Program-made: the position numbers and the translations under genes
The notes under the pieces: model-generated
Told to the model about the DNA's origin: nothing
The model's input: only the letters and a program-made list of their open reading frames with translations
Databases searched by the model: none
Assembly (NCBI GenBank): GCA_026928325.1
Contig: JAIXKS010000022.1
Span: 1 to 59,818 of the forward strand
Reading direction: 5' to 3'
DNA length: 59,818 nt
From: Chitinophagales bacterium
Lineage (GTDB): Bacteria > Bacteroidota > Bacteroidia > Chitinophagales > Saprospiraceae
In this document: in pieces, positions 1 to 59,818 of the stretch
Layout: every line of letters starts with the position of its first letter
Numbering within the stretch: the first letter of the stretch is position 1

Positions 1-26
1 GAAGACTTGTTGAGTCCATAAAATTA

Positions 27-57
27 AGGCACACGCAATTGCGTGTGCCTTTTTTGT
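27..57 (+). terminator. Intrinsic terminator of a gene upstream of the window
   Basis: A perfect 10-bp stem (AGGCACACGC/GCGTGTGCCT) with an AATT loop is followed by a run of T on the + strand. The first 21 bases read in frame 1 to a TAA at 19-21, so they may be the last codons of a rightward gene that this hairpin ends. That gene cannot be identified. Confidence 0.8.
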
Positions 58-59
58 TT

Positions 60-765
60 CTTGTAAATCTGCCTTAAATAAAAAATTACGTATTAGAAAA
101 CCTATTGTGCACTAGACTTATTGAGTATAATGCGATAGTGTCATCCAGATAAATATATTCTTCATTAAAATATCTGATTGTTGTGTTGGAAATACATTCC
201 ATTTTTTGATGTGCTCAGGCTGTAACTGGTATCTATACATGTATATTGTCTGAAAGTAAAAGCTTAGATTGTATAGATCTATTTTCTGTTTTGATATAGG
301 ATACTGTTTATCATGAATCATTGGACTGTTCCCAATTATGTTTGTTTAAGTCACTTATTTATTGTTCTTTTAACACTCCTAACGAACCTAAATCTTAAAT
401 TGAGGTTAACCCAATAATATTGATTATAGTTTAAATCTCCTAAATTGCATTATTGCTTATAAAATAGAAATATTAATTGTGAGTATAACTTGAGCCTAAT
501 TCTACAAGTATAAAATTGTACCATTCAAATTACACCCAATTTTAGCAAAAGATATCTGATTGTTGGAATCGGAATGGGCTCCATAGCATGATTTTACCTA
601 CCCGTAAGTGTTATCTATACTTGCATGAGATATGGGGCATACATTCATCTAAGAGACTTACATCGTATTGATATATCTTATTTCTGTTGCGCTGAGATTT
701 TTTGTTATGAACCTTTAGTCCGATTCAGAAACAACTTTTGTATAAAGTTTCCCATCTTATTGAAA
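60..765. other. Gene-poor stretch, no supported gene
   Basis: About 700 bases of AT-rich DNA with stops in every frame. The only open frame above 60 codons (minus strand, 118-321) has no recognisable motif or plausible context. A 14-base direct repeat (ATATCTGATTGTTG at 170-183 and 552-565) is the only internal structure noticed. It may be decayed coding DNA, but nothing can be assigned. Confidence 0.5.
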
Positions 766-803
766 CAAAAAAAGGTTTCCACCTTTCGATGAAAACCTTT
801 TCT
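766..803 (-). terminator. Intrinsic terminator of the T9SS thioredoxin-like gene
   Basis: Read on the minus strand, a stem AAAAGGTTT/AAACCTTTT is followed by a T run, about 25 nt past the stop codon of the leftward gene at 826-1854. Confidence 0.75.
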
Positions 804-825
804 ATATTTATTAAGAACAATGCTA

Positions 826-1854
826 TTAGTAAAGTACTACTTTCTTAGAAGTCTTAATACCACCATTATTTAATGTTATTATGTGAATTCCAGGTACGTA
901 GTTTGTGCTTATTTGGAGTACTTTAGAATTTATATCATTCTTGGATATTTTTTTAATGATAGTTCCAGAGATATCTGAAATCATCATTTCTGTAATATTT
1001 GTAATATCTGTATCCTGATCTAAAATTACCACGATATTCCCACTTTCATCCTGATACGCATTGAAGTTAGACGTATCGACATCCTTAGTTGATGATGCTA
1101 ATTTTACGTCAGTAATAAAGCCATTGTGGAATAAATACTTTTTATTAAATGTCCAAATCACACCTAAAACTTTATAATCAGTACTTTTTCCTGATAGGTT
1201 ATCTAAAGATGCTGAAAAATTGAATTCAGTTCCTTCATTTACTTTGCCTGACACAATAGGATTATTAAATACGTTAGGTAAAAAGCTTCCTACCAATACA
1301 TTTTTGTGAAGTTGTAAACCTGTACGGCTTGCCTGATTTGCCCAAACATCTTCGAGTAAGTATAAGCCCAAAAGGTAGTCTCCACTTTCTACTTCTTGAA
1401 CATATTTTACCAAGGCTTTGACATCGATTGTTTTAGTTTCTTCATTTAGTGTAGCATCTAAACCTAATGCTGCAAAGGGCGGTAAATCCTTTTTGAAATC
1501 GACCTCTAGTCTAGTTTCCGCTACTTTTGTTGCACCATTACTTGCATTTGCCGCAATATTGACGCCATCGACATAAAAAATAGGTTGACCTACGCCACCA
1601 AAATTTTCGTCAAATTCTTTGGCTATAGGATTTGTTAAATCTCCACTATAGTCCACAGACATGAAAATTACATTATCATTCTTAAACTCTTCAAGCATAT
1701 TTTCTTTTAGATCCCAACCCCAAGTTCCACAATAGGGACACCAAGTTGCAAATCTCTCGTGGATAAGTGTCCAACTTTTTTCGCTTGGTGTTTGCCCTAG
1801 CGAAACAGTTTGTGCTGTTAAAATTACAGCTAAAATAAAAAATAAATTCTTCAT
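826..1854 (-). CDS. Secreted thioredoxin-fold (Omp28-like) protein with T9SS sorting domain
   Basis: A 342-residue exported protein. A signal peptide (residues 1-20, hydrophobic core FFILAVILTAQTV) is followed by a thioredoxin-like region with the active-site motif W-C39-P-Y-C42, then a middle region resembling Omp28-type outer-membrane proteins of Bacteroidota. The last 70 residues (short beta strands, 'DISGTIIKK', ending KKVVLY) look like a type A T9SS C-terminal sorting domain, so the protein should cross the outer membrane and be surface attached or released. A CPYC pair suggests disulfide exchange, but no substrate can be inferred. It is monocistronic: its own terminator lies downstream and cysS ends about 70 nt upstream on the same strand. 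Motif-based call; the exact family name is less certain than export and the redox motif. Confidence 0.8.
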   Translation of the reverse strand: MKNLFFILAVILTAQTVSLGQTPSEKSWTLIHERFATWCPYCGTWGWDLKENMLEEFKNDNVIFMSVDYSGDLTNPIAKEFDENFGGVGQPIFYVDGVNIAANASNGATKVAETRLEVDFKKDLPPFAALGLDATLNEETKTIDVKALVKYVQEVESGDYLLGLYLLEDVWANQASRTGLQLHKNVLVGSFLPNVFNNPIVSGKVNEGTEFNFSASLDNLSGKSTDYKVLGVIWTFNKKYLFHNGFITDVKLASSTKDVDTSNFNAYQDESGNIVVILDQDTDITNITEMMISDISGTIIKKISKNDINSKVLQISTNYVPGIHIITLNNGGIKTSKKVVLY

Positions 1855-1926
1855 TGCTTTTATTATAAATTAAAATATTAATGAAAACCTGATTCTATAA
1901 ATTAGATAAAACGATTTTTAATAATC

Positions 1927-3417
1927 CTATAAATACGTCCACGTACTGCCGTCTTTACCGTCCTTGATCTGAATTTTTAATTCATTGAGGCTATCTCTGA
2001 TTTTGTCGGCTGTGGGCCAATCTTTATTGGATCTTGCAATTTGTCTAAGCTCGATTATTAATTGCATCAGACCATCTACGGATTCATCATTGGAACCGTC
2101 TTCTACTTTTAACCCTAAAATATCGAAAATTATTATATTAAAAGCCTCTTTCAATTCTTTAAGGCTATTTTGTGAAATCTTATCTAAAGAAGTTTGACCT
2201 TCTTTAAGACTATTGATAATAGTTACTAGTTCGAATAATCGAGCTATTGCTCGAGGTGTATTGAAATCATCATCCATATCATCCCAAGCACCTTGAATAA
2301 TACTGCTTACTTTTTCATCCAACTCTGAATTTATCGTTTGATTTGAAGTAAGGCTATCTAGGGACTTGTAAGCTTCCATGAGCCTTTTATAACCTTTTTC
2401 TGCAGCCTGTAGTGCATCATCTGTTAAGTCATTGGTGGAGCGATAATGGGATTGTAACATAAAAAATCGGACGACCATTGGGCTATATCCTTTAGATACG
2501 TGCGAACTATTGCCGGTAAGTAACTCATAAGGAGAAATCGTGTTACCATCACTTTTGGACATCTTCTTTCCATTCATCAGGAGCATATTGGTATGCAACC
2601 AATATCTTGCTGGATGAACGTTACAAGCACCTAGATTTTGAGCTACTTCGTTTTCATGATGTGGAAACTTTAAGTCATTGCCACCTCCATGGATGTCAAA
2701 CTGCTCTCCTAGGTATTTTGTACTCATGGCACTACATTCAAGGTGCCACCCTGGAAAACCTATAGACCATGGTGAAGGCCAACGCATGATATGTTCATCA
2801 GAAGCTTTCATCCAAATGGCAAAGTCTGCTGGATTTCTTTTTTCATCTTGATTTTTAAGATTATCCCTAGTTTCAGACAATAATTCTTCTATGACTCTAC
2901 CACTAAGCTTCCCGTATTCTCCCGTTTCTTTAGCAAATTTGATGGTATCAAAATATACAGAACCATTGGCTTCGTAGGCGAAACCATTATCTAAGATCTT
3001 TTTCACCATTTCTATCTGCTCGATTATATGACCTGTGGCTCGAGGCTCGATACTCGGTGGAAGAGTGTTGAATAGTCGCATGACTTGGTGAAAGCCAAGT
3101 GTATATTTTTGCGCAACTTCCATGGGTTCTAAATTATCCAATCTTGCGCCTTTAGACATTCTGTCTTCTCCATCATCGAGTAAGTGTCCTACATCGGTAA
3201 TATTTCTTACATATCTGACCGTATATCCTAAAAATTTAAGATATCGGTATATGATATCAAAACTGATGAAAGTACGACAATTGCCCAAGTGTACATCATT
3301 ATATACTGTAGGTCCACAGACATACATGCCTGCAAATCCAGGATGAAGGGTTTCGAATTTCTCTTTTTGTCTTGTAAGACTGTTATAAACTGTCAGATTG
3401 TGGTCTCGCATCTCCAT
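1927..3417 (-). CDS. cysS: Cysteinyl-tRNA synthetase
   Basis: A class I aminoacyl-tRNA synthetase of 496 residues, the usual length, that charges tRNA-Cys in the cytoplasm. Visible signatures: the zinc/HIGH region C34-GPTVYND-V-HLGN near the N-terminus, the second zinc segment 'GWHLECSAMS' with 'HGGGNDLKFPHHENE', and the KMSKS loop in 'GKKMSKSDGNT'. The C-terminal helical anticodon region includes 'DDDFNTPRAIARLFE'. The start at 3417 is followed two codons later by a second ATG, which could equally be used. A TATCTTTG box 38 nt upstream (3455-3462) fits a Bacteroidota -7 element. Certain assignment. Confidence 0.98.
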   Translation of the reverse strand: MEMRDHNLTVYNSLTRQKEKFETLHPGFAGMYVCGPTVYNDVHLGNCRTFISFDIIYRYLKFLGYTVRYVRNITDVGHLLDDGEDRMSKGARLDNLEPMEVAQKYTLGFHQVMRLFNTLPPSIEPRATGHIIEQIEMVKKILDNGFAYEANGSVYFDTIKFAKETGEYGKLSGRVIEELLSETRDNLKNQDEKRNPADFAIWMKASDEHIMRWPSPWSIGFPGWHLECSAMSTKYLGEQFDIHGGGNDLKFPHHENEVAQNLGACNVHPARYWLHTNMLLMNGKKMSKSDGNTISPYELLTGNSSHVSKGYSPMVVRFFMLQSHYRSTNDLTDDALQAAEKGYKRLMEAYKSLDSLTSNQTINSELDEKVSSIIQGAWDDMDDDFNTPRAIARLFELVTIINSLKEGQTSLDKISQNSLKELKEAFNIIIFDILGLKVEDGSNDESVDGLMQLIIELRQIARSNKDWPTADKIRDSLNELKIQIKDGKDGSTWTYL

Positions 3418-3454
3418 TATTATCTTTTCCTATTTTGAATCGTCAAAATGACTG

Positions 3455-3462
3455 CAAAGATA
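3455..3462 (-). promoter_or_regulatory. -7 box of the cysS promoter
   Basis: TATCTTTG on the minus strand matches the Bacteroidota -7 consensus TAnnTTTG exactly. No TTG is seen at the expected -33 distance. It sits 38 nt before the cysS start. Confidence 0.45.
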
Positions 3463-3659
3463 ATAATAATTAATAATATGTAAGTGTTAAAAACTTGTTA
3501 TAAAACAGCTTATAAGTCATGATTTAAATCAATATTTTGAATTGTATCCTTACTCAATCTATATTTACATGAAAATTGTCATGTTTTTTCAATTATAAGC
3601 GCAATTCTAAATCTCGAAATTTGAGGATTTATCACGCCTACAAATGTAGCTTGCAAATC

Positions 3660-3770
3660 TATTGCTCTATCCATAAAAAGTCTTAAATAATAAAGGAAGC
3701 TATTTTTTTAACGATGAGATTTGAAAAAGGAACGACATTTCATTAAGATATTTTTGTGGACGGAGCACTA
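3660..3770 (-). repeat. MITE copy 1, internally deleted (minus orientation)
   Basis: The outer parts match the other copies (left end TATTGCTCTATC, right end GACGGAGCACTA allowing one mismatch), but about 53 bases of the middle, including the central CATAGT/ACTATG hairpin, are missing, leaving 111 bp. Flanks are C-TA and TA-G, i.e. a CTAG target with TA duplicated. The right-hand TA is part of the TAG stop codon of the YwaF-like gene at 3768-4499. Confidence 0.9.
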
Positions 3771-4499
3771 GGTTAATTTAGCTGTTAAATAGTTTTTAAT
3801 GGCATTCCAATAAAATGGGATAGTCATCACTAAAAATAAACTAATCACTATAAATTCTAAAGATACGATATATCCGGGCCATGGACCTAGTAAGTCGTAA
3901 AACGTTGGACCAGGTGGCTTTGCATTTAAAAACATATAGTTTGATCCCAACATCACATTGATAGGATAAATAATGGCAGCTAGAATATTGAGTCCTAAAA
4001 TAGATCTTCCGGCATCCAGCCAAGTTATTCTCCAGCCTAAAGCCACAAAGCCATATAAGGCCCCGATGATAATAACCGAATGCACCAACCAATACCGGAT
4101 GGCTTCATAATGGGGCATGGATTCAGTAAGTGTCGGTGTGAAAATGGATTGAGCACATCCTGCTAATATCCAAAAAAAGGTAATACCCCAGGCAATTCTC
4201 ATTTTAAAGATAAAAATAAAAGGCATGAGCAGCGTCATCATATTACATAAATGTAGCGGAAAATCTTCATGTGGATGAAAAATACCAGTATTCCATTTAT
4301 AAAAAACTTTAAATAATTGAGACGAAGCAGCTAAAATGGTAATGATGATGATGTACCTGAATTTTTGATCCGTTGTCCAATATTTTTTGCTGGCATATAG
4401 TACTCCAACGATGAATAAAATACATAGTGTGAAAGCTATTAAATGCTCACTGCCATAATTTATAAAGTTGCCATTGTCTTTTAAAAATATATCCAGCAT
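3768..4499 (-). CDS. YwaF-family (TIGR02206 / TMEM164-like) integral membrane protein
   Basis: 243 residues with about six to seven hydrophobic segments. Conserved features of the YwaF/TP0381 membrane family are visible: 'PHEDFPLHLCNMM' near residue 80 and 'NYMFLNAKPPGPTFYDLLGPWPGY' in the C-terminal part (shown as landmarks: NYMFLN, PPGP, GPWPGY). The biochemical role of this family in bacteria is not established. A well-formed promoter lies directly upstream (4514-4544) and leaves a leader of only about 8 nt. The TAG stop lies in the target site duplication of a MITE; the reconstructed empty site would still read TAG, so the insertion probably did not alter the C-terminus. Confidence 0.85.
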   Translation of the reverse strand: MLDIFLKDNGNFINYGSEHLIAFTLCILFIVGVLYASKKYWTTDQKFRYIIIITILAASSQLFKVFYKWNTGIFHPHEDFPLHLCNMMTLLMPFIFIFKMRIAWGITFFWILAGCAQSIFTPTLTESMPHYEAIRYWLVHSVIIIGALYGFVALGWRITWLDAGRSILGLNILAAIIYPINVMLGSNYMFLNAKPPGPTFYDLLGPWPGYIVSLEFIVISLFLVMTIPFYWNAIKNYLTAKLT

Positions 4500-4513
4500 A
4501 TCTATATTTTTAA

Positions 4514-4544
4514 CAAAAATAATAAATCCCTAATATATAAGCAA
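4514..4544 (-). promoter_or_regulatory. Bacteroidota promoter of the YwaF-like gene
   Basis: Minus strand: TTG (4544-4542), a 20-nt spacer, then TATTTTTG (4521-4514), matching TTG-N20-TAnnTTTG. The predicted start of transcription is only about 8 nt before the ATG at 4499. Confidence 0.6.
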
Positions 4545-4613
4545 GCAAAATATTTAAGAATTTGAATACTAAAACAATAATAAACTATTCCTACTAATTT
4601 TATAAATGGGCGA

Positions 4614-5537
4614 CTACCGCGAAGTGCCTTCTGGAAATTGAACTTTATCGGGAGAAGCGTTTAAAAGCGGGAGTGCATATTGTAAGATTCTAGTTCTTCT
4701 TCCGGTGGTATCTTGTGGCTCAACCGGATAAGAGATCACTGCCTCCAACCAAGCAAAAGTATTAATTCGAAAATAAACTTCCGGCTTCCATTGCTCTGGA
4801 ATGTCGTCCCTATATTCGGTATAAAGCGTTGTGAAATCTCGTTTTGAAGCTTCTATTAGACAAGTTTTTACAAAGGATAAATCACTGGTGTAGGCAATCT
4901 GGAGGGCGGTTTCATTCCAAATAAAAGGAAGTTGTGGTCCTGAATAGTTAATGACGACTTCTTTGAGAATCAAACTATTAGGAAAAAATATGGTTCGTCC
5001 GCTTTTTCTGTCATTTTGAAGATAGTCACCACTGCATTCTACCATTTTGGTATCGAGAAAATTAATTTCTTCAACATCACCGCGCATTCCGTTGATCTGA
5101 ATCCTATGGCCGACCTTGTACGGATGCCTAAAAACAATATATAACCATGCAATAAAAGAAGTTATCGGTGCTTGAAGCGCAAAACCTAAAATTAAAGAAA
5201 TGAGTCCAAAACTAACCGCCGTGGCATATAGGTTTTGAAATAAAAACGAAGCAACAACAATTAGTATCAGGATTATGGATATAAAACTGGAAATCCGCAA
5301 TAGATTATACCGATCTCCTTCTGTATTCGCATGTATTTCAATATATTTTTTTATGATTTTCCCGATAAGGAGGATGATGAATATAAAGAATAGACTTAGA
5401 CTCAATTTCTTGAAAAAGGGAAGATATTTTTCCCAAGGTGAAAAGACATCAAGTTCAAAAACATAATGTAGGATTAAGACAATAACTGCTAATAAGGCAT
5501 ATAAAATAACAGAATAATTACTTTTTACAGACTTCAT
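4614..5537 (-). CDS. MscS-family mechanosensitive channel
   Basis: 307 residues, near the size of the small MscS channels. Four hydrophobic segments occupy residues about 8-135. The last one plus the following beta domain carries the MscS signature: 'GLISLILGFALQAP' (pore-lining helix), then 'HPYKVGHRIQINGMRGDVEEI' as landmarks HPYKVG, G-x-V-E-E-I, and an 'FPNS' turn. A soluble C-terminal domain follows, ending in a basic tail. It should gate in the inner membrane on hypo-osmotic shock. Next to an OsmC-type protein, 46 nt upstream on the same strand, so the two may be co-transcribed. Confidence 0.9.
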   Translation of the reverse strand: MKSVKSNYSVILYALLAVIVLILHYVFELDVFSPWEKYLPFFKKLSLSLFFIFIILLIGKIIKKYIEIHANTEGDRYNLLRISSFISIILILIVVASFLFQNLYATAVSFGLISLILGFALQAPITSFIAWLYIVFRHPYKVGHRIQINGMRGDVEEINFLDTKMVECSGDYLQNDRKSGRTIFFPNSLILKEVVINYSGPQLPFIWNETALQIAYTSDLSFVKTCLIEASKRDFTTLYTEYRDDIPEQWKPEVYFRINTFAWLEAVISYPVEPQDTTGRRTRILQYALPLLNASPDKVQFPEGTSR

Positions 5538-5583
5538 TGAATCTTTTTTATAGTATGATCTAGATTTGGCAATGTGTATTACT

Positions 5584-5982
5584 TTATTCTAATGAAGAAT
5601 GAATTCCAATATCACCGGAAAGTATTCGATGAACCGGACATTTATCCGCAATGTCATGCAATCTTTTACGCTGAGTTTCATCCAGATTGCCTATCAAAGT
5701 AATCTTTTTTGTAAAAATAGTTGTATTATCTTGAATATTTCTATCAAAATCTATCTCTACAAAAGCCTCTTCCAAAGGCCATCCCTTTCTGTCAGCGTAC
5801 ATGCGCATGGTGATAGAAGAGCAAGCAGCAAGAGCAGATGCTAATAATTGACCTGGATTAGGGCCTAAGTCGCCTCCTTCAACATCTAAATCTTCATCGG
5901 CTATTAACGTATGGTTGCCGGTCTGTATTTCAGTTCGATATTTTAGAGATTGAATGTGGCCTTTTGCTTGATGTGATGCCAT
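5584..5982 (-). CDS. OsmC/Ohr-family peroxiredoxin-like protein
   Basis: 132 residues, the normal length for the family. The two reactive cysteines are present: the first in 'ALAACSSITMRMYADRKGW' (about residue 54) and the second in 'DKCPVHRILSG' (about residue 115). OsmC-type proteins reduce organic hydroperoxides with this cysteine pair; the 'CPVHR' form is typical of the YhfA/OsmC branch rather than Ohr. Cytoplasmic, no signal peptide. It precedes the MscS gene on the same strand. Confidence 0.9.
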   Translation of the reverse strand: MASHQAKGHIQSLKYRTEIQTGNHTLIADEDLDVEGGDLGPNPGQLLASALAACSSITMRMYADRKGWPLEEAFVEIDFDRNIQDNTTIFTKKITLIGNLDETQRKRLHDIADKCPVHRILSGDIGIHSSLE

Positions 5983-6578
5983 GATGTTATGTTAAAATTT
6001 GTTAAGGTTTAAATAATAGATTCCTATATGGATGATCTTCAATATCCTAAAGATAGCACAATTTTATTTATATTTTATTAAATTTTGATATTTTTTGTAA
6101 AAAAATGATTTCAGAATTTTTGTTTTTAAATTTAGTAGCTGATGATTTAAGATGACAAATTATTGATTTTGTCTGTTAACGAATACTTCTTGTTTGTTTT
6201 TTTAGTATTATTTAAACGCTTGAATATCATAATGTTGAACTTGGTTTTAAATGTTGTTATAGATAGCTTTAACTTGTTTAGGCCTATCTTTTTAATCGCA
6301 AAGATGTGTGCAATACCATATTGATTACTGACAATTTGTCGGAAATTATGTCGTTGGTATGATTTTCGGCTTTATAGTAAAAGGGAGATATTACTCGATT
6401 TTTTAAAAGAATTGGAGTTTACAAAGGTAATTTTGACAGATTTAATATCTTTGTGTCCCTAAAACAAAAGATGTAAAATCTATATTAATGTAGTATGTAG
6501 GTGTCTTTTGTGATATTAGATGTTCTAACGATTACAAAATTAATTGAACGATAAACTTAAAAATATATAACAGATATT
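5983..6578. other. Divergent intergenic region between the OsmC gene and secA
   Basis: About 600 AT-rich bases without a gene, holding the upstream regions of the two divergent units. A TATCTTTG at 6446-6453 on the + strand is a good -7 box for secA (leader about 120 nt), though the TTTG before it is only 10 nt away. No riboswitch or RNA gene is recognised. Confidence 0.4.
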
Positions 6579-9500
6579 ATGCTGGATTTTTTAAAAAATG
6601 TATTTGGTAGCAAACAAGATAAGGATGTCAAAAGTTATAAGGCGTTAGTTGATAAAACGAATGAATATTATGCATCTTATGCCAATCTGAGTCACGATGA
6701 GTTAAGAAATAAAACGAAGGAGTTTCAGGCTAGGATAAGAGAAGGCCTTGCAGCTATAGATGTCGATTTAGTCCTTCATACAGAAAAGGCTGATTTGATG
6801 GAAGACTTCTTAGAGAAGGAAAAATTATACAATGAAATAGACAAGATCAAAAAGGAAAGGGACAAGCACCTTGAAGTTATCTTAAAAGAAATATTACCAG
6901 AAGGTTTTGCGGTAGTTAAAGAAACGGCTAGACGGTTTAAAGATAATGAAACCATTACTGTTACGGCAACGGATCACGATAGAAAGTTGGCAGTAAATAA
7001 AAACTATGTGACCATCGAAGGTGACAAAGCCATTTGGAAAAATAGATGGATAGCTGCAGGCAACGAAATCGTGTGGGATATGCTACACTATGATGTTCAG
7101 TTGATCGGTGGTATGGTGCTTCATGACGGAAAAATTGCCGAAATGGCCACGGGTGAAGGAAAAACACTAGTAGCAACTTTACCGGCTTATTTGAATGGTA
7201 TCGCAGGCCAAGGAGTCCACGTGATTACCGTGAATGATTACCTCGCACGACGGGATAGTGAATGGGTTGGTCCAATTTTCGAATTTTTATTTTTGACTGT
7301 CGATTGTATAGATAAGCATAAACCACATTCACCGGAAAGGATAGCAGCATATAGATGTGACATTACTTACGGTACTAATAACGAATTTGGCTTTGACTAC
7401 CTAAGAGATAATATGGTGCGAGATGTTGATGAGCTTGTTCAGCGTAAGCATCACTATGCCATGGTGGATGAGGTGGATTCGGTATTGATAGACGACGCAA
7501 GAACACCATTGATTATTTCAGGACCAATTCCACAAGGACTTGAAGATCAAGAATATTTCGAATTAAAACCTAAGATTGAGAAGCTTTTTAATATCCAAAG
7601 ACAACAAGCGACTGAACTCTTAGCAGAAGCTAAGCGGCAGTTTAAAGCTGGAAATACTGGTCATGACGAAGGTGATGGAGGATTGGCGTTGTTTAGAGTC
7701 TATCGCTCCCTTCCCAAATACAGACCTTTGATTAAGTTTTTGAGTGAAGAGGGTATTAAAGTTGTCCTCCAGAAAACAGAAAACTTCTATATGCAGGAGC
7801 AAAGTAAACATATGCATGTAGCGGATGAACCTCTGTATTTCACCATTGATGAGAAAAATAGAAACGTCGAACTGACTGAAAAAGGAATTGAGTATTTGTC
7901 CCTAGGCGAAAATGATCCAAACTTCTTTGTTTTGCCGGATATTACGCAAGAAATCCAAGCATTGACAGCAAAAGAACAAAAAGAAGGTATCAAACTTACT
8001 GAGCAGAAAGAAGCTTTGATTCAAGATTTCGCAGTCAAATCACGTCGTTTGCATGCTACGAGTCAATTGTTAAAGGCATATACGCTTTTTGAAAAGGATC
8101 AAGAATATGTCGTTCTCAACGAAGAAGTAAAAATTGTTGATGAGCAGACAGGTCGTATGATGGAAGGACGTAGATATTCTGATGGATTGCACCAAGCCCT
8201 TGAAGCCAAAGAAGGTGTGAAAATTGGAGAATTGACCCAAACTTATGCCACTATTACCTTACAAAACTATTTCAGAATGTACCACAAATTGGCAGGGATG
8301 ACTGGTACAGCGGAAACAGAAGCCGGTGAATTGTGGGAAATCTATAAATTGGATGTAGTGACGATTCCGACCAATAAGCCCATCGTAAGAGACGATAGAG
8401 AAGATTTAGTCTATAAAACAGCTAGAGAAAAATTCAATGCGGTTATAGATGAGATAGGTCGATTGACAGAGCAAGGTCGGCCGGTACTTGTTGGTACGAC
8501 TTCAGTAGAAACCTCTGAACTTTTGAGTCGTATGCTCAACCTTAGGAACATCAAGCACAATGTCCTCAACGCGAAATTACACCAACGAGAAGCAGAAATT
8601 GTAGCAGAAGCAGGGCAGAGAAGCGCTGTTACAATTGCAACCAATATGGCAGGTCGTGGAACGGATATCAAGCTACCTGAACCAGTGAAGCAAGTAGGAG
8701 GTTTGGCTATTATCGCGACTGAACGTCATGATTCTAGACGAGTAGATAGACAGTTGCGAGGTCGTTCTGGACGTCAAGGAGACCCAGGCTCATCACAGTT
8801 CTATGTATCTCTCGAAGACAATCTAATGCGTTTGTTCCAATCGGAAAGAATAGCAGGATTGATGGATAAAATGGGTCATAAGGATGGCGAAGTGATTCAG
8901 CATAATATGGTCACGAAATCTATCGAACGAGCTCAGAAAAAAGTGGAAGAAAATAACTTTGGAATTAGAAAGCGTTTGCTGGAATATGACGACGTTATGA
9001 ATATTCAGCGAGAAGCCATTTACAAGAAAAGAGATAATGCGCTGCATGGCGAAAGATTAGCTGTGGACTTATTTAATATGTTTATTGGCTCGGTTGAATT
9101 TATCGTAGTATCTAATAAAAATTCGAATAATTTTGATAATTTCAACTACGAATGTCTTACTTCTTTGGGCGTTGATCCTGAATTGACCGAAGATGCATTT
9201 AAATCAACGCCGATAGAGGAACTGATTAATCGTCTATTGGGTATGGCCATGGGACAATACGAAACCAAGAGCAAACATATCGTAGAGGTTTTATTGCCTA
9301 CAATTCAACAAGTCTATGAGCACGAAGGCCATAAATATAAAAGGATAGCTATTCCATTTACAGACGGAAGAAATGCGCCACTTCCCATCGCAGCAGATTT
9401 AAAACTTGCTGTTGACACCAATGGTAGTAGCATCATGAGAGATATCGAAAAAACCATTACGTTGGCCATTATTGATGATCATTGGAAAGAGCATTTGCGT

Positions 9501-9872
9501 AATATGGACGAATTGAAAGACTCTGTGCAATCGGCATCTTTCGAACAAAAGGATCCATTGGTCAAATATAAAATTGAGGCTTACAACTTATTTGAAGAGC
9601 TGATTAATAAAATAAACCGTGATGTAAGTGCCTACTTGCTCAATGGTAAATTACTCTTACAACGTGAAGTCCAAGAAGCACAAGTAGAAAAGACAGATTT
9701 GTCTAAAGTTAGAATGAATCGGGAAGAAGAGGCGATTCGAAAGGCAGCAGAAGGTGTTTCTCAAAAAAATGAAAAGCCTGAAACCTTCAAAAGAACTGAA
9801 GATAAAATCGGTAGAAATGATTTGTGCCCTTGTGGTAGTGGTAAAAAATATAAACATTGTCACGGCGCTTAA
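6579..9872 (+). CDS. secA: Preprotein translocase ATPase SecA
   Basis: The motor of the Sec pathway, driving unfolded preproteins through SecYEG at the inner membrane. 1097 residues against about 900 in E. coli, a length usual for Bacteroidota, with insertions in the first nucleotide-binding fold. Walker A is in '[17 protein letters not shown]' (about residue 190), Walker B/DEVD in '[19 protein letters not shown]' (about residue 295), the second fold in '[12 protein letters not shown]', and the arginine-finger region in '[18 protein letters not shown]'. The end carries the zinc-binding SEC-C motif [14 protein letters not shown] used for SecB/ribosome contact. First gene of a rightward unit: ribD starts 13 nt after its stop. 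Confidence 0.99.
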
Positions 9873-9884
9873 ATTTATGATGGC

Positions 9885-10943
9885 ATGACAACGGATCAGG
9901 CTGCGGATACGGTCTATATGCAAAGGGCATTGGATCTGGCAGCAGGAGGATTTGGTACTACCCGAAGTAATCCTATGGTTGGAGCGGTAATCGTCTATAA
10001 TGATCGTATTATAGGCGAAGGATATCATGAACGATTTGGTGGCCCTCATGCTGAAATCAATGCATTAAATCAAGTCGCAGATGCTGATCGACCTTTCTTG
10101 CCACAGAGTACGATGTATGTCACGCTGGAACCTTGTTCCCATGAAGGCAAAACACCACCTTGCGCAAATAGGATTGTCAAAGAAAAAATCAAAAGAGTCG
10201 TTATAGGCACGATGGATCCAAATCCAATCGTTGCAGGAAAAGGAGCCAACTATTTGAGAGAAAATGGTGTGTTTGTCGATACCTCTGTAATGGAAAGTGC
10301 TTGTAAAGCACTCTTGGATAAATTTAATGCAAATTTACAAGGAATTCCTTATGTTCAATTGAAATGGGCACAGTCCAAAGATGGGAAATTGGGCATCGAA
10401 GGTAAACAGGTATGGCTTTCAAATCCATATTCAAGAGTATTAGTGCATCGTTATCGCTCGATTTATGACGGGATTTTGATAGGGAAGTACACTGCGATGA
10501 TAGATAATCCTACGATGGATGCAAGATTTTGGAATCATAAGAAGCCAATTAGAATCATACTGGACACAAATTTGGAGATTCCCAAATCAAATCGTTTGTA
10601 TAATAGGTCTGCCATGACTTGGATTGTCAATAGTCATATAAATAAGGATGAAAATAATCTGCATTTTATACTTGCAGATAGTAGGAATGTTGAAGGGTTG
10701 CTCAAGACCTTATTTAGTAAGGGTATAACCTCCTTAATCGTCGAAGGTGGTGCTCAGGTATTGAGTGCATTTGTCCATTCTGGATATTGGCATGAAGCCA
10801 TGGTCATAAAAACGCCAAACGCTTTAGGTAGTGGAATCTCTGCTCCAATAGTTCAGGGACGTTTGTTGTCTTTTGCTGATGTTTTCGGTGATAAGATCGA
10901 TTTCATAAAAAATGGTAATTTTAGGCATGAAAATCAAAGATAA
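9885..10943 (+). CDS. ribD: Bifunctional riboflavin biosynthesis deaminase/reductase
   Basis: Catalyses two consecutive steps of riboflavin synthesis: deamination of the pyrimidine made from GTP, then reduction of the ribosyl side chain with NADPH. 352 residues, full length. The N-terminal cytidine-deaminase-like domain has the zinc ligands H55 in 'GGPHAEINAL' and C84/C93 in 'LEPCSHEGKTPPC'. The C-terminal reductase domain begins near residue 150 ('PYVQLKWAQSKDGKLG') and includes 'LIVEGGAQVLSAFV'. Lies between secA (13 nt gap) and nth (overlap), so it is in a mixed operon; no other rib gene is nearby. Confidence 0.97.
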   Translation: MTTDQAADTVYMQRALDLAAGGFGTTRSNPMVGAVIVYNDRIIGEGYHERFGGPHAEINALNQVADADRPFLPQSTMYVTLEPCSHEGKTPPCANRIVKEKIKRVVIGTMDPNPIVAGKGANYLRENGVFVDTSVMESACKALLDKFNANLQGIPYVQLKWAQSKDGKLGIEGKQVWLSNPYSRVLVHRYRSIYDGILIGKYTAMIDNPTMDARFWNHKKPIRIILDTNLEIPKSNRLYNRSAMTWIVNSHINKDENNLHFILADSRNVEGLLKTLFSKGITSLIVEGGAQVLSAFVHSGYWHEAMVIKTPNALGSGISAPIVQGRLLSFADVFGDKIDFIKNGNFRHENQR

Positions 10944-11559
10944 AATAGCTTTTATTTCTACAACGTTGGAAACATTATATCCAGAGACACCGATTCCGCT
11001 ACATCACAAAGATCCTTATACGCTTTTGGTGGCGGTTCTACTTTCAGCACAATGTACCGATGAAAGAGTGAATAAGATTACACCAGCCTTGTTTGCGCTT
11101 GCTGATAATCCAGAATTGATGTCTCAACAAGATGTGGCGCAAATCGAAGCTATTATTAAACCATGTGGATTGTCACCTCGAAAAGCTCGAGCCATTAAAG
11201 GCCTTTCCGAGATGATTATGGACCAACACGATGGCAAGGTGCCGGATTCTTTTGAAGCCCTAGAAGCCATGCCTGGGGTAGGGCATAAGACCGCATCTGT
11301 AGTCATGTCCCAAGCTTTTGGAGTACCCGCTTTTCCTGTAGATACACACATCCATAGGTTGGCTCAAAGATGGGGTTTGTCCAATGGAAAGTCGGTTGAA
11401 CAAACAGAAAAAGATTTGAAAAGACATTTCCCTAAGTCTGTTTGGAATAAATTGCACTTACAAATTATCTTTTTTGGTAGACAATATTGCCCGGCTCGAG
11501 GCCATGATCCCGAAAAATGCCCGATTTGTAGTGTCGTAAATAAAAAATATCCTACATAA
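10927..11559 (+). CDS. nth: Endonuclease III, DNA glycosylase/AP lyase, with altered cluster motif
   Basis: A base-excision-repair enzyme that removes oxidised pyrimidines and cleaves the abasic site. 210 residues from the ATG at 10927; an in-frame ATG at 10912 is possible but deepens the overlap with ribD. The helix-hairpin-helix 'MPGVGHKTAS' has catalytic K121, and D139 lies in 'PVDTHIHRLAQRWG', with the same 18-residue spacing as K120/D138 of E. coli. The C-terminal [4Fe-4S] region is odd: cysteines 188, 198 and 201 (C-x9-C-x2-C) and no fourth, where the family standard is C-x6-C-x2-C-x5-C. The cluster may be absent. The last 8 bases overlap the end of the convergent trmN6. Confidence 0.95.
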   Translation: MKIKDKIAFISTTLETLYPETPIPLHHKDPYTLLVAVLLSAQCTDERVNKITPALFALADNPELMSQQDVAQIEAIIKPCGLSPRKARAIKGLSEMIMDQHDGKVPDSFEALEAMPGVGHKTASVVMSQAFGVPAFPVDTHIHRLAQRWGLSNGKSVEQTEKDLKRHFPKSVWNKLHLQIIFFGRQYCPARGHDPEKCPICSVVNKKYPT

Positions 11560-12268
11560 AAAGGTAAAAATCCTTTGTTAGCTGGATATAGGCCGCGGTA
11601 TAGTCTTTAGGATGATCACTATTATGAATAATAAGTTGGTCGATTGTGGCTCCTTGGCTTTGGTGACCTAAACGAATCAAGAGCCGTTCGATGGGCTTAT
11701 GTGTTTTGGGATATACTTCCGTAATATGGATAGGGAAAAGTCCATATTTTTCAGCCCTTTCAATCAAACGCCGACCTTCTGTGACTGGTAAAATTACATC
11801 AAAATGACCGCCTTCTTTGAGTAATTGTTGGACTGCGATGAGAAGGTCTTCATGTGGTAATTGTATCGTGTGTCTTACATTGGCTTTAAGCGGATTTTCT
11901 GCGAGTGTTCCCGCATCAAAGTAAGGTGGATTGCTTATGATTAAATCATATTTTTGGTGAGATATAGAAGCGTAATCTTGAATAGAATAGTGGTAAACTT
12001 GTATGCGATTGGCAAAAATACAGTTTCTGACATTACTGGCAGCTTGTAAAAAGGCCGGTTTGTCGATTTCGATGGCCTTGACATTAAGATGTTCATTGCG
12101 TTCCGCCAACATCATGGCAATAACACCGGTTCCTGTTCCGATATCCAAGGCCTTTTGTGCGTTTCTAATGTCTGACCACGCACCGAGCAAGACACCGTCG
12201 GTATTTACCTTCATAGGACAGTGGTCTTGATGAATTTCAAACTGTTTGAACCGAAAAGGTTTAGCCAT
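11552..12268 (-). CDS. trmN6: tRNA1(Val) adenine-37-N6-methyltransferase (TrmN6/YfiC)
   Basis: A class I SAM-dependent methyltransferase of 238 residues. 'ALDIGTGTGVIAMMLAER' is the SAM-binding motif I, and 'DLIISNPPYFDAGTL' carries the NPPY motif of amino-group N6-adenine methylases. Together with the N-terminal 'FRFKQFEIHQDHCPMKVNTDGVLLGAW' layout (landmarks FKQF, MKVNTDG), this matches YfiC/TrmN6, which modifies A37 of tRNA-Val. The reading frame extends 11 codons upstream to 12301, but a TATCTTTG promoter box at 12288-12295 lies inside that extension, so ATG 12268 is preferred. Tail-to-tail overlap of 8 nt with nth. A MITE sits just upstream of its promoter. Confidence 0.9.
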   Translation of the reverse strand: MAKPFRFKQFEIHQDHCPMKVNTDGVLLGAWSDIRNAQKALDIGTGTGVIAMMLAERNEHLNVKAIEIDKPAFLQAASNVRNCIFANRIQVYHYSIQDYASISHQKYDLIISNPPYFDAGTLAENPLKANVRHTIQLPHEDLLIAVQQLLKEGGHFDVILPVTEGRRLIERAEKYGLFPIHITEVYPKTHKPIERLLIRLGHQSQGATIDQLIIHNSDHPKDYTAAYIQLTKDFYLFM

Positions 12269-12287
12269 GGAATCTCTTTTTATGGAG

Positions 12288-12295
12288 CAAAGATA
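12288..12295 (-). promoter_or_regulatory. -7 box of the trmN6 promoter
   Basis: TATCTTTG on the minus strand, an exact TAnnTTTG match 20 nt before the chosen ATG. The expected -33 position abuts the end of MITE copy 2 (12319), so the insertion may have replaced the original upstream promoter sequence. Confidence 0.5.
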
Positions 12296-12318
12296 ATGCA
12301 ATTCAATATGCTCGTATC

Positions 12319-12482
12319 TAGTGCTCTGTCTATAAAAAAGACTTCAATAATAATGGAAGTTATTTTTTAAAAGATCAAGGCAAAAAACGCAGGCATAGTG
12401 GTAACTATGACGAGTATTTTTAACGATGAGATTTGAAAAAAGAACGACATTTCATTAAGATATTTTTGTGGACAGAGCACTA
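12319..12482 (-). repeat. MITE copy 2 (full, minus orientation)
   Basis: 164 bp bounded by perfect 12-bp inverted repeats TAGTGCTCTGTC and GACAGAGCACTA, flanked by C on the left and G on the right, so the empty site would be CTAG. Contains the central hairpin CATAGT-GGTA-ACTATG (minus-strand form). No reading frame. Lies between the promoter of trmN6 and the 3' end of the giant T9SS gene. Confidence 0.95.
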
Positions 12483-12572
12483 GTTTCTTAGATAAAAGGT
12501 TTAAGAAATAGGGTGCAAATGATGATACCGTAATCGTAATGCTAAAAGGACAACTTTGTAAATTACCTACAA

Positions 12573-15500
12573 TTAATATTTTACAAAACTATTCCTATAG
12601 GTTTTACCCGTTACAGATGATGTCCATTCTATAAAGTACAATCCTGGTAAAAGCTGATAGGTTTCCAGGTTGTTTTCGCCTGTATAAATGAATGTTTCTT
12701 TTAGCTTGACTCCCGTGGCAGTAATAATGCGCAAATGACCATTTCCCGGAACAAATACGTTCAGGTGCTCATTTACCGGATTAGGATAAATTCGTAAAGG
12801 CGACGATTGATTTGAAGCATCTATCGTAGCGGTTGGATTTGCATATAGGCAGATACTCAAATAGCTACAACCTTTATAAGTTACCTCTATAGCATAATTT
12901 CCGGCATTAGAAAAGACATAATATGGCTTATTAGCTCCCAGAATAGGTATCTGTTCATTGTCTCTACAAATAAACCATTGATATTGTGCATCTGGGATTT
13001 CAATGGTTTTAAGAGTATCTCTCGTCAAAACGATGGATGGCTCGAAAAAGATAACGGTAATTTCAAAATTGATGATACTATCACATCCAAACTGGGTAGT
13101 TAGGGTTTCTTTAAATTTTCCATTGTTGGAATAGGTGCTATTACCGATTTTGATGCTTTCTCCTTTACAGAGTATAAATGAAGTATCAATGACATTAATT
13201 TTGTGGGATGTAATCTGTATCAGAAGAATACTGTCACAACCATTTACAGTTTGAAGCGTGTCTGTATAAAATCCTGTATCGCTATACTTTTTATTATTAA
13301 TAGTAATGGCTTCTCCATGACAAATATCAAATGTAAATGATTTAAACACCTGATTAAACTCTAAAATGGAAGTAACTATACTGTCGCATCCGAAAATAGA
13401 ACTTAAAGTATCCGTATAAATGCCCGGAATATTGTAGGTGTTGGATCCAATGAGAATCGATTGACCTGGGCATATTTTGTAATGAACCTCGGTTTGTTCT
13501 TGTGGGACGACCGTTAGATTTAATACAACAATACTATCACAACCCATTGTATTTTTCAATGGAATCTGATATATACCACTTGCATCGAGCACCGAATCGC
13601 CAATCGTAAATTGTTGTCCTTCACATATAGTTTCACTTTGATCGTTTAAACGAGAGAGGATAGTCAAAGTGGATTGGACGATGCTGTCGCATCCGTTATG
13701 AATACTCGATAAGGTGTCGATATAAATACCCGCTGTGGTGTGTATAAAAGTACCGACAAAAAGGGTGTCACCTTCACACAAAACGATGTCTTGTTTTTGA
13801 ACTGGGATCGGAGGTAATACATCGATACTTGTAAATACGATACTGTCACAACCAAAGACATTTTGAAGGGTATCAATGAAATATTGCCTTTCTTTATAGA
13901 TTATGCCATTGACGACGATACTATCTCCTGCACATAGCGAGAAGTAATTGTAGGTGGCGTGATTTTGAAATACCTTAATATTGGTCGTAATGATGCTATC
14001 ACATCCAAAATTCGATATTAAGCTATCAACATAGATGCCGGTAGCACTGTAGGTGTTATTACCAACACTATAGCTTTCACCTTCGCATAAAGATACAGAA
14101 ATAGGAAATTCTGTTTCTAATTCTATAATATTAATGATATACATATCCGTACATCCACTTTGGTTAGGAGAAGATTGGATATAAAGTCCACCTTTGTTAT
14201 AATCGATGCCTCTGATAGTCACTTTATCTCCTTTGCAAATGATGGCCTCCGCACGTTCAATGATGGCAGGAAGGATCGACAAGTGGGTAACAATGGTACT
14301 ATCGCAACCATGAATTGATGTTAAATGATCTGTATAGCTTCCTGGTAAGGTATAGACATTAGAACCTACCTTGATCGAGTCTCCGTTGCAAATCTCGATA
14401 TTGTTCGTGAAAAAGTATTTTGGGAAAACCGATACATTGGATACGATGATGCTATCACAGCCACCGCCCGATTGTAAAGTATCGATATAGGTGCCGGCAG
14501 TCGTATAAAAGTTTTGTCCTACTTGGATAAAATCGCCTTCACAAAGGACAATATCTTGGTTTACGATACTATCGGTAAAAATCTTGATTTCTATCTTTTG
14601 ACATTCATCATTGGTTACACATCCGCCAAACCCTTTAACATAAAAAGTCGTACTGGTATCGATGGGAATACTGAGAAAATCTCCACTGGCAAAAGTGATA
14701 TTATTGCATCGATGACGCTGCCAAGACCATTGGGTGGCTGCATTTAAGTATCCTTCTTCTACTTGTATTAAAATGTTTTCACCCGGACAGATTATATTTT
14801 TTTCGACTTTAAGTTTTTTGAGATAAGGATTGATACAAGTAAAGATATTCAATAAAAAAGCATCAATACCGCCATGACTAAAGATTTCTAATTCATCGGA
14901 AGAAACTTCAAAGTCAACTGTGGCTCCAAATCCTCCGGAAGAAATCACATCACCATTGGATAAGACAATAAGGTCGCCTATCTGTTCTTCGGCCATACCT
15001 CCAATAGCATAATGAAGGTTATAGGTACCATCTTGGTTGTACATCGCATAGAAGATATCCGAATTTCCATTGGATTCGCTGTTATTTCCGTAAGTAATGG
15101 ATGGATTAAAGTCCACTTTGCCTCTGAAGGTACCGGTTAGAAAGATGATGTCTTTTTCATTGACAATGACCTTGGCACCGCTATCATTCTGCAAATCCCC
15201 GAAGGAATTAACCCAGATTGTATTGCCTAACGAATCCATTTTGAGTAAAAATATATCAGTACCACCTTTAGATAGCTTCGTAAATTCCGTACCTCCAAAG
15301 TTAACAGATTGAGAAAATTTTCCGGTTAGAATGATATCTTTTTTACTATCTACAGCCACGCTATAACCCACATCTATTCCTGAACTACCGTAGGATTTCG
15401 CAAAGATTAAGTCTCCATTTTGGGCCAATTTTATCAAGAAAATATCTGTTTGACCAGCCGGATTTAGAGTTTTACCATCAATAGCGAAACTACTTCTGAA

Positions 15501-16217
15501 TTCTCCCGTAAGGTATAGATTACCTTGTTTATCCGAGATCAGTTGATTGAGGATGTCTTGATCTATTCCACCGAAGGATTTTAAATAAGTCGTATTTCCA
15601 TCAGAGTCAAGTTTGACTAGAAAAACATCATTATATCCAGAGGTAGTATCGGCAAAGTTGTTTCCAAAATTGGCATTACCTTCATAATGTCCTGATACTA
15701 CAACGTCATTTTGAGGTAAAATACAGATACTTTTGCTTGTTATAGCCACTGTTGAAGTAAATTGTTTTGCCCAAAGAAGTACGCCTTCTTCGCTGAGTTT
15801 GAGTAAGAATGCATATGGCTTTTCTGAGTCTCCTTTGAGGATAAATTCAGCATTGTAAAAAAGAGAGTCCACAAAAGTACCGGTAACATATACATTGTCA
15901 TTCGCATCGGTTATAATATCGTGAGCGATAACGCGATTCTTTGATCCCAATTGGTGGTACCACTGGCGAATTCCAAGAGAAGTACTTTTCCTAATGACAA
16001 CATTTTCTTCTCCTATGGAAGTGAGATTTTCATTGATATAGATGGATATCGTATCATGGAAGACCAAAATGTCATATATATTTTGCCTACTATCTAAGGC
16101 CAAACCATTACCATAATCCACCCGACTTCCTCCGGCACTATATATCCATTTTAAATTTTGGCTAAAGGCCAATGTAGATAAACATCCTAATAAAAGTATA
16201 AGTATATGTCTTCGCAT
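12573..16217 (-). CDS. Giant T9SS surface protein: SBBP-type propeller plus ten GCDS repeats
   Basis: 1214 residues. A signal peptide (1-19) is followed by an N-terminal half of repeated 'GN..YLTG.F' / 'DIFL.K...G' units (residues about 20-440) typical of SBBP-like beta-propeller repeats in Bacteroidota. Then come ten tandem modules of about 70-80 residues, each running from a 'C-x-G-(D/E)-x-(I/V)-x-(I/V)-(G/N)' start through 'G-x-Y-x-D-(T/S)-L' to 'GCDSI', one of them degenerate ('SGCTDMY'). The end (about 1135-1214) is a T9SS type A sorting domain: 'IYPNPVNEHLNVFV' then 'LLPGLYFIEW'. The two cysteines per module suggest an intramodule disulfide in an extracellular stalk. Function unknown; adhesion is a guess from architecture. 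Confidence 0.85.
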   Translation of the reverse strand: MRRHILILLLGCLSTLAFSQNLKWIYSAGGSRVDYGNGLALDSRQNIYDILVFHDTISIYINENLTSIGEENVVIRKSTSLGIRQWYHQLGSKNRVIAHDIITDANDNVYVTGTFVDSLFYNAEFILKGDSEKPYAFLLKLSEEGVLLWAKQFTSTVAITSKSICILPQNDVVVSGHYEGNANFGNNFADTTSGYNDVFLVKLDSDGNTTYLKSFGGIDQDILNQLISDKQGNLYLTGEFRSSFAIDGKTLNPAGQTDIFLIKLAQNGDLIFAKSYGSSGIDVGYSVAVDSKKDIILTGKFSQSVNFGGTEFTKLSKGGTDIFLLKMDSLGNTIWVNSFGDLQNDSGAKVIVNEKDIIFLTGTFRGKVDFNPSITYGNNSESNGNSDIFYAMYNQDGTYNLHYAIGGMAEEQIGDLIVLSNGDVISSGGFGATVDFEVSSDELEIFSHGGIDAFLLNIFTCINPYLKKLKVEKNIICPGENILIQVEEGYLNAATQWSWQRHRCNNITFASGDFLSIPIDTSTTFYVKGFGGCVTNDECQKIEIKIFTDSIVNQDIVLCEGDFIQVGQNFYTTAGTYIDTLQSGGGCDSIIVSNVSVFPKYFFTNNIEICNGDSIKVGSNVYTLPGSYTDHLTSIHGCDSTIVTHLSILPAIIERAEAIICKGDKVTIRGIDYNKGGLYIQSSPNQSGCTDMYIINIIELETEFPISVSLCEGESYSVGNNTYSATGIYVDSLISNFGCDSIITTNIKVFQNHATYNYFSLCAGDSIVVNGIIYKERQYFIDTLQNVFGCDSIVFTSIDVLPPIPVQKQDIVLCEGDTLFVGTFIHTTAGIYIDTLSSIHNGCDSIVQSTLTILSRLNDQSETICEGQQFTIGDSVLDASGIYQIPLKNTMGCDSIVVLNLTVVPQEQTEVHYKICPGQSILIGSNTYNIPGIYTDTLSSIFGCDSIVTSILEFNQVFKSFTFDICHGEAITINNKKYSDTGFYTDTLQTVNGCDSILLIQITSHKINVIDTSFILCKGESIKIGNSTYSNNGKFKETLTTQFGCDSIINFEITVIFFEPSIVLTRDTLKTIEIPDAQYQWFICRDNEQIPILGANKPYYVFSNAGNYAIEVTYKGCSYLSICLYANPTATIDASNQSSPLRIYPNPVNEHLNVFVPGNGHLRIITATGVKLKETFIYTGENNLETYQLLPGLYFIEWTSSVTGKTYRNSFVKY

Positions 16218-16396
16218 GTGTTGTACTAATGAACTACGTTGTTAATTAATATAAAGTACTCAAATTGCAATACAAACAATCAAATTTGAATGCATGCTTA
16301 CAATCTATATTCCAATATGCCAATTAGCTACTGCTAAAATTATGCCGAATTTAGATAAAATCTCTAATTATCAATTGTTTAGTTCATAAAAGAACT

Positions 16397-16432
16397 AAGG
16401 CAGATTTTTTATGGGGGTAAAAAATCTGCCTT
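16397..16432 (-). terminator. Strong terminator of the 22-codon transcription unit
   Basis: A perfect 14-bp stem AAGGCAGATTTTTT/AAAAAATCTGCCTT with an 8-nt loop. It starts 8 nt after the stop codon of the small ORF at 16440-16508 and could also stop read-through from the acyltransferase gene. The T-rich arm is part of the stem on both strands. Confidence 0.65.
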
Positions 16433-16439
16433 TCTCTAC

Positions 16440-16508
16440 TTACGCCTCTTGAAGTATCCTATCTCCAAACATGATTAATATCATTAAGGCAATGGTGAAT
16501 ATGATCAT
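16440..16508 (-). CDS. Candidate 22-residue membrane peptide
   Basis: The frame encodes 22 residues: a hydrophobic stretch of about 14 residues (MIIFTIALMILIMF), then the polar tail GDRILQEA and TAA. It would make a single membrane helix with a short charged end. It is too short to support by composition alone; the case rests on its setting: a good promoter (16525-16555) about 17-25 nt upstream and a strong hairpin 8 nt downstream, giving a transcript of about 120 nt. The RNA itself, not the peptide, could be the product. No family recognised. Confidence 0.45.
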   Translation of the reverse strand: MIIFTIALMILIMFGDRILQEA

Positions 16509-16524
16509 GGGTTGAAAATTTCGA

Positions 16525-16555
16525 TAAATATACGGCTTATTTCAATCGGTGTCAA
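16525..16555 (-). promoter_or_regulatory. Bacteroidota promoter of the 22-codon unit
   Basis: Minus strand: TTG (16555-16553, within TTGACA), a 20-nt spacer, then TATATTTA (16532-16525), one mismatch to TAnnTTTG. Transcription would start near 16518, ten nt before the ATG at 16508. Confidence 0.6.
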
Positions 16556-16665
16556 GGCTAAGACTCAAAAATAAGTTAAAATTTAGTCCAATATAGATAA
16601 ATTTTAAATAAATATGATATATTTTGTATTGGAAATTAACAATTTAGTGTAATAATGCAATTTAT

Positions 16666-17547
16666 TTATGCTATGAAATTATCATCAGCATTTCTTGGTC
16701 GCTTCCACCGTTTATGAGACCATAACCAATTTTCAGGTATTGCAATCAAGTCTTTTTCTAAAGTCTTCATGAACCTTTTTGTAAGTACGCCTTCATCCAA
16801 TTCCTCGTTGCCATCTGTGATTTCTTCTAAAGATATTTCATAATAACCTCGCTTGACTCGTTCGAAATGCAGATAAAATACTGGAGCGTGTAATAATCTA
16901 GAATATTTGTCCACACCTTGAGGGCAGGCTGTATCTTGACCTAAGAACTTAACCCAATGTGCATTTTTCGAATGCGTATATTGGTCGCTTACAAATATTA
17001 AAGTAGGTGCTTGGTCTTTATATTGGTTGACATATTCGGAAGTATTGCCAATGGGAACTAAGATAAACCCAAACCTTCCTCGAATTTTTCGTGCATATTT
17101 TTCCATGTATTTGTTAGATAAGGGTTTGTAAAATCCCAAAGAAGGATCAGAAAACCACAAAGGAATTGAAATAGCGCCCCATTCCCAATTATTATAATGA
17201 GCCGCAGCCAAAATGACAGCTCGCCCACTTGAAGTGTACGCATTTGATAATTCAGGGTTTTTGAAGGAATACCGCTTTTTGAAGGTGGCTTCTGACATAC
17301 TAAAACCCTTGATACTTTCAACGATAATATCGCCTAGATTTGCATAGGATTTTTTTGCAATGGTATGGAGTTCTTCATTGCTAAGATTTGGGAAACTAGT
17401 TCGCAATTGATGTTCTACTACTTTTCGTCGATATTTGATGACCTTGTATAGTAACCAACTGATAAAATCCGCTATATAATAAATTACCTTAAAGGGTAGA
17501 ATCCTAAATAAAAAAACAAATAATCGGAAAAATATATAGCTGATCAT
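16666..17547 (-). CDS. LpxL/HtrB-family lysophospholipid or lipid A acyltransferase
   Basis: 293 residues of the lauroyl-ACP acyltransferase family (PF03279), which adds a secondary acyl chain to lipid A precursors at the inner membrane. An N-terminal membrane anchor (FFRLFVFLFRILPF) is followed by 'YRRKVVEHQLRTSFP', which is typical of the Bacteroidota branch. The catalytic HX4(D/E) motif is H-YNNW-E in 'AAAHYNNWEWG' (residues about 118-123). Later 'FVSDQYT' and the C-terminal 'NWLWSHKRWKRP' are conserved family features. An ATG 11 codons upstream (17580) is open, but a TTACTTTG promoter-like box lies right on it, so the start at 17547, which matches family N-termini, is preferred. Confidence 0.9.
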   Translation of the reverse strand: MISYIFFRLFVFLFRILPFKVIYYIADFISWLLYKVIKYRRKVVEHQLRTSFPNLSNEELHTIAKKSYANLGDIIVESIKGFSMSEATFKKRYSFKNPELSNAYTSSGRAVILAAAHYNNWEWGAISIPLWFSDPSLGFYKPLSNKYMEKYARKIRGRFGFILVPIGNTSEYVNQYKDQAPTLIFVSDQYTHSKNAHWVKFLGQDTACPQGVDKYSRLLHAPVFYLHFERVKRGYYEISLEEITDGNEELDEGVLTKRFMKTLEKDLIAIPENWLWSHKRWKRPRNADDNFIA

Positions 17548-17580
17548 TAGATGAAAGTATAGGTACAAATGAAACGACAA

Positions 17581-18034
17581 AGTAAAACAATAATTTTCGA
17601 ATTTTGCCTATTCATTATGAAAATTTCTATGATCCATGAAGTTCGGTATAGATAGAGCGCTTTAATTCTGCTTTAAAAACCCACGATATCTTGGTCTCAA
17701 TCGATAGGATAAATTGCTAAATTATGAACTAAAGGCAAAACATTTGAAGATAATATAAAAAATAATTTTAAAAAAATTAAAAATTATAATTTGAAATTTA
17801 ATTTCTGTAACATCAATATCATTATATAGAAATTTTAAAACATATACGATTTCGCATCGAATTCAGTATAACGTATTGATTTTTTTAAAAATTTAGGTTT
17901 TGCGAAGTATGTTGGATTTAATTTTAAATAAATTGATTTAATAAAATTGTTTTTATTGAATCAAAAAATAGTTATACATTGCATCTGTTTTGCAATTCGT
18001 TAATACCAATAATAATCAAAAAAAGAGACTTTTA
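17581..18034. other. AT-rich intergenic region with the receptor promoter
   Basis: About 450 bases between the divergent acyltransferase and TonB receptor genes. On the + strand TTG (17956-17958) followed after 16 nt by TACATTG (17975-17981) is a possible promoter for the receptor, with about 45 nt of leader. Long A/T runs elsewhere; no gene seen. Confidence 0.35.
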
Positions 18035-20839
18035 ATGAAAATTTTAAAGCATATCGTTTTAACAGTTTCATTGATATTCGCTGCATGTTTAACATCGTCA
18101 TTTGCGCAGAATAATATCAAGGGAAAAGTGATTGATGCTGTGACCGGGGAAGCTTTGATAGGAGCAAATGTAATGCTGAAAGCAGTAGAAGGTGTAGGGA
18201 CAGTGACAGATTTTGATGGAGATTTTGATTTAAAGGTACCCAGTTTACCAGCAAATCTAGTTATTTCCTATGTCGGATATGAAGATTTGGACTACACTGT
18301 CAATAATTTGACGCAAAAAATAGTAATCAAACTAACTGAATCGTCAGTAATCATTGATTTAGGCGTAGAAATTAAGGGACAGCGGATATCCGAGAAGCAA
18401 AAGGCCGCTCCTCTAACGATAGAATCCATTGACGCTATCGCTATAAAACAAACGGCATCAACTGATTTTTATAATGGGTTAGGGTCGTTAAAAGGCGTAG
18501 ATTTAACAACGGCGAGTTTGGGCTTTACGGTGATCAATACACGAGGTTTCAATAGTACGAGCCCGGTACGGTCTTTACAGACCATAGATGGTGTAGATAA
18601 CCAATCTCCCGGCCTTAATTTTTCCTTAGGCAATTTTTTAGGCGCATCCGAATTGGATATCAATAAAGTAGATTTAGTGGTAGGTGCGAGTTCGGCTTTC
18701 TACGGGCCAAATGCCTTTAATGGCGTGATTGCCATGGAAACGAAAAATCCTTTCTTTTATCAAGGTCTTGCGGCTTCTGTCAAAGTAGGAGAGCGAAATT
18801 TAGTTGAAACGGCTTTCAGGTTTGCCGATGCCTTTAATAACAAATCAGGAAAACCCGTTGTCGCCTATAAATTGAATTTTTCATTTCTAAAAGCCAATGA
18901 TTGGGAAGCTGATAATTATGATCCTGTAGTGGATACGATTGCAAAAAATAATATCTTTTTATCTAAAGATAATCCGGGTGGCTATAATGCTGTCAATATT
19001 TATGGAGATGAATACAATATATATTATAACGATACGGAATTTACTTCGTTTTCAGGATTGAATGTTTTTTATAGAAAAGGTTATAAGGAAGTAGATTTAG
19101 TAGATTATAATACTAAGAATATAAAGACAGGCGCTGCTATACACATTCGCACGCAACCCTCTAAAGATTTTGATTCTCCTGAATTAGTTTTAGCTTCCAA
19201 TCTTGGGTATGGAACGACCGTGTATCAAGGTGATAATAGATTTAGTTTGCGAGGTATTCAGTTTTTTCAACATAAGATTGAGTTCAAAAAAAGAGACAAA
19301 TATTTTATAAGAGCTTATGCAACTCATGAAGATGCTGGAGATTCCTATGATCCATATTTTACTGCAAAAAAACTAGTTGAGGCTAGTGGATCTGATGATG
19401 CTTGGTTAAGAGCCTACCAGGATTATTGGCGACAAAATAAGGTATTCGAACAATTGCAAGCGCTGGGAATGAGTAAAGAGAATATGAAAGCATGGCAAGC
19501 AGAAAATCAAGAAATCTTAGCTGGTTTTCATCAACAAGCCCAGAAATTCGCTTCTAGCAGAAATAAAACTTTTAGTCTCAAAGATTTTTATGAACCAGGT
19601 ACAGCTAGATTTGATTCGCTTTTTAATGATCTCACATCAAAAAAGAATAATGTCGCAGAAAATGGAACACGCTTCTTTGATAAATCTGCTTTGTATCATG
19701 TACACGGCGAATATAAGTTTACAACCGACTTCTTTAAAGAGCTAACTGTAGGTGCGAATGCAAGGTTGTATAGACCAAATTCGGAAGGAACGATATTTAG
19801 AGACGAATTTGAAAGGATTTCTAACTTTGAATACGGCGTTTATGGTGGTGCTAGTAAGCAGTTTGGTGATTTTACCTTGTCAGCAGCAACGAGATTGGAC
19901 AAGAATCAAAATTTTGATTTCTTAGTGTCTCCTGCCGGATCAGTAGTTTGGAAGCCTTCAGATAATAATTACCTAAGGGTATCTTTTTCTTCAGCAATCA
20001 GAAATCCAACATTATCCGATCAATACTTGGATTTAGATGTAGGCCCTGCAAGGCTTCTTGGTAATTTGAATGGATTCGATAGTCTAATCATATTGGAAAA
20101 CTTTACAGATTGGCGTGCAGATCCTGTTAATATTAAATTAGTGGATAAATATATTGCTCCAATTAGGCCAGAGAAGGTAAAAACCTTTGAAGTAGGGTAT
20201 AGAACAACCCTTTTTGAACGGCTATTTGTGGATGCAAGTTATTACTATAATATATACAATGATTTCATTGGTTACCAGATTGGTGTTAAAATCCCAACGG
20301 TAGAAGTTGAATTATTTCCTGGTTTCCCATCTATTATTCGACAAATATCGAATATAGATGCTTACCGAATAGCCGCTAATTCGGATCAGACCGTCAATTC
20401 ACAAGGGTTTGCGATTGGGCTTAATTACTATTTTTGGAGATATTATGCGCTGAATGGGAATTATAGCTATAATAATCTAATCACACAAGTGGATGATGAT
20501 ATCGTTCCAGCTTTTAATACACCGAAAAATAAATTTAATGTAGGTGTTTCTGGAAGAGACTTTACTTTAGGTTCAGGTGTTAATACTTTTGGCTTTAATA
20601 TCAACTACAAATGGATTGAAGGCTTTATTTTCGAAGGTTCACCTCAATTTACAGGGACAATACCTACTTATGATCTATTAGATGCTCAAGTCAATTATAA
20701 CTTAATTAAGCAAAATTTAGCTATAAAAGTAGGTGCTTCCAATTTATTGAACAACAAACAATTTCAGACTTATGGAGGCCCTAGGATAGGACGAATGGCA
20801 TATATTTCATTAACATACGATTTTAGAACAAAAATTTAA
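18035..20839 (+). CDS. TonB-dependent outer-membrane receptor with CarboxypepD_reg-like domain
   Basis: 934 residues from the ATG at 18035. An in-frame TTG lies 15 codons earlier, but the signal peptide 'MKILKHIVLTVSL...SFAQ' begins at this ATG. Residues about 27-115 form the carboxypeptidase-regulatory-like beta domain ('IKGKVIDAVTGEALIGANV', 'GTVTDFDGDFDLKVP', 'ISYVGYED'). The plug follows ('VINTRGFNS', 'VVGASSAFYGPNAFNGVI'), then a beta barrel ending in 'YISLTYDFRTKI' with a late aromatic residue. It should import a large substrate using TonB energy. The gene 25 nt downstream encodes a T9SS esterase-fold protein, probably co-transcribed, which may be its substrate-binding or processing partner. 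The substrate cannot be read from sequence. Confidence 0.93.
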   Translation: MKILKHIVLTVSLIFAACLTSSFAQNNIKGKVIDAVTGEALIGANVMLKAVEGVGTVTDFDGDFDLKVPSLPANLVISYVGYEDLDYTVNNLTQKIVIKLTESSVIIDLGVEIKGQRISEKQKAAPLTIESIDAIAIKQTASTDFYNGLGSLKGVDLTTASLGFTVINTRGFNSTSPVRSLQTIDGVDNQSPGLNFSLGNFLGASELDINKVDLVVGASSAFYGPNAFNGVIAMETKNPFFYQGLAASVKVGERNLVETAFRFADAFNNKSGKPVVAYKLNFSFLKANDWEADNYDPVVDTIAKNNIFLSKDNPGGYNAVNIYGDEYNIYYNDTEFTSFSGLNVFYRKGYKEVDLVDYNTKNIKTGAAIHIRTQPSKDFDSPELVLASNLGYGTTVYQGDNRFSLRGIQFFQHKIEFKKRDKYFIRAYATHEDAGDSYDPYFTAKKLVEASGSDDAWLRAYQDYWRQNKVFEQLQALGMSKENMKAWQAENQEILAGFHQQAQKFASSRNKTFSLKDFYEPGTARFDSLFNDLTSKKNNVAENGTRFFDKSALYHVHGEYKFTTDFFKELTVGANARLYRPNSEGTIFRDEFERISNFEYGVYGGASKQFGDFTLSAATRLDKNQNFDFLVSPAGSVVWKPSDNNYLRVSFSSAIRNPTLSDQYLDLDVGPARLLGNLNGFDSLIILENFTDWRADPVNIKLVDKYIAPIRPEKVKTFEVGYRTTLFERLFVDASYYYNIYNDFIGYQIGVKIPTVEVELFPGFPSIIRQISNIDAYRIAANSDQTVNSQGFAIGLNYYFWRYYALNGNYSYNNLITQVDDDIVPAFNTPKNKFNVGVSGRDFTLGSGVNTFGFNINYKWIEGFIFEGSPQFTGTIPTYDLLDAQVNYNLIKQNLAIKVGASNLLNNKQFQTYGGPRIGRMAYISLTYDFRTKI

Positions 20840-20864
20840 TTATTAACTTTAAATCTTTTTACAC

Positions 20865-22442
20865 ATGCGAATTTTTACAAAATTTTTCATTGGGTTGGCA
20901 TTTTTGATGACCTATTCAATGGTTCAAGCACAAGAAGGGCGTTACACAAAAGAAGTATTTACGAATGTAAATGTTTCTGATTTAATACCATTACAAAGTA
21001 ACTTTACGGTGATGCCGTGGGTTGGAGGATTATTAAATAGCACACCAGGTCTTGGATCTCAGCGTCAACCACTTCGTGTTCAGTTTTACACACCTGAAGG
21101 TGATACGAAAACAGACAGACCACTTATTATTTATCTTCACACAGGAAACTTTATTCCATTTTCTTTTAATGGATCTTGTGGCGGAACAGTGGCAGACTCT
21201 ACTAACGTAGAGATTGCAACAAGATTGGCAAAAATGGGATATGTTGTTGCAGTAGCAGAATACAGACAAGGCTGGTTACCAACAATCGAACAAGAATTGT
21301 TGAAAAGATACACGTTGATCCAAGCAGCGTACAGAGGCGTACAGGATGTTAATGCGTATGTTCGATATTTTAGAAAAAGTGTTGCTGAATTAGGTAATAT
21401 TCACGGCATTGACCCAGATAAAATTACTGTTTGGGGTCAAGGTACAGGTGGATATTTGTCATTGGCATCTGGTTATTTACATGACTATTCAGAAATTCTT
21501 AGCACTCCAGGTGCAAAATGGATTTTACCTGTAGAAGGTGTTGGAAATGTACCGATGATTATTGAAGGACAGAATGGAACGATCACAGGTGAAGGTCCTA
21601 CAACTTTCTCTTCTCCGGCATATATTCCAACAGCAGCTATCGGATTTAAAAATGGCGATACTTTATGTGTTGAAAATCACCCAGGATATTCTTCTAAGTT
21701 TGCACTAACTGTTAATATGGGAGGAGCTTTAGGAGATACAAGTTGGATTAATAAGGGCGAAACTCCTTTGATTTCTTTCCACGTAGCATCTGACGCACTT
21801 GCACCATGCCAAACAGGGATATTAAGAGTACCTACAGAGAGAGGTCCAGAGCCGGTAGTGGAAGTATCAGGTTCTTGTGATGTTGCGGTTATTATGGATA
21901 GAATTGGTAACAACGACATTTTTAAAACAATCCCTGAAGGTGAAGACCCTTATAATGCTAGTAATCCTGTTTCAAGCTTAGGGTTTTATCAGTTTGATAA
22001 TACACCTGCGGATTCAGGAGCTCCATGGGAATGGACTTTTGCTTCTCAACCGAAGCCAGGTCAGCAACCTACAGATTGTAATACGGATGCAGAATCGGCT
22101 AGAAGATACATCGATACTATTATCGGTTATTTCGCACCAAGAGCTTGTGTAGCTTTAGGTTTAGATTGCTTTACATCTTCTGCTAAGGATTTAACAGAAA
22201 CTCAAGTTAACTTGAAGATGTCTCCAAACCCTGCAAGTGACCAATTGAACCTTTCAGTTTCTGAAGATACACCTATCAAATCTATAGCTTTACATGATAT
22301 CTCAGGTAGAATGTTATTTAATGTTCCTGAATTGAATGCAAGCCGTTATACACTTCATAGAAATCAAATTCAAAATGGTATTTATATCATACGTTTGCAA
22401 TTTGAAAAAGGTGTGATTAGCAAAAAAGTGGTATTTGACTAA
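20865..22442 (+). CDS. Secreted alpha/beta-hydrolase-fold protein with lost nucleophile, T9SS sorted
   Basis: 525 residues with a signal peptide (1-22). The carboxylesterase-like fold is recognisable: 'RPLIIYLHTGNF' (oxyanion-loop strand, HGG changed to HTG), 'MGYVVAVAEYRQGW', 'QAAYRGVQDVNAYVRYFR', then 'IDPDKITVWGQGTGGYLSL'. In active relatives the last segment is G-x-S-x-G; here it is G191-Q-G193-T-G195, so the nucleophile serine is glycine. Catalysis is therefore unlikely. The C-terminus ('MSPNPASDQLNLSV', 'DISGRMLFN', 'NGIYIIRLQ', KKVVFD) is a T9SS type A sorting domain. It follows the TonB receptor by 25 nt and ends with its own terminator; a surface-bound ligand-binding pseudo-enzyme serving the receptor is my inference. 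Confidence 0.85.
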   Translation: MRIFTKFFIGLAFLMTYSMVQAQEGRYTKEVFTNVNVSDLIPLQSNFTVMPWVGGLLNSTPGLGSQRQPLRVQFYTPEGDTKTDRPLIIYLHTGNFIPFSFNGSCGGTVADSTNVEIATRLAKMGYVVAVAEYRQGWLPTIEQELLKRYTLIQAAYRGVQDVNAYVRYFRKSVAELGNIHGIDPDKITVWGQGTGGYLSLASGYLHDYSEILSTPGAKWILPVEGVGNVPMIIEGQNGTITGEGPTTFSSPAYIPTAAIGFKNGDTLCVENHPGYSSKFALTVNMGGALGDTSWINKGETPLISFHVASDALAPCQTGILRVPTERGPEPVVEVSGSCDVAVIMDRIGNNDIFKTIPEGEDPYNASNPVSSLGFYQFDNTPADSGAPWEWTFASQPKPGQQPTDCNTDAESARRYIDTIIGYFAPRACVALGLDCFTSSAKDLTETQVNLKMSPNPASDQLNLSVSEDTPIKSIALHDISGRMLFNVPELNASRYTLHRNQIQNGIYIIRLQFEKGVISKKVVFD

Positions 22443-22474
22443 CCTCAAGTAGCTTTAAATTTATAATATTAGGA

Positions 22475-22509
22475 AAGCTCACAGAAGAAATTCTGTGGGC
22501 TTTTTTTTT
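22475..22509 (+). terminator. Terminator of the receptor/esterase operon
   Basis: A 12-bp stem AAGCTCACAGAA/TTCTGTGGGCTT (one G-U pair) with a GAAA tetraloop and a run of nine T's, about 33 nt after the stop codon. Confidence 0.9.
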
Positions 22510-22824
22510 ATTTTGTAACCTCTTTTAGGTATGATTTATTTCAATCAAAAAGTGATAATTTCCTCTGATACTATAGCTCTTTTTTGCCAGGTGCACTGTT
22601 ATTACTCAAAAAGCATTTCGTCTGTAGAAAATGCTCTTATTTTTATGATTTGAAAGCATATCCCTGTGTAGTTACCGTATTTTATTGGGCTATTGATAAT
22701 TGATAATGGCATTTTTAGATGCTTTATACTTATACGAGATATCGATTGTATAGATCTTTTTTAGATTTGGAATTTAGAATCTTAAAAATTTTATAAAAAA
22801 TATGATTTTTTTTGCTTAAATATT

Positions 22825-22854
22825 TTGTCATATATGAATACCTTATCATATTTG
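22825..22854 (+). promoter_or_regulatory. Promoter of the 59-codon gene
   Basis: TTG (22825-22827), a 19-nt spacer, then CATATTTG (22847-22854), one mismatch from TAnnTTTG. It precedes the small gene by about 60 nt. The 340 bases between the upstream terminator and this promoter hold no gene; a weak AGCATTT/AAATGCT hairpin lies near 22610-22635. Confidence 0.55.
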
Positions 22855-22921
22855 CATATCTTTTTATTATTAATATATCAATTCTAAAATTAATTCATTA
22901 AATCGACTTACTTATTTTGTC

Positions 22922-23101
22922 ATGAAAAATAATAAGCCTAACAAAGCCAACAAAATCCAATCGTCTCAAGAATTTGAGAATCCGCAACGAACTAAAAAGA
23001 AATTAAGCCCCAATACAGGAAAAGTCAATGTCAAATCCAATAAGTTTTGGAACGACATCTATGATGAAGAAGGAGAGGAAGTTCAGAAATATATAAGATA
23101 G
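22922..23101 (+). CDS. Small basic/acidic conserved-type hypothetical protein, 59 residues
   Basis: A 59-codon frame from ATG 22922 to TAG 23101. The N-terminal two thirds are Lys/Asn-rich (MKNNKPNKANKIQ, RTKKKLSPNTGKVNVKSNK); the end is acidic and aromatic, 'FWNDIYDEEGEEVQKYIR'. The change from a basic disordered part to a compact motif looks like a real small protein of Bacteroidota rather than chance, and a promoter and a downstream hairpin frame it. It has no membrane segment or signal. Function unknown. Confidence 0.7.
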   Translation: MKNNKPNKANKIQSSQEFENPQRTKKKLSPNTGKVNVKSNKFWNDIYDEEGEEVQKYIR

Positions 23102-23113
23102 TCTCTAAATCTT

Positions 23114-23145
23114 GGAAAAAACCCGGATTTATATCGGTGTTTTCC
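23114..23145 (+). terminator. Hairpin after the 59-codon gene
   Basis: An imperfect stem GGAAAAAACCCGG / TCGGTGTTTTCC about 12 nt after the stop codon. It has no clear T run, so its terminator role is only probable. Confidence 0.4.
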
Positions 23146-23199
23146 CTGAATTTTAGCCGTTAACAATTCATTATCAGCAAAATGGATAACAATTTGCTG

Positions 23200-23207
23200 T
23201 ACATTTG
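23200..23207 (+). promoter_or_regulatory. -7 box before the 37-codon ORF
   Basis: TACATTTG matches the TAnnTTTG consensus exactly, 32 nt before ATG 23239. No TTG is seen at the proper -33 distance. Confidence 0.45.
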
Positions 23208-23238
23208 CGTATATATTATATACAAATTATTTTAACCC

Positions 23239-23352
23239 ATGAACACTTTTTTTATTAAAACCAAAAACTTTTTGGTCGGGCTATTTGCTAGATCTAAAAA
23301 GTTGGTCAGTTTTCCTCAGGAGGAAGAGCATGACCTTTTCATAGGAGTATAA
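23239..23352 (+). CDS. Candidate 37-residue protein
   Basis: A 37-codon frame from ATG 23239 to TAA 23352. The N-terminal half is hydrophobic and basic (MNTFFIKTKNFLVGLFARSKKLV), the end acidic (PQEEEHDLFIGV). Amphipathic membrane association is conceivable. Supported by an exact -7 box 32 nt upstream and by a long hairpin 50 nt downstream. No family recognised; it could also be an untranslated RNA. Confidence 0.45.
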   Translation: MNTFFIKTKNFLVGLFARSKKLVSFPQEEEHDLFIGV

Positions 23353-23402
23353 ATTAAAGAATCCCCCCTTTTTAATTAATTACTCTCAAATGAACTAGCC
23401 GA

Positions 23403-23442
23403 AATGTCAGAAAATACTCGTCTTGGTGTATTCTCTGACATT
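23403..23442. terminator. Long hairpin between the 37-codon ORF and a MITE
   Basis: A 15-bp stem AATGTCAGAAAATAC / GTATTCTCTGACATT with one mismatch and a 10-nt loop. It has no strong T run. It lies 50 nt past the small ORF and 9 nt before MITE copy 3; a bidirectional terminator is likely, as the next gene is convergent. Confidence 0.55.
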
Positions 23443-23450
23443 GCTATTTC

Positions 23451-23614
23451 TAGTGGTCCGTCCACAAAAAAGATCTTAAAGAAATGTAGTTCTTTTTTCA
23501 AATTTCAGCGTTAAAAATACTCGTCATAGTTACCACCATGCCTGCGTTTTTTGCCTTGAACTTTAAAAAAACAACTTCCATTATAATTTAAGTCTTTTTA
23601 TAGACAGATCACTA
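23451..23614 (+). repeat. MITE copy 3 (full, plus orientation, diverged ends)
   Basis: 164 bp. Ends TAGTGGTCCGTC and GACAGATCACTA differ from the consensus at two and one positions, respectively. The central CATAGTTACCACCATG hairpin has one change. C-TA and TA-G flanks. Lies between the 37-codon ORF and the convergent end of hscA. Confidence 0.93.
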
Positions 23615-23627
23615 GGCGTTTCATTTT

Positions 23628-25502
23628 TTATAAGTTATTGTCATTTACTGACACTTCCTTTAGAGCTTTACTGATATTAATATCCAAGGCTTTATGTGCT
23701 AGCGGAGAAGAATAATCGTTAAGTGTTTTCATTGCCAATTCGATTTCATCTTTGTTTTTGGCTTGTACTTGAGCTTTGAGCTCATTAGTAAGTTGAACAA
23801 TCTGATGAATTTCTTCTGGACTCAATATGTTTTTGTTCTGGACAATAAATTTATCTGCTGCTAGGATGATATTATTGGCTTCATTGATGGCTTCAAGCAA
23901 GGCTCTTTGTTGCACATCAGAAGAAGCATTTTTAATAGAATCTATGAGCATCAATGCCATCTCTTCTTCCGTAATCCCGTAAGTAGAGCGGATTTCCACT
24001 GAAGTATTGACACCTGATCGAAGCTCTTTAGCTTTGACCGTTAATATGCCGTCAGCATCTAAGATGAAATGAACTTCTATCTTAGGTAAGCCGGCAGCCA
24101 TCGGAGGAATATCGCGTAGGATAAATTCTCCTAGTTTTCGATTGTGTTCTACTAAGTCCCGCTCGCCTTGATAAACAGATACTCTTAAGTTTTTTTGTCC
24201 ATCTATCGACGTTGTATATTGTCTTCCGGCTCGTTGAGGAACTTTGGCGTTGCGTGGAATGATGGTATCCATTAAGCCACCCACTGTTTCGATACCTAAA
24301 GAAAGCGGAGTTACATCCAGTAATAAAATGTCTTTTCGATTGCCGGCTAAAATGTCTGCTTGGATTGCTGCTCCAAGAGCTACCACCTCATCCGGATGGA
24401 GTGAGTTGTCCGGTTTTTTTCCAAAAACTTCTTCTAACCTTCTGCTAATCATTGGGATCCTAGTCGAACCACCCACGAGGATAACCTTCTCGATATCTGC
24501 TATCTTTAGTTTTGAATCTTCTATGGCCTGACGACAGCAAGTGATGGTCCTCTCTACTAAAGGACTGATTTGATTTTCGAAAATTTCATTGCTCAGCGAT
24601 AATGAGAAGTTTCGCACTTTGTGGTTATATATCTCACCACGACCTACTGCTATTTTGGCCTCTTCAGCGGCTATACGCAATAATTGGTTGAGTTCGGTAT
24701 CTTGAACTAGTGTTTCATGGCTCAAATTCAATTGTTCCATCCAAAAGGATATAATGGCTCGATCAAAATCGTCACCACCTAGTAAAGTGTCTCCATTTGT
24801 CGATAAGACGTCAAAGATGCCATCTTCTAGGTGAAGAATAGATATATCAAATGTGCCTCCTCCTAAATCATATACCGCTATATTTGTATTGTGCTCTTTG
24901 TCCAGACCTATCCCATACGCCAAACTAGCTGCTGTAGGCTCGTTGACTATGCGAAGGACATCGAGCCCGGCTAGCTTTCCGGCATCTCGTGTAGCTTGTC
25001 GCTGTGCATCGTTAAAATAGGCGGGTACTGTAACAACTGCCTTGGAAATTTGCGTTTTAAGATGCGTTTCTGCATCCGCTTTTAGGGCTTTAAGAATTTC
25101 AGCGGATAGGGTGACAGGATTATGAAAAGTTTTACCAACTTTGATTTTGACGAGTTCTTGCTCCTCACTATCGATGATCTCGTATCCGATGCTATTTTTC
25201 AAATTGACGATATCACCGTAAGATTTACCCATCAGGCGTTTTACTGAAAAGATAGTTTTATCTGGTGCATCTGATAAGTGTAATTTAGCTGCTTCTCCAA
25301 CAATAATATCTTCATTATCAGAAAAGTGTATCACTGATGGTGTTAAAGCATGCTGCCCATGCGAAGATTTGATAGTCTTAGGCACTCCATTTTCTATATA
25401 GGCTATTAAACTATTAGTTGTACCTAGGTCGATACCTACGATAATCTCTTGGGTTGGTTCTGAAGCCATGTCTCCGGACTTCATATCAATAGAAAACTTC
25501 AT
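23628..25502 (-). CDS. hscA: HscA-type Hsp70 chaperone for Fe-S cluster assembly
   Basis: 624 residues of the Hsp70 family. The ATPase domain has '[14 protein letters not shown]', '[21 protein letters not shown]', '[14 protein letters not shown]', '[15 protein letters not shown]' and '[13 protein letters not shown]'. The substrate domain reads '[17 protein letters not shown]', then '[28 protein letters not shown]'; the last part, without the DnaK-style GTGK motif, marks the HscA branch, which releases clusters from IscU. Alternative in-frame ATGs occur at codons 7 and 12, and the conserved region begins after codon 18, so the true start may be a little later. No hscB, iscU or fdx is adjacent. 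Convergent with a MITE 13 nt past its stop. Confidence 0.88.
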
Positions 25503-25922
25503 GGTCTTGAAATTTTTAGATAAAATGCACGCTATGTATTCTAAAACACTTGTGCCGAACTATGGTTTATGCTTATTTAAAATAATTCTAAATTAAGCCT
25601 TTGTAAAAAGTTGGCAAAGTTAATAAAAATTAATGAAAAAGCGTGAACTTCAATGGAAGGGTTTATATGTTCAATGGTTTGTATGTTTAAAAGTTTACCC
25701 TGTTGGATATTTATTATTCCACATAGTGAATGGGTGTAGAGGTATAATTTTGAAGGAATTGTTGAGGCTATTCAAAAGTGTACTTTGGGAAGACGTGGTC
25801 AAAAAACGGTGTCAACCAAAATGTTAATTGAGCTTTTACTACAAACATCACTGCTACAAAGCTTTTGCCATATACCAGTGATGTTTATAAATGTCTGCTT
25901 GCCGATTATTTATTTTGATGGG
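25503..25922. other. Intergenic region upstream of hscA with an inverted repeat
   Basis: 420 bases with no supported gene. TAACTTTG (25622-25615, minus strand) is an exact -7 box for hscA with a leader of about 105 nt. An inverted repeat AAACATCACTG (25843-25853) / CAGTGATGTTT (25876-25886) has a 22-nt loop and lies 37 nt past the stop of the DUF6132 gene; it may be its terminator although a T run is lacking. A 64-codon frame on the + strand (25633-25827) shows no protein-like features. Confidence 0.5.
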
Positions 25923-26141
25923 TTATTCCTCAGTTTTTTTCGGTTGATTTTTAGTGTCAGGTTGGAACATTGAGAATAATAATCCGCCCATGATTGCTCC
26001 GTAAATCGTGCTATTGACAGGATTAGAGGTGATTGCGCATGTACCTGAACTACATCCTACAAACTTCCAATATAAAAAACCGGAAATTGCACCTACGACT
26101 ACTCCGATGATGGTAAGCATTTGCTTTTTTATGAATTCCAT
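25923..26141 (-). CDS. DUF6132 small membrane protein
   Basis: 72 residues with two predicted membrane segments (about 9-26 and 46-60) separated by 'KFVGCSSGTCAITSNPVNSTIYG'. The GCSSGTC cysteine pair and the 'SNP..STIYGA..GGLLFSMF' pattern match the DUF6132 family of Bacteroidota. The paired cysteines on the loop suggest a redox or metal role, but none is established. It follows the Tll0287-like haem protein gene by 7 nt, so both are made from one transcript. Confidence 0.85.
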   Translation of the reverse strand: MEFIKKQMLTIIGVVVGAISGFLYWKFVGCSSGTCAITSNPVNSTIYGAIMGGLLFSMFQPDTKNQPKKTEE

Positions 26142-26148
26142 GATTGTT

Positions 26149-26730
26149 TTATTTTAATTGAACTTTCCAAATACCTCTCAACTGCCCCATTTCATATCCC
26201 GTGGCCTTATCATTGGGGTATTTCATGGTTATCGCTTGTAAGGTTTCTGCTTCTATTTCCGTATCTTTATTTCCATGACAAGAAAGACAAGTCGGCATCC
26301 CTAAAGGAATCGCTTTGTAATAATATACAGCTTCTCCATCTTTGGTCACCCAGTGTTTCGGATTAACATCTTTATCTTGCATCAAACCGCTGATAACTTC
26401 CCAGGCTTTCATGTCAGTTTCGCTTGAAAGGGTATTATCCGGGTTCCTATTTTTTTCACTTAGCCTTTGAATAGCTACTTGATGTGTTGCTGCTGCTTCG
26501 TTGGTAAGAGGAATGGCGCTTTCACTACAGAAGGACACTGCACCGGCTGTTCCACTCGCTTCAATAGCCTTCGTAAGGTTCTTAAGTAACATTTGTTGCG
26601 TATAGGCAGAAAGACTGTCTCCTAAGGTTAGATATTCTGCTTTTTGGGCTTCTGTCATCTCTTTGGAGGTCGTCATACATCCTACGATTAAGGTAAAAAT
26701 GCTAAGTATTACGATTGTATTTCTAATCAT
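26149..26730 (-). CDS. Tll0287-like (DUF3365) c-type haem lipoprotein
   Basis: 193 residues. The signal ends in a lipobox 'LIVGC' (C18), so it should be a lipid-anchored envelope protein. The body matches the Tll0287-like domain: 'AVSFCSESAIPLT' in the first third and a single c-type haem motif C-LS-C-H in 'MPTCLSCHGNKDTE' (about residue 150), followed by 'YPNDKATGYEMGQLRGIWKV'. Such domains bind one haem and act as sensors or electron carriers. 7 nt before the DUF6132 gene. Confidence 0.88.
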   Translation of the reverse strand: MIRNTIVILSIFTLIVGCMTTSKEMTEAQKAEYLTLGDSLSAYTQQMLLKNLTKAIEASGTAGAVSFCSESAIPLTNEAAATHQVAIQRLSEKNRNPDNTLSSETDMKAWEVISGLMQDKDVNPKHWVTKDGEAVYYYKAIPLGMPTCLSCHGNKDTEIEAETLQAITMKYPNDKATGYEMGQLRGIWKVQLK

Positions 26731-26950
26731 GATTGCTAAATATGTTATAGATGTATTTAATGTGTAAAATATTGATTAATAAAATTATATGAACAAAAAG
26801 TGTTATGCTGAATCTATTTTTGGAAGTCAAAATAACATATATACTGTATCGTATTTGTTATGGGAAATCGCAACCTATAAATTCGATATAATAAACAAAA
26901 TTGCAATTGTAAAAGTTTCTCTGCGTGTGGGTCCTCCAAGTTGCGACATA

Positions 26951-26992
26951 AATAAAAAATGGTTAGACGCCCATTTGTGCCTAACCATTTAT
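26951..26992 (-). terminator. Terminator of the NlpE/META lipoprotein gene
   Basis: On the minus strand a perfect 10-bp stem AAATGGTTAG/CTAACCATTT with a 14-nt loop is followed by ATTTTTTATTT. It lies 30 nt after the stop at 27020. Confidence 0.9.
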
Positions 26993-27019
26993 ATTTTTAA
27001 TAAAAAACTGACGAGGATA

Positions 27020-27799
27020 CTATTCTGCCAATTCAAAAACAGCCAACGGAGCCATTCTTCCTTTATTGAGCGTTAGCCTGTTGCCGTCTGTCGAAAGATT
27101 ATCCACGGTCGATAGAACTTTGACAAATTCATCTTCTAGATTGTCCGGACAAGCCATAAGGGTTGACATTCCTTCTTCGAAATGAATCGCATATTGGTCA
27201 ATAATCTTATATCCCATATTGATGATATTGCAATTGGCCTTTGCTTGGGCACGATTTGTTGCGTTGTCCAAAATAAGGTAATGCGTTTCAGCTGAACCAT
27301 TGACAGGTTTTCCATTCAATTCGACCAATTTCCATGTTTTACCTTCTACCATGTCATTGCCCATTTTTCTTAAAATGTAGGAAGCTGATAGTGCTCCTTC
27401 GATTTCTTTTCCTTCCAAGTCAAGGAATTTCACTCGATTTTCTTCAATCTTAAAGTAAGGCGAACCTTCTCCTTCTTTGATCCCATCCAATTTGATGTTA
27501 TTTCCTTCCCAAGTAAATTTGCCTTGTACTGTATCTATAATGCTAGGTTTATCCGTAAGATATTTAGAAGTTAGTTGGTAAGATCCATCCGTATTGAGCG
27601 TTAGTATGGTTTCTATCCCTTGACAATCTGCACATGGAAGCGTGCCGAAGTATTGTCCGTTCCAATCTAACGAATTTTGAGCTGTGTGCTCATCGTTAAA
27701 TGGTGTGACTCCTTCTTGGTTTACTTTGTTATTACATGAAGTAATTAAAAATGCACCGAAAACCACTGCGAATAGGTAACTTAATTTCAATTTTAACAT
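27020..27799 (-). CDS. Lipoprotein with NlpE-like and META (HslJ-like) domains
   Basis: 259 residues. Lipoprotein signal with 'FLITSC' (C22). Residues about 47-140 form an NlpE-like barrel ('WNGQYFGTLPCADCQGIETILTLNTDG', landmarks PCADCQGI and LNTDGSY), the CxxC typical of copper-responsive NlpE proteins. Residues about 150-255 form a META/DUF306 domain ('EGKTWKLVELNGKPV', 'NCNIINMGYKI', 'MACPDNLEDEFVKVL'). In E. coli NlpE signals surface contact and copper stress through Cpx, and HslJ is linked to heat and novobiocin resistance; here no Cpx-type partner is adjacent. Single-gene unit with its own terminator. Confidence 0.88.
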   Translation of the reverse strand: MLKLKLSYLFAVVFGAFLITSCNNKVNQEGVTPFNDEHTAQNSLDWNGQYFGTLPCADCQGIETILTLNTDGSYQLTSKYLTDKPSIIDTVQGKFTWEGNNIKLDGIKEGEGSPYFKIEENRVKFLDLEGKEIEGALSASYILRKMGNDMVEGKTWKLVELNGKPVNGSAETHYLILDNATNRAQAKANCNIINMGYKIIDQYAIHFEEGMSTLMACPDNLEDEFVKVLSTVDNLSTDGNRLTLNKGRMAPLAVFELAE

Positions 27800-28041
27800 G
27801 AGATTTATTTTTTAGATGTTATGTAATATAATGTATTCATTGCTTATGCAATCTATATTTTAAAAACGAAATTTGTGATTGAAATGTTATGCCTTCACCA
27901 AATCATTAAATGAAATTAACAATTTATTGTCTAAAATTAAAATAATATCTTGCAAGGTTATGCATTCGGGATTGTAATAGATTATCTATTGTATCGTTTG
28001 GCCTTATTGTGAGTAGGATTAATTTGAATGGGACTTTCGTA

Positions 28042-28695
28042 TTAGATGTTGACGCCTTTTAAGAAGGGTACAAATTTAAAATCGCCGAAATCTTCTTTTT
28101 TGACGGTGTTATTCTCGCCTTTTGTGAGCCGAAGCATCTTTTGTACATCACCGGTACCGTATGGAATGACCATATATCCACCTACCTTAAGTTGATCGAA
28201 AAGCTTGCGAGGTAGTTCGGATGCACCAGCCGTTACAATGATTTTGTCATAGGGTGCAAATCTTGGTGCACCTTGAAATCCGTCTCCAAACAAAGTGCGA
28301 ATCCGACCGAATCCGAGTTTTTTTAATAGAAGTTCAGTTTTATCAAAGAGTGTTTTTTGTCGTTCTATCGTATATACTTTGCAGCCTAAGTATGAAAGCA
28401 CACAAGCCTGAAATCCTGAACCCGTGCCAATCTCAAGGACTTTGTCTCCCGGCTGAATTTCAAGGAGCATCGTTTGAATGGCAACGGTATAAGGCTGAGA
28501 AATCGTCTGATCGGCATCAATCGGGAATGCAACATCTTTGTATGCCCAGTCTGCAAACGCAACGTCCAAAAAAAAGTGTCTAGGGATATCTCTGAATGCA
28601 TTGAGGATGGACTGATTTTTGATCCCTTTTCTTTCCAATTCCTTGACTAATTTATGTCTCAATCCCTTATGTCTATGCGAGTCTATCACGATCAT
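28042..28695 (-). CDS. pcm: Protein-L-isoaspartate O-methyltransferase
   Basis: Repairs aged proteins by methylating L-isoaspartyl residues with SAM. 217 residues, normal length. 'IPRHFFL', 'DQTISQPYTVAIQTMLLE' and 'VLEIGTGSGFQACVLSYLG' (SAM motif I) are diagnostic, followed by 'VYTIERQ' and 'DKIIVTAGASELPRKLFDQLKVGG'. A TATATTTG -7 box lies at 28711-28718, 16 nt upstream. Confidence 0.96.
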   Translation of the reverse strand: MIVIDSHRHKGLRHKLVKELERKGIKNQSILNAFRDIPRHFFLDVAFADWAYKDVAFPIDADQTISQPYTVAIQTMLLEIQPGDKVLEIGTGSGFQACVLSYLGCKVYTIERQKTLFDKTELLLKKLGFGRIRTLFGDGFQGAPRFAPYDKIIVTAGASELPRKLFDQLKVGGYMVIPYGTGDVQKMLRLTKGENNTVKKEDFGDFKFVPFLKGVNI

Positions 28696-28710
28696 ATTTT
28701 AAAACAGGAG

Positions 28711-28718
28711 CAAATATA
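28711..28718 (-). promoter_or_regulatory. -7 box of the pcm promoter
   Basis: TATATTTG on the minus strand, an exact consensus match 16 nt before the start codon. No TTG at -33. Confidence 0.45.
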
Positions 28719-28858
28719 TTAAAAATAATTATAATATGTTTAATGTAATGCATTTATTTTTAAAATACGGGTATTGGCTTTTCGTAATTCATGCATTAAA
28801 AGCCCAAAATGTTGAGATGGAAACTACCTTAATAAAGCATTTGACTTGTAAAATAGGT

Positions 28859-31132
28859 TTACTGATTTGAGATAGCTTTTTTTAAGCTTAATATTTTCTT
28901 CCTTTCGCCGACAATCCAAACGATATCATTATTCTGAAATTTGAAGTCTCTCTTAGGATGGAGGACATTGTGATTGTTTCGTTCGACACCCAAAATAAGG
29001 CTATTGGTTCGTTCACATATCTTAGACTCCGCAATGGTTTTATTATTAAGGAGGTGATGATCTTCAATCTTTAATTTGTAAAGGATGACATCATCGTGTT
29101 GTGCTTCTTCGTGCTTAGCGACTACTTCTTTTTCATTGAAGATAGGTTCAAAGACTTCCAATTGCTCATCTGTTGCGATGATCCCAATTTTATCAAAAGG
29201 GAGTAATCGATTATCCCGATTAGGTGCATAAATGATTTTGTCTCCACGTTTGATATAGGCGATGTTTATTCCATATTTTTCTCTCCATTGCAATTCTTTA
29301 AAATACCTTCCGATATAAGTAGCTAATGGATCAACCTCAAGATTGACCATGTGTGCATCCCATAAAAAATCATTTTCTTCTCCGATAAATGTATCTGCAT
29401 TATTTTGTTTTTCAGCTTGTTTTGCTGCTAATTCCCGTTTGTTTAGGTTGTCCAAAAATCGCTTTTCGATTCGATAATACCTATTTTGGATTTTTTTAGG
29501 GAAGAAGACGAGTAGAAGAACAAATACAGGTAAGGCGATAAATATTCCTTCTCCGGTAAAAATAGTATCAATCCAAAAGCCAATGATGATTATCCCTAAA
29601 ATCAATCTTATAAGTCGAATGATCATCAGAGGTGCCATACCATATTTTTCGTAGAGCCATAGTTCTTTATAGACGACTTTTGAAGGCCTTTTACCTATAA
29701 ATGCCCAAATAAATGGTGCTGCGGCTATCAATGAAATAATCGTAGTAATGATGCGGCTTATGGTATGATTGCTAATTTGCTTGTCTAAAAACGGTGCTAA
29801 TATCTCAACAGTTAAGAGGTTGAGTGCGATAAGCACAATTCCGTTGATGGATAAAATTTTGATATAGGCGAATAGTACTGTTTTCCATTGCCTTTCGGTT
29901 TGAAGCCTTTGGATATTAATCGCATAGTTCTGAATCATGGTTTTTATGGAATTCGGTATTTTTTTATCCAAATAATCATAAAAAGGATCTGAATATTTGA
30001 TCATGTAAGGGGTCGTAAATGTCGTGATGGCGGAAGCTCCAACGGCTATTGGAAATAAAAACGGACTGATAACACCTAAAGAGAGTCCTAGAGTCGCAAC
30101 GATAAAGGCAAATTCTCCGATTTGAGCCATACTCATACCGACATGCACCGATTGTTTTAGAGGTTGTCCAGATAGGACAGCACCTAGTGTTGTACCTAAG
30201 AATTTGACGACTAAAGTGAGCAAGGTCACGATGAGTACAGCCCACTTATATTCAATAATAGTGTTGGGGTCGATCAACATACCTACCGACACAAAGAAGA
30301 CACTGGCAAACAAGTCTCGAACCGGATTAAATATTTTTTCTATTCTTTCGGCAGAGGTAGTTTCGGCTAGGATAGAACCCATGATAAAGGCACCTAATTC
30401 TGCGGAGAATCCGACCGAAACAGCTACCACCACCATACCTAAACAAAGCCCTACAGCTAAGACTAGAAGTGTTTCATCATCTAAAAACTTAGCTGTTCTT
30501 TTAAATAGGGTAGGAATTAAGAAGATACCGCCGAGAAACCAAATGATTGGAAAAAACAGAAGCTTACCTAAGATGCCCAACATTTCAATACCTTGAAAAT
30601 CCCGAGTAACCGCAATGGTAGATAACAAGACCATTAGCATGATGACTACGATGTCTTCTATAATTAAAACACCGAATACTACACTAGCAAAATGCTTGGT
30701 TTTCATTCCTAATTCGTCAAAAGCCTTGACAATGATAGTCGTCGAAGAACTGGCCAACATTCCACCTAAGAATATAGAATCCATAAATGACCAACCCATC
30801 CATCTACCTGCATAATATCCCGCTATGACGATGACAATAATTTCAGTTAGCGCCGTAATAGCGGCAGTACTTCCAACCTTAACTAATTTTTTAAAACTGA
30901 ATTCCAAACCCAAGCTAAAAAGGAGGAAGATAACGCCCAAATGAGCTAGGGTTTCAACGTTTTCTGTGTCTGTAACTGTCGGAACTAGAGATAAGTGCGG
31001 TCCTACAAAAAAACCTGCAATAATGTAACCTAAAACCACCGGTTGCTTAATTTTCTTAAAAATCAAAGTAACAAAAGCTGCTACAATGAGAATTAATGCT
31101 AGGTCTTTAATGAGTCCGGGTAAATGTTCCAT
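28859..31132 (-). CDS. Kef-type (CPA2) cation/proton antiporter with RCK-C domain
   Basis: 757 residues. About twelve membrane helices in residues 1-400 carry the CPA2 signatures 'PVVLGYIIAGFFVGPH', 'LGVIFLLFSLGLEFS', 'LASSSTTIIVKAF' and 'GVLIIEDIVVI' (ion-binding ED). A second hydrophobic part (about 420-560) with four more helices replaces the usual RCK-N domain. The C-terminal about 85 residues ('LYKLKIEDHHLLNNKTIAESKIC', 'HPKRDFKFQNNDIVWIVG') form an RCK-C/TrkA-C regulatory domain, probably ligand gated. Likely exchanges K+ or Na+ for protons at the inner membrane. A TACCTTTG box is at 31163-31170. Confidence 0.9.
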   Translation of the reverse strand: MEHLPGLIKDLALILIVAAFVTLIFKKIKQPVVLGYIIAGFFVGPHLSLVPTVTDTENVETLAHLGVIFLLFSLGLEFSFKKLVKVGSTAAITALTEIIVIVIAGYYAGRWMGWSFMDSIFLGGMLASSSTTIIVKAFDELGMKTKHFASVVFGVLIIEDIVVIMLMVLLSTIAVTRDFQGIEMLGILGKLLFFPIIWFLGGIFLIPTLFKRTAKFLDDETLLVLAVGLCLGMVVVAVSVGFSAELGAFIMGSILAETTSAERIEKIFNPVRDLFASVFFVSVGMLIDPNTIIEYKWAVLIVTLLTLVVKFLGTTLGAVLSGQPLKQSVHVGMSMAQIGEFAFIVATLGLSLGVISPFLFPIAVGASAITTFTTPYMIKYSDPFYDYLDKKIPNSIKTMIQNYAINIQRLQTERQWKTVLFAYIKILSINGIVLIALNLLTVEILAPFLDKQISNHTISRIITTIISLIAAAPFIWAFIGKRPSKVVYKELWLYEKYGMAPLMIIRLIRLILGIIIIGFWIDTIFTGEGIFIALPVFVLLLVFFPKKIQNRYYRIEKRFLDNLNKRELAAKQAEKQNNADTFIGEENDFLWDAHMVNLEVDPLATYIGRYFKELQWREKYGINIAYIKRGDKIIYAPNRDNRLLPFDKIGIIATDEQLEVFEPIFNEKEVVAKHEEAQHDDVILYKLKIEDHHLLNNKTIAESKICERTNSLILGVERNNHNVLHPKRDFKFQNNDIVWIVGERKKILSLKKAISNQ

Positions 31133-31162
31133 ATAATGAATTTATTCCTCGTGGAAGTCAAA

Positions 31163-31170
31163 CAAAGGTA
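31163..31170 (-). promoter_or_regulatory. -7 box of the antiporter promoter
   Basis: TACCTTTG on the minus strand, exact consensus, 30 nt before the start at 31132. -33 region is A/T-rich without TTG. Confidence 0.5.
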
Positions 31171-31366
31171 AGGAGATTTTCTTTTTCCTTAAAAAAAATT
31201 CAAGGATTTTGTATTGGAAATATTTCTTTATGGAGAAGGCGAGTTTATAATTTTTGAAAATTTTGGCCAATTTTGTCAGAAAACCCTGTTTTAAATGTCG
31301 TAGAGACTACAAAAAAAAATTATGTTATAATATCGAATAGAGGATGATGAACAAATTTATTAATTT

Positions 31367-31374
31367 TACATTTT
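31367..31374 (+). promoter_or_regulatory. Possible -7 box of the metalloprotease gene
   Basis: TACATTTT followed by G on the + strand, one mismatch to TAnnTTTG, 25 nt before the ATG at 31400. No clear -33 element. Confidence 0.3.
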
Positions 31375-31399
31375 GATATGGTAATAATCAATTTAAGAT

Positions 31400-34300
31400 A
31401 TGTTTAGAATACTTATAACTTCTCTTTTGATAGGCTTGACAACTTTTTTTGCGCAAGGACAGCAATTCTGGTCGTCCGTTGATGCATCTACTATTCAATT
31501 GAGAAGTGAATCTTCAAGGTTAATCACTCCGGATCGATTTAAGGCATTTGCACTCGACCGGCAGCAAATGGTATCTTATTTAGCTAATGCACCTGTTGAA
31601 AGTAAAAACTTGTTTCAACAACCTGAATTTATTCTGTATTTGCCGGATAATAACGGAGAATTAGATGAGTTTGTGGTGTGGTATTCTCCGATTATGGAAG
31701 AAGAGCTTGCGGCTCGACATCCAGAGATTAGAAGTTTTAAAGGATATAAGAAAAATGATCGTTTTGTCACCACTAGGATGACCTTAACACCTGATAATTT
31801 TTATGCAGCCATCAGTTCACCTGAAAAGATGGTGTATATTGACCAATATAGTACGGAAAGAAGTGACATTTTTATGTCCTATAATACCGCAGACTATGAC
31901 GATCCTGTCTTGTCCCAAGATTTGATATGTGGTGTCCATGACGAATTGTTTGGACATGACGATGCAACTAGAACAATGCCGAGGAGTGTGCTGAGCGAAG
32001 AAGTTCCATTGAGATTATATAGGTTGGCTCTAGGATGTACAGGAGAATGGGGTATATTGAGAGGTACCCAAGAGAAAGCGTTGGCAGAGATGGTCGTATT
32101 TGTAGATCGTGCCAATGTCTATTTTGAAAAAGAAGTGTCTGCCAGATTGGTCATAATAGCAAGTAATGAAAATTGTATCAATTTGGATGGGAATCTAGAT
32201 CCATATCAGAATTCTAGAGAAGGCTTGAGCCTTGTAGGGCAAAATACAGCGGTAATCAGCCAACGAGTTGGTTTTAATAATTACGATATTGGTCACTTAT
32301 TTTCTATATGTTATGATGTAGGAGGTGTTGCTGCTGGTACCTTATGTTCTCAAGCCAAGGGAGCCGGCGTGACTTGCCATAATAGTACATCTATATCTAA
32401 TGGTATCATCTTAGTGTTTGTGCATGAAGTAGGGCATCAAATGTCGGCAAGTCATACCTTCAATCACTGCCCTGGGCAAGAAGGTCAAACACCATCCGGA
32501 ACGGGATATGAGCCGGGTAGTGGTTCGACGATTATGGCATATCCGGGAGCTTGTGGATCAAGTAACCTTAATGTGGCTAGAGATGACTACTATCATGCCG
32601 GGACCTTAGATCAGATTCTTTTCTTCACTGCAAGAGAAGGTGCGGAAGCGTTTGAATGTGCGCAATTAGTAGATTTTGGAAATTTGCGTCCTGAAGTTAC
32701 CTTGAATTATCCAAACGAATTTTACATTCCTAAGGTGACGCCATTTTACTTAACCGGAAAGGCTATTGATCCTAATGGTGATAATCTACAATATAATTGG
32801 GATGAAATGGATGCTCAGGGCTCAAGTCCATTGGGCATGCCGGTAGGGAATGTGCCTATATTTAGATCACTTAAACCAGGAAATTCTCCAACTCGTTTTT
32901 TCCCTAATATGAATCGCATTCTTCAAAATGAGTTTGGACATGTTCACGAATTACTGCCAACTTATGGTAGGGATTTGACATTTAGGCTTGTAGCAAGGGA
33001 CGATCATCCGATGGGTTCGGCAGCAGCATGGCAAGAAGTCAAATTTAAAGTTGATGGAAATAGTGGCCCTTTCGAACTCACTTCACCTAATGAGCCTTTA
33101 AAATTAAAGATCGGTGATAAAGTAGATGTGAGATGGGATGTAAGCAACACAGATATTGCGCCTATAAATTGTAAATATGTTGATATTTATTTTTCTTTGG
33201 AAAATGATTTGAATTTTGATGGCCCAAATATGATTCCGGCAGCCATTCAAGTTCCGAATGACGGTTTCGAAACAGTTATTGTTCCTAATGTTGATGCATT
33301 TCAAGCAAGAATCGTAGTAAAGGCATCAGATAATATCTTCTTTACCGTTTCAAAATCTAATTCGAGAATTGATGCACCGACTGAACCTACATTTTATATG
33401 GACATCGATGCTCCTATTCGGACTTTATGCTTACCGGATGAAGCCGATTTTGAGATTAATACCATAGGATTTTTGGGATTGGCAGATACGATCTTATTTG
33501 AGATAGTTGCTCCTGAAGAAATTGTAGCAACATTGGATAAAGATGGTGTTTTGCCGGGTGAATCCAATCTTTTGCATTTGAATTTAGATAATATATCGAA
33601 GAGTGGCATTTATGAGATTGTCGTTCGAACATTTGTTCCTGATTTGGATACCATAGAACGTACCGTTCGATTATATGTCACCACAACCAATTTAGATAAT
33701 ATAGCCTTAGATAATCCGGTCAATGGCGAAAATGGTGTTGGTCCTACACAAAGATATAGATGGGAAAAGAAAGAAGATGCAGTAGCTTATATTTTACAAG
33801 TAGCTACATCTCCAGCTTTTGAACCGGAAGATATAGTTTTTGAAGTTGAGCGACAAGATACATTTTTTAATTCCAATACATTTTTAAAGACATCGACCAT
33901 CTACTATTGGAGAGTTAAATCTTATAACTTTTGTAGAGAAGGCTTTTGGTCAGAAATTTATGCTTTTAACACAGAATCCAAGGATTGCGCAATTACACAA
34001 TCTGGACCATTGACGATCAATATCTCCCAATCAGGAACCCCTACGATTTCTTCAGAAATTTATATTTCAGGTGAAGGCCGAGTAGATGATGTCAATGTCC
34101 TCAATATCCGAGCTATCCACCAACGAGCAGCTGACCTAGTTGTGACGCTTGAATCTCCAGCCGGAACCCAGGTTAGATTGTGGGGCTATAAATGTCCGAA
34201 TGGTAGTGGGATTAATGTAGGTGTAGATGATCAAAGTAATGATTACTTTCAATGCCCAATTCATCAAAATAGAATATATAGACCAGAAGAAGCTCTAAGT

Positions 34301-35020
34301 AAGTTTAATGGAGAAAATATGACCGGATACTGGAAACTAATTGTTGAAGATACAAAAACAGGAGACGGCGGTAGATTGCAAAATTGGGATTTGGAATTGT
34401 GTTCTAACGTTACTTCCAATCCACCTTATATCGTCAATAATGAAACGATGGAAGTGGGTATAGGGCAGACAAAAGTTATAGCACCGGACAAACTTAAATG
34501 TGAGGATAATGATAATAGTGATGATGAATTGATATATACCATAGTTGCAGCTCCAGAAAGAGGTCTCCTATTATTTAATGGTGTTCCTGTTAATGCAGGT
34601 GCGCAATTTTCTCAAGAAGATATCAATGAAGGGAAATTTGCTTATATGCCGGTGACATCAGTAGAAGAAGTCGATGCATTCAGATTTACGGTTCATGATG
34701 GTAGAGGTGGATGGATTAAGATTACCACTTTTGATATTAATATTGTGCGACAAACTTCAACTGATAATATAGTCACTCAGATGCCACAAGTCTTGGTTTA
34801 TCCAAATCCGGCATCCGAAGAAATAAATATTCAGAGTTTTGAAGACCATATCATTACAGGTTGGACAATGACAGATATAACGGGGAAACCTATTATGACA
34901 GATTTGGTTTCAGGTCATGTACATCATATCCCAGTGTCTCACATTGCAGAAGGCATGTATTTGTTGCGTATCCAACTTGGTGATATAAGCGTGGTTAAAA
35001 AAGTAATATTGAGGAAGTAA
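31400..35020 (+). CDS. Secreted metzincin metalloprotease with P domain, T9SS sorted
   Basis: 1206 residues. Signal peptide 1-21; prodomain to about 190; reprolysin-like zinc protease domain about 200-430 with H342-E343-VG-H346-QMSAS-H352 (HExxHxxxxxH) and a following Met-turn 'STIMAYPG', so it is an active-type metzincin. Then come Ig/cadherin-like modules (about 440-680), a fibronectin-III-like segment ('YRWEKKEDAVAYILQVATSPAF'), a proprotein-convertase P domain (about 865-1010; 'DLVVTLESPAGTQV', 'GYWKLIVEDTKTGDGG'), a cadherin-like repeat, and the T9SS sorting domain ('VLVYPNPASEEINIQ', 'GMYLLRIQL'). An extracellular protease that probably degrades protein substrates. Single gene with a clear terminator. 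Confidence 0.92.
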   Translation: MFRILITSLLIGLTTFFAQGQQFWSSVDASTIQLRSESSRLITPDRFKAFALDRQQMVSYLANAPVESKNLFQQPEFILYLPDNNGELDEFVVWYSPIMEEELAARHPEIRSFKGYKKNDRFVTTRMTLTPDNFYAAISSPEKMVYIDQYSTERSDIFMSYNTADYDDPVLSQDLICGVHDELFGHDDATRTMPRSVLSEEVPLRLYRLALGCTGEWGILRGTQEKALAEMVVFVDRANVYFEKEVSARLVIIASNENCINLDGNLDPYQNSREGLSLVGQNTAVISQRVGFNNYDIGHLFSICYDVGGVAAGTLCSQAKGAGVTCHNSTSISNGIILVFVHEVGHQMSASHTFNHCPGQEGQTPSGTGYEPGSGSTIMAYPGACGSSNLNVARDDYYHAGTLDQILFFTAREGAEAFECAQLVDFGNLRPEVTLNYPNEFYIPKVTPFYLTGKAIDPNGDNLQYNWDEMDAQGSSPLGMPVGNVPIFRSLKPGNSPTRFFPNMNRILQNEFGHVHELLPTYGRDLTFRLVARDDHPMGSAAAWQEVKFKVDGNSGPFELTSPNEPLKLKIGDKVDVRWDVSNTDIAPINCKYVDIYFSLENDLNFDGPNMIPAAIQVPNDGFETVIVPNVDAFQARIVVKASDNIFFTVSKSNSRIDAPTEPTFYMDIDAPIRTLCLPDEADFEINTIGFLGLADTILFEIVAPEEIVATLDKDGVLPGESNLLHLNLDNISKSGIYEIVVRTFVPDLDTIERTVRLYVTTTNLDNIALDNPVNGENGVGPTQRYRWEKKEDAVAYILQVATSPAFEPEDIVFEVERQDTFFNSNTFLKTSTIYYWRVKSYNFCREGFWSEIYAFNTESKDCAITQSGPLTINISQSGTPTISSEIYISGEGRVDDVNVLNIRAIHQRAADLVVTLESPAGTQVRLWGYKCPNGSGINVGVDDQSNDYFQCPIHQNRIYRPEEALSKFNGENMTGYWKLIVEDTKTGDGGRLQNWDLELCSNVTSNPPYIVNNETMEVGIGQTKVIAPDKLKCEDNDNSDDELIYTIVAAPERGLLLFNGVPVNAGAQFSQEDINEGKFAYMPVTSVEEVDAFRFTVHDGRGGWIKITTFDINIVRQTSTDNIVTQMPQVLVYPNPASEEINIQSFEDHIITGWTMTDITGKPIMTDLVSGHVHHIPVSHIAEGMYLLRIQLGDISVVKKVILRK

Positions 35021-35116
35021 TGAGTATTGGGTGGATTGTGGTTTTGAGTTTGAAAACTATAAATCTAGCATCATAAAGAGGGAAATAAGTTCACATTTTT
35101 TAGAGTTATGCAATTG

Positions 35117-35150
35117 GAGGGCGGATTTTATCCGCTCTCTTTATTTTTTT
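35117..35150 (+). terminator. Terminator of the metalloprotease gene
   Basis: A 9-bp stem GAGGGCGGA/TCCGCTCTC with a TTTTA loop followed by TTTATTTTTTT, about 97 nt after the stop codon; it may also serve the convergent response regulator gene. Confidence 0.85.
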
Positions 35151-35178
35151 GAGCGTAGAATATGCATTAGTAATGCGT

Positions 35179-35838
35179 TTAATCGTCTAATAAATGATGT
35201 TCCATTGCAATTCGCACGAGACCTACGCTATTGCGTGCATTCAGTTTGGATAGTAAACTAGATCGGTGAGATTCTACCGTTTTGAGGCTGATATAAAGGT
35301 TGTCAGCAATTTCTTGAGTGGTAAATTCTTGAGCGATAAGCTTTAAAATTTCTTTTTCTCTTCTTGATAGTCTAGGATAAAATCCTGGAGATTTAGAAGA
35401 ACTTTTACGTTTGTTCATCAACCCTTTCATGATGATTTCTGTGACCTCATCAGAAAAGTAGGAATTTCCTTGGGCTACCGTTCTGATGGCTTTAAGCAAT
35501 TCGTCTCTGCCTGTATTTTTTAAAATGTATCCTTTTGCACCATTATTTAGAATTTCAGAAACAAAGCTCTCTTCGTTGAACATTGAAATAGCAAGTACCT
35601 TGGTATCCGGATAATTTGCCGAAATTTCTTTGCAAACCTCAATGCCGTTCATTCCCGGTAGATTGACGTCTAACAAAACTAAGTGAACCATGTGTCGTTT
35701 GAGAAAATCCAAAACAGATGGTCCGTCATAACTTCTACCTACCACTTTGAAATCAGGTTCTCCGCCTAGTATAGATTCCATCCCATCGACAAACATGGTA
35801 TGATCGTCGGCGATTAAAATATGAATTTCTGGTGTCAT
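35179..35838 (-). CDS. LuxR/NarL-type response regulator
   Basis: 219 residues from ATG 35838; the frame runs 12 codons further, but the conserved receiver begins right after this start (TPEIHILIADDHTMF). Receiver domain 1-120 with acidic pair D11/D12, phospho-acceptor D57 in 'HLVLLDVNLPGMNG' and K in 'GYILKNTG'. C-terminal LuxR-type helix-turn-helix about 150-210: 'LSRREKEILKLIAQEFTTQEIADNLYIS' (landmarks LSRREKEIL, EIADNLYIS, KTVESHR). DNA-binding output. The probable partner is the histidine kinase at 36792-38573, read in the other direction 950 bp away. Confidence 0.94.
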   Translation of the reverse strand: MTPEIHILIADDHTMFVDGMESILGGEPDFKVVGRSYDGPSVLDFLKRHMVHLVLLDVNLPGMNGIEVCKEISANYPDTKVLAISMFNEESFVSEILNNGAKGYILKNTGRDELLKAIRTVAQGNSYFSDEVTEIIMKGLMNKRKSSSKSPGFYPRLSRREKEILKLIAQEFTTQEIADNLYISLKTVESHRSSLLSKLNARNSVGLVRIAMEHHLLDD

Positions 35839-36018
35839 ATAATGTGTATTGAATACTCTAATAAATATAGACACAAAATTACAGAGATTTTATCCATAAA
35901 AACTCGGGTAAACCCTTAAAAATAAAATTGGGTGTTTTCTAGGATGTGTACATTTAGCAATGATGCGATCTTTGTACTATCAAAAGTGATTAAAAAATAA
36001 GATTGAGTTTCCAATAAA

Positions 36019-36285
36019 ATGTTTCAGATGAAGGAGAGGATTTTGGATTTCAGAAGGTTGCTGACCATAGTCTTGGTTGTTGTTTGTTTCTGGGGAGACC
36101 AGCTCTCTACCTTTAAAACACAAAAGGCTGGAGTCCAAAATCTGAACTTCATCGAGAGGCAAAATGCAGTAAGTGACATTAAAGACAGTTTTTTTGATGT
36201 TGCGTATTTTATGAGTTCTGTTGGAATGGAATCAGAAGATATTGTTAGAAATCAAGTGAAGCATACTTTTAAGAAAGGTAGTTAA
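36019..36285 (+). CDS. Hypothetical protein with an N-terminal membrane segment, 88 residues
   Basis: A short frame between the response regulator and its probable kinase. Residues about 13-26 (RLLTIVLVVVCFWG) are hydrophobic, resembling a signal anchor, followed by a polar part that includes 'FIERQNAVSDIKDSFFDVAYFMSS'. A second ATG three codons in (36028) may be the start. A weak hairpin overlaps the stop codon (36274-36297). No family recognised. It is plausible as a small envelope accessory of the two-component pair, but only position supports that. Confidence 0.5.
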   Translation: MFQMKERILDFRRLLTIVLVVVCFWGDQLSTFKTQKAGVQNLNFIERQNAVSDIKDSFFDVAYFMSSVGMESEDIVRNQVKHTFKKGS

Positions 36286-36334
36286 AGAACTGCCTTTATA
36301 TATAAATTTTCTCTTTTTTTAGGTTTACGGAATG

Positions 36335-36490
36335 AGCAATAAGTGAGTTGAGCCAGGATTACGGGGTAAATCCTCTTCGGAATGTCTGGTTAATTAAAAA
36401 GTTCTAGTACAATGTTCAAAAAATGGAATTTAATTTCAAAAATGAAATTCAAGGGCAAAGTACAAACCTGGCTTGACTCAGTTATTTGCT
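36335..36490. ncRNA. Candidate structured RNA: 24-bp closing stem around a 110-nt loop
   Basis: Two arms, AGCAATAAGTGAGTTGAGCC... (36335-36357) and its near reverse complement (36467-36490), pair over 23-24 positions with one bulge, one mismatch and two G-U pairs. The interior holds GGATT/AATCC and a perfect AATTTCA-AAA-TGAAATT type hairpin (about 36432-36449). There is no reading frame and no repeat copy elsewhere in the window. A terminator follows at 36607. The G-U pairs fit RNA better than a DNA palindrome. Neither the strand nor a family can be settled. Confidence 0.45.
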
Positions 36491-36606
36491 TAAAAGCGTA
36501 AAAAATCGAACAAACGAATAAAAATAAAATAAAGTATCTATAAAAATATTGACTTTTTATTGATATAAAAGAAGTAAATACTCATTGGGATTTGACTGTT
36601 GCATAA

Positions 36607-36636
36607 AAAGGCTCTCAAAAAGTTGAGGGCTTTTTT
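36607..36636 (+). terminator. Intrinsic terminator before the kinase gene
   Basis: A stem AAAGGCTCTCAA/TTGAGGGCTTT with a four-base loop followed by a T run. No coding gene ends in the 320 bases before it, so it presumably ends the transcript of the 88-codon gene and/or the structured element upstream. Confidence 0.8.
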
Positions 36637-36791
36637 ACTTTATATTCATATAATCTGAGATAATCCCTATTAGATGGGTGCCCATTTCCATATAAATAAG
36701 TAGGTTATAAAAAACTAATTGAAAAGATTGTTTACATTTTGAAAATAATTGTTATAATTTCGCATTTGATAATTAATGGATTTAGAATAAA

Positions 36792-38573
36792 TTGACTGGT
36801 TTTAAAAAGATTTTTACTGTTATTTTTGTCCTTTTAAGTGTTTTGTTATTTGGGCAGTTTGATAGGAATAAGACCTATACCTATCAGGAACTTAATAATA
36901 TACTAGAACTTGCCAGAAGTAATAATGACAATGAAACCCTTGCCGAGGTTTATCTGAAATTAGGAGATTATGAGGGCGATTACTTCGCAGAGTATGATAA
37001 ATCCTTAAAGTATTATAACTATGCGATCAACCATTTTAAAGCTACAAAGGATAGTGATGGTATTTTAAGAGCCAATCATGCCATTGCTCGTCGGTATAGA
37101 GATGCCGGTCTATATACTGAAGCTCTACAAATATTACTCAATCTCGAAAAAACATATAGTGAGGATGAAAAAACACATGCGTTGACCTTGGTATGGTTTG
37201 ATTTGAATTTGACCTATCGTCAAATAGGAGAATACCAGATGGCCATGAAGTATTTGAATAAAGCGGCTCAAGCCAATCATATTTTGAAAGACACGCTATT
37301 AGAATTGAGAATTCTCTTTTCGAAAATTGAGGCTTTTGAATCTACTTTTGAACGAGATAGCGCTATTATGCTGGCTTTTGAAGCCTTTGATATCAGCAAA
37401 AAGATCGAGAATAATGAGATGGCCGCCCAAAGTTTATTCTATATAGGATATATTAATAAGATGAAAGGTGAATACGTAAAGGCCGAAAAGTACATTGGTA
37501 AGAGCCTTGAAATATTGCCGTTTCAGGCATATAGCGAGCGGAGAAAGCGTATTTATAAAGAATTGTCAGAAGTATATAATGCCACAGGAAGAGCCGAAAT
37601 GGGCTATGCTTTTTTGTTGAATTATACCATGCTTAGTGATAGTATTGCCAATAAAAATAGATTAGAATCCTTTAATAATCTAGCCTTGAAATATGGTTCT
37701 AAGGAAAAACAAACGAGTATTGAGCTCCTTAAAATAGAAAAGGAATACGAGATTAGTAAAAACCTCATGCAGAGAAGGTCATTGTATATTTTGGGTTTTG
37801 GATTGCTAATCGTCTTGCTTTCCGTGTATTTTATTGTCAAATTTTATAACCAACAGATTTCTACAGCCAAAATTATCAATGACCAAAAACAAGAGATTAA
37901 TCAGCAGCAGATTCGAGAATTAGAAGATACTATTCGGATTAATTCTATGCGTTCGATGATTGAAGGTCAAGAAATAGAGCGGGAACGTATTGCAAAGGAT
38001 TTACATGATAGTCTAGGAGGTTTACTGAGTGCGGTCAAGCTACAATTTGATTACTTAGGCTCGATCAATAAGGGTATGAGTTCGGATAAATCATATTCAC
38101 AAGCACATCATTTGCTAGATACTGCGGTGAGTGAAGTACGAACCATCTCTAGAAATTTGCAACCTAGTTCTTTACAGGATTTGGGATTGGTGCCTGCCAT
38201 ACGGGATTTGATCAATCGGTTTAAAGGTGACAATTATCCCGATATTGATTTTCAATATTATGAAATGCCGGATAAAATGGATCGGATGATTGCATTAACC
38301 GTGTATCGGATTATTCAAGAGTTGCTCAATAATAGTCTCAAACATGCACAAGCCAATGAGATTTTAATTCAATTGAATGCAGAGGATGACGAATTAGTCA
38401 TACAATATGAAGATGATGGCGTTGGTTTTGACATGAATAATCTCCAACAAAAAGGAATGGGATTGGAAAATATCAAAACTCGGGTAAACTTCGTTCATGG
38501 TGTCATGCATACAGAAAGCGAACCAGGAAATGGAATGTCTGTCATCATTCGTGTAAAATATGCGCAATCATGA
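36792..38573 (+). CDS. TPR-containing NarL-type sensor histidine kinase (TTG start)
   Basis: 593 residues. No ATG is available; TTG at 36792 is directly followed by a signal sequence (GFKKIFTVIFVLLSVLLFGQ) and an in-frame stop lies three codons upstream, so TTG is taken as the start. A periplasmic TPR array covers about 30-310, one membrane helix lies at about 330-350 (LYILGFGLLIVLLSVYFIV), then a short coiled coil, a HisKA_3 domain with H405 in 'ERIAKDLHDSLGGLL', and an HATPase domain ('IIQELLNNSLKHAQANE', 'DDGVGFD', 'GMGLENI'). It should phosphorylate a LuxR-type regulator, most likely the one at 35179-35838. It overlaps the next gene by 4 nt (ATGA). Confidence 0.92.
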   Translation: MTGFKKIFTVIFVLLSVLLFGQFDRNKTYTYQELNNILELARSNNDNETLAEVYLKLGDYEGDYFAEYDKSLKYYNYAINHFKATKDSDGILRANHAIARRYRDAGLYTEALQILLNLEKTYSEDEKTHALTLVWFDLNLTYRQIGEYQMAMKYLNKAAQANHILKDTLLELRILFSKIEAFESTFERDSAIMLAFEAFDISKKIENNEMAAQSLFYIGYINKMKGEYVKAEKYIGKSLEILPFQAYSERRKRIYKELSEVYNATGRAEMGYAFLLNYTMLSDSIANKNRLESFNNLALKYGSKEKQTSIELLKIEKEYEISKNLMQRRSLYILGFGLLIVLLSVYFIVKFYNQQISTAKIINDQKQEINQQQIRELEDTIRINSMRSMIEGQEIERERIAKDLHDSLGGLLSAVKLQFDYLGSINKGMSSDKSYSQAHHLLDTAVSEVRTISRNLQPSSLQDLGLVPAIRDLINRFKGDNYPDIDFQYYEMPDKMDRMIALTVYRIIQELLNNSLKHAQANEILIQLNAEDDELVIQYEDDGVGFDMNNLQQKGMGLENIKTRVNFVHGVMHTESEPGNGMSVIIRVKYAQS

Positions 38574-39484
38574 ATTTTGATGCATGGATCCCGAGCCCTA
38601 TTGAAGAGATTATTACGCCGCTTACTCAGGCGAAAGGGATTAAATTCTTTATCAAAAGGGATGATTTGATACATCCACTTGTTTCAGGGAATAAATACCG
38701 TAAACTAAAGTACAATTTACTCAATGTTAAAACCCAAGGAAAATCTCAAGTTATATCCTTTGGAGGTGCTTTTTCTAACCATATTCATGCACTCGCTGCT
38801 GCTTGTCATCATCAAAATATCCAATCGGTAGGTATAATACGAGGTGAAATTGATGAAAATAATCCAACATTGAAATATTGCAAGAGTGTAGGTATGGAAT
38901 TGGTGTCGGTCAGTCGTGAAGCCTATCGGAGCAAAGAATTTGCTCCCGAGATTAAGACTATATTAGCCCATTATCCTGATGCTGTACTTATACCTGAAGG
39001 TGGAAGTAACGAGTATGCACTCAAAGGAGTAGCCGAGATTATCGAAGAAGTGTCAATGTTTAGGGCATTAGGTACACCTGATTATATCGCGCTTGCAGGT
39101 GGCACAGGAGGCACTACGGCGGGCTTACTACGAGCAGAGCAACTTAAAAGTAAAGTATTGTGTTTTTCCGCTTTAAAAAGTGATCATCTGGAAGGCGAAA
39201 TTTTAAAATTAGCCCGGAATAATAATGCCGAAAAACTTGCGGTAAACACCGATTATCACTTTGGAGGGTATGCTAAATGGGATGCAACCTTATTGGCATT
39301 TATGGAAGAATTTGAAAATGCGACTAATATACCATTAGATCACGTATATAACGCAAAAGCAATGTATGGTTTGATGGAATTGATAAGCCAAGATTATTTT
39401 TCGGAAGGAACAAAAATATTGTACCTACATACGGGTGGACTTCAAGGTAGGCAAGGATTGGAATATATGATGAGGCATAAATAG
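38570..39484 (+). CDS. PLP-dependent ACC deaminase / D-cysteine desulfhydrase family protein
   Basis: 304 residues. Fold type II PLP enzyme with the pyridoxal lysine K42 in 'LVSGNKYRKLKYNL', 'SFGGAFSNHIHALAAA' and the phosphate-binding 'LAGGTGGTTAGLL'. This subfamily includes D-cysteine desulfhydrase and 1-aminocyclopropane-1-carboxylate deaminase; sequence alone does not decide, but desulfhydrase activity is usual outside plant-associated bacteria. Starts inside the stop of the kinase gene (ATGA), so it is translationally coupled. Confidence 0.88.
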   Translation: MNFDAWIPSPIEEIITPLTQAKGIKFFIKRDDLIHPLVSGNKYRKLKYNLLNVKTQGKSQVISFGGAFSNHIHALAAACHHQNIQSVGIIRGEIDENNPTLKYCKSVGMELVSVSREAYRSKEFAPEIKTILAHYPDAVLIPEGGSNEYALKGVAEIIEEVSMFRALGTPDYIALAGGTGGTTAGLLRAEQLKSKVLCFSALKSDHLEGEILKLARNNNAEKLAVNTDYHFGGYAKWDATLLAFMEEFENATNIPLDHVYNAKAMYGLMELISQDYFSEGTKILYLHTGGLQGRQGLEYMMRHK

Positions 39485-39534
39485 TCTGTAATTAAGCAGT
39501 CTCGGGCATTAATTTGTGTTATCAATGGCCAAAC

Positions 39535-39700
39535 TATTGCTCTGTCCACAAAAAAGTCTTAATAAAATGTCGTCCTTTTTTAAAATTTCATCGTTAAAAA
39601 TACTCGTCATAGTTACCACTATGCCTGCGTTTTTTGCCTTGATCTTTAAAAAAAAAATAACTTCCATTATTATTTAAGTCTCTTTATAGACAGAGCACTA
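39535..39700 (+). repeat. MITE copy 4 (full, plus orientation)
   Basis: 166 bp with ends TATTGCTCTGTC and GACAGAGCACTA, C-TA / TA-G flanks, and central CATAGTTACCACTATG hairpin. Sits between the desulfhydrase gene (50 nt before) and the terminator of the convergent rplU-rpmA operon. Confidence 0.95.
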
Positions 39701-39724
39701 GTTTACTACATTAGCCATGGGCTC

Positions 39725-39764
39725 AAATCAGAAAAGGCTTCCAAACGGAAGCCTTTTCTGATTT
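39725..39764 (-). terminator. Terminator of the rplU-rpmA operon
   Basis: A perfect 18-bp stem (AAATCAGAAAAGGCTTCC and its complement) with an AAAC loop, 50 nt past the rpmA stop. The A/T-rich base of the stem gives a U run on either strand, so it may act in both directions. Confidence 0.85.
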
Positions 39765-39814
39765 ATCAATACTACGTTTCTTTATTAAGAAAGCAACAAA
39801 AAACGCAATCTCTA

Positions 39815-40159
39815 TTATTCTTCTTCTGACTGTGCAGTCGGAGGAGGAGTTACTGAAGCTGGTTTTGCAGCTTTAACTGGAGCTACGGTTTCCTTTACTT
39901 CGTTTAAAGCTGGAATAATCGTAATCCATGTTCTGTTCAACTTGCTTTTGTGGAAAGCAACAGTACCATCAACTTTAGCATGAATCGTGAAGTCTTTACC
40001 TAAGTAAGTATTTTCACCTGCATGAAATTTGGTGCCACGTTGTCTAACTAGGATGTTACCTGCTTTTGCATATTGTCCACCGAAAAGCTTTACTCCAAGT
40101 CTTTTACTTTTACTATCCCGTCCGTTATCCGAACTACCGACACCTTTTTTATGAGCCAT
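39815..40159 (-). CDS. rpmA: Ribosomal protein bL27 with C-terminal extension
   Basis: 114 residues; the core is about 85. It begins [16 protein letters not shown] with the flexible N-terminus that reaches the peptidyl-transferase centre, and continues '[28 protein letters not shown]'. The last 28 residues after 'PALNEVKE' form a Pro/Ala/Glu-rich tail ([20 protein letters not shown]) not in the standard protein. Lies 45 nt after rplU, the usual order. Confidence 0.97.
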
Positions 40160-40204
40160 TTTTCTTTATTTTTTTAGATTAAACAATAATCTGCCAACTC
40201 AAAG

Positions 40205-40516
40205 TTACGCAGAGATAGAATCAATTTTAATTTTAGTAAAACTTTGTCTGTGACCAGTTCTTTTTTGGTAACCTTTTCTTCTTTTCTTTTTGAAGATGAT
40301 TACTTTGTCACCTTTCATATTGCCGATGATCGTGGCATTTACTTTAGCATTGTCTAATACCGGCGTGCCTATTTTAACAGTTCCATTGTTTTCTACCATC
40401 AATACTAGATCGAATGACACGGATGAACCTGCTTCGGCTTCTAACTGGTGGACGAAGATTTCTTGACCTTCTGTCACTTTGAATTGCTGACCAGCTATAG
40501 ATACGATTGCAAACAT
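40205..40516 (-). CDS. rplU: Ribosomal protein bL21
   Basis: 103 residues, the normal length. It starts MFAIVSIAGQQFKVTEGQEI and ends with the conserved basic 'KKKRRKGYQKRTGHRQSFTKIKI' region (landmarks RRKGYQKRTGHRQ), which binds 23S rRNA. First gene of the rplU-rpmA operon. TACTTTTG at 40558-40551 is a fitting -7 box. Confidence 0.98.
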   Translation of the reverse strand: MFAIVSIAGQQFKVTEGQEIFVHQLEAEAGSSVSFDLVLMVENNGTVKIGTPVLDNAKVNATIIGNMKGDKVIIFKKKRRKGYQKRTGHRQSFTKIKIDSISA

Positions 40517-40550
40517 AAATGATAATTTTAAATTATTTAAAAAATGAGCA

Positions 40551-40558
40551 CAAAAGTA
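40551..40558 (-). promoter_or_regulatory. -7 box of the rplU-rpmA promoter
   Basis: TACTTTTG on the minus strand, an exact TAnnTTTG match 34 nt before rplU. The TTGACT upstream is 30 nt away, too far for a standard -33 element. Confidence 0.45.
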
Positions 40559-40640
40559 GTGTTTATTTTATAAATCCACCTAATAAGTCAATCATTATTT
40601 TATTAAAATGATTGTTTTTGTCTATATTTTTAAGAATTGT

Positions 40641-40674
40641 GCAAAAAAAAGCGCTACACGGGTGCAGCGCTTTT
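40641..40674 (-). terminator. Terminator of hppA
   Basis: On the minus strand a stem AAAAGCGCT/AGCGCTTTT, extended inward by GC-rich pairs, is followed by a run of eight T. It lies 22 nt past the hppA stop. Confidence 0.9.
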
Positions 40675-40695
40675 GATTTATGGATATATATATTA

Positions 40696-42894
40696 TTATT
40701 TTATCAAGGCAGGAGAAACACTTTCATTGTTATTGTGTGAAAGCTCCTGAATCTGCATATCTTTTTGTTTCGGTTGATTCATACCATGTGAATGAGCAGT
40801 TCCAACACTAATATGTGGCGCAATAACCAATGATACGATAGACATCAATTTGATTAAAATATTCATTGATGGTCCTGATGTATCCTTAAATGGGTCACCT
40901 ACTGTGTCTCCTGTAACGGCGGCTTTGTGTGGCTCTGAACCTTTGTAGTACATTTGGCCATTGATTTCTACACCTTTTTCAAAAGATTTTTTGGCATTAT
41001 CCCAAGCACCACCGGCATTGTTTTGGAAGATACCCATCAATACTCCTGATACAGTAACTCCTGCTAGAAGACCACCGAGTACTTCAGGGCCAAAAGCAAA
41101 ACCTACGATAACGGGTACGATTAGTGCTATCATTCCTGGTGCAACCATCTCTCGAATCGATGCTTCTGTAGAAATCGCTACACATTTATCGTATTCAGGA
41201 GTGGCTGTTCCATCCATGATGCCTTTGATTTCTCTAAATTGACGGCGCACTTCTTCTACCATTTTCATAGCAGCACGTCCTACAGCCGCAATGGCTAAAG
41301 CAGAGAATATAAATGGAATCATTGCTCCTACAAATAGTCCTGCAAGTACATCCGCTTTATAGATGTCAATCGATGATATACCCGAAATACCAACAAATGC
41401 CGCAAATAGGGCAAGTGAAGTCAATGCTGCTGAGGCAATAGCAAATCCCTTTCCGGTTGCTGCTGTTGTATTTCCAACGGCATCTAAAATATCTGTTCGC
41501 TCACGTACTTCTTTAGGTAATTCACTCATTTCGGCAATTCCTCCGGCATTATCTGCTATCGGCCCGAATGCATCAATAGCAAGCTGCATCGCTGTCGTCG
41601 CCATCATACCTGCGGCAGCAATAGCTACACCATAAAGGCCTGCAAATTTAAACGAAATAAAGATACCTGATGCTAGTACGAGAATCGGAACTACCGTAGA
41701 TTCCATACCAACAGAAAGACCTCCAATGATGTTGGTCGCATGACCAGTTGAACTCTGTTGTACAATTGAGTTAACCGGTTTTTTGCCCATCGCTGTATAG
41801 TATTCTGTAATCCATGAAATCAGACCTCCTACGATTAATCCCAAAATAATGGCCATGAAAACATCCATCTTTGAAAATTCGTAACCTCTGATATCCATTG
41901 TATCCGCTAATAAGTAGTTTACTAGAGGATAAGAGGCAATTGCCGAAAGTATTATCGCTCCCCAGTTTCCAGCATTTAAAGCACCTTGGACATTTCCTTT
42001 ATCATCTTTGATTTTTACAAAGAAGGTTGATATTGCTGAGAATATCAATCCTAGACCGGCAATCATGAGTGGAAGGATGATTGGTCCCATACCTCCTACA
42101 TTGTCATTTGAAATGATTTCACTACCAAGTACCATCGTAGCTAGGATTGTAGCAACATAAGAACCAAATAAGTCAGCACCCATACCTGCCACGTCTCCAA
42201 CATTATCTCCAACGTTGTCCGCAATGGTAGCTGGGTTTCTTGGGTCGTCTTCAGGGATACCTGCTTCAACTTTTCCTACTAAATCCGCTCCTACGTCAGC
42301 TGCTTTCGTGTAAATACCACCTCCGACTCTGGCAAATAATGCAATAGATTCTGCCCCTAATGAAAATCCTGCTACTACTTCCAATGCCTTGTGCATACCT
42401 AAACCGTTGATGTCATTACCTACATACATAAAATAACACCAAATAAAAATCAGACTTAAGCCTAAAACAGCAAGTCCTGCCACACCTAATCCCATCACAG
42501 CACCTCCTGCAAAAGATACTTTAAGCGCATCCTTGAGGCTTGTACGAGCAGCCTGAGCAGTTCGTACGTTGGCTTTGGTCGCAACGTTCATTCCGATATA
42601 TCCGGCAAAAGCCGAAGTGAAAGCACCTACAAGGAAGGTAATACCTATTAGCCAATCAGAACTTTCTACTAATGTTCCAGACCAAGCAAGAAGGATGGAT
42701 ACAACTATACCAAAAATAGTTAAAACTCTCCATTCAGCCTTCAAAAAGGCAAGAGCGCCATCCGCTATAGCTTTAGATATAAACTGCATACGGTCATTTC
42801 CCGCATCCTGCTTGTTAATCCAGCCGGCCTTAACCAACATGAAGATAAGACCTATCAAACCCATTATGGGAACTAAATAAACCAAGTTGTTCAT
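40696..42894 (-). CDS. hppA: Membrane-bound ion-pumping pyrophosphatase
   Basis: 732 residues and about 16 membrane helices. It couples pyrophosphate hydrolysis to H+ and/or Na+ export across the inner membrane. The active site is visible in '[22 protein letters not shown]' and '[26 protein letters not shown]' (landmarks [20 protein letters not shown]). '[21 protein letters not shown]' has alanine where K+-independent enzymes have lysine, so it should be K+-dependent, the group that contains Na+ pumps and Na+/H+ pumps. Which ion moves cannot be decided here. The C-terminal 40 residues after the last helix are His/Gln/Asn-rich. Strong promoter upstream. Confidence 0.96.
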
Positions 42895-42934
42895 CGTATA
42901 AAATTGTTTTAAATATAAATTTCAAAAAAGTCTG

Positions 42935-42966
42935 CAAAGGTAGCTTTTGCTGTAAAATTGACCAAA
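42935..42966 (-). promoter_or_regulatory. Full-consensus Bacteroidota promoter of hppA
   Basis: Minus strand: TTTG (42966-42963), a 20-nt spacer, TACCTTTG (42942-42935). Both elements match the phylum consensus exactly; this is the best promoter in the window. Leader about 35 nt. Confidence 0.8.
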
Positions 42967-43336
42967 CAAAGTGCGTGTTTTGTTTATTTATATCGTTTTT
43001 TATATGAATAAATATATAAAGTGTTAGCTTTTAATGCAATTATGCTCAATTTACTTTTTTATAAAGACGATCATTAAAGAAGATCTATATATGTAAATAT
43101 TCAATATTTCGTTGGATCGTTTGCATCTTGTACTATGCAATGTTTTGGTATCAAAATCTATGTATTATTTAATCTTTGTTGTCCTTCAAATGTTATAATT
43201 ACTATATTAATCTCATGAAAAGAATCTGGCTTATTTTGTTATTGTGAATATTTTTATAATATATCTTGTTATACTCTAATTAGTTAGATTGAAGTTTTTT
43301 TATTGATTTTCTAATGGATTTTGAAGATTATAATTA
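42967..43336. other. Intergenic region between divergent hppA and the acetyltransferase gene
   Basis: About 370 AT-rich bases. A ten-codon frame at 43215 (MKRIWLILLL then TGA) looks like the start of a signal peptide, possibly the remnant of a lost gene. Nothing else seen. Confidence 0.35.
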
Positions 43337-43909
43337 ATGATGCCTCAGATAATAATTCGAAAAGCTACTATAGATGATAGCTTCGACATTGCTCGATTTG
43401 CGATGTTGGCTATGGAAGAGATTGTATATGCGTTTATAGGAAAAGAGGATAGTAGCGCTGCTTTTGATTTTATGTATCGACTGATTTGCTCGGAAGGTAA
43501 TCAATATTCATATAATCATGCTTGGATTGTCGAACAAGATAGCAAGGTAGTGGGCGCAGCAATAGTCTATAATGGAGCAGACCTTTATCAACTGCGAAAA
43601 CCAGTAGGAGATATGGTACATCAATTATATGGGGAGAGTTTTGAACCAGAGGATGAAACCCAAGCTGGTGAATATTATATAGACTGTATTGGGATTGGAT
43701 CGCAATTTCAGGGAAAAGGAATCGGTAGTCGCTTGTTAAATCATCTAATTAATATATATGTTTTTAAAGAAGGCCTTCCTCTAGGCTTACTTGTGGACAA
43801 AGACAATCCCGATGCCAAGCGTTTGTATTTAAAAGCAGGCTTTGTGGAGGTCGGAGAGCAAGCACTGATGGGAAAGGAAATGACACACATGCAATTTTTA
43901 CCAAAATAA
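43337..43909 (+). CDS. GNAT-family N-acetyltransferase
   Basis: 190 residues. Acetyl-CoA binding motif A in 'YIDCIGIGSQFQGKGIGSRLL' (landmarks Q-x-x-G-x-G, residues about 117-137) and motif B 'GLLVDKDNPDAKRLYLKAGFVEVG'. The substrate is unknown; the extra helical insert (about 40-60) is common in Bacteroidota homologues. Two consecutive ATGs allow a start one codon later. phhB follows 42 nt downstream on the same strand. Confidence 0.9.
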   Translation: MMPQIIIRKATIDDSFDIARFAMLAMEEIVYAFIGKEDSSAAFDFMYRLICSEGNQYSYNHAWIVEQDSKVVGAAIVYNGADLYQLRKPVGDMVHQLYGESFEPEDETQAGEYYIDCIGIGSQFQGKGIGSRLLNHLINIYVFKEGLPLGLLVDKDNPDAKRLYLKAGFVEVGEQALMGKEMTHMQFLPK

Positions 43910-43951
43910 ACGTTTTAATTTTTTTTATTATCAAACTTAAATTTAAAATTT

Positions 43952-44206
43952 ATGAACAATTCAAATACAAAAGGATGGGAAGAGATCGATGGCCAACTAT
44001 ATAGAAAATTTGTTTTTCGCGATTTTTCAGAGGCCTTTGGCTTTATGACCCAAGTGGCGCTATTGGCCGAAAAGGCAGATCACCATCCTACGTGGCATAA
44101 TACTTACAATGTTCTTGAAATCTGGCTCACCACGCATGACGAAGGAAATGTTGTGACCGGAAGAGATCGAATTATGGCAGCCACGATTGACCGCTTTTTT
44201 GAATGA
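43952..44206 (+). CDS. phhB: 4a-hydroxytetrahydrobiopterin (pterin-4a-carbinolamine) dehydratase
   Basis: 84 residues, slightly shorter than the typical 95-115. It dehydrates pterin-4a-carbinolamine, recycling the cofactor of aromatic amino-acid hydroxylases. The family pattern is intact: '[27 protein letters not shown]' (landmarks E-x3-HHP-x5-YN, W, THD) with H61-H62-P and a later histidine. No phenylalanine hydroxylase is adjacent, so a different role (moonlighting pterin recycling) is possible. 42 nt after the GNAT gene. Confidence 0.93.
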
Positions 44207-44440
44207 GCATTTTCCTTTTTGTACCATATTGATATATTTAACATTTCTTTTAGATCTTAATATAATTCGTAAGTTATATGTTGATAGTCAATGCTTTGTA
44301 AATATGAAAATCAATTTTCACGCATAAATTCTTCGTTTTTGTAATTTTAATAATTGAGTCTTTGTAACTCTTTTTGGCTTCGGTACTCCAATAGGTTATA
44401 ACTCAATAATTTTTTTTAAATCATTAAATACGAAGACAAA

Positions 44441-45103
44441 ATGAGAGTTTTAATTTTTATGTTTGCAATGATTATTGCAATTTCTGGAGTAGATGCACAA
44501 CACATGAATCATGCAACTACAAGTAATAGTTCTAAGAGTGAATTAACAACATTAATGGCAAATCCTAAAGTTCAAGAGCTAAATGCAGCGATGAAGGAAC
44601 TATGGAATGCACATATGTATTGGACATTAATCACAGTTGATGCGTACTTTAACGATCCTAAAGGGTTAAGTGCAAAATTAAATCGTCTATTACAAAATCA
44701 AAGAGAGATCGGTAACGCTATTGTTCCTTTCTACGGTCAAGCTGCCGGAGATCAATTAGCAGCCTTGTTGACAGAGCATATAGAGTTGGCAGTGCCTGTT
44801 CTTAAAGCTGCCCAAGAAAACAATACCGGAGATCTTGAAGTAGCTGTTAAAGAATGGTATCGAAATGCTAAAGATATAGGTGCTTTTTTGGCTCAAGCTA
44901 ATCCAAAAAATTGGACAGCAGCAGAAACTCAAGGTGCTTTAGAAATGCATATTACGCACACGATCGCTTATTCTGTAAGTATCCTAAAGGGCGATTATAG
45001 CCAATCTTTTGGTGGTTTTGAAGAAGCTTTAGGTCACATGGTATTCCTTGGAGATTATCTAACAGAAGGTATCGTTAAGCAATTTCCACAAATGTTTAAA
45101 TAG
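44441..45103 (+). CDS. Secreted helical protein of uncharacterised family
   Basis: 220 residues with a signal peptide (1-19, ending SGVDAQ). The mature part is predicted all-helical and carries histidines at conserved-looking places: 'LWNAHMYWTLITVDAYF', 'LLQNQREIGNAIVPFYGQAAGDQLAALLTEHIELA', 'ALEMHITHTIAYS' (landmarks NAHMYW, NQREIGNA, TEHI, MHITHT). Proteins with the same W..H..W, N..(D/E)IGNA and AG..L..LL..HI pattern occur in Bacillota and are misnamed in databases; no function is proven. The regularly placed His could bind metal. A sigma factor gene follows 77 nt downstream and may or may not be co-regulated. Confidence 0.75.
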   Translation: MRVLIFMFAMIIAISGVDAQHMNHATTSNSSKSELTTLMANPKVQELNAAMKELWNAHMYWTLITVDAYFNDPKGLSAKLNRLLQNQREIGNAIVPFYGQAAGDQLAALLTEHIELAVPVLKAAQENNTGDLEVAVKEWYRNAKDIGAFLAQANPKNWTAAETQGALEMHITHTIAYSVSILKGDYSQSFGGFEEALGHMVFLGDYLTEGIVKQFPQMFK

Positions 45104-45132
45104 ATTATAGCCTCCAATTGAATAAATTATTA

Positions 45133-45140
45133 TACATTTG
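45133..45140 (+). promoter_or_regulatory. -7 box of the ECF sigma factor gene
   Basis: TACATTTG, an exact TAnnTTTG match, 40 nt before ATG 45181. The nearest upstream TTG is only 12 nt away. Confidence 0.45.
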
Positions 45141-45180
45141 TACATAATGCAGTATTATTACTAAAATATATGTATGATTC

Positions 45181-45831
45181 ATGGTAGTTGATGATCATTT
45201 GACGGAAGTCGAGATAATAGAAAGGATTTTAAATGGAGATAAACCGCTTTATGAAGTTATCGTAAAGCGGTTTAATCCGTATTTATATAGGATAGGGCGG
45301 TCTTATAATTATAATCATGAAGACACAGAGGACTTAATGCAAGATACGTATATCGATGCTTTCAAAAATTTATCTCATTTTGAAAATCGATCTAACTTTA
45401 AGACTTGGATTGTTAGGATAATGTTGAATAATTGCTTCAGGAAAAAGGAAAAATTGAGTTTTAAAAATGAACTATCTAAAGATAGTATTTCAGAAAACGT
45501 AACGCCCGTTTTTGGTGAAGCTGCTGAAGATGCCATCTCAAAACTACAAAACAACCAGATCAAAGATGCGATTGAAGCAGCTTTGGCTAATATTCCCGAA
45601 GATTATCGACTTGTTTTTTCACTTAGACAGATCAATGAATTTAGCGTTAAGGAAACAGCCGATATGTTGAGTATAACAGAGTCTAACGTTAAAGTGCGGC
45701 TCAATCGAGCTAAAAGTATGCTTAAATCCTATTTAGAAAAACAAAATTTAGTGCCTGAATTGTATGATTTTCATTTGAGATATTGCAATCCATTTACTGA
45801 AAAGGTAATGTATTTGATTCAAAACCTATAA
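45181..45831 (+). CDS. ECF-type sigma-70 factor
   Basis: 216 residues. Region 2 about 20-90 ('LYEVIVKRFNPYLYRIGRS', 'HEDTEDLMQDTYIDAFKNLSHFE', 'FKTWIVRIMLNNCF') and region 4 about 125-180 ('ALANIPEDYRLVFSLRQINEFSVKETADML', 'ESNVKVRLNRAKSML'). Regions 1 and 3 are absent, as in extracytoplasmic-function sigma factors. The last 25 residues ('YDFHLRYCNPFTEKVM') extend beyond region 4, a feature seen in some RNA polymerase sigma factors of Bacteroidota. No anti-sigma gene is next to it, so control may be elsewhere. MITE copy 5 lies after it. Confidence 0.93.
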   Translation: MVVDDHLTEVEIIERILNGDKPLYEVIVKRFNPYLYRIGRSYNYNHEDTEDLMQDTYIDAFKNLSHFENRSNFKTWIVRIMLNNCFRKKEKLSFKNELSKDSISENVTPVFGEAAEDAISKLQNNQIKDAIEAALANIPEDYRLVFSLRQINEFSVKETADMLSITESNVKVRLNRAKSMLKSYLEKQNLVPELYDFHLRYCNPFTEKVMYLIQNL

Positions 45832-45989
45832 GTTGAATTATAGCAAAACCTTAGTCAAAGGAGACGGGTTGAAAAGTCACTTAGCTGAATAAGGATCTAT
45901 TGATAGATCAGTAGTAATCTGCTACTATTCAAAGCGTTAAAATGCCTAATTGACCTACAATAGTCATGCATCCAATGTATCATCTCATC

Positions 45990-46153
45990 TAGTGCTCTGT
46001 CTATAAAAAAAACTTAAATAATATTGAGAGTTAGTTTTTAAAAGATCAAGAAAAAAAACGCAGGCATAGTGGTAACTATGGCGAGTATTTTTAAGGATGA
46101 GATTTGGAAAACGAACGACATTTCATTATGATCCTCTTGTTGAAAGAGCAATA
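45990..46153 (-). repeat. MITE copy 5 (full length, most diverged, minus orientation)
   Basis: 164 bp. Left end TAGTGCTCTGTC is perfect; right end GAAAGAGCAATA has two changes, and there are scattered internal substitutions, so this copy is old. C-TA / TA-G flanks. Between the convergent ends of the sigma factor gene and the TPR membrane protein gene. Confidence 0.9.
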
Positions 46154-46171
46154 GAATAAGGGACATAACAT

Positions 46172-46783
46172 TTATCTCATAGGTGGTCTTCTTCTTTTTC
46201 CACCTCTAGCTACCATTTGATTTGTTTTCATACCCATACTTTGAGCAACTTTCATTTGTCCACGGTTTTCAAAAGCCGTTTCAAATTGTTTCATCTGCTC
46301 CTTGAGTTGTGGTTCGGTAACTTTTAGTTTTTTAGCTTGATAAAAATAATTTCTAGCTGCAGTCCAGTTGCTCTTTTGGGTTTGCATACCGGCTAATTGC
46401 ATCAATACCATGGCTTTCTCATTATCAGAAGGCAATTTGAGGGATAACGCTTGGTTAAAATAACTTTCAGCTTCAGCATTGTCTTTGCGTTGAGCTGCAA
46501 ATGAACCTTTTAAAATATAATAAAAAGCCCGATTGGTTACATAGAGTAATCTTGGAAATAAAGTTAAGTCTAGCCTTTTTTCGGCACCTTCGAAATCTCC
46601 ATTTTGTAACATCGTTGAGGCAGACTGAATTGTTCCTAATAGAAGATAACTAACGAGAAATATGATGCCTATCAGAAAAAATATCCAAGAATAACCAAAT
46701 CCAATAAGGAAGGTAAGTATAACTCCACCAATCAAACCAATGGCTATTAAAGCAAATTTTATATAAATATTAATAGTAAACAT
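46172..46783 (-). CDS. Membrane-anchored TPR protein
   Basis: 203 residues. Two hydrophobic helices (about 8-28 and 32-50) followed by tetratricopeptide-like helical pairs: 'ASTMLQNGDFEGAEKRLDLT', 'FYYILKGSFAAQRKDNAEAESYFNQALSL', 'MQLAGMQTQKSNWTAARNYFYQAKKL'. The tail is basic (GGKRRRPPMR). A scaffold for protein contacts on the cytoplasmic face is likely; the partner is unknown. Confidence 0.75.
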   Translation of the reverse strand: MFTINIYIKFALIAIGLIGGVILTFLIGFGYSWIFFLIGIIFLVSYLLLGTIQSASTMLQNGDFEGAEKRLDLTLFPRLLYVTNRAFYYILKGSFAAQRKDNAEAESYFNQALSLKLPSDNEKAMVLMQLAGMQTQKSNWTAARNYFYQAKKLKVTEPQLKEQMKQFETAFENRGQMKVAQSMGMKTNQMVARGGKRRRPPMR

Positions 46784-46951
46784 ATCCTTGTATCTTTTTA
46801 TTTATTGAACTTGATTTTAAAGAAGTGCGAAAATACGCTGATTTTCCCATTTTTAAGGCATAACTGCGAATAATTTATGATTTTTGTCCATCCGTAACCA
46901 TATACCGACTTATTTTGTCCTCAATTTATTAATAAAGGAACAAAGGTCGTA

Positions 46952-46984
46952 TTGCAAAAGAGTCGGAAGAATACTCTATATTTG
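46952..46984 (+). promoter_or_regulatory. Promoter of the membrane protein/NTPase pair
   Basis: TTG (46952-46954), a 22-nt spacer, TATATTTG (46977-46984, exact -7 consensus). Leader about 22 nt to ATG 47013. Confidence 0.6.
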
Positions 46985-47012
46985 CCACACATTGCAATTG
47001 TTGTAGTAAAAT

Positions 47013-48071
47013 ATGAAGTTACATCGAAACGAGCAAGATATAAGTCTTATGAACATTGAAAGTAAAACATCATCACAGGTAAGTTCGATATCTGATATCG
47101 ATATCAAAAGTTTTATTTTGATGTGGGCTTTTGCTGAGACTAGTATTGGTGGTGTTTTGCATGCACTTAAACTTCCTTTTACAGGTATTCTAGTCGGAGG
47201 CATTGCAGTAATCAGTATCGCATTAATTGGTTATTATCAAAAGGAAGGATCAGGAAAAATCCTAGAAGCGCTCCTTATCGTTTTGATGGTCAAATTGCTC
47301 GTGAGTCCGCATTCGCCATGGCAAGCGTACATAGCGGTGGGTTTTCAAGGATACATTGGCAGCCTGATATATAGAAAAAAGTCTAATTTTAAGTTAAAAA
47401 CAATGGTTTTCGCTGTGTTGGCTTTATTTGAATCAGCGATTCAGAAATTGTTGGTTGCTTTATTGATTTTTGGTAATAATTTTTTTGAGAGCTTAGATCT
47501 GGCAACTGCCTCTGTTGCGGGTTCTATGGGTTGGACTACGGATATATCTCTTGTCTATACAGTATTTGGTATATATTTAAGTTTACACCTAGTGGTCGGT
47601 GTATGGCTTGGATTATGGATACCTCGATTGCCAACTGAAGTCGAACGGTTTATGCATAAAATGCCCGCTTTGGATTATGGTTTTGCTTTAGATAAAGGCA
47701 AGGCCGCCACTTTTAAAAAGAGATTGTGGGTTTCAGTAGCCGTCTTTGTATTGATACTTTTAATCTTAAAAATAGTCTTGCCGGAAACTAATTATACGAT
47801 GTTGATATGGATGTTTTTGCGTGCGTTGTTAGTGAGTCTTGCTCTTGTTTTTATTGTTGGACCTTTGATAAAAAAAGGAGTAGAAAAGTACATTCAGCGT
47901 AAAAATATCGATGATGTCATGTGGAAGGATATCATCGATTTGATACCTAATTATTCGCTCAAAGCTTATTCGATGCTACGGTATGTCAATCACCATTTTT
48001 CAGGATTTAATCGGGTCAAATATTTAGTGATTGGCTTTATCGCTTTATCAGTTAAAGAAATCCATAAGTAA
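47013..48071 (+). CDS. Polytopic membrane protein of unknown function, paired with an NTPase
   Basis: 352 residues with about eight membrane helices. The first half ('SIGGVLHALKLPFTGILVGGIAV', 'LIVLMVKLLVSPHSPWQAYIAVGFQG') has a short-helix, loop-rich pattern resembling small-molecule uptake (S-component-like) proteins; this is an impression, not a family match. The C-terminal part has two helices (about 235-295) and an amphipathic tail ending VKEIHK. An ATG at codon 13 (47049) is a possible alternative start. Its TAA overlaps the ATG of the THEP1-type NTPase, so the two are translationally coupled and probably form one machine. Confidence 0.7.
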   Translation: MKLHRNEQDISLMNIESKTSSQVSSISDIDIKSFILMWAFAETSIGGVLHALKLPFTGILVGGIAVISIALIGYYQKEGSGKILEALLIVLMVKLLVSPHSPWQAYIAVGFQGYIGSLIYRKKSNFKLKTMVFAVLALFESAIQKLLVALLIFGNNFFESLDLATASVAGSMGWTTDISLVYTVFGIYLSLHLVVGVWLGLWIPRLPTEVERFMHKMPALDYGFALDKGKAATFKKRLWVSVAVFVLILLILKIVLPETNYTMLIWMFLRALLVSLALVFIVGPLIKKGVEKYIQRKNIDDVMWKDIIDLIPNYSLKAYSMLRYVNHHFSGFNRVKYLVIGFIALSVKEIHK

Positions 48072-48571
48072 TGGCTGATATCGTAATATTGACGGGTTCT
48101 GTGCAATCAGGAAAAACTACTTGGTTGACAGGATGGACAAAAGGAAGAACTGACGTTTCTGGTTTTATTTGCCCGGATATAGACAATACGAGGTTTTTGT
48201 ACTTGCTCGATGAAGATATACTAATGTCATTACAAACAGATGCTGGAGCGAAGGCCGATACGATCCAAGTAGGTCGGTTTTATTTTCTCAAAGAAACTTT
48301 TGATTTTATACATGCATGGATGCGAAAATTTGAGGGGCTTGATAAAAATTATGTTGTTATTGATGAAATCGGAAAGCTCGAGTTAAAGGGATTGGGTCTA
48401 GAGCCGGAACTCTCTATTTTTTTAAATCTTTGGCAAAATTCTAAAAAAAACCAAGTGCTTATTTTGGTGATTCGTGATTCTTTACTAGATTCGGTGATTG
48501 ACAAATATCAATTAAATCCTAAAGAAATAATCGGTATTTCGGATATTCTCGTCAAAAATATGTGGTTATAA
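48071..48571 (+). CDS. THEP1-type nucleoside-triphosphatase
   Basis: 166 residues, P-loop NTPase of the NTPase_1/THEP1 family (PF03266). Walker A is G9-SVQSGKTT; Walker B is 'NYVVIDEIGKLELKG' (about residues 93-107), the DE(I/V)GxxEL form characteristic of THEP1. In vitro THEP1 enzymes split various NTPs slowly; the in vivo role is unknown. Begins at the last base of the membrane protein stop (TAATG). I infer that it energises or regulates that protein. Confidence 0.85.
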   Translation: MADIVILTGSVQSGKTTWLTGWTKGRTDVSGFICPDIDNTRFLYLLDEDILMSLQTDAGAKADTIQVGRFYFLKETFDFIHAWMRKFEGLDKNYVVIDEIGKLELKGLGLEPELSIFLNLWQNSKKNQVLILVIRDSLLDSVIDKYQLNPKEIIGISDILVKNMWL

Positions 48572-48814
48572 ATTTAAAATATTTAATTTTGTGGTCTAAA
48601 ATAGGCTCTCAAAAACTTATTATTGATTTTTTGTGTTATAAACAATAGTTATAAATCATAAATTTTTTTATAATTTAGTGACTTTGTTATATAATACACG
48701 TCATGATAAGTGATATTTGTTTTTAACAAAATGCTGTATCGATGAAAATTTGCGGTGTTTCTTAAAAATAATCTTTAAACCAAATTATTTATAAATCATT
48801 TAAAACCACAATCT

Positions 48815-49153
48815 ATGAGCAAATTTGATGAAAAAGTAGCCCTATATGAGGCAAATGCTAAGGAATTGGGATTGAAAATTCCTGCTGACTTATTAAGAAA
48901 GGTTACTAAAGGCTTAGGTCCATCTATTTATCTTGCAGATGCTTCTTTAGTTTCAGGTGGAGACGCAGAGGAAGTAGCAAGAGTAAAAAACAATTTCCTA
49001 ATTAAAAAATTAGGACTAAAGGATAGTGCTGAATTAGATGCTGCGATTGCAGAAGCATTGGAGAAAATGGGAAAATCCAATAGAAATAAGCACCGTGCTA
49101 TTGTCTATACTTTATTAGTAATGAAATTCAAAAAAGAATCTATTTACGGATAG
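48815..49153 (+). CDS. DUF2853 family protein
   Basis: 112 residues. Starts MSKFDEKVALYEANAKELG and contains 'LLRKVTKGLGPSIYLADASLVSGGD', 'VKNNFLIKKLGLKD' and ends 'KFKKESIYG', matching the DUF2853 family found in Bacteroidota and Pseudomonadota. Small, soluble, helical. No function is known. Single-gene unit with its own terminator. Confidence 0.92.
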   Translation: MSKFDEKVALYEANAKELGLKIPADLLRKVTKGLGPSIYLADASLVSGGDAEEVARVKNNFLIKKLGLKDSAELDAAIAEALEKMGKSNRNKHRAIVYTLLVMKFKKESIYG

Positions 49154-49181
49154 TATTTGATAGCATAAAAGCTATAAAGTG

Positions 49182-49219
49182 AGGCATTCCATTTTTTTGT
49201 GAATGCCTTTTTTATTTTT
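49182..49219 (+). terminator. Terminator of the DUF2853 gene
   Basis: An 8-bp stem AGGCATTC/GAATGCCT with a T-rich loop of 11 nt followed by TTTTTATTTTTG, 28 nt past the stop. Confidence 0.9.
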
Positions 49220-49278
49220 GTAAATTGCGTTTTCATAATAAAAACACTTTCTGCACAAATCAATTTCTTTTTATTGTG

Positions 49279-49286
49279 TAGTTTTG
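49279..49286 (+). promoter_or_regulatory. -7 box of the mazG promoter
   Basis: TAGTTTTG matches TAnnTTTG exactly, 60 nt before ATG 49346. The 50-nt leader holds a small hairpin GTCA-AGCC-TGAC (49323-49334) directly followed by GGC, complementary to the loop. Confidence 0.5.
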
Positions 49287-49345
49287 CAGCCGATTGTTAA
49301 CCCGATAAGAAAATCCTAAAAAGTCAAGCCTGACGGCGATGAAAT

Positions 49346-50152
49346 ATGGATTTTCCTATCCAAGACTTAGATATAAATATATTGGAAACATCAAAAAATA
49401 TTAAACTTGCGGCCTTTGGTCGCCTACTTGATATTATGGACGACCTTCGGGCTCAATGTCCTTGGGATATGAAACAAACTTTCGAGTCTCTTCGCATCCT
49501 TACCATTGAGGAAACCTATGAATTATCCGATGCGATAATGGACGGCAATCTGACAGATATCAAGGAGGAAATCGGCGATTTGATGTTGCACATGGTGTTT
49601 TATGCTAAATTGGGATCTGAACAAAATGCTTTTGATATAGCTGATGCCTTAAATGGTATTTGTGATAAACTTATCAAAAGGCATCCTCATATTTATGGTG
49701 ATACGACTGTCAAGAATGAACAAGATGTCAAGCGAAATTGGGAGCAAATCAAATTGTCTGAAGGCAAACGCTCTGTCCTGGGTGGCGTACCTAATAGTCT
49801 TCCTGCTATGGTCAAGGCTTATCGAATGCAAGAAAAAACTGGACAATATGGCTTCCAATGGAATACTAAAGCGGAAGTATGGGATAAAGTAGAAGAAGAA
49901 ATACAAGAATTTAAAGAAGCCGTATCAAGTCAGGATAAGGATCACATGGAGGAAGAATTGGGCGATGTCTTGTTCTCAATCATCAACTACGCACGATATG
50001 AAGGTCTCAATCCGGAAACAGCTCTCGAACGTGTTAATAAGAAGTTTAAACGAAGATTTGAGCATATTGAATGCCATGCTGAAAAACCTCTAAACCAAAT
50101 GTCGCTAGAAGAGATGGACGCCTTGTGGGAAGATGCTAAACGATTGGAATGA
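49346..50152 (+). CDS. mazG: Nucleoside triphosphate pyrophosphohydrolase MazG
   Basis: Hydrolyses (d)NTPs to monophosphates and pyrophosphate, cleaning the nucleotide pool and lowering ppGpp under stress. 268 residues with two MazG domains, as in E. coli: the first 'CPWDMKQTFESLRILTIEETYELSDAI' and 'EEIGDLMLHMVFYAKL' (landmarks CPWD, EETYEL, EEIGDL), and 'RHPHIYGD', 'NWEQIK'; the second 'VEEEIQEFKEAV', 'EEELGDVLFSIINYARY', 'NPETALERVNKKFKRRF'. The metal-binding E-x3-E ... E-x3-D pattern is intact in both. Monocistronic, followed by MITE copy 6. Confidence 0.96.
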   Translation: MDFPIQDLDINILETSKNIKLAAFGRLLDIMDDLRAQCPWDMKQTFESLRILTIEETYELSDAIMDGNLTDIKEEIGDLMLHMVFYAKLGSEQNAFDIADALNGICDKLIKRHPHIYGDTTVKNEQDVKRNWEQIKLSEGKRSVLGGVPNSLPAMVKAYRMQEKTGQYGFQWNTKAEVWDKVEEEIQEFKEAVSSQDKDHMEEELGDVLFSIINYARYEGLNPETALERVNKKFKRRFEHIECHAEKPLNQMSLEEMDALWEDAKRLE

Positions 50153-50180
50153 ATCGAAAAATAATCTTTGTTTGTCCACA

Positions 50181-50344
50181 TAGTGCTCTGTCAACAAAAA
50201 TATCTTAATAAAATGTTGTTATTTTTTCAAATCTCATCGTTAAAAATACTCGTCATAGTTATCACTATGCCTGCGTTTTTTGCCTTGATCTTCAAAAAAA
50301 ATAACTTCCATTATAATTTAAGCCTTTTTATAGATAGAGCACTA
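50181..50344 (+). repeat. MITE copy 6 (full, plus orientation)
   Basis: 164 bp with ends TAGTGCTCTGTC and GATAGAGCACTA and the central hairpin CATAGTTATCACTATG. The left flank is A-TA rather than C-TA, the right TA-G. Between the convergent mazG and methyltransferase genes. Confidence 0.95.
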
Positions 50345-50372
50345 GATTCAATGCATTAAATGGATTTGTGTT

Positions 50373-51206
50373 TCATTTTTTGAGAACTATAATATCCTGA
50401 AAATCGATACCCTCATTTTTAGGAATCGCTTTTTTCCAATAGCCTTCTTTGTAATTGTCCAGCTTTAATAGAGATGCGGAAATCATCGATTTAAGCGTAT
50501 CTTCTTCAATAGCGATGTTGGCACATTTTACATCTTCATCCATAAGTCGATATCCTTTTTTGCTAATCGGAAAGTCGAAACCTCCATTTTGTGCAATTTC
50601 GTCTTCGATATCTTGATTATAAATGAAGCATGTTGCCAGACAAAGGCCATCAGGTTTGAGTACCCGGCGGATTTCATTCATATAATGCTCAATATCTTCT
50701 AATTGCATGTGCGTAAACACAGAAAACAGGAAAGCCCTATCAAATGTATGATCTGCATACGGGAATTTGAATTCACTAGCTTTGTTTTCGTGGGTATTAT
50801 ACAAATCATTGTTGAGAGGAACATACAAGAAGTTGAAATTAGGAAAGTCCTTTTTGATCTTAGAATTACACCATTTTACTCCTTTTTCGACGACGTCAAA
50901 CCCTTCGTATCTTCCCTCATGGCTGAGATATTGGGTTAAAGGAACAGCCGTTCTACCCATACCGCAACCAATGTCTAAGACGATATGGTTATGTTGTAAT
51001 CCGATGTGCTTAATCAAAAGATTTAACTGATGTACTCCTTGATTGATAAAGTCTCCTGAACCTATGTAAATATCACCTTTTGGCGGCTGATATCGGTGTC
51101 TTTTATCGAATATCGTGTCGAATAGGTCTTTAGGAAGGAAAAATACTTTTCTGATGAAAAATCTCATTTTGGGAGAAAAACTATAATATATTTTTCTAAG
51201 CGACAT
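50373..51206 (-). CDS. Class I SAM-dependent methyltransferase
   Basis: 277 residues from ATG 51206; the frame is open for 34 more codons, but that part is Arg/Lys-rich, unlike any family N-terminus, and runs into the upstream gene. 'HIVLDIGCGMGRTAVPLTQYL' is SAM motif I, 'YEGFDVVEKGVKWCN' motif II, 'FDRAFLFSVFTHMQLEDIEHYMNEIRRVLKPDG' motifs IV-VI of the Methyltransf_11/25 type. An N-terminal helical extension (1-60) is not typical. Substrate unknown. 20 nt after the ADP-ribosylglycohydrolase gene, so in one operon with it. Confidence 0.82.
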   Translation of the reverse strand: MSLRKIYYSFSPKMRFFIRKVFFLPKDLFDTIFDKRHRYQPPKGDIYIGSGDFINQGVHQLNLLIKHIGLQHNHIVLDIGCGMGRTAVPLTQYLSHEGRYEGFDVVEKGVKWCNSKIKKDFPNFNFLYVPLNNDLYNTHENKASEFKFPYADHTFDRAFLFSVFTHMQLEDIEHYMNEIRRVLKPDGLCLATCFIYNQDIEDEIAQNGGFDFPISKKGYRLMDEDVKCANIAIEEDTLKSMISASLLKLDNYKEGYWKKAIPKNEGIDFQDIIVLKK

Positions 51207-51226
51207 CTTTGTTTTGAGTTTAGCGA

Positions 51227-52210
51227 TTAAACAAGGGTTGTAATTTTTTCTCCAAAGCGCGCAGCAAGATCTTCGATGTCTGATTTTCTGGCGAGGTGAT
51301 GAATCCATTCATTCGGGATTTTGTCATAACCATAGTGTAAGCCTGCAAGTCCTCCTGCAATAGCTGCCGCAGTATCCGTATCATTACCAAGATTGATTAT
51401 TTTAAGAATGGTATCCTTGTAGGAATTTTCACGTAAAAGGAAGTAAAAGGCTGCTTCGAGTACATCGATGACGTAGCCACTACTTTTAATGTCGGATTCG
51501 TCTATGAGCCGGATATCTTGTTGAATAACTCTGACAAAGAAAAACCGCTCGCTTTCTTGAAAATCAATCGTTTCCCAAAACGCTTGAATGGTTTTTCTCG
51601 TCTTTTCATAAGCTGTGATTTTGTCTAAACCATCCATGAGATTTCCGGCCATGGTTAGATATATTAGGCAAGCCATAGCTGCTCGAATATGTTTGTGCGT
51701 CAGTGATGACACATCATAGATGATTTCAAATTGCGCTTGAATAGACTTGTCCTTGATGTAGAACAATAATGGTAAAATTCGCATGAGGGAACCATTGCCA
51801 TTGTCAAACTCTGTAGCCTTATGTTTTAGATTTTTGAATGACTCATCCTTGCCAGAATCCAAAATTGCTTCCAATTCTCGTATCGATTGCGCCGTGGTCA
51901 CGCCGATATCAAAAACACGACCATAAGGTGTCCAAAATGCTTCATTGACCCATCGAGCGAAGGTTCGTGCGATTGCTTTTAAACTATAACCATCGCTGCA
52001 AAATGCTTCTGTTAGGCAAAAAGTGAGTGAGCTATCATCGGACCAGGATCCTGGCGGTAGATTATAGGTGCCATAACCAATCATATCTGTTGCCGGATTA
52101 CTAACCATATCCAATCGTGATCTAAATTCATAGGGAACACCAACTGCATCACCTACGGCAACGCCAAAAAGCGCGGACTTGATTTGATCTATCAGATTTT
52201 GGGTACTCAT
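51227..52210 (-). CDS. ADP-ribosylglycohydrolase (DraG/ARH family)
   Basis: 327 residues, family PF03747. It removes ADP-ribose from proteins or small molecules using two metal ions. Family metal-binding motifs: 'GAAVGDAVGVPYEF'-like N-terminus ('FGVAVGDAVGVPYEFRSR'), 'GSWSDDSSLTFCLTEAF' and, near the C-terminus, 'NLGNDTDTAAAIAGGLAGLHYG'. Cytoplasmic. It precedes a methyltransferase on the same strand. The matching ADP-ribosyltransferase is not in this window. Confidence 0.93.
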   Translation of the reverse strand: MSTQNLIDQIKSALFGVAVGDAVGVPYEFRSRLDMVSNPATDMIGYGTYNLPPGSWSDDSSLTFCLTEAFCSDGYSLKAIARTFARWVNEAFWTPYGRVFDIGVTTAQSIRELEAILDSGKDESFKNLKHKATEFDNGNGSLMRILPLLFYIKDKSIQAQFEIIYDVSSLTHKHIRAAMACLIYLTMAGNLMDGLDKITAYEKTRKTIQAFWETIDFQESERFFFVRVIQQDIRLIDESDIKSSGYVIDVLEAAFYFLLRENSYKDTILKIINLGNDTDTAAAIAGGLAGLHYGYDKIPNEWIHHLARKSDIEDLAARFGEKITTLV

Positions 52211-52592
52211 ATAATATCATTTTTAAATTAAAAATGCCTTAGGATGTTCCTGTCGCACAAAATTAGATTTTAATGCGCGTTTTTAGCTAAAATCGTCGAA
52301 AAAGCAAGTTGAACTTATGATTTACTTGTGTTTTTTCGAAAAAATTTAGAAAAAGAACATAACACTATCTGTTTTTTATGCGAATAGCATCCTGTTTCTG
52401 TTCAAAGATAAGGCATTTTCCTTAAATGGGTTCATTTTTTTATGTTTTAATGAGAAAAATATTTCAATAGGTGGCTATCTTTATTCGAATCTTAATTTTC
52501 CTAGTTTAAACCGGGCTCAATCCATTTCTTTATAGTAATTTTGGATTTGATTTGATTTTGATGTGAAGGATTAGCCATAAAAGATAAGAAAT
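52211..52592. other. Intergenic region between divergent genes
   Basis: 382 AT-rich bases upstream of both the ADP-ribosylglycohydrolase and the TDT transporter. No gene, repeat or convincing promoter was recognised. Confidence 0.4.
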
Positions 52593-53636
52593 TTGAATAT
52601 AATATTGACCAATGTTAAAAGAGAGATTGAACAACTCTATCCGGGATATTTTGCATTGCCTATGGCAACAGGTATCGTGTCAATAGCTGCGAGTTTATTG
52701 GGTTATGTGGTTTTTGGTAGGTGGTTATTCTATATGAATGTTTTTTCCTATGGCATATTGGTTATCATGTACATGCTACGGACTTTATGGTATATCCCGG
52801 CTATCTATCGAGATTTGATGGATGCGGCTAAAAGTCCGGGTTTTTTGACAATTGTTGCTGCGACGAATATTGTAGGTTACCAGTTTTTGTATTTTGAAGG
52901 AGATTATGTAATCGCTAGTTTATTCCTTTTGACTGGTTTTTTTCTTTGGTGTACGGTTATTTTTAGCGTTTTAACGGCAATTATCATCAAACGCAAAAAG
53001 GGCAGAATTCAACGAAATATGAATGGATTGTGGTTGCTGATTATTGTAGCGACTGAGTCTGTAACGGTTTTAGGTTCTGCGACAGCTGAGTACTATCCTG
53101 CTTCTAATGGTTGGATTTATTTTATTGCATTTATGATGTTCCTAAATGGATGTCTGTGGTATATTGTGGTGATTACGCTGATATTCTATAGAATGGCCTT
53201 TTTTAAGCTTCGAACTGTTGAATTAGCACCGGCCTATTGGATAAATATGGGTGCCGTGGCTATTATTACCCTAGGTGGAACTGCTCTAATACAACATGGA
53301 CAGGGTATCGAATGGATGATCCCAATGCAACCTTTTATTTTGGGCATGACTTTTTTATATTGGTCAGTAGGTACATTCTGGATCCCTTTGATTGTTATTC
53401 TTGGTATTTGGAGACATTTTGTAGCTAAAGTTCCATTTACATATCGACCGCAGTTTTGGGGTATGGTGTTTCCTCTTGGAATGTACACGGTTTGCACTTT
53501 TAAATTGATGGAAGTAAGTGGAATTGATTTTTTGTTTTTTATTCCGAAATATTTCATTTACATGGCTATAATGGCGTGGTTATTGACTTTTTTAGGGATG
53601 TTAGGTAGAATATCCGAGGTAATGACAGATAGATAA
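52593..53636 (+). CDS. TDT-family (TehA-like) transporter, TTG start
   Basis: 347 residues with about ten membrane helices. 'LYPGYFALPMATGIVSIAA' at the N-terminus and 'YPASNGWIYFIAFMMFLNGCLW' match the tellurite-resistance/dicarboxylate transporter (C4dic_mal_tran, SLAC1-like) fold. These move anions such as malate or export tellurite-related compounds; specificity is unknown. There is no ATG before the conserved domain; TTG at 52593 (or 52605) is the only sensible start, with an in-frame stop five codons upstream. Confidence 0.85.
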   Translation: MNIILTNVKREIEQLYPGYFALPMATGIVSIAASLLGYVVFGRWLFYMNVFSYGILVIMYMLRTLWYIPAIYRDLMDAAKSPGFLTIVAATNIVGYQFLYFEGDYVIASLFLLTGFFLWCTVIFSVLTAIIIKRKKGRIQRNMNGLWLLIIVATESVTVLGSATAEYYPASNGWIYFIAFMMFLNGCLWYIVVITLIFYRMAFFKLRTVELAPAYWINMGAVAIITLGGTALIQHGQGIEWMIPMQPFILGMTFLYWSVGTFWIPLIVILGIWRHFVAKVPFTYRPQFWGMVFPLGMYTVCTFKLMEVSGIDFLFFIPKYFIYMAIMAWLLTFLGMLGRISEVMTDR

Positions 53637-53714
53637 ACTGAGTATGGCATAACAATATAAGTAGAACGCTTCAACAGTAAGCAACATTTATTGTTATGAG
53701 CATGAATAAATGAC

Positions 53715-54695
53715 ATGATTCATAAAATGAAAGCAGTAGTATTTGATACATATGGTGATGCGTCAGTTTTGAAAATTGCAGAGCGACCTAAGCCTATACC
53801 TGGTGAACATGAGGTATTGATTCGCGTCGTCGCTGCTGGTGTTAATCGACCCGATATCATTCAGCGCAAAGGATATTATCCGGCACCGGATGGAGTTGTT
53901 CAGGATATATTGGGTTTAGAGGTTTCGGGCATTATCGAACAGGTAGGCAAAGACGTTAGAAAATGGCAAGTTGGCGATCAAGTTTGTGCACTTGTGGCCG
54001 GTGGCGGATATGCTGAATATGTTGTAGCCCATGAAGGATCATGCTTGCCAATTCCAGAAGGGATATCTTTACAAAATGCTGCGGCTTTGCCGGAAGTTTT
54101 GTTTACGGTATGGCACAATGTTTTTCAGCGAGGCAATCTCTATCAGCACGAATCGGTGTTGATTTATGGAGGTTCCGGCGGAATCGGGTCGATGGCCATC
54201 CAATTATCTCATATCTATGGTTGTCGTGTTGTGGCAGTGGCCGGAAGTGCTGAAAAAGCGGATTATTGTCGAGCGTTAGGGGCGGACCATGTTCTTAATT
54301 ATAAGGCAGACAATATAGTCGAACAATGGGGTAGCGAGACCATCGACGTTATTCTAGACAGTGTTGGTGGTCCTTATTTGTCAGCTAATCTTGATTTGTT
54401 GAAAGCAGAGGGACGATTGGTTTATATCAATGCTATGGAAGGCGGTCATCCTGAATTGGATATCAAAAAAGTGATGCGCAAAAGGCTACACATTACAGGG
54501 AGTACTCTGCGAGCTCGGAGTTATGATTTTAAACAAGAGTTAGCCGAGGATATTCAGAAAAGAGCGTTTCCTTTGTTAGCTCATGCACGATTTAAAGATA
54601 TGGTTGGCTATTGCTTTCCTATGGAACAAGCGTGTGAAGCACATCGATTGATGGAGTCTAGAGATTTTATGGGGAAGATTATCCTTACTTTTTGA
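53715..54695 (+). CDS. NAD(P)H quinone oxidoreductase of the zeta-crystallin/PIG3 group
   Basis: 326 residues, medium-chain dehydrogenase/reductase fold without the structural zinc. N-terminal 'MKAVVFDTYGDASVLKIAERPKP' and 'AAGVNRPDIIQRKGYYP', nucleotide-binding 'LIYGGSGGIGSMAIQLSHIYGC' (landmark GGSGGIGS), 'AGSAEKADYCRALGADHVLNY', and 'VGYCFPMEQACEAHRLMES'. Reduces quinones or enals with NADPH. The conserved region begins with the Met at codon 5 (53727), which may be the true start. Followed directly by the double MITE. Confidence 0.93.
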   Translation: MIHKMKAVVFDTYGDASVLKIAERPKPIPGEHEVLIRVVAAGVNRPDIIQRKGYYPAPDGVVQDILGLEVSGIIEQVGKDVRKWQVGDQVCALVAGGGYAEYVVAHEGSCLPIPEGISLQNAAALPEVLFTVWHNVFQRGNLYQHESVLIYGGSGGIGSMAIQLSHIYGCRVVAVAGSAEKADYCRALGADHVLNYKADNIVEQWGSETIDVILDSVGGPYLSANLDLLKAEGRLVYINAMEGGHPELDIKKVMRKRLHITGSTLRARSYDFKQELAEDIQKRAFPLLAHARFKDMVGYCFPMEQACEAHRLMESRDFMGKIILTF

Positions 54696-54711
54696 CGTTA
54701 GGGACTATCAC

Positions 54712-54874
54712 TAGTGCTCTGTCAACAAAAAAATCTTAATAAAATGTCGTTCTTTTTTCAAATCTCATCGTTAAAAATACTCGTCATAGTTACCACTATG
54801 CCTGTGTTTTTCGCCTTGATCTTTTAAAAAATAACTTCCGTTATTTTTTAAGTCTTTTTATAGACTGAGCACTA
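54712..54874 (+). repeat. MITE copy 7 (full, plus orientation, left half of tandem)
   Basis: 163 bp. Ends TAGTGCTCTGTC and GACTGAGCACTA (one change). Its right-hand TA is also the left-hand TA of copy 8. Central hairpin CATAGTTACCACTATG intact. 16 nt after the quinone oxidoreductase stop. Confidence 0.95.
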
Positions 54875-55035
54875 GTGCTCTGTCAACAAAAAAATCTTAA
54901 TGAAATGTTGTTCTTTTTTCAAATCTCATCGTTAAAAATACTCGTCATAGTTACCACTATGCCTGTGTTTTTCGCCTTGATCTTTAAAAAAATAACTTCC
55001 ATTATCATTTAAATCTTTTTATGGACAGAGCACTA
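54873..55035 (+). repeat. MITE copy 8 (full, plus orientation, right half of tandem)
   Basis: 163 bp. Ends TAGTGCTCTGTC and GACAGAGCACTA are perfect; the right flank is TA-A. Copies 7 and 8 share the internal variants CCTGTGTTTTTCGCC in place of CCTGCGTTTTTTGCC, so they derive from each other rather than from two independent insertions. Confidence 0.95.
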
Positions 55036-55066
55036 ACGATTCCACTATTTGTATCGTGTGATTTTC

Positions 55067-55483
55067 CTAACAATGTCTTAATAAGTAGGTTAATAAGTCG
55101 GTGGTGGTGATAATACCAACCAGTTTATCATCATCGACAACAGGAAGTGCATTGTAAGAGCAATGACTTATCAATTCTACCGCATATTTGATAGTATCAT
55201 TGGGCTCGACGGTGCGGACATTTTTCGTCATCATATGCTCGATATTCAGGCTTTCCATGAGCTTTTCATTGACGTCATTGGGTTTATTATGTCGTGGTCT
55301 AATCTTATCAACGTCATTTTTGCTGATGATGCCGGCGAGCTCATTTTGATCGTTTTTTACTACTAAGTGTCGAATATCGTGCGCCATCATGACCTCAATA
55401 GCATCTTTGATCTTTTGATCGACTTTTACACAATGAACATTTGTACTCATAATCGTGCTTATAGTTTCTGTACCTAATGCCAT
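55067..55483 (-). CDS. CBS-domain pair protein
   Basis: 138 residues made of two CBS motifs: 'IMSTNVHCVKVDQKIKDAIEVMMAHDIRHLVV' (about 12-60) and 'MMTKNVRTVEPNDTIKYAVELISHCSYNALPVVDDDKLVGIITTTDLL' (about 85-135); landmarks DIRHLVV, PVVDDDKLVG, TTTDLL. Such stand-alone pairs bind adenine nucleotides (AMP, ATP, SAM) or NADH. Third gene of the leftward kinase/regulator operon, 65 nt after the receiver-Crp gene. Confidence 0.93.
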   Translation of the reverse strand: MALGTETISTIMSTNVHCVKVDQKIKDAIEVMMAHDIRHLVVKNDQNELAGIISKNDVDKIRPRHNKPNDVNEKLMESLNIEHMMTKNVRTVEPNDTIKYAVELISHCSYNALPVVDDDKLVGIITTTDLLTYLLRHC

Positions 55484-55548
55484 ATTTTATTTGATTTTGG
55501 ATGAAACGATATGTAATAAACCTTTTGTAATATTGCTGATGCTTGGCC

Positions 55549-56595
55549 TTATTGCGGCATATTGCGAAGTTTTTCGATATTGACTAATTCTATTTTATTA
55601 TCATCAATGGATATTAGTCCTTCGCTTTTGAAGTCCGATAAAGTTCTGATAGTGGTCTCTTTTGCGGTTCCTGCAAGATTGGCGATGTCATCTCTTAAGA
55701 TAGACATTGTAGTGGAATTTTTAGAATCACTAAATTTTAGCAAGGCATTCGCTACGCGTTTTCTAACGGAACTATAGGCAAGTTCTAACAGTTGCTTTTC
55801 TGTTTCTTCGGACAAGCTGGCTAGGATTTTAATAAATTTTGCAGCAAACTCTTTATTATTATAGAGCAATAGGGTAAAGTCCTCTATAGGTATCAGTTTG
55901 AGTTCGCAATCATCAATTACAGAGACAGAAGCGTGATATCTTTCGTTTTTTAACAAGGGAACATACCCAAAAAATTCGCCTTTGCTATAAATATTAGTGG
56001 TGTATTCTTTGCCAAAATCATTAATCTGATAAGATTTGACGCTACCATCGACGACGAAATACAACCATTTTGGGTATTGTCCGGCTTCGAAAATGATATC
56101 TTTTTTATGGTATTTACGGGTTTCTCGATTTTCTAGTAGCTTTTCAAATTCTTTTTGTCCTTTGGCTTCATCGAAGAATCGTTGTAATCCTTGACTGGTT
56201 TCACTGAATGCAGTTCGCATACGCTCATTTTTTTTCAAACGCATTTCTATAGTATTCAGTAAATCTACATCGTCAAACGGTTTGACAATATAATCATCGG
56301 CACCTAGTCCCATGCCTTTTCTAAAGTCATCTTTTTCAGCTTTTGCAGTTAGGAAGATAAAAGGTATATTCATGGTTGATACATTGTTAGAAAGAATGCG
56401 TAGTACACCGTATCCGTCCATTTCAGGCATCATGATATCGCACAGGATTAGATCAGGTATATCTTCTAATGCTTTGGCGATGCCCACTTTCCCATTTTCA
56501 GCCGTAGCCACATTATATCCACTGAGTTGGAGTAGTTCTTCTATATTTTCTCTAACATCTATATTGTCTTCAATAACTAAAATTTTCGTGCTCAT
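55549..56595 (-). CDS. Response regulator with receiver, cNMP-type and Crp helix-turn-helix domains
   Basis: 348 residues in three parts: receiver 1-120 (D10 pair, phospho-acceptor D53 in 'DLILCDIMMPEMDG', K in 'DYIVKPFDD'), a Crp/FNR-like cupin about 150-265 ('KKDIIFEAGQYPKWLYFVVDGSVK', 'KGEFFGYVPLL'), and a Crp-type DNA-binding domain about 275-348 ('VRKRVANALLKF', 'RDDIANLAGTAKETTIRTLSDFKSEGLI'). The recognition helix keeps E and R in the E-T-x-x-R pattern of CRP. No cysteines of the FNR cluster type are present, so it does not sense oxygen itself. 14 nt after the kinase gene; transcription activator of the module by inference. Confidence 0.93.
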   Translation of the reverse strand: MSTKILVIEDNIDVRENIEELLQLSGYNVATAENGKVGIAKALEDIPDLILCDIMMPEMDGYGVLRILSNNVSTMNIPFIFLTAKAEKDDFRKGMGLGADDYIVKPFDDVDLLNTIEMRLKKNERMRTAFSETSQGLQRFFDEAKGQKEFEKLLENRETRKYHKKDIIFEAGQYPKWLYFVVDGSVKSYQINDFGKEYTTNIYSKGEFFGYVPLLKNERYHASVSVIDDCELKLIPIEDFTLLLYNNKEFAAKFIKILASLSEETEKQLLELAYSSVRKRVANALLKFSDSKNSTTMSILRDDIANLAGTAKETTIRTLSDFKSEGLISIDDNKIELVNIEKLRNMPQ

Positions 56596-56609
56596 AATTA
56601 TACGTTGGT

Positions 56610-57893
56610 TTAATAGGTAATATGGTTGTTTTTTGTAGGTAATTCAATAATAAATTCAGTACCAACAAATTGTTCACTTTGAAAAGACATGTTCCCATGA
56701 AGCATTTCTACATACTTCTTAACAATATTCAGGCCAAGCCCGGTTCCTTCTATATTAACGGCATTGCTAGCTCTAAAAAACCTTTCAAATAAATGTTTTT
56801 GATCTTCTGCCGGAATACCCATGCCGTTATCTTTGACATAGATCCTAAAGCTATTGTCTTGATAGTCGAGCGTGCATCTGATTTCTCCTTTTACCTCGGT
56901 ATATTTTATCGCATTGGAAATGAGATTGATGATGATGTTTTTTAAAATCTTTTTATCCGAAGTAATCCAACCTTTTTCGGTATTCATAGTATTGATCAAT
57001 TTTTGATCTGCCTTTAAGATGGTGTACATTTCATCGATAACATCATTCCAGACTTCTATAATGTCAAAAGTTTCTATTCGGATATCTACTTTTCCTTCTT
57101 CGAGCTTGTTCATTGACAAGAAGTCATTCAAAATTCCCGTAAGATGAATAACCGAGGACTTAATTTTGTCGATATGTTTGTCTCGATTACTCTGTTGATG
57201 CCCTTCTGTGTATCTAGCTATCAAAGATACAGAAGACAAAATGGTCGAAAGCGGCGTGCGGAATTCATGTGAAGCCATAGATACAAAACGTGATTTGAGC
57301 TCTCCTAGTTCACGCTCTTTAGCTAAACCTCGCTCTAAATCGGCTTCTCTTTCTTTAAGTTGGGTTTGAATTTTGATCTTATTGGTGATTTCTTCCTCGA
57401 GTTGTTTGTTCAACGAAAGCAGTTGATTAACGGCATTTTCGAGTTCGTAGGTTCGTTCAATGATCTTTTTTTCTAATTCTTCGTTGAGCTTTTTTAATCG
57501 AATTTCTGCATTTTTGATTTCAGATAGGTCATGAACAAACCCTGTAAAGATCGTTCTTTCAGCAAGTTTTACTTCGCTTACAGCCAGCCAAAATGGAAAT
57601 TCTTCTCCATTTTTTTTACGACCAATGACCTCTCTACCGATGCCGATGATTTTTGGAGTTCGACTGGTTAAGTAGTTGAGTATGTATTGATCATGGTTTG
57701 TGGCAAAGGGATTAGGCATCAACATATTAACGTTATTACCTATCATTTCTTCTTCTGAAAAGCCAAACAAACTTTTTGCAGCATTATTGACTTCTTCAAT
57801 GATGCCGGAAGTATTAATGATTATAATACCATCTACAGCTGAATCAAATATCGTTTGAAGCCTCAAGATGGCATCTTGATGATTTTTTACCAT
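56610..57893 (-). CDS. PAS sensor histidine kinase with FixL-like haem-pocket residues
   Basis: 427 residues, soluble. N-terminal PAS domain (about 10-128) aligns with FixL: 'NVNMLMPNPFATNHDQYILNYL' then 'KIIGIGREVIGRKKNGEEFPFWLAVSEV' and 'FTGFVHDLSE' (landmarks NHDQY, GIGREV, GFVHDL). H67 sits where FixL has its haem-ligand His200 and R87 where it has the oxygen-sensing Arg220, with the same 20-residue spacing. A coiled coil (about 130-200) leads to HisKA with H209 in 'MASHEFRTPLSTIL' and the HATPase domain ('NIIINLISNAIKYTE', 'DNGMGIP', 'GTGLGLNIVK'). First gene of a leftward operon with the receiver-Crp regulator. Haem binding is inferred, as similar motifs occur in some PAS domains without haem. 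Confidence 0.93.
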   Translation of the reverse strand: MVKNHQDAILRLQTIFDSAVDGIIIINTSGIIEEVNNAAKSLFGFSEEEMIGNNVNMLMPNPFATNHDQYILNYLTSRTPKIIGIGREVIGRKKNGEEFPFWLAVSEVKLAERTIFTGFVHDLSEIKNAEIRLKKLNEELEKKIIERTYELENAVNQLLSLNKQLEEEITNKIKIQTQLKEREADLERGLAKERELGELKSRFVSMASHEFRTPLSTILSSVSLIARYTEGHQQSNRDKHIDKIKSSVIHLTGILNDFLSMNKLEEGKVDIRIETFDIIEVWNDVIDEMYTILKADQKLINTMNTEKGWITSDKKILKNIIINLISNAIKYTEVKGEIRCTLDYQDNSFRIYVKDNGMGIPAEDQKHLFERFFRASNAVNIEGTGLGLNIVKKYVEMLHGNMSFQSEQFVGTEFIIELPTKNNHITY

Positions 57894-57910
57894 TTAGCTA
57901 AAATAATTTA

Positions 57911-57922
57911 TTACTTAAGTAA
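57911..57922. promoter_or_regulatory. 12-bp palindrome in the kinase leader
   Basis: TTACTTAAGTAA, a perfect palindrome 18 nt before the kinase ATG. It lies about where transcription would begin; possible operator. Confidence 0.3.
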
Positions 57923-57968
57923 ATCATAATCAAAGGTCTGCAATTATACAGAGTTTATTTTATATAAA

Positions 57969-57995
57969 TATCATAAATGATAATGATAAATATCA
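57969..57995. promoter_or_regulatory. Divergent operator with FNR/Crp-like half-sites
   Basis: Two adjoining palindromes: TATCATAAATGATA (57969-57982) and TGAT-AAAT-ATCA (57984-57995). The second has the inner core of the FNR/FixK box TTGAT-N4-ATCAA. It is centred about 40 nt upstream of the start predicted from CAACTTTG (58019-58026) for the rightward CBS gene, and about 62 nt upstream of the start predicted from GACCTTTG (57938-57931, minus) for the kinase, both usual positions for Crp-family activators. The receiver-Crp regulator is the obvious candidate binder. Confidence 0.45.
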
Positions 57996-58048
57996 TATAG
58001 CCTCATGTAAAAAAGGCTCAACTTTGAGGCAAATTTAAAATATTTTAT

Positions 58049-58489
58049 ATGAACCTATTGAATCCAATCTCGACAATTATGACGCCCAACCCGATTTGTG
58101 TTGGAGAAAATGAATCTTTGGTCGCACTTGATAAATTATTTAAAGAGCATAGAATCCACCATTTACCGGTTATCGCTGAAGGAAAATTGGTTGGCCTCGT
58201 GAGTAAATCGGATTTTCTTTTCTTTAGAAGAGGATTTTTGACAGATAATAACGAAAAAATCGAAGATGAAGTACGATTGAATAATTATGTTGCAAAAGAC
58301 ATTATGACCACTAAGTTGGCTAAAATGGAGCCTTCTGAAAAAATAAATGTTGCGTTAGAAGTATTTAGAGAAAATCTTTTTCATGCCATTCCAATTGTGG
58401 AAAATGACCGTATTGTCGGAATTGTTACGACATTTGATATCATTTTGCAATTGGCAAATGAAGGTCAAGCTACTTCTCAGTACGAATAA
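58049..58489 (+). CDS. CBS-domain pair protein, divergent to the sensor kinase
   Basis: 146 residues with two CBS motifs: 'IMTPNPICVGENESLVALDKLFKEHRIHHLPVI' (about 8-60) and 'DIMTTKLAKMEPSEKINVALEVFRENLFHAIPIVENDRIVGIVTTFDII' (about 88-138); landmarks IHHLPV, KLVGLVSKSD, RIVGIVTTFD. A nucleotide-sensing partner, probably for the stress protein encoded 90 nt downstream on the same strand. A hairpin GCCTCA/TGAGGC (58000-58030) lies between the putative operator and the ATG. Confidence 0.92.
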   Translation: MNLLNPISTIMTPNPICVGENESLVALDKLFKEHRIHHLPVIAEGKLVGLVSKSDFLFFRRGFLTDNNEKIEDEVRLNNYVAKDIMTTKLAKMEPSEKINVALEVFRENLFHAIPIVENDRIVGIVTTFDIILQLANEGQATSQYE

Positions 58490-58579
58490 CCATTGTAATG
58501 TTTAATCAAGCTGTTCAATAGCTTTCTGCGGCATATTGCCCATTTTCATCAATGATAATTGATATTTTTTAAGTAGTAA

Positions 58580-59680
58580 ATGCAAATGTTGAAGATAAAA
58601 ATTTACGGTACGGAGTCACCAAGTTATCAGTTGGTCAAAACCAAACTAAAATCTTTTATGGATAATGCTTCCATTGTCTATGATTTGCAAGAGGTGACGA
58701 AGATTTCAGAGATCATGGAGGACAATATTGTTTCTGTGCCTGCAGTTAAAGTAAATGACGACTTGTTGTTTGAAATTAAGCCAAATGGCAGTTATAACGC
58801 TTCTCTCCGTGAAGCAATCCAAAGCATTTTGAGACTTCAAAATTATGGTACCATGACAAAAATAATTGTTCCTACAGATTTTTCCGAAGCATCGTTGAAT
58901 GCTTATAATTTTGCGCACCGCTTAGCTAAACATTTGCCAGGCGTCATCAAGTTAACCCATGTATATTATCCAACTTCTGCCGATGTCAACCAAATCGTCG
59001 TTGTTAATGACGAAGTGGAGAAAATCCATCGAGAGAAATTAGAAGAATACGTCAAGTCATTCAATCAAGATTGGATAGGCAATTTTGTCGAAGAACCTAT
59101 GGTGGAAGGCATCTTTAGAGTAGGATTTCCTGTGATGGAACTCAAGGAATTGTCGAAAGAAAAGGATACGGTTCTCGTAATGGGTACTACTGGTGAAGGT
59201 GGTGCATTCAAGAAAGTATTTGGGTCTATTTCGCTAGATATGATCGAAAAAAGTAATTGTCCGCTTTTCTTGATACCTCCGGATGCAGGCGCTTCACAAA
59301 TCAATAAAGTGACCTTTCTTTCAGAAGATTTAAACCAAGATGCAGCACATCTAAAAGTTGTTTTGGGGCTTTGTACTGGCGGCAATACTAGATTAAGTAT
59401 CGTTCATTTTAAAAAGCAAGATAACAGCAAATTTGACGAAACTAGTATTAGAGCCATCGTTGATACGTATATGAATGGTACACCTTATGACGTGGAAATC
59501 ATATCCAATGTTGATGTATTTGATGGCGTGAGAGATATTGTAACACGCGACGTAAACGAATTGGTCGTGTTATCTACGAAACATAGAAATATATTTCAAA
59601 ATCTTTTCCACAAGAGTGTGACAGAATTTGCTGCTTTAAATGCTATTTCGCCTTTATTGATTCTTACAGATAAGGTGTAG
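58580..59680 (+). CDS. Tandem universal stress protein with a cysteine-less thioredoxin-like N-terminus
   Basis: 366 residues. Residues about 3-92 resemble the small Thioredoxin_3 fold ('KIKIYGTESPSYQLVKTKL' ... 'EIMEDNIVSVPAVKVNDDLL'), but the usual CPxC is S-P-S-Y, so no disulfide chemistry is possible. Residues about 94-233 form a UspA domain with an intact ATP loop G-x2-G-x9-G-S ('MGTTGEGGAFKKVFGS'). Residues about 240-366 form a second, degenerate USP domain ending 'ISPLLILTDKV', without the glycine loop. ATP-binding stress protein, cytoplasmic. The ATG at 58586 (codon 3) is an alternative start. A near-palindrome ATCAATGATAATTGAT (58548-58563) lies upstream. Confidence 0.88.
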   Translation: MQMLKIKIYGTESPSYQLVKTKLKSFMDNASIVYDLQEVTKISEIMEDNIVSVPAVKVNDDLLFEIKPNGSYNASLREAIQSILRLQNYGTMTKIIVPTDFSEASLNAYNFAHRLAKHLPGVIKLTHVYYPTSADVNQIVVVNDEVEKIHREKLEEYVKSFNQDWIGNFVEEPMVEGIFRVGFPVMELKELSKEKDTVLVMGTTGEGGAFKKVFGSISLDMIEKSNCPLFLIPPDAGASQINKVTFLSEDLNQDAAHLKVVLGLCTGGNTRLSIVHFKKQDNSKFDETSIRAIVDTYMNGTPYDVEIISNVDVFDGVRDIVTRDVNELVVLSTKHRNIFQNLFHKSVTEFAALNAISPLLILTDKV

Positions 59681-59685
59681 TCATC

Positions 59686-59818
59686 TAGTGCTCTGTCCAC
59701 AAAAATATCTTAATGAAATGTCGTTCTTTTTTCAAATCTCATCGTTAAAAATACTCGTCATAGTTACCACTATGCCTGCGTTTTTTGCCTTGATCTTTAA
59801 AAAAATAACTTCCATTAT
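59686..59818 (+). repeat. MITE copy 9 (plus orientation, cut by the window end)
   Basis: Left end TAGTGCTCTGTC is perfect with C-TA flank, 6 nt after the stress protein stop. The sequence follows the consensus through the central hairpin to base 59818; the right inverted repeat would lie about 30 bases beyond the window. Confidence 0.93.

Follow-up and report, generated by a model that had tools for sequence, protein, structure and literature searches.

Background

Correia elements (CREE, NEMIS, the Neisseria miniature insertion sequences) influence gene regulation in Neisseria. They were described as Neisseria-only in excerpts of PMC5039591, and the mechanism mobilising them was stated in 2009, in a passage of PMC2649163, not to have been determined. 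Binding of RNase III and of IHF was reported for them in parts of PMC2649163 and PMC2229807.

A family of short repeats from a Chitinophagales bacterium was compared with these elements. The window, meaning the whole 59,818-nucleotide stretch of contig JAIXKS010000022.1 that was analysed, carried nine copies. The reading preferred here, with a probability of roughly 0.74, is that they belong to a trans-phylum superfamily of non-autonomous, TA-targeting miniature elements, in which the Correia elements are included as well.

Copies in the window

Seven of the nine elements were full (163-166 bp), one was of 111 bp and one was truncated at the window end. A full copy was an imperfect long hairpin of ~163 bp with 12-bp terminal inverted repeats, TAGTGCTCTGTC, and no gene inside (at most 55 codons). 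Two covariance models were used below: R1, built from cores without Neisseria, and R2, built from three Correia-type cores. R1 detected the core in eight of the nine copies, the 111-bp copy lacking it. A copy's strand is given as the one on which full copies show AAGGC.

3660..3770, + strand: centre-deleted copy, 111 bp; found by 12-mer and alignment, no match with R1
12319..12482, + strand: full copy, 164 bp; core 12363-12443; R1, and R2 with E 0.012
23451..23614, - strand: full copy, 164 bp; core 23491-23571; R1, missed by R2
39535..39700, - strand: full copy, 166 bp; core 39574-39654; R1, and R2 with E 0.0086
45990..46153, + strand: full copy, 164 bp; core 46034-46114; R1, missed by R2
50181..50344, - strand: full copy, 164 bp; core 50220-50300; R1, and R2 with E 0.0016
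54712..54874, - strand: full copy, 163 bp, in a head-to-tail pair with 54873-55035, one TA common to both; core 54751-54831; R1, missed by R2
54873..55035, - strand: full copy, 163 bp, in a head-to-tail pair with 54712-54874; core 54912-54992; R1, missed by R2
59686..59818, - strand: copy truncated at the window end; core 59725-59805; R1, and R2 with E 9.4e-4

With at most two mismatches, the terminal 12-mer occurred 19 times in the window, whereas 100 shuffles gave 2.66 on average and never more than 7; element ends accounted for 17 of the 19 matches. The match at 27389 failed to align with the element family and was rejected as chance; the match at 21114 stood without a partner end. The junctions read C-TA on the left in 7/8 cases and TA-G on the right in 6/7. 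An earlier note on this DNA had claimed the nine elements, their 12-bp inverted ends and these junction counts, and all were borne out by realignment and shuffles. It had also reported that the window holds no transposase, and a Pfam search of 49 ORFs (≥100 aa) likewise gave none. Rfam at the gathering score assigned no family to the window or to the elements of 12 loci; at a lax threshold the tandem pair with its flank drew only weak matches, to RAGATH-22 and two eukaryotic snoRNAs.

Copies in the source genome and their target sites

Profile analysis of 852,441 bases of the source genome revealed 113 matches, whole copies (67 full) as well as fragments, at 84 sites. The load of one copy per ~7 kb that had been remarked on for the window was typical of these stretches, which were partly picked for holding copies. 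The proposed genome-wide check with the consensus gave 448 occurrences of the 12-mer (at most one mismatch) versus 10 for the reversed control. The elements had the features of MITEs, being short, repeated, geneless and bounded by terminal inverted repeats.

Thirty-five singletons were read on both sides, a set in which a few rows were out of register and three were copies of one larger repeat; the left 4-mer was CTAG in 23, the right one was CTAG in 19, and outer C and G occurred jointly in 16. On the sides departing from CTAG, junction reading showed the outer base alone altered in 14 and an inner base altered in 6. These further singletons supported the earlier view of a MITE with a TA-centred, mostly CTAG target, a few copies having other flanks. 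The TA was probably duplicated at insertion. Two copies were flanked by ATAA/ATAA and GTAC/GTAC, fitting a 4-bp duplication as in IS5-type (4-bp YTAR) MITEs; the altered sides just counted (14 and 6) speak against such a duplication. Flank-joined queries found no empty paralogous site in the DNA searched, and at three element sites compared with the Bacteroidota genome G005 the intergenic DNA was too diverged to align.

Multi-match groups (n=25) included copies broken by gaps or deletions, and 13 arrays were read directly. Their 15 tandem junctions were all head to tail, with spacers of TA (7), A (6), CA (1) and T (1). Within the window family, the core was hardly more conserved than the ends or arms. 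Centre-deleted copies recurred, so that the core is apparently not required as a transposase end and seems dispensable in that role.

A conserved core across phyla

The core was the central 80 bp, organised as AAGGC-A5-hairpin-CGAG-T5-AACG. Its pattern was present in at least 80 loci of Bacteroidota, Clostridia, Neisseria, Pasteurella and possibly cyanobacteria, many of the carrier genomes being MAGs in which single cases, such as Oscillatoria L137, may be misbinned. Around the recurring core, the outer arms and terminal inverted repeats varied by host. In 14 genomes, picked as carriers, the core pattern gave 223 matches and its reversal gave 0; the Heritagella cores were near-identical. When elements were thinned greedily at 65% ungapped left-arm identity, 41 of 67 remained.

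In an alignment of 41 non-Neisseria cores, with 25 pairs, the helices covaried strongly: 88.3% of cells were paired compared with 64.4% after shuffling, and the covariation score was 0.554 compared with 0.142 for shuffled and 0.105-0.146 for slid alignments. The core was conserved and covarying across Bacteroidota, Clostridia and Pasteurella, the letters set by the search pattern being conserved through the choice of hits, and it was detected in Neisseria. Searched against plasmids, phages and E. coli, a 57-nt core drew weak matches or none, and the core pattern had no match in viral contigs. Listings from the open-access journal literature gave no pointer to the core beyond Neisseria, and core strings occurred 0 times in the text searched.

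Relationship to Correia elements

In 108 kb, the sole matches of R1 below E 1 were two Correia copies (E 4.7e-5 and 0.016), and in locus L117 it detected two Correia-type copies (E 0.0031 and 0.010). Its sensitivity was 2/13 Correia loci, and 1/10 with filters off. In the other direction, all 10 matches of R2 below E 0.04 in 143.7 kb were elements of this kind, four of them inside the window, and in a second set of 240 kb all 9 were, with a best E of 2.9e-8. R2 recovered window copies as well as cores in Clostridia and Saprospirales. It missed the known cores of 6/12 sources, 5/9 window copies and 11/20 R1 cores in the second set, so that about half of the known cores went undetected overall.

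Plain pairwise alignment of Correia elements with the core was not significant, the short form being matched by 3/300 shuffles and the long form by 26/300, and neither form was among the best 25 of 14,348 windows in plain alignment. The link was accepted because the covariance models are reciprocal, plain alignment being insufficient; models working both ways indicate that the cores are probably homologous. The 26-bp TATAGTGG terminal repeat of Correia elements proper was absent from the window copies, whose ends were of the 12-bp type given above.

Search for a partner transposase

The earlier note had suggested an IS630 gene flanked by the same 12-bp ends; the source genome gave 0 DDE_3 matches. 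DDE_3 (IS630) matches occurred in 1/10 genus genomes, bearing other ends. Twelve ends of six IS630-type elements from other Bacteroidota genomes (G005, G018, G019 and G021) were compared with family ends: five resembled those from G002, G003 or G007, with a likeness reached by at most 8/500 shuffles, and seven had no such resemblance. None of the five had the ends from the window as its best match. R1 had no match in 14 IS630 loci, and thus the core does not form part of the IS630 interior at those loci. Of the proposed mobilisation by an IS630-type transposase, the TA target stood, the likeness of some IS630 ends elsewhere gave partial and indirect support, and a resident IS630 with matching ends was not found.

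Among the matches listed, candidates for an autonomous partner were sought as two ends in the correct orientation with 0.5-3 kb between them. No element combining local ends with a transposase was found among these matches in the source genome, N. dentiae, Heritagella, G025, G029 and G030. The N. dentiae pair, 852 bp apart, enclosed a short-chain dehydrogenase gene; the G029 pair, 2161 bp apart, enclosed a pyridoxal-dependent decarboxylase gene; and candidate C8 of the source genome (1873 bp) was actually two separate copies. Among four single ends in G025 considered for a transposase link, three were ordinary copies, and the two ORFs searched at the fourth (L333) were a PhyH gene and a TIM-barrel gene. 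PF13586 (IS5-type) occurred in 3/10 genus genomes with no window-type end (at most two mismatches) nearby. A match to Y1_Tnp, the transposase type of IS200/IS605 and REP/RAYT elements, was present in 18/21 carrier genomes and absent from three, including N. dentiae and Heritagella.

Orientation and strand signals

In the source genome, element orientation followed GC skew at 65/84 sites (p 4.7e-7). The proportion was 12/13 where flanking genes ran with the skew, 12/20 where they ran against it, 17/20 between convergent and 15/22 between divergent genes; gene direction alone does not explain the bias. It was not a general rule, being absent in G018 (22/39) and G021 (10/25) and not significant in G012 (13/19).

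In the arms adjoining the core, G.T exceeded A.C by 45 to 4, two columns contributing 30 of the 45; the loop stem had 15 and 12. In a separate count the loop stem gave no sign of a strand-specific RNA, G.T and A.C being balanced at 23 and 20 (distinct loops, 84 matches). The window's own family had 70 and 51; neither this nor the excess in the arms is proof of strand-specific RNA. By gene context, 75 sites were convergent in 20 cases, divergent in 22 and co-directional in 33, versus 76, 90 and 195 of 361 gaps, so that convergent gene ends were not clearly favoured.

Alternative explanations

An ordinary one-genus MITE, arisen by internal deletion of an IS630 since lost and with similar centres elsewhere as convergent hairpins, would account for the terminal repeats and the TA/CTAG target, and IS630-like ends in other Bacteroidota and an IS630 in one congener agree with it. 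However, it is very unlikely, for the centre is common, in its sequence, to elements with differing ends across phyla and covaries, and the one-sided core counts (223 versus 0), the reciprocal models with Correia and the silence of R1 in IS630 loci all tell against it; the R2 matches in both sets largely refute it. Movement of the element in the form of a folded DNA or RNA single strand, without a double-strand DDE transposase and with the terminal repeats merely the foot of a hairpin, draws on the skew-following orientation that gene direction does not suffice to explain, the uniformly head-to-tail tandem junctions, the concentrated G.T excess in the arms and the failure to find a partner transposase. 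It is nevertheless quite unlikely, given the lack of a significant bias in G018, G021 and G012, the three genomes without a Y1 match, the near balance of the loop stem, the CTAG preference and the likeness of ends to IS630.

The core might instead be a host-beneficial RNA or a device that binds protein, such as a terminator or an RNase III or IHF site, for which elements are kept and not merely amplified. A core that stays constant while ends change, and the binding reported for Correia elements, point this way; the unenriched convergent gene ends, a core hardly more conserved than its surroundings within the family, and the persistence of centre-deleted copies make it unlikely.

Under the preferred reading, the structured core of the superfamily stays constant while the ends can change, and local transposases would mobilise the elements in trans. 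The ends would be recognised by whatever TA-specific transposase the host provides, presumably an IS630-like one for the window family, and insertion would occur at CTAG with duplication of TA. The core may be kept because its structure serves the element; the leading guess is that a folded single strand undergoes processing of the kind that RNase III carries out on Correia transcripts, which would allow insertions to be tolerated. A bolder extension places the window family and Correia elements on separate branches of a single old superfamily that has spread horizontally and whose persisting unit is the structured core, not the transposase ends. The ends would be swapped or remodelled to suit the host transposase, and a shared factor would recognise the core, perhaps while it is folded as a single strand at the replication fork. 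This extension is doubtful and offered tentatively.

If Correia elements do have relatives in many phyla, the question of their mobilisation becomes testable by comparison, the points of comparison being the protein that accompanies the core, one core with different ends, and the generality of RNase III processing. These would also be unusual mobile elements, with a conserved middle and variable ends, the opposite of what transposase recognition predicts.

Comparison with known systems

Correia elements (106-157 bp in the copies read) resembled the window family in having terminal inverted repeats with TA, a long hairpin, and the same succession of core boxes, CAAGGC .. CGCAG .. hairpin .. AGG .. 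AACGC. They differed in their terminal repeat (TATAGTGGATTAA versus TAGTGCTCTGTC), in not retaining the A5/T5 helix, and in a long form ~50 bp longer internally. IS630 insertion sequences shared the TA target, and 5/12 tested ends resembled those of the window family's relatives; unlike them, the window elements had no transposase gene, and their core was unmatched in the 14 IS630 loci. RUP of Streptococcus pneumoniae, likened here by description, is small and TA-targeting, and its trans-mobilisation by IS630 was proposed from end similarity in passages of PMC2229807 and PMC3049150; it has a resident IS630 (IS630-Spn1) with like ends, whereas none was found for the window family. ERIC and YPAL of enterobacteria, also likened here by description, are entered in the same table of the review PMC2229807 as small palindromic mobile repeats.

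Copies of the window family and their insertion sites

The nine elements of the window were found again, and their lengths, ends and junction counts all agreed with the earlier note. The 12-bp end, with at most one mismatch, had 448 matches in the own genome versus 10 for the reversed control. A profile search of 852,441 bases of this genome (the window and 40 stretches picked partly for carrying copies) gave 113 matches at 84 sites, including 67 full-length ones. The median identity of full copies to the consensus was 95% (58 distinct copies). Relatives in the genus search matched most of the element at about 70-87% identity; for genome G005 and much of G004, the match was confined to its centre. 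Three copies at locus L043 (16359, 16820, 17701) had identical scores and printed flanks, and apparently lay within a larger repeated unit. At L050, a copy (8317-8479) interrupted a gene whose first piece was a weak match to the anti-phage protein PD-T4-9_A. Por secretion tails agreed with a Saprospiraceae host.

Among 35 singleton copies with both sides read (three come from a single larger repeat; a few rows are out of register), CTAG was the 4-mer on the left in 23 and on the right in 19; C..G formed the outer pair in 16. The sides deviating from CTAG differed in the outer base only in 14 cases and in an inner base in 6 (table read by eye), so that a TA duplication within CTAG would fit these flanks better than a 4-bp duplication. 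Contrary to the plain TA-in-CTAG picture, copies flanked by ATAA/ATAA and GTAC/GTAC were present. No empty target site was found with flank-joined queries or at three sites compared with G005, where intergenic DNA had diverged too far. All 15 tandem junctions, in 13 arrays, were head to tail, with spacers of TA (7), A (6), CA (1) and T (1). One segment of the window was bounded by elements:

50345-54711: 4.4-kb segment flanked by same-orientation elements; methyltransferase, ADP-ribosylglycohydrolase, SLAC1 channel and zinc dehydrogenase genes

This segment was missing in G005, where MazG and CBS genes adjoin, and was possibly gained through recombination between elements.

Relative to contig GC skew, 65 of the 84 own-genome sites were oriented against it (p 4.7e-7), and 58 of 84 when local skew was used. 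The bias was strong where flanking genes ran with the skew (12/13) and weaker where they ran against it (12/20). Three other carriers had no detectable bias (G018, 22/39; G021, 10/25; G012, 13/19), and these counts ruled out GC-skew orientation as a general rule.

A conserved core in distant bacteria

A scan of species genomes with the pattern of the core, the central 80 bp or so of full copies, gave at least 84 matches at 80 or more loci; by title, 21 of the 80 listed loci were non-Bacteroidota. Listed carriers without a MAG label included P. testudinis DSM 23072, N. dentiae 1292RC1 and Pseudoflavonifractor An44.

Groups among the core loci
Non-Bacteroidota among the 80 listed loci (record titles): Clostridia and relatives; two Neisseria; Pasteurella testudinis; one Oscillatoria MAG; one Thalassolituus
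Loci with a GAGCGAAAG-like left-arm run (by eye): L074, L087, L100, L114, L126, L137, L138

The Thalassolituus locus had no good terminal repeat and is probably a chance match. In 14 carrier genomes the pattern had 223 matches versus 0 when reversed. An automatic terminal-repeat search placed 29 of the 84 elements in the range 156-168 bp; for the others it gave a smaller or larger size, frequently from inner repeats, or no call at all. Among copies read in G025, G029 and G030, complete ones measured 159-166 bp, with deleted copies set aside. The ends varied: when elements were thinned greedily at an ungapped left-arm identity of 65%, 41 of 67 remained. By eye, the left arms of Saprospiraceae elements and one Oscillatoria element resembled each other and had a GAGCGAAAG-like run ahead of the core, which hints at transfer between phyla or misbinning. 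In L036 (G004), L356 (14857-14974) and L362 (6043-6160), longer foreign sequence replaced the small loop in the core centre.

Analysis of 25 named pairs in 41 non-Neisseria cores showed 88.3% paired cells versus 64.4% in shuffles. In these cores, 218 cells were changed on both sides (71.7 in shuffles), and the covariation score was 0.554 (shuffles 0.142; slid 0.105-0.146); the structure was drawn from the same 41 sequences, which partly favours its own score. In two diverged members the A5/T5 helix was exchanged for compensating letters.

Origin of the ends and role of the core

Mobilisation by an IS630-type transposase, proposed in the earlier note, was supported in part. The ends of six IS630-type elements were set against those of the window family and its G002, G003 and G007 relatives. 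Five of the 12 IS630 ends were similar (at most 8/500 shuffles), always to a relative's end, so that an IS630 origin of the family's ends is plausible from sequence likeness. Against it, the remaining seven ends were not similar, and DDE_3, the Pfam domain of these transposases, had no match in the own genome. DDE_3 matches were present in one of 10 genus genomes and in 7 of 16 core carriers (5 over cut-off). The core was absent from 14 IS630 loci searched with R1, the covariance model built without Neisseria. No element combining local ends and a transposase was found at the places listed in the own genome or in those of N. dentiae, Heritagella, G025, G029 and G030, draft assemblies breaking at repeats.

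The own genome had five centre-deleted copies of 108-111 bp, Heritagella had copies of 137 bp (two read; at least seven pairs of that spacing), and G029 had three of 96 bp. Break points lay at short direct repeats in the own genome and G029, so these copies may be amplified or recurrent, and the core may thus not be needed for movement. The Heritagella locus L077 also carried a ZMP/ZTP riboswitch (1993-2074) with no relation to the element. Within the window family, conservation in the core barely exceeded that of the rest (0.951 versus 0.934-0.948), as expected of young copies. No clear terminator-like preference in position relative to genes was seen at own-genome sites. We give about one chance in three to the core acting as a folded single strand, probably RNA, through which insertions are processed or tolerated.

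Comparison with Correia elements

PMC2649163 and PMC2229807 report that Correia elements (CREE) of Neisseria are cleaved by RNase III and bind IHF, and the former states that the mobilising mechanism was not determined. A likeness to these elements was tested on thirteen viral-contig stretches containing Correia copies. By plain pairwise alignment, Correia elements and the core were below significance. In 108 kb of these loci R1 had only two matches below E 1, both Correia copies (2/13 loci); with filters off in ten loci, the short Correia copy alone was matched (E 0.012). In the Neisseria locus L117, R1 matched the canonical core and two Correia-like cores (E 0.0031 and 0.010) in elements with TATAGTGG-type ends.

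For the reciprocal model, R2, the short Correia copy was combined with these two L117 elements. In 143.7 kb, all 10 R2 matches below E 0.04 fell on such elements, and known cores of 6 of 12 sources were missed. Of the nine copies in the window, R2 matched four (E 9.4e-4 to 0.012), and it also matched Saprospiraceae (1.1e-5), N. dentiae and Clostridia; its match at L077 147-200 was a centre-deleted copy. The 240 kb searched in G018 and G021 contained 20 R1 cores, and all nine R2 matches there were R1 cores (best 2.9e-8). E-values are rough because calibration was short; all matches below E 0.04 lay on an element.

CREE are described as unique to Neisseria in PMC5039591, and a search of open-access literature showed nothing on the core outside that genus. 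The window family, whose ends may be IS630-like, was therefore filed as a further member of a proposed superfamily that widens the Correia kind.
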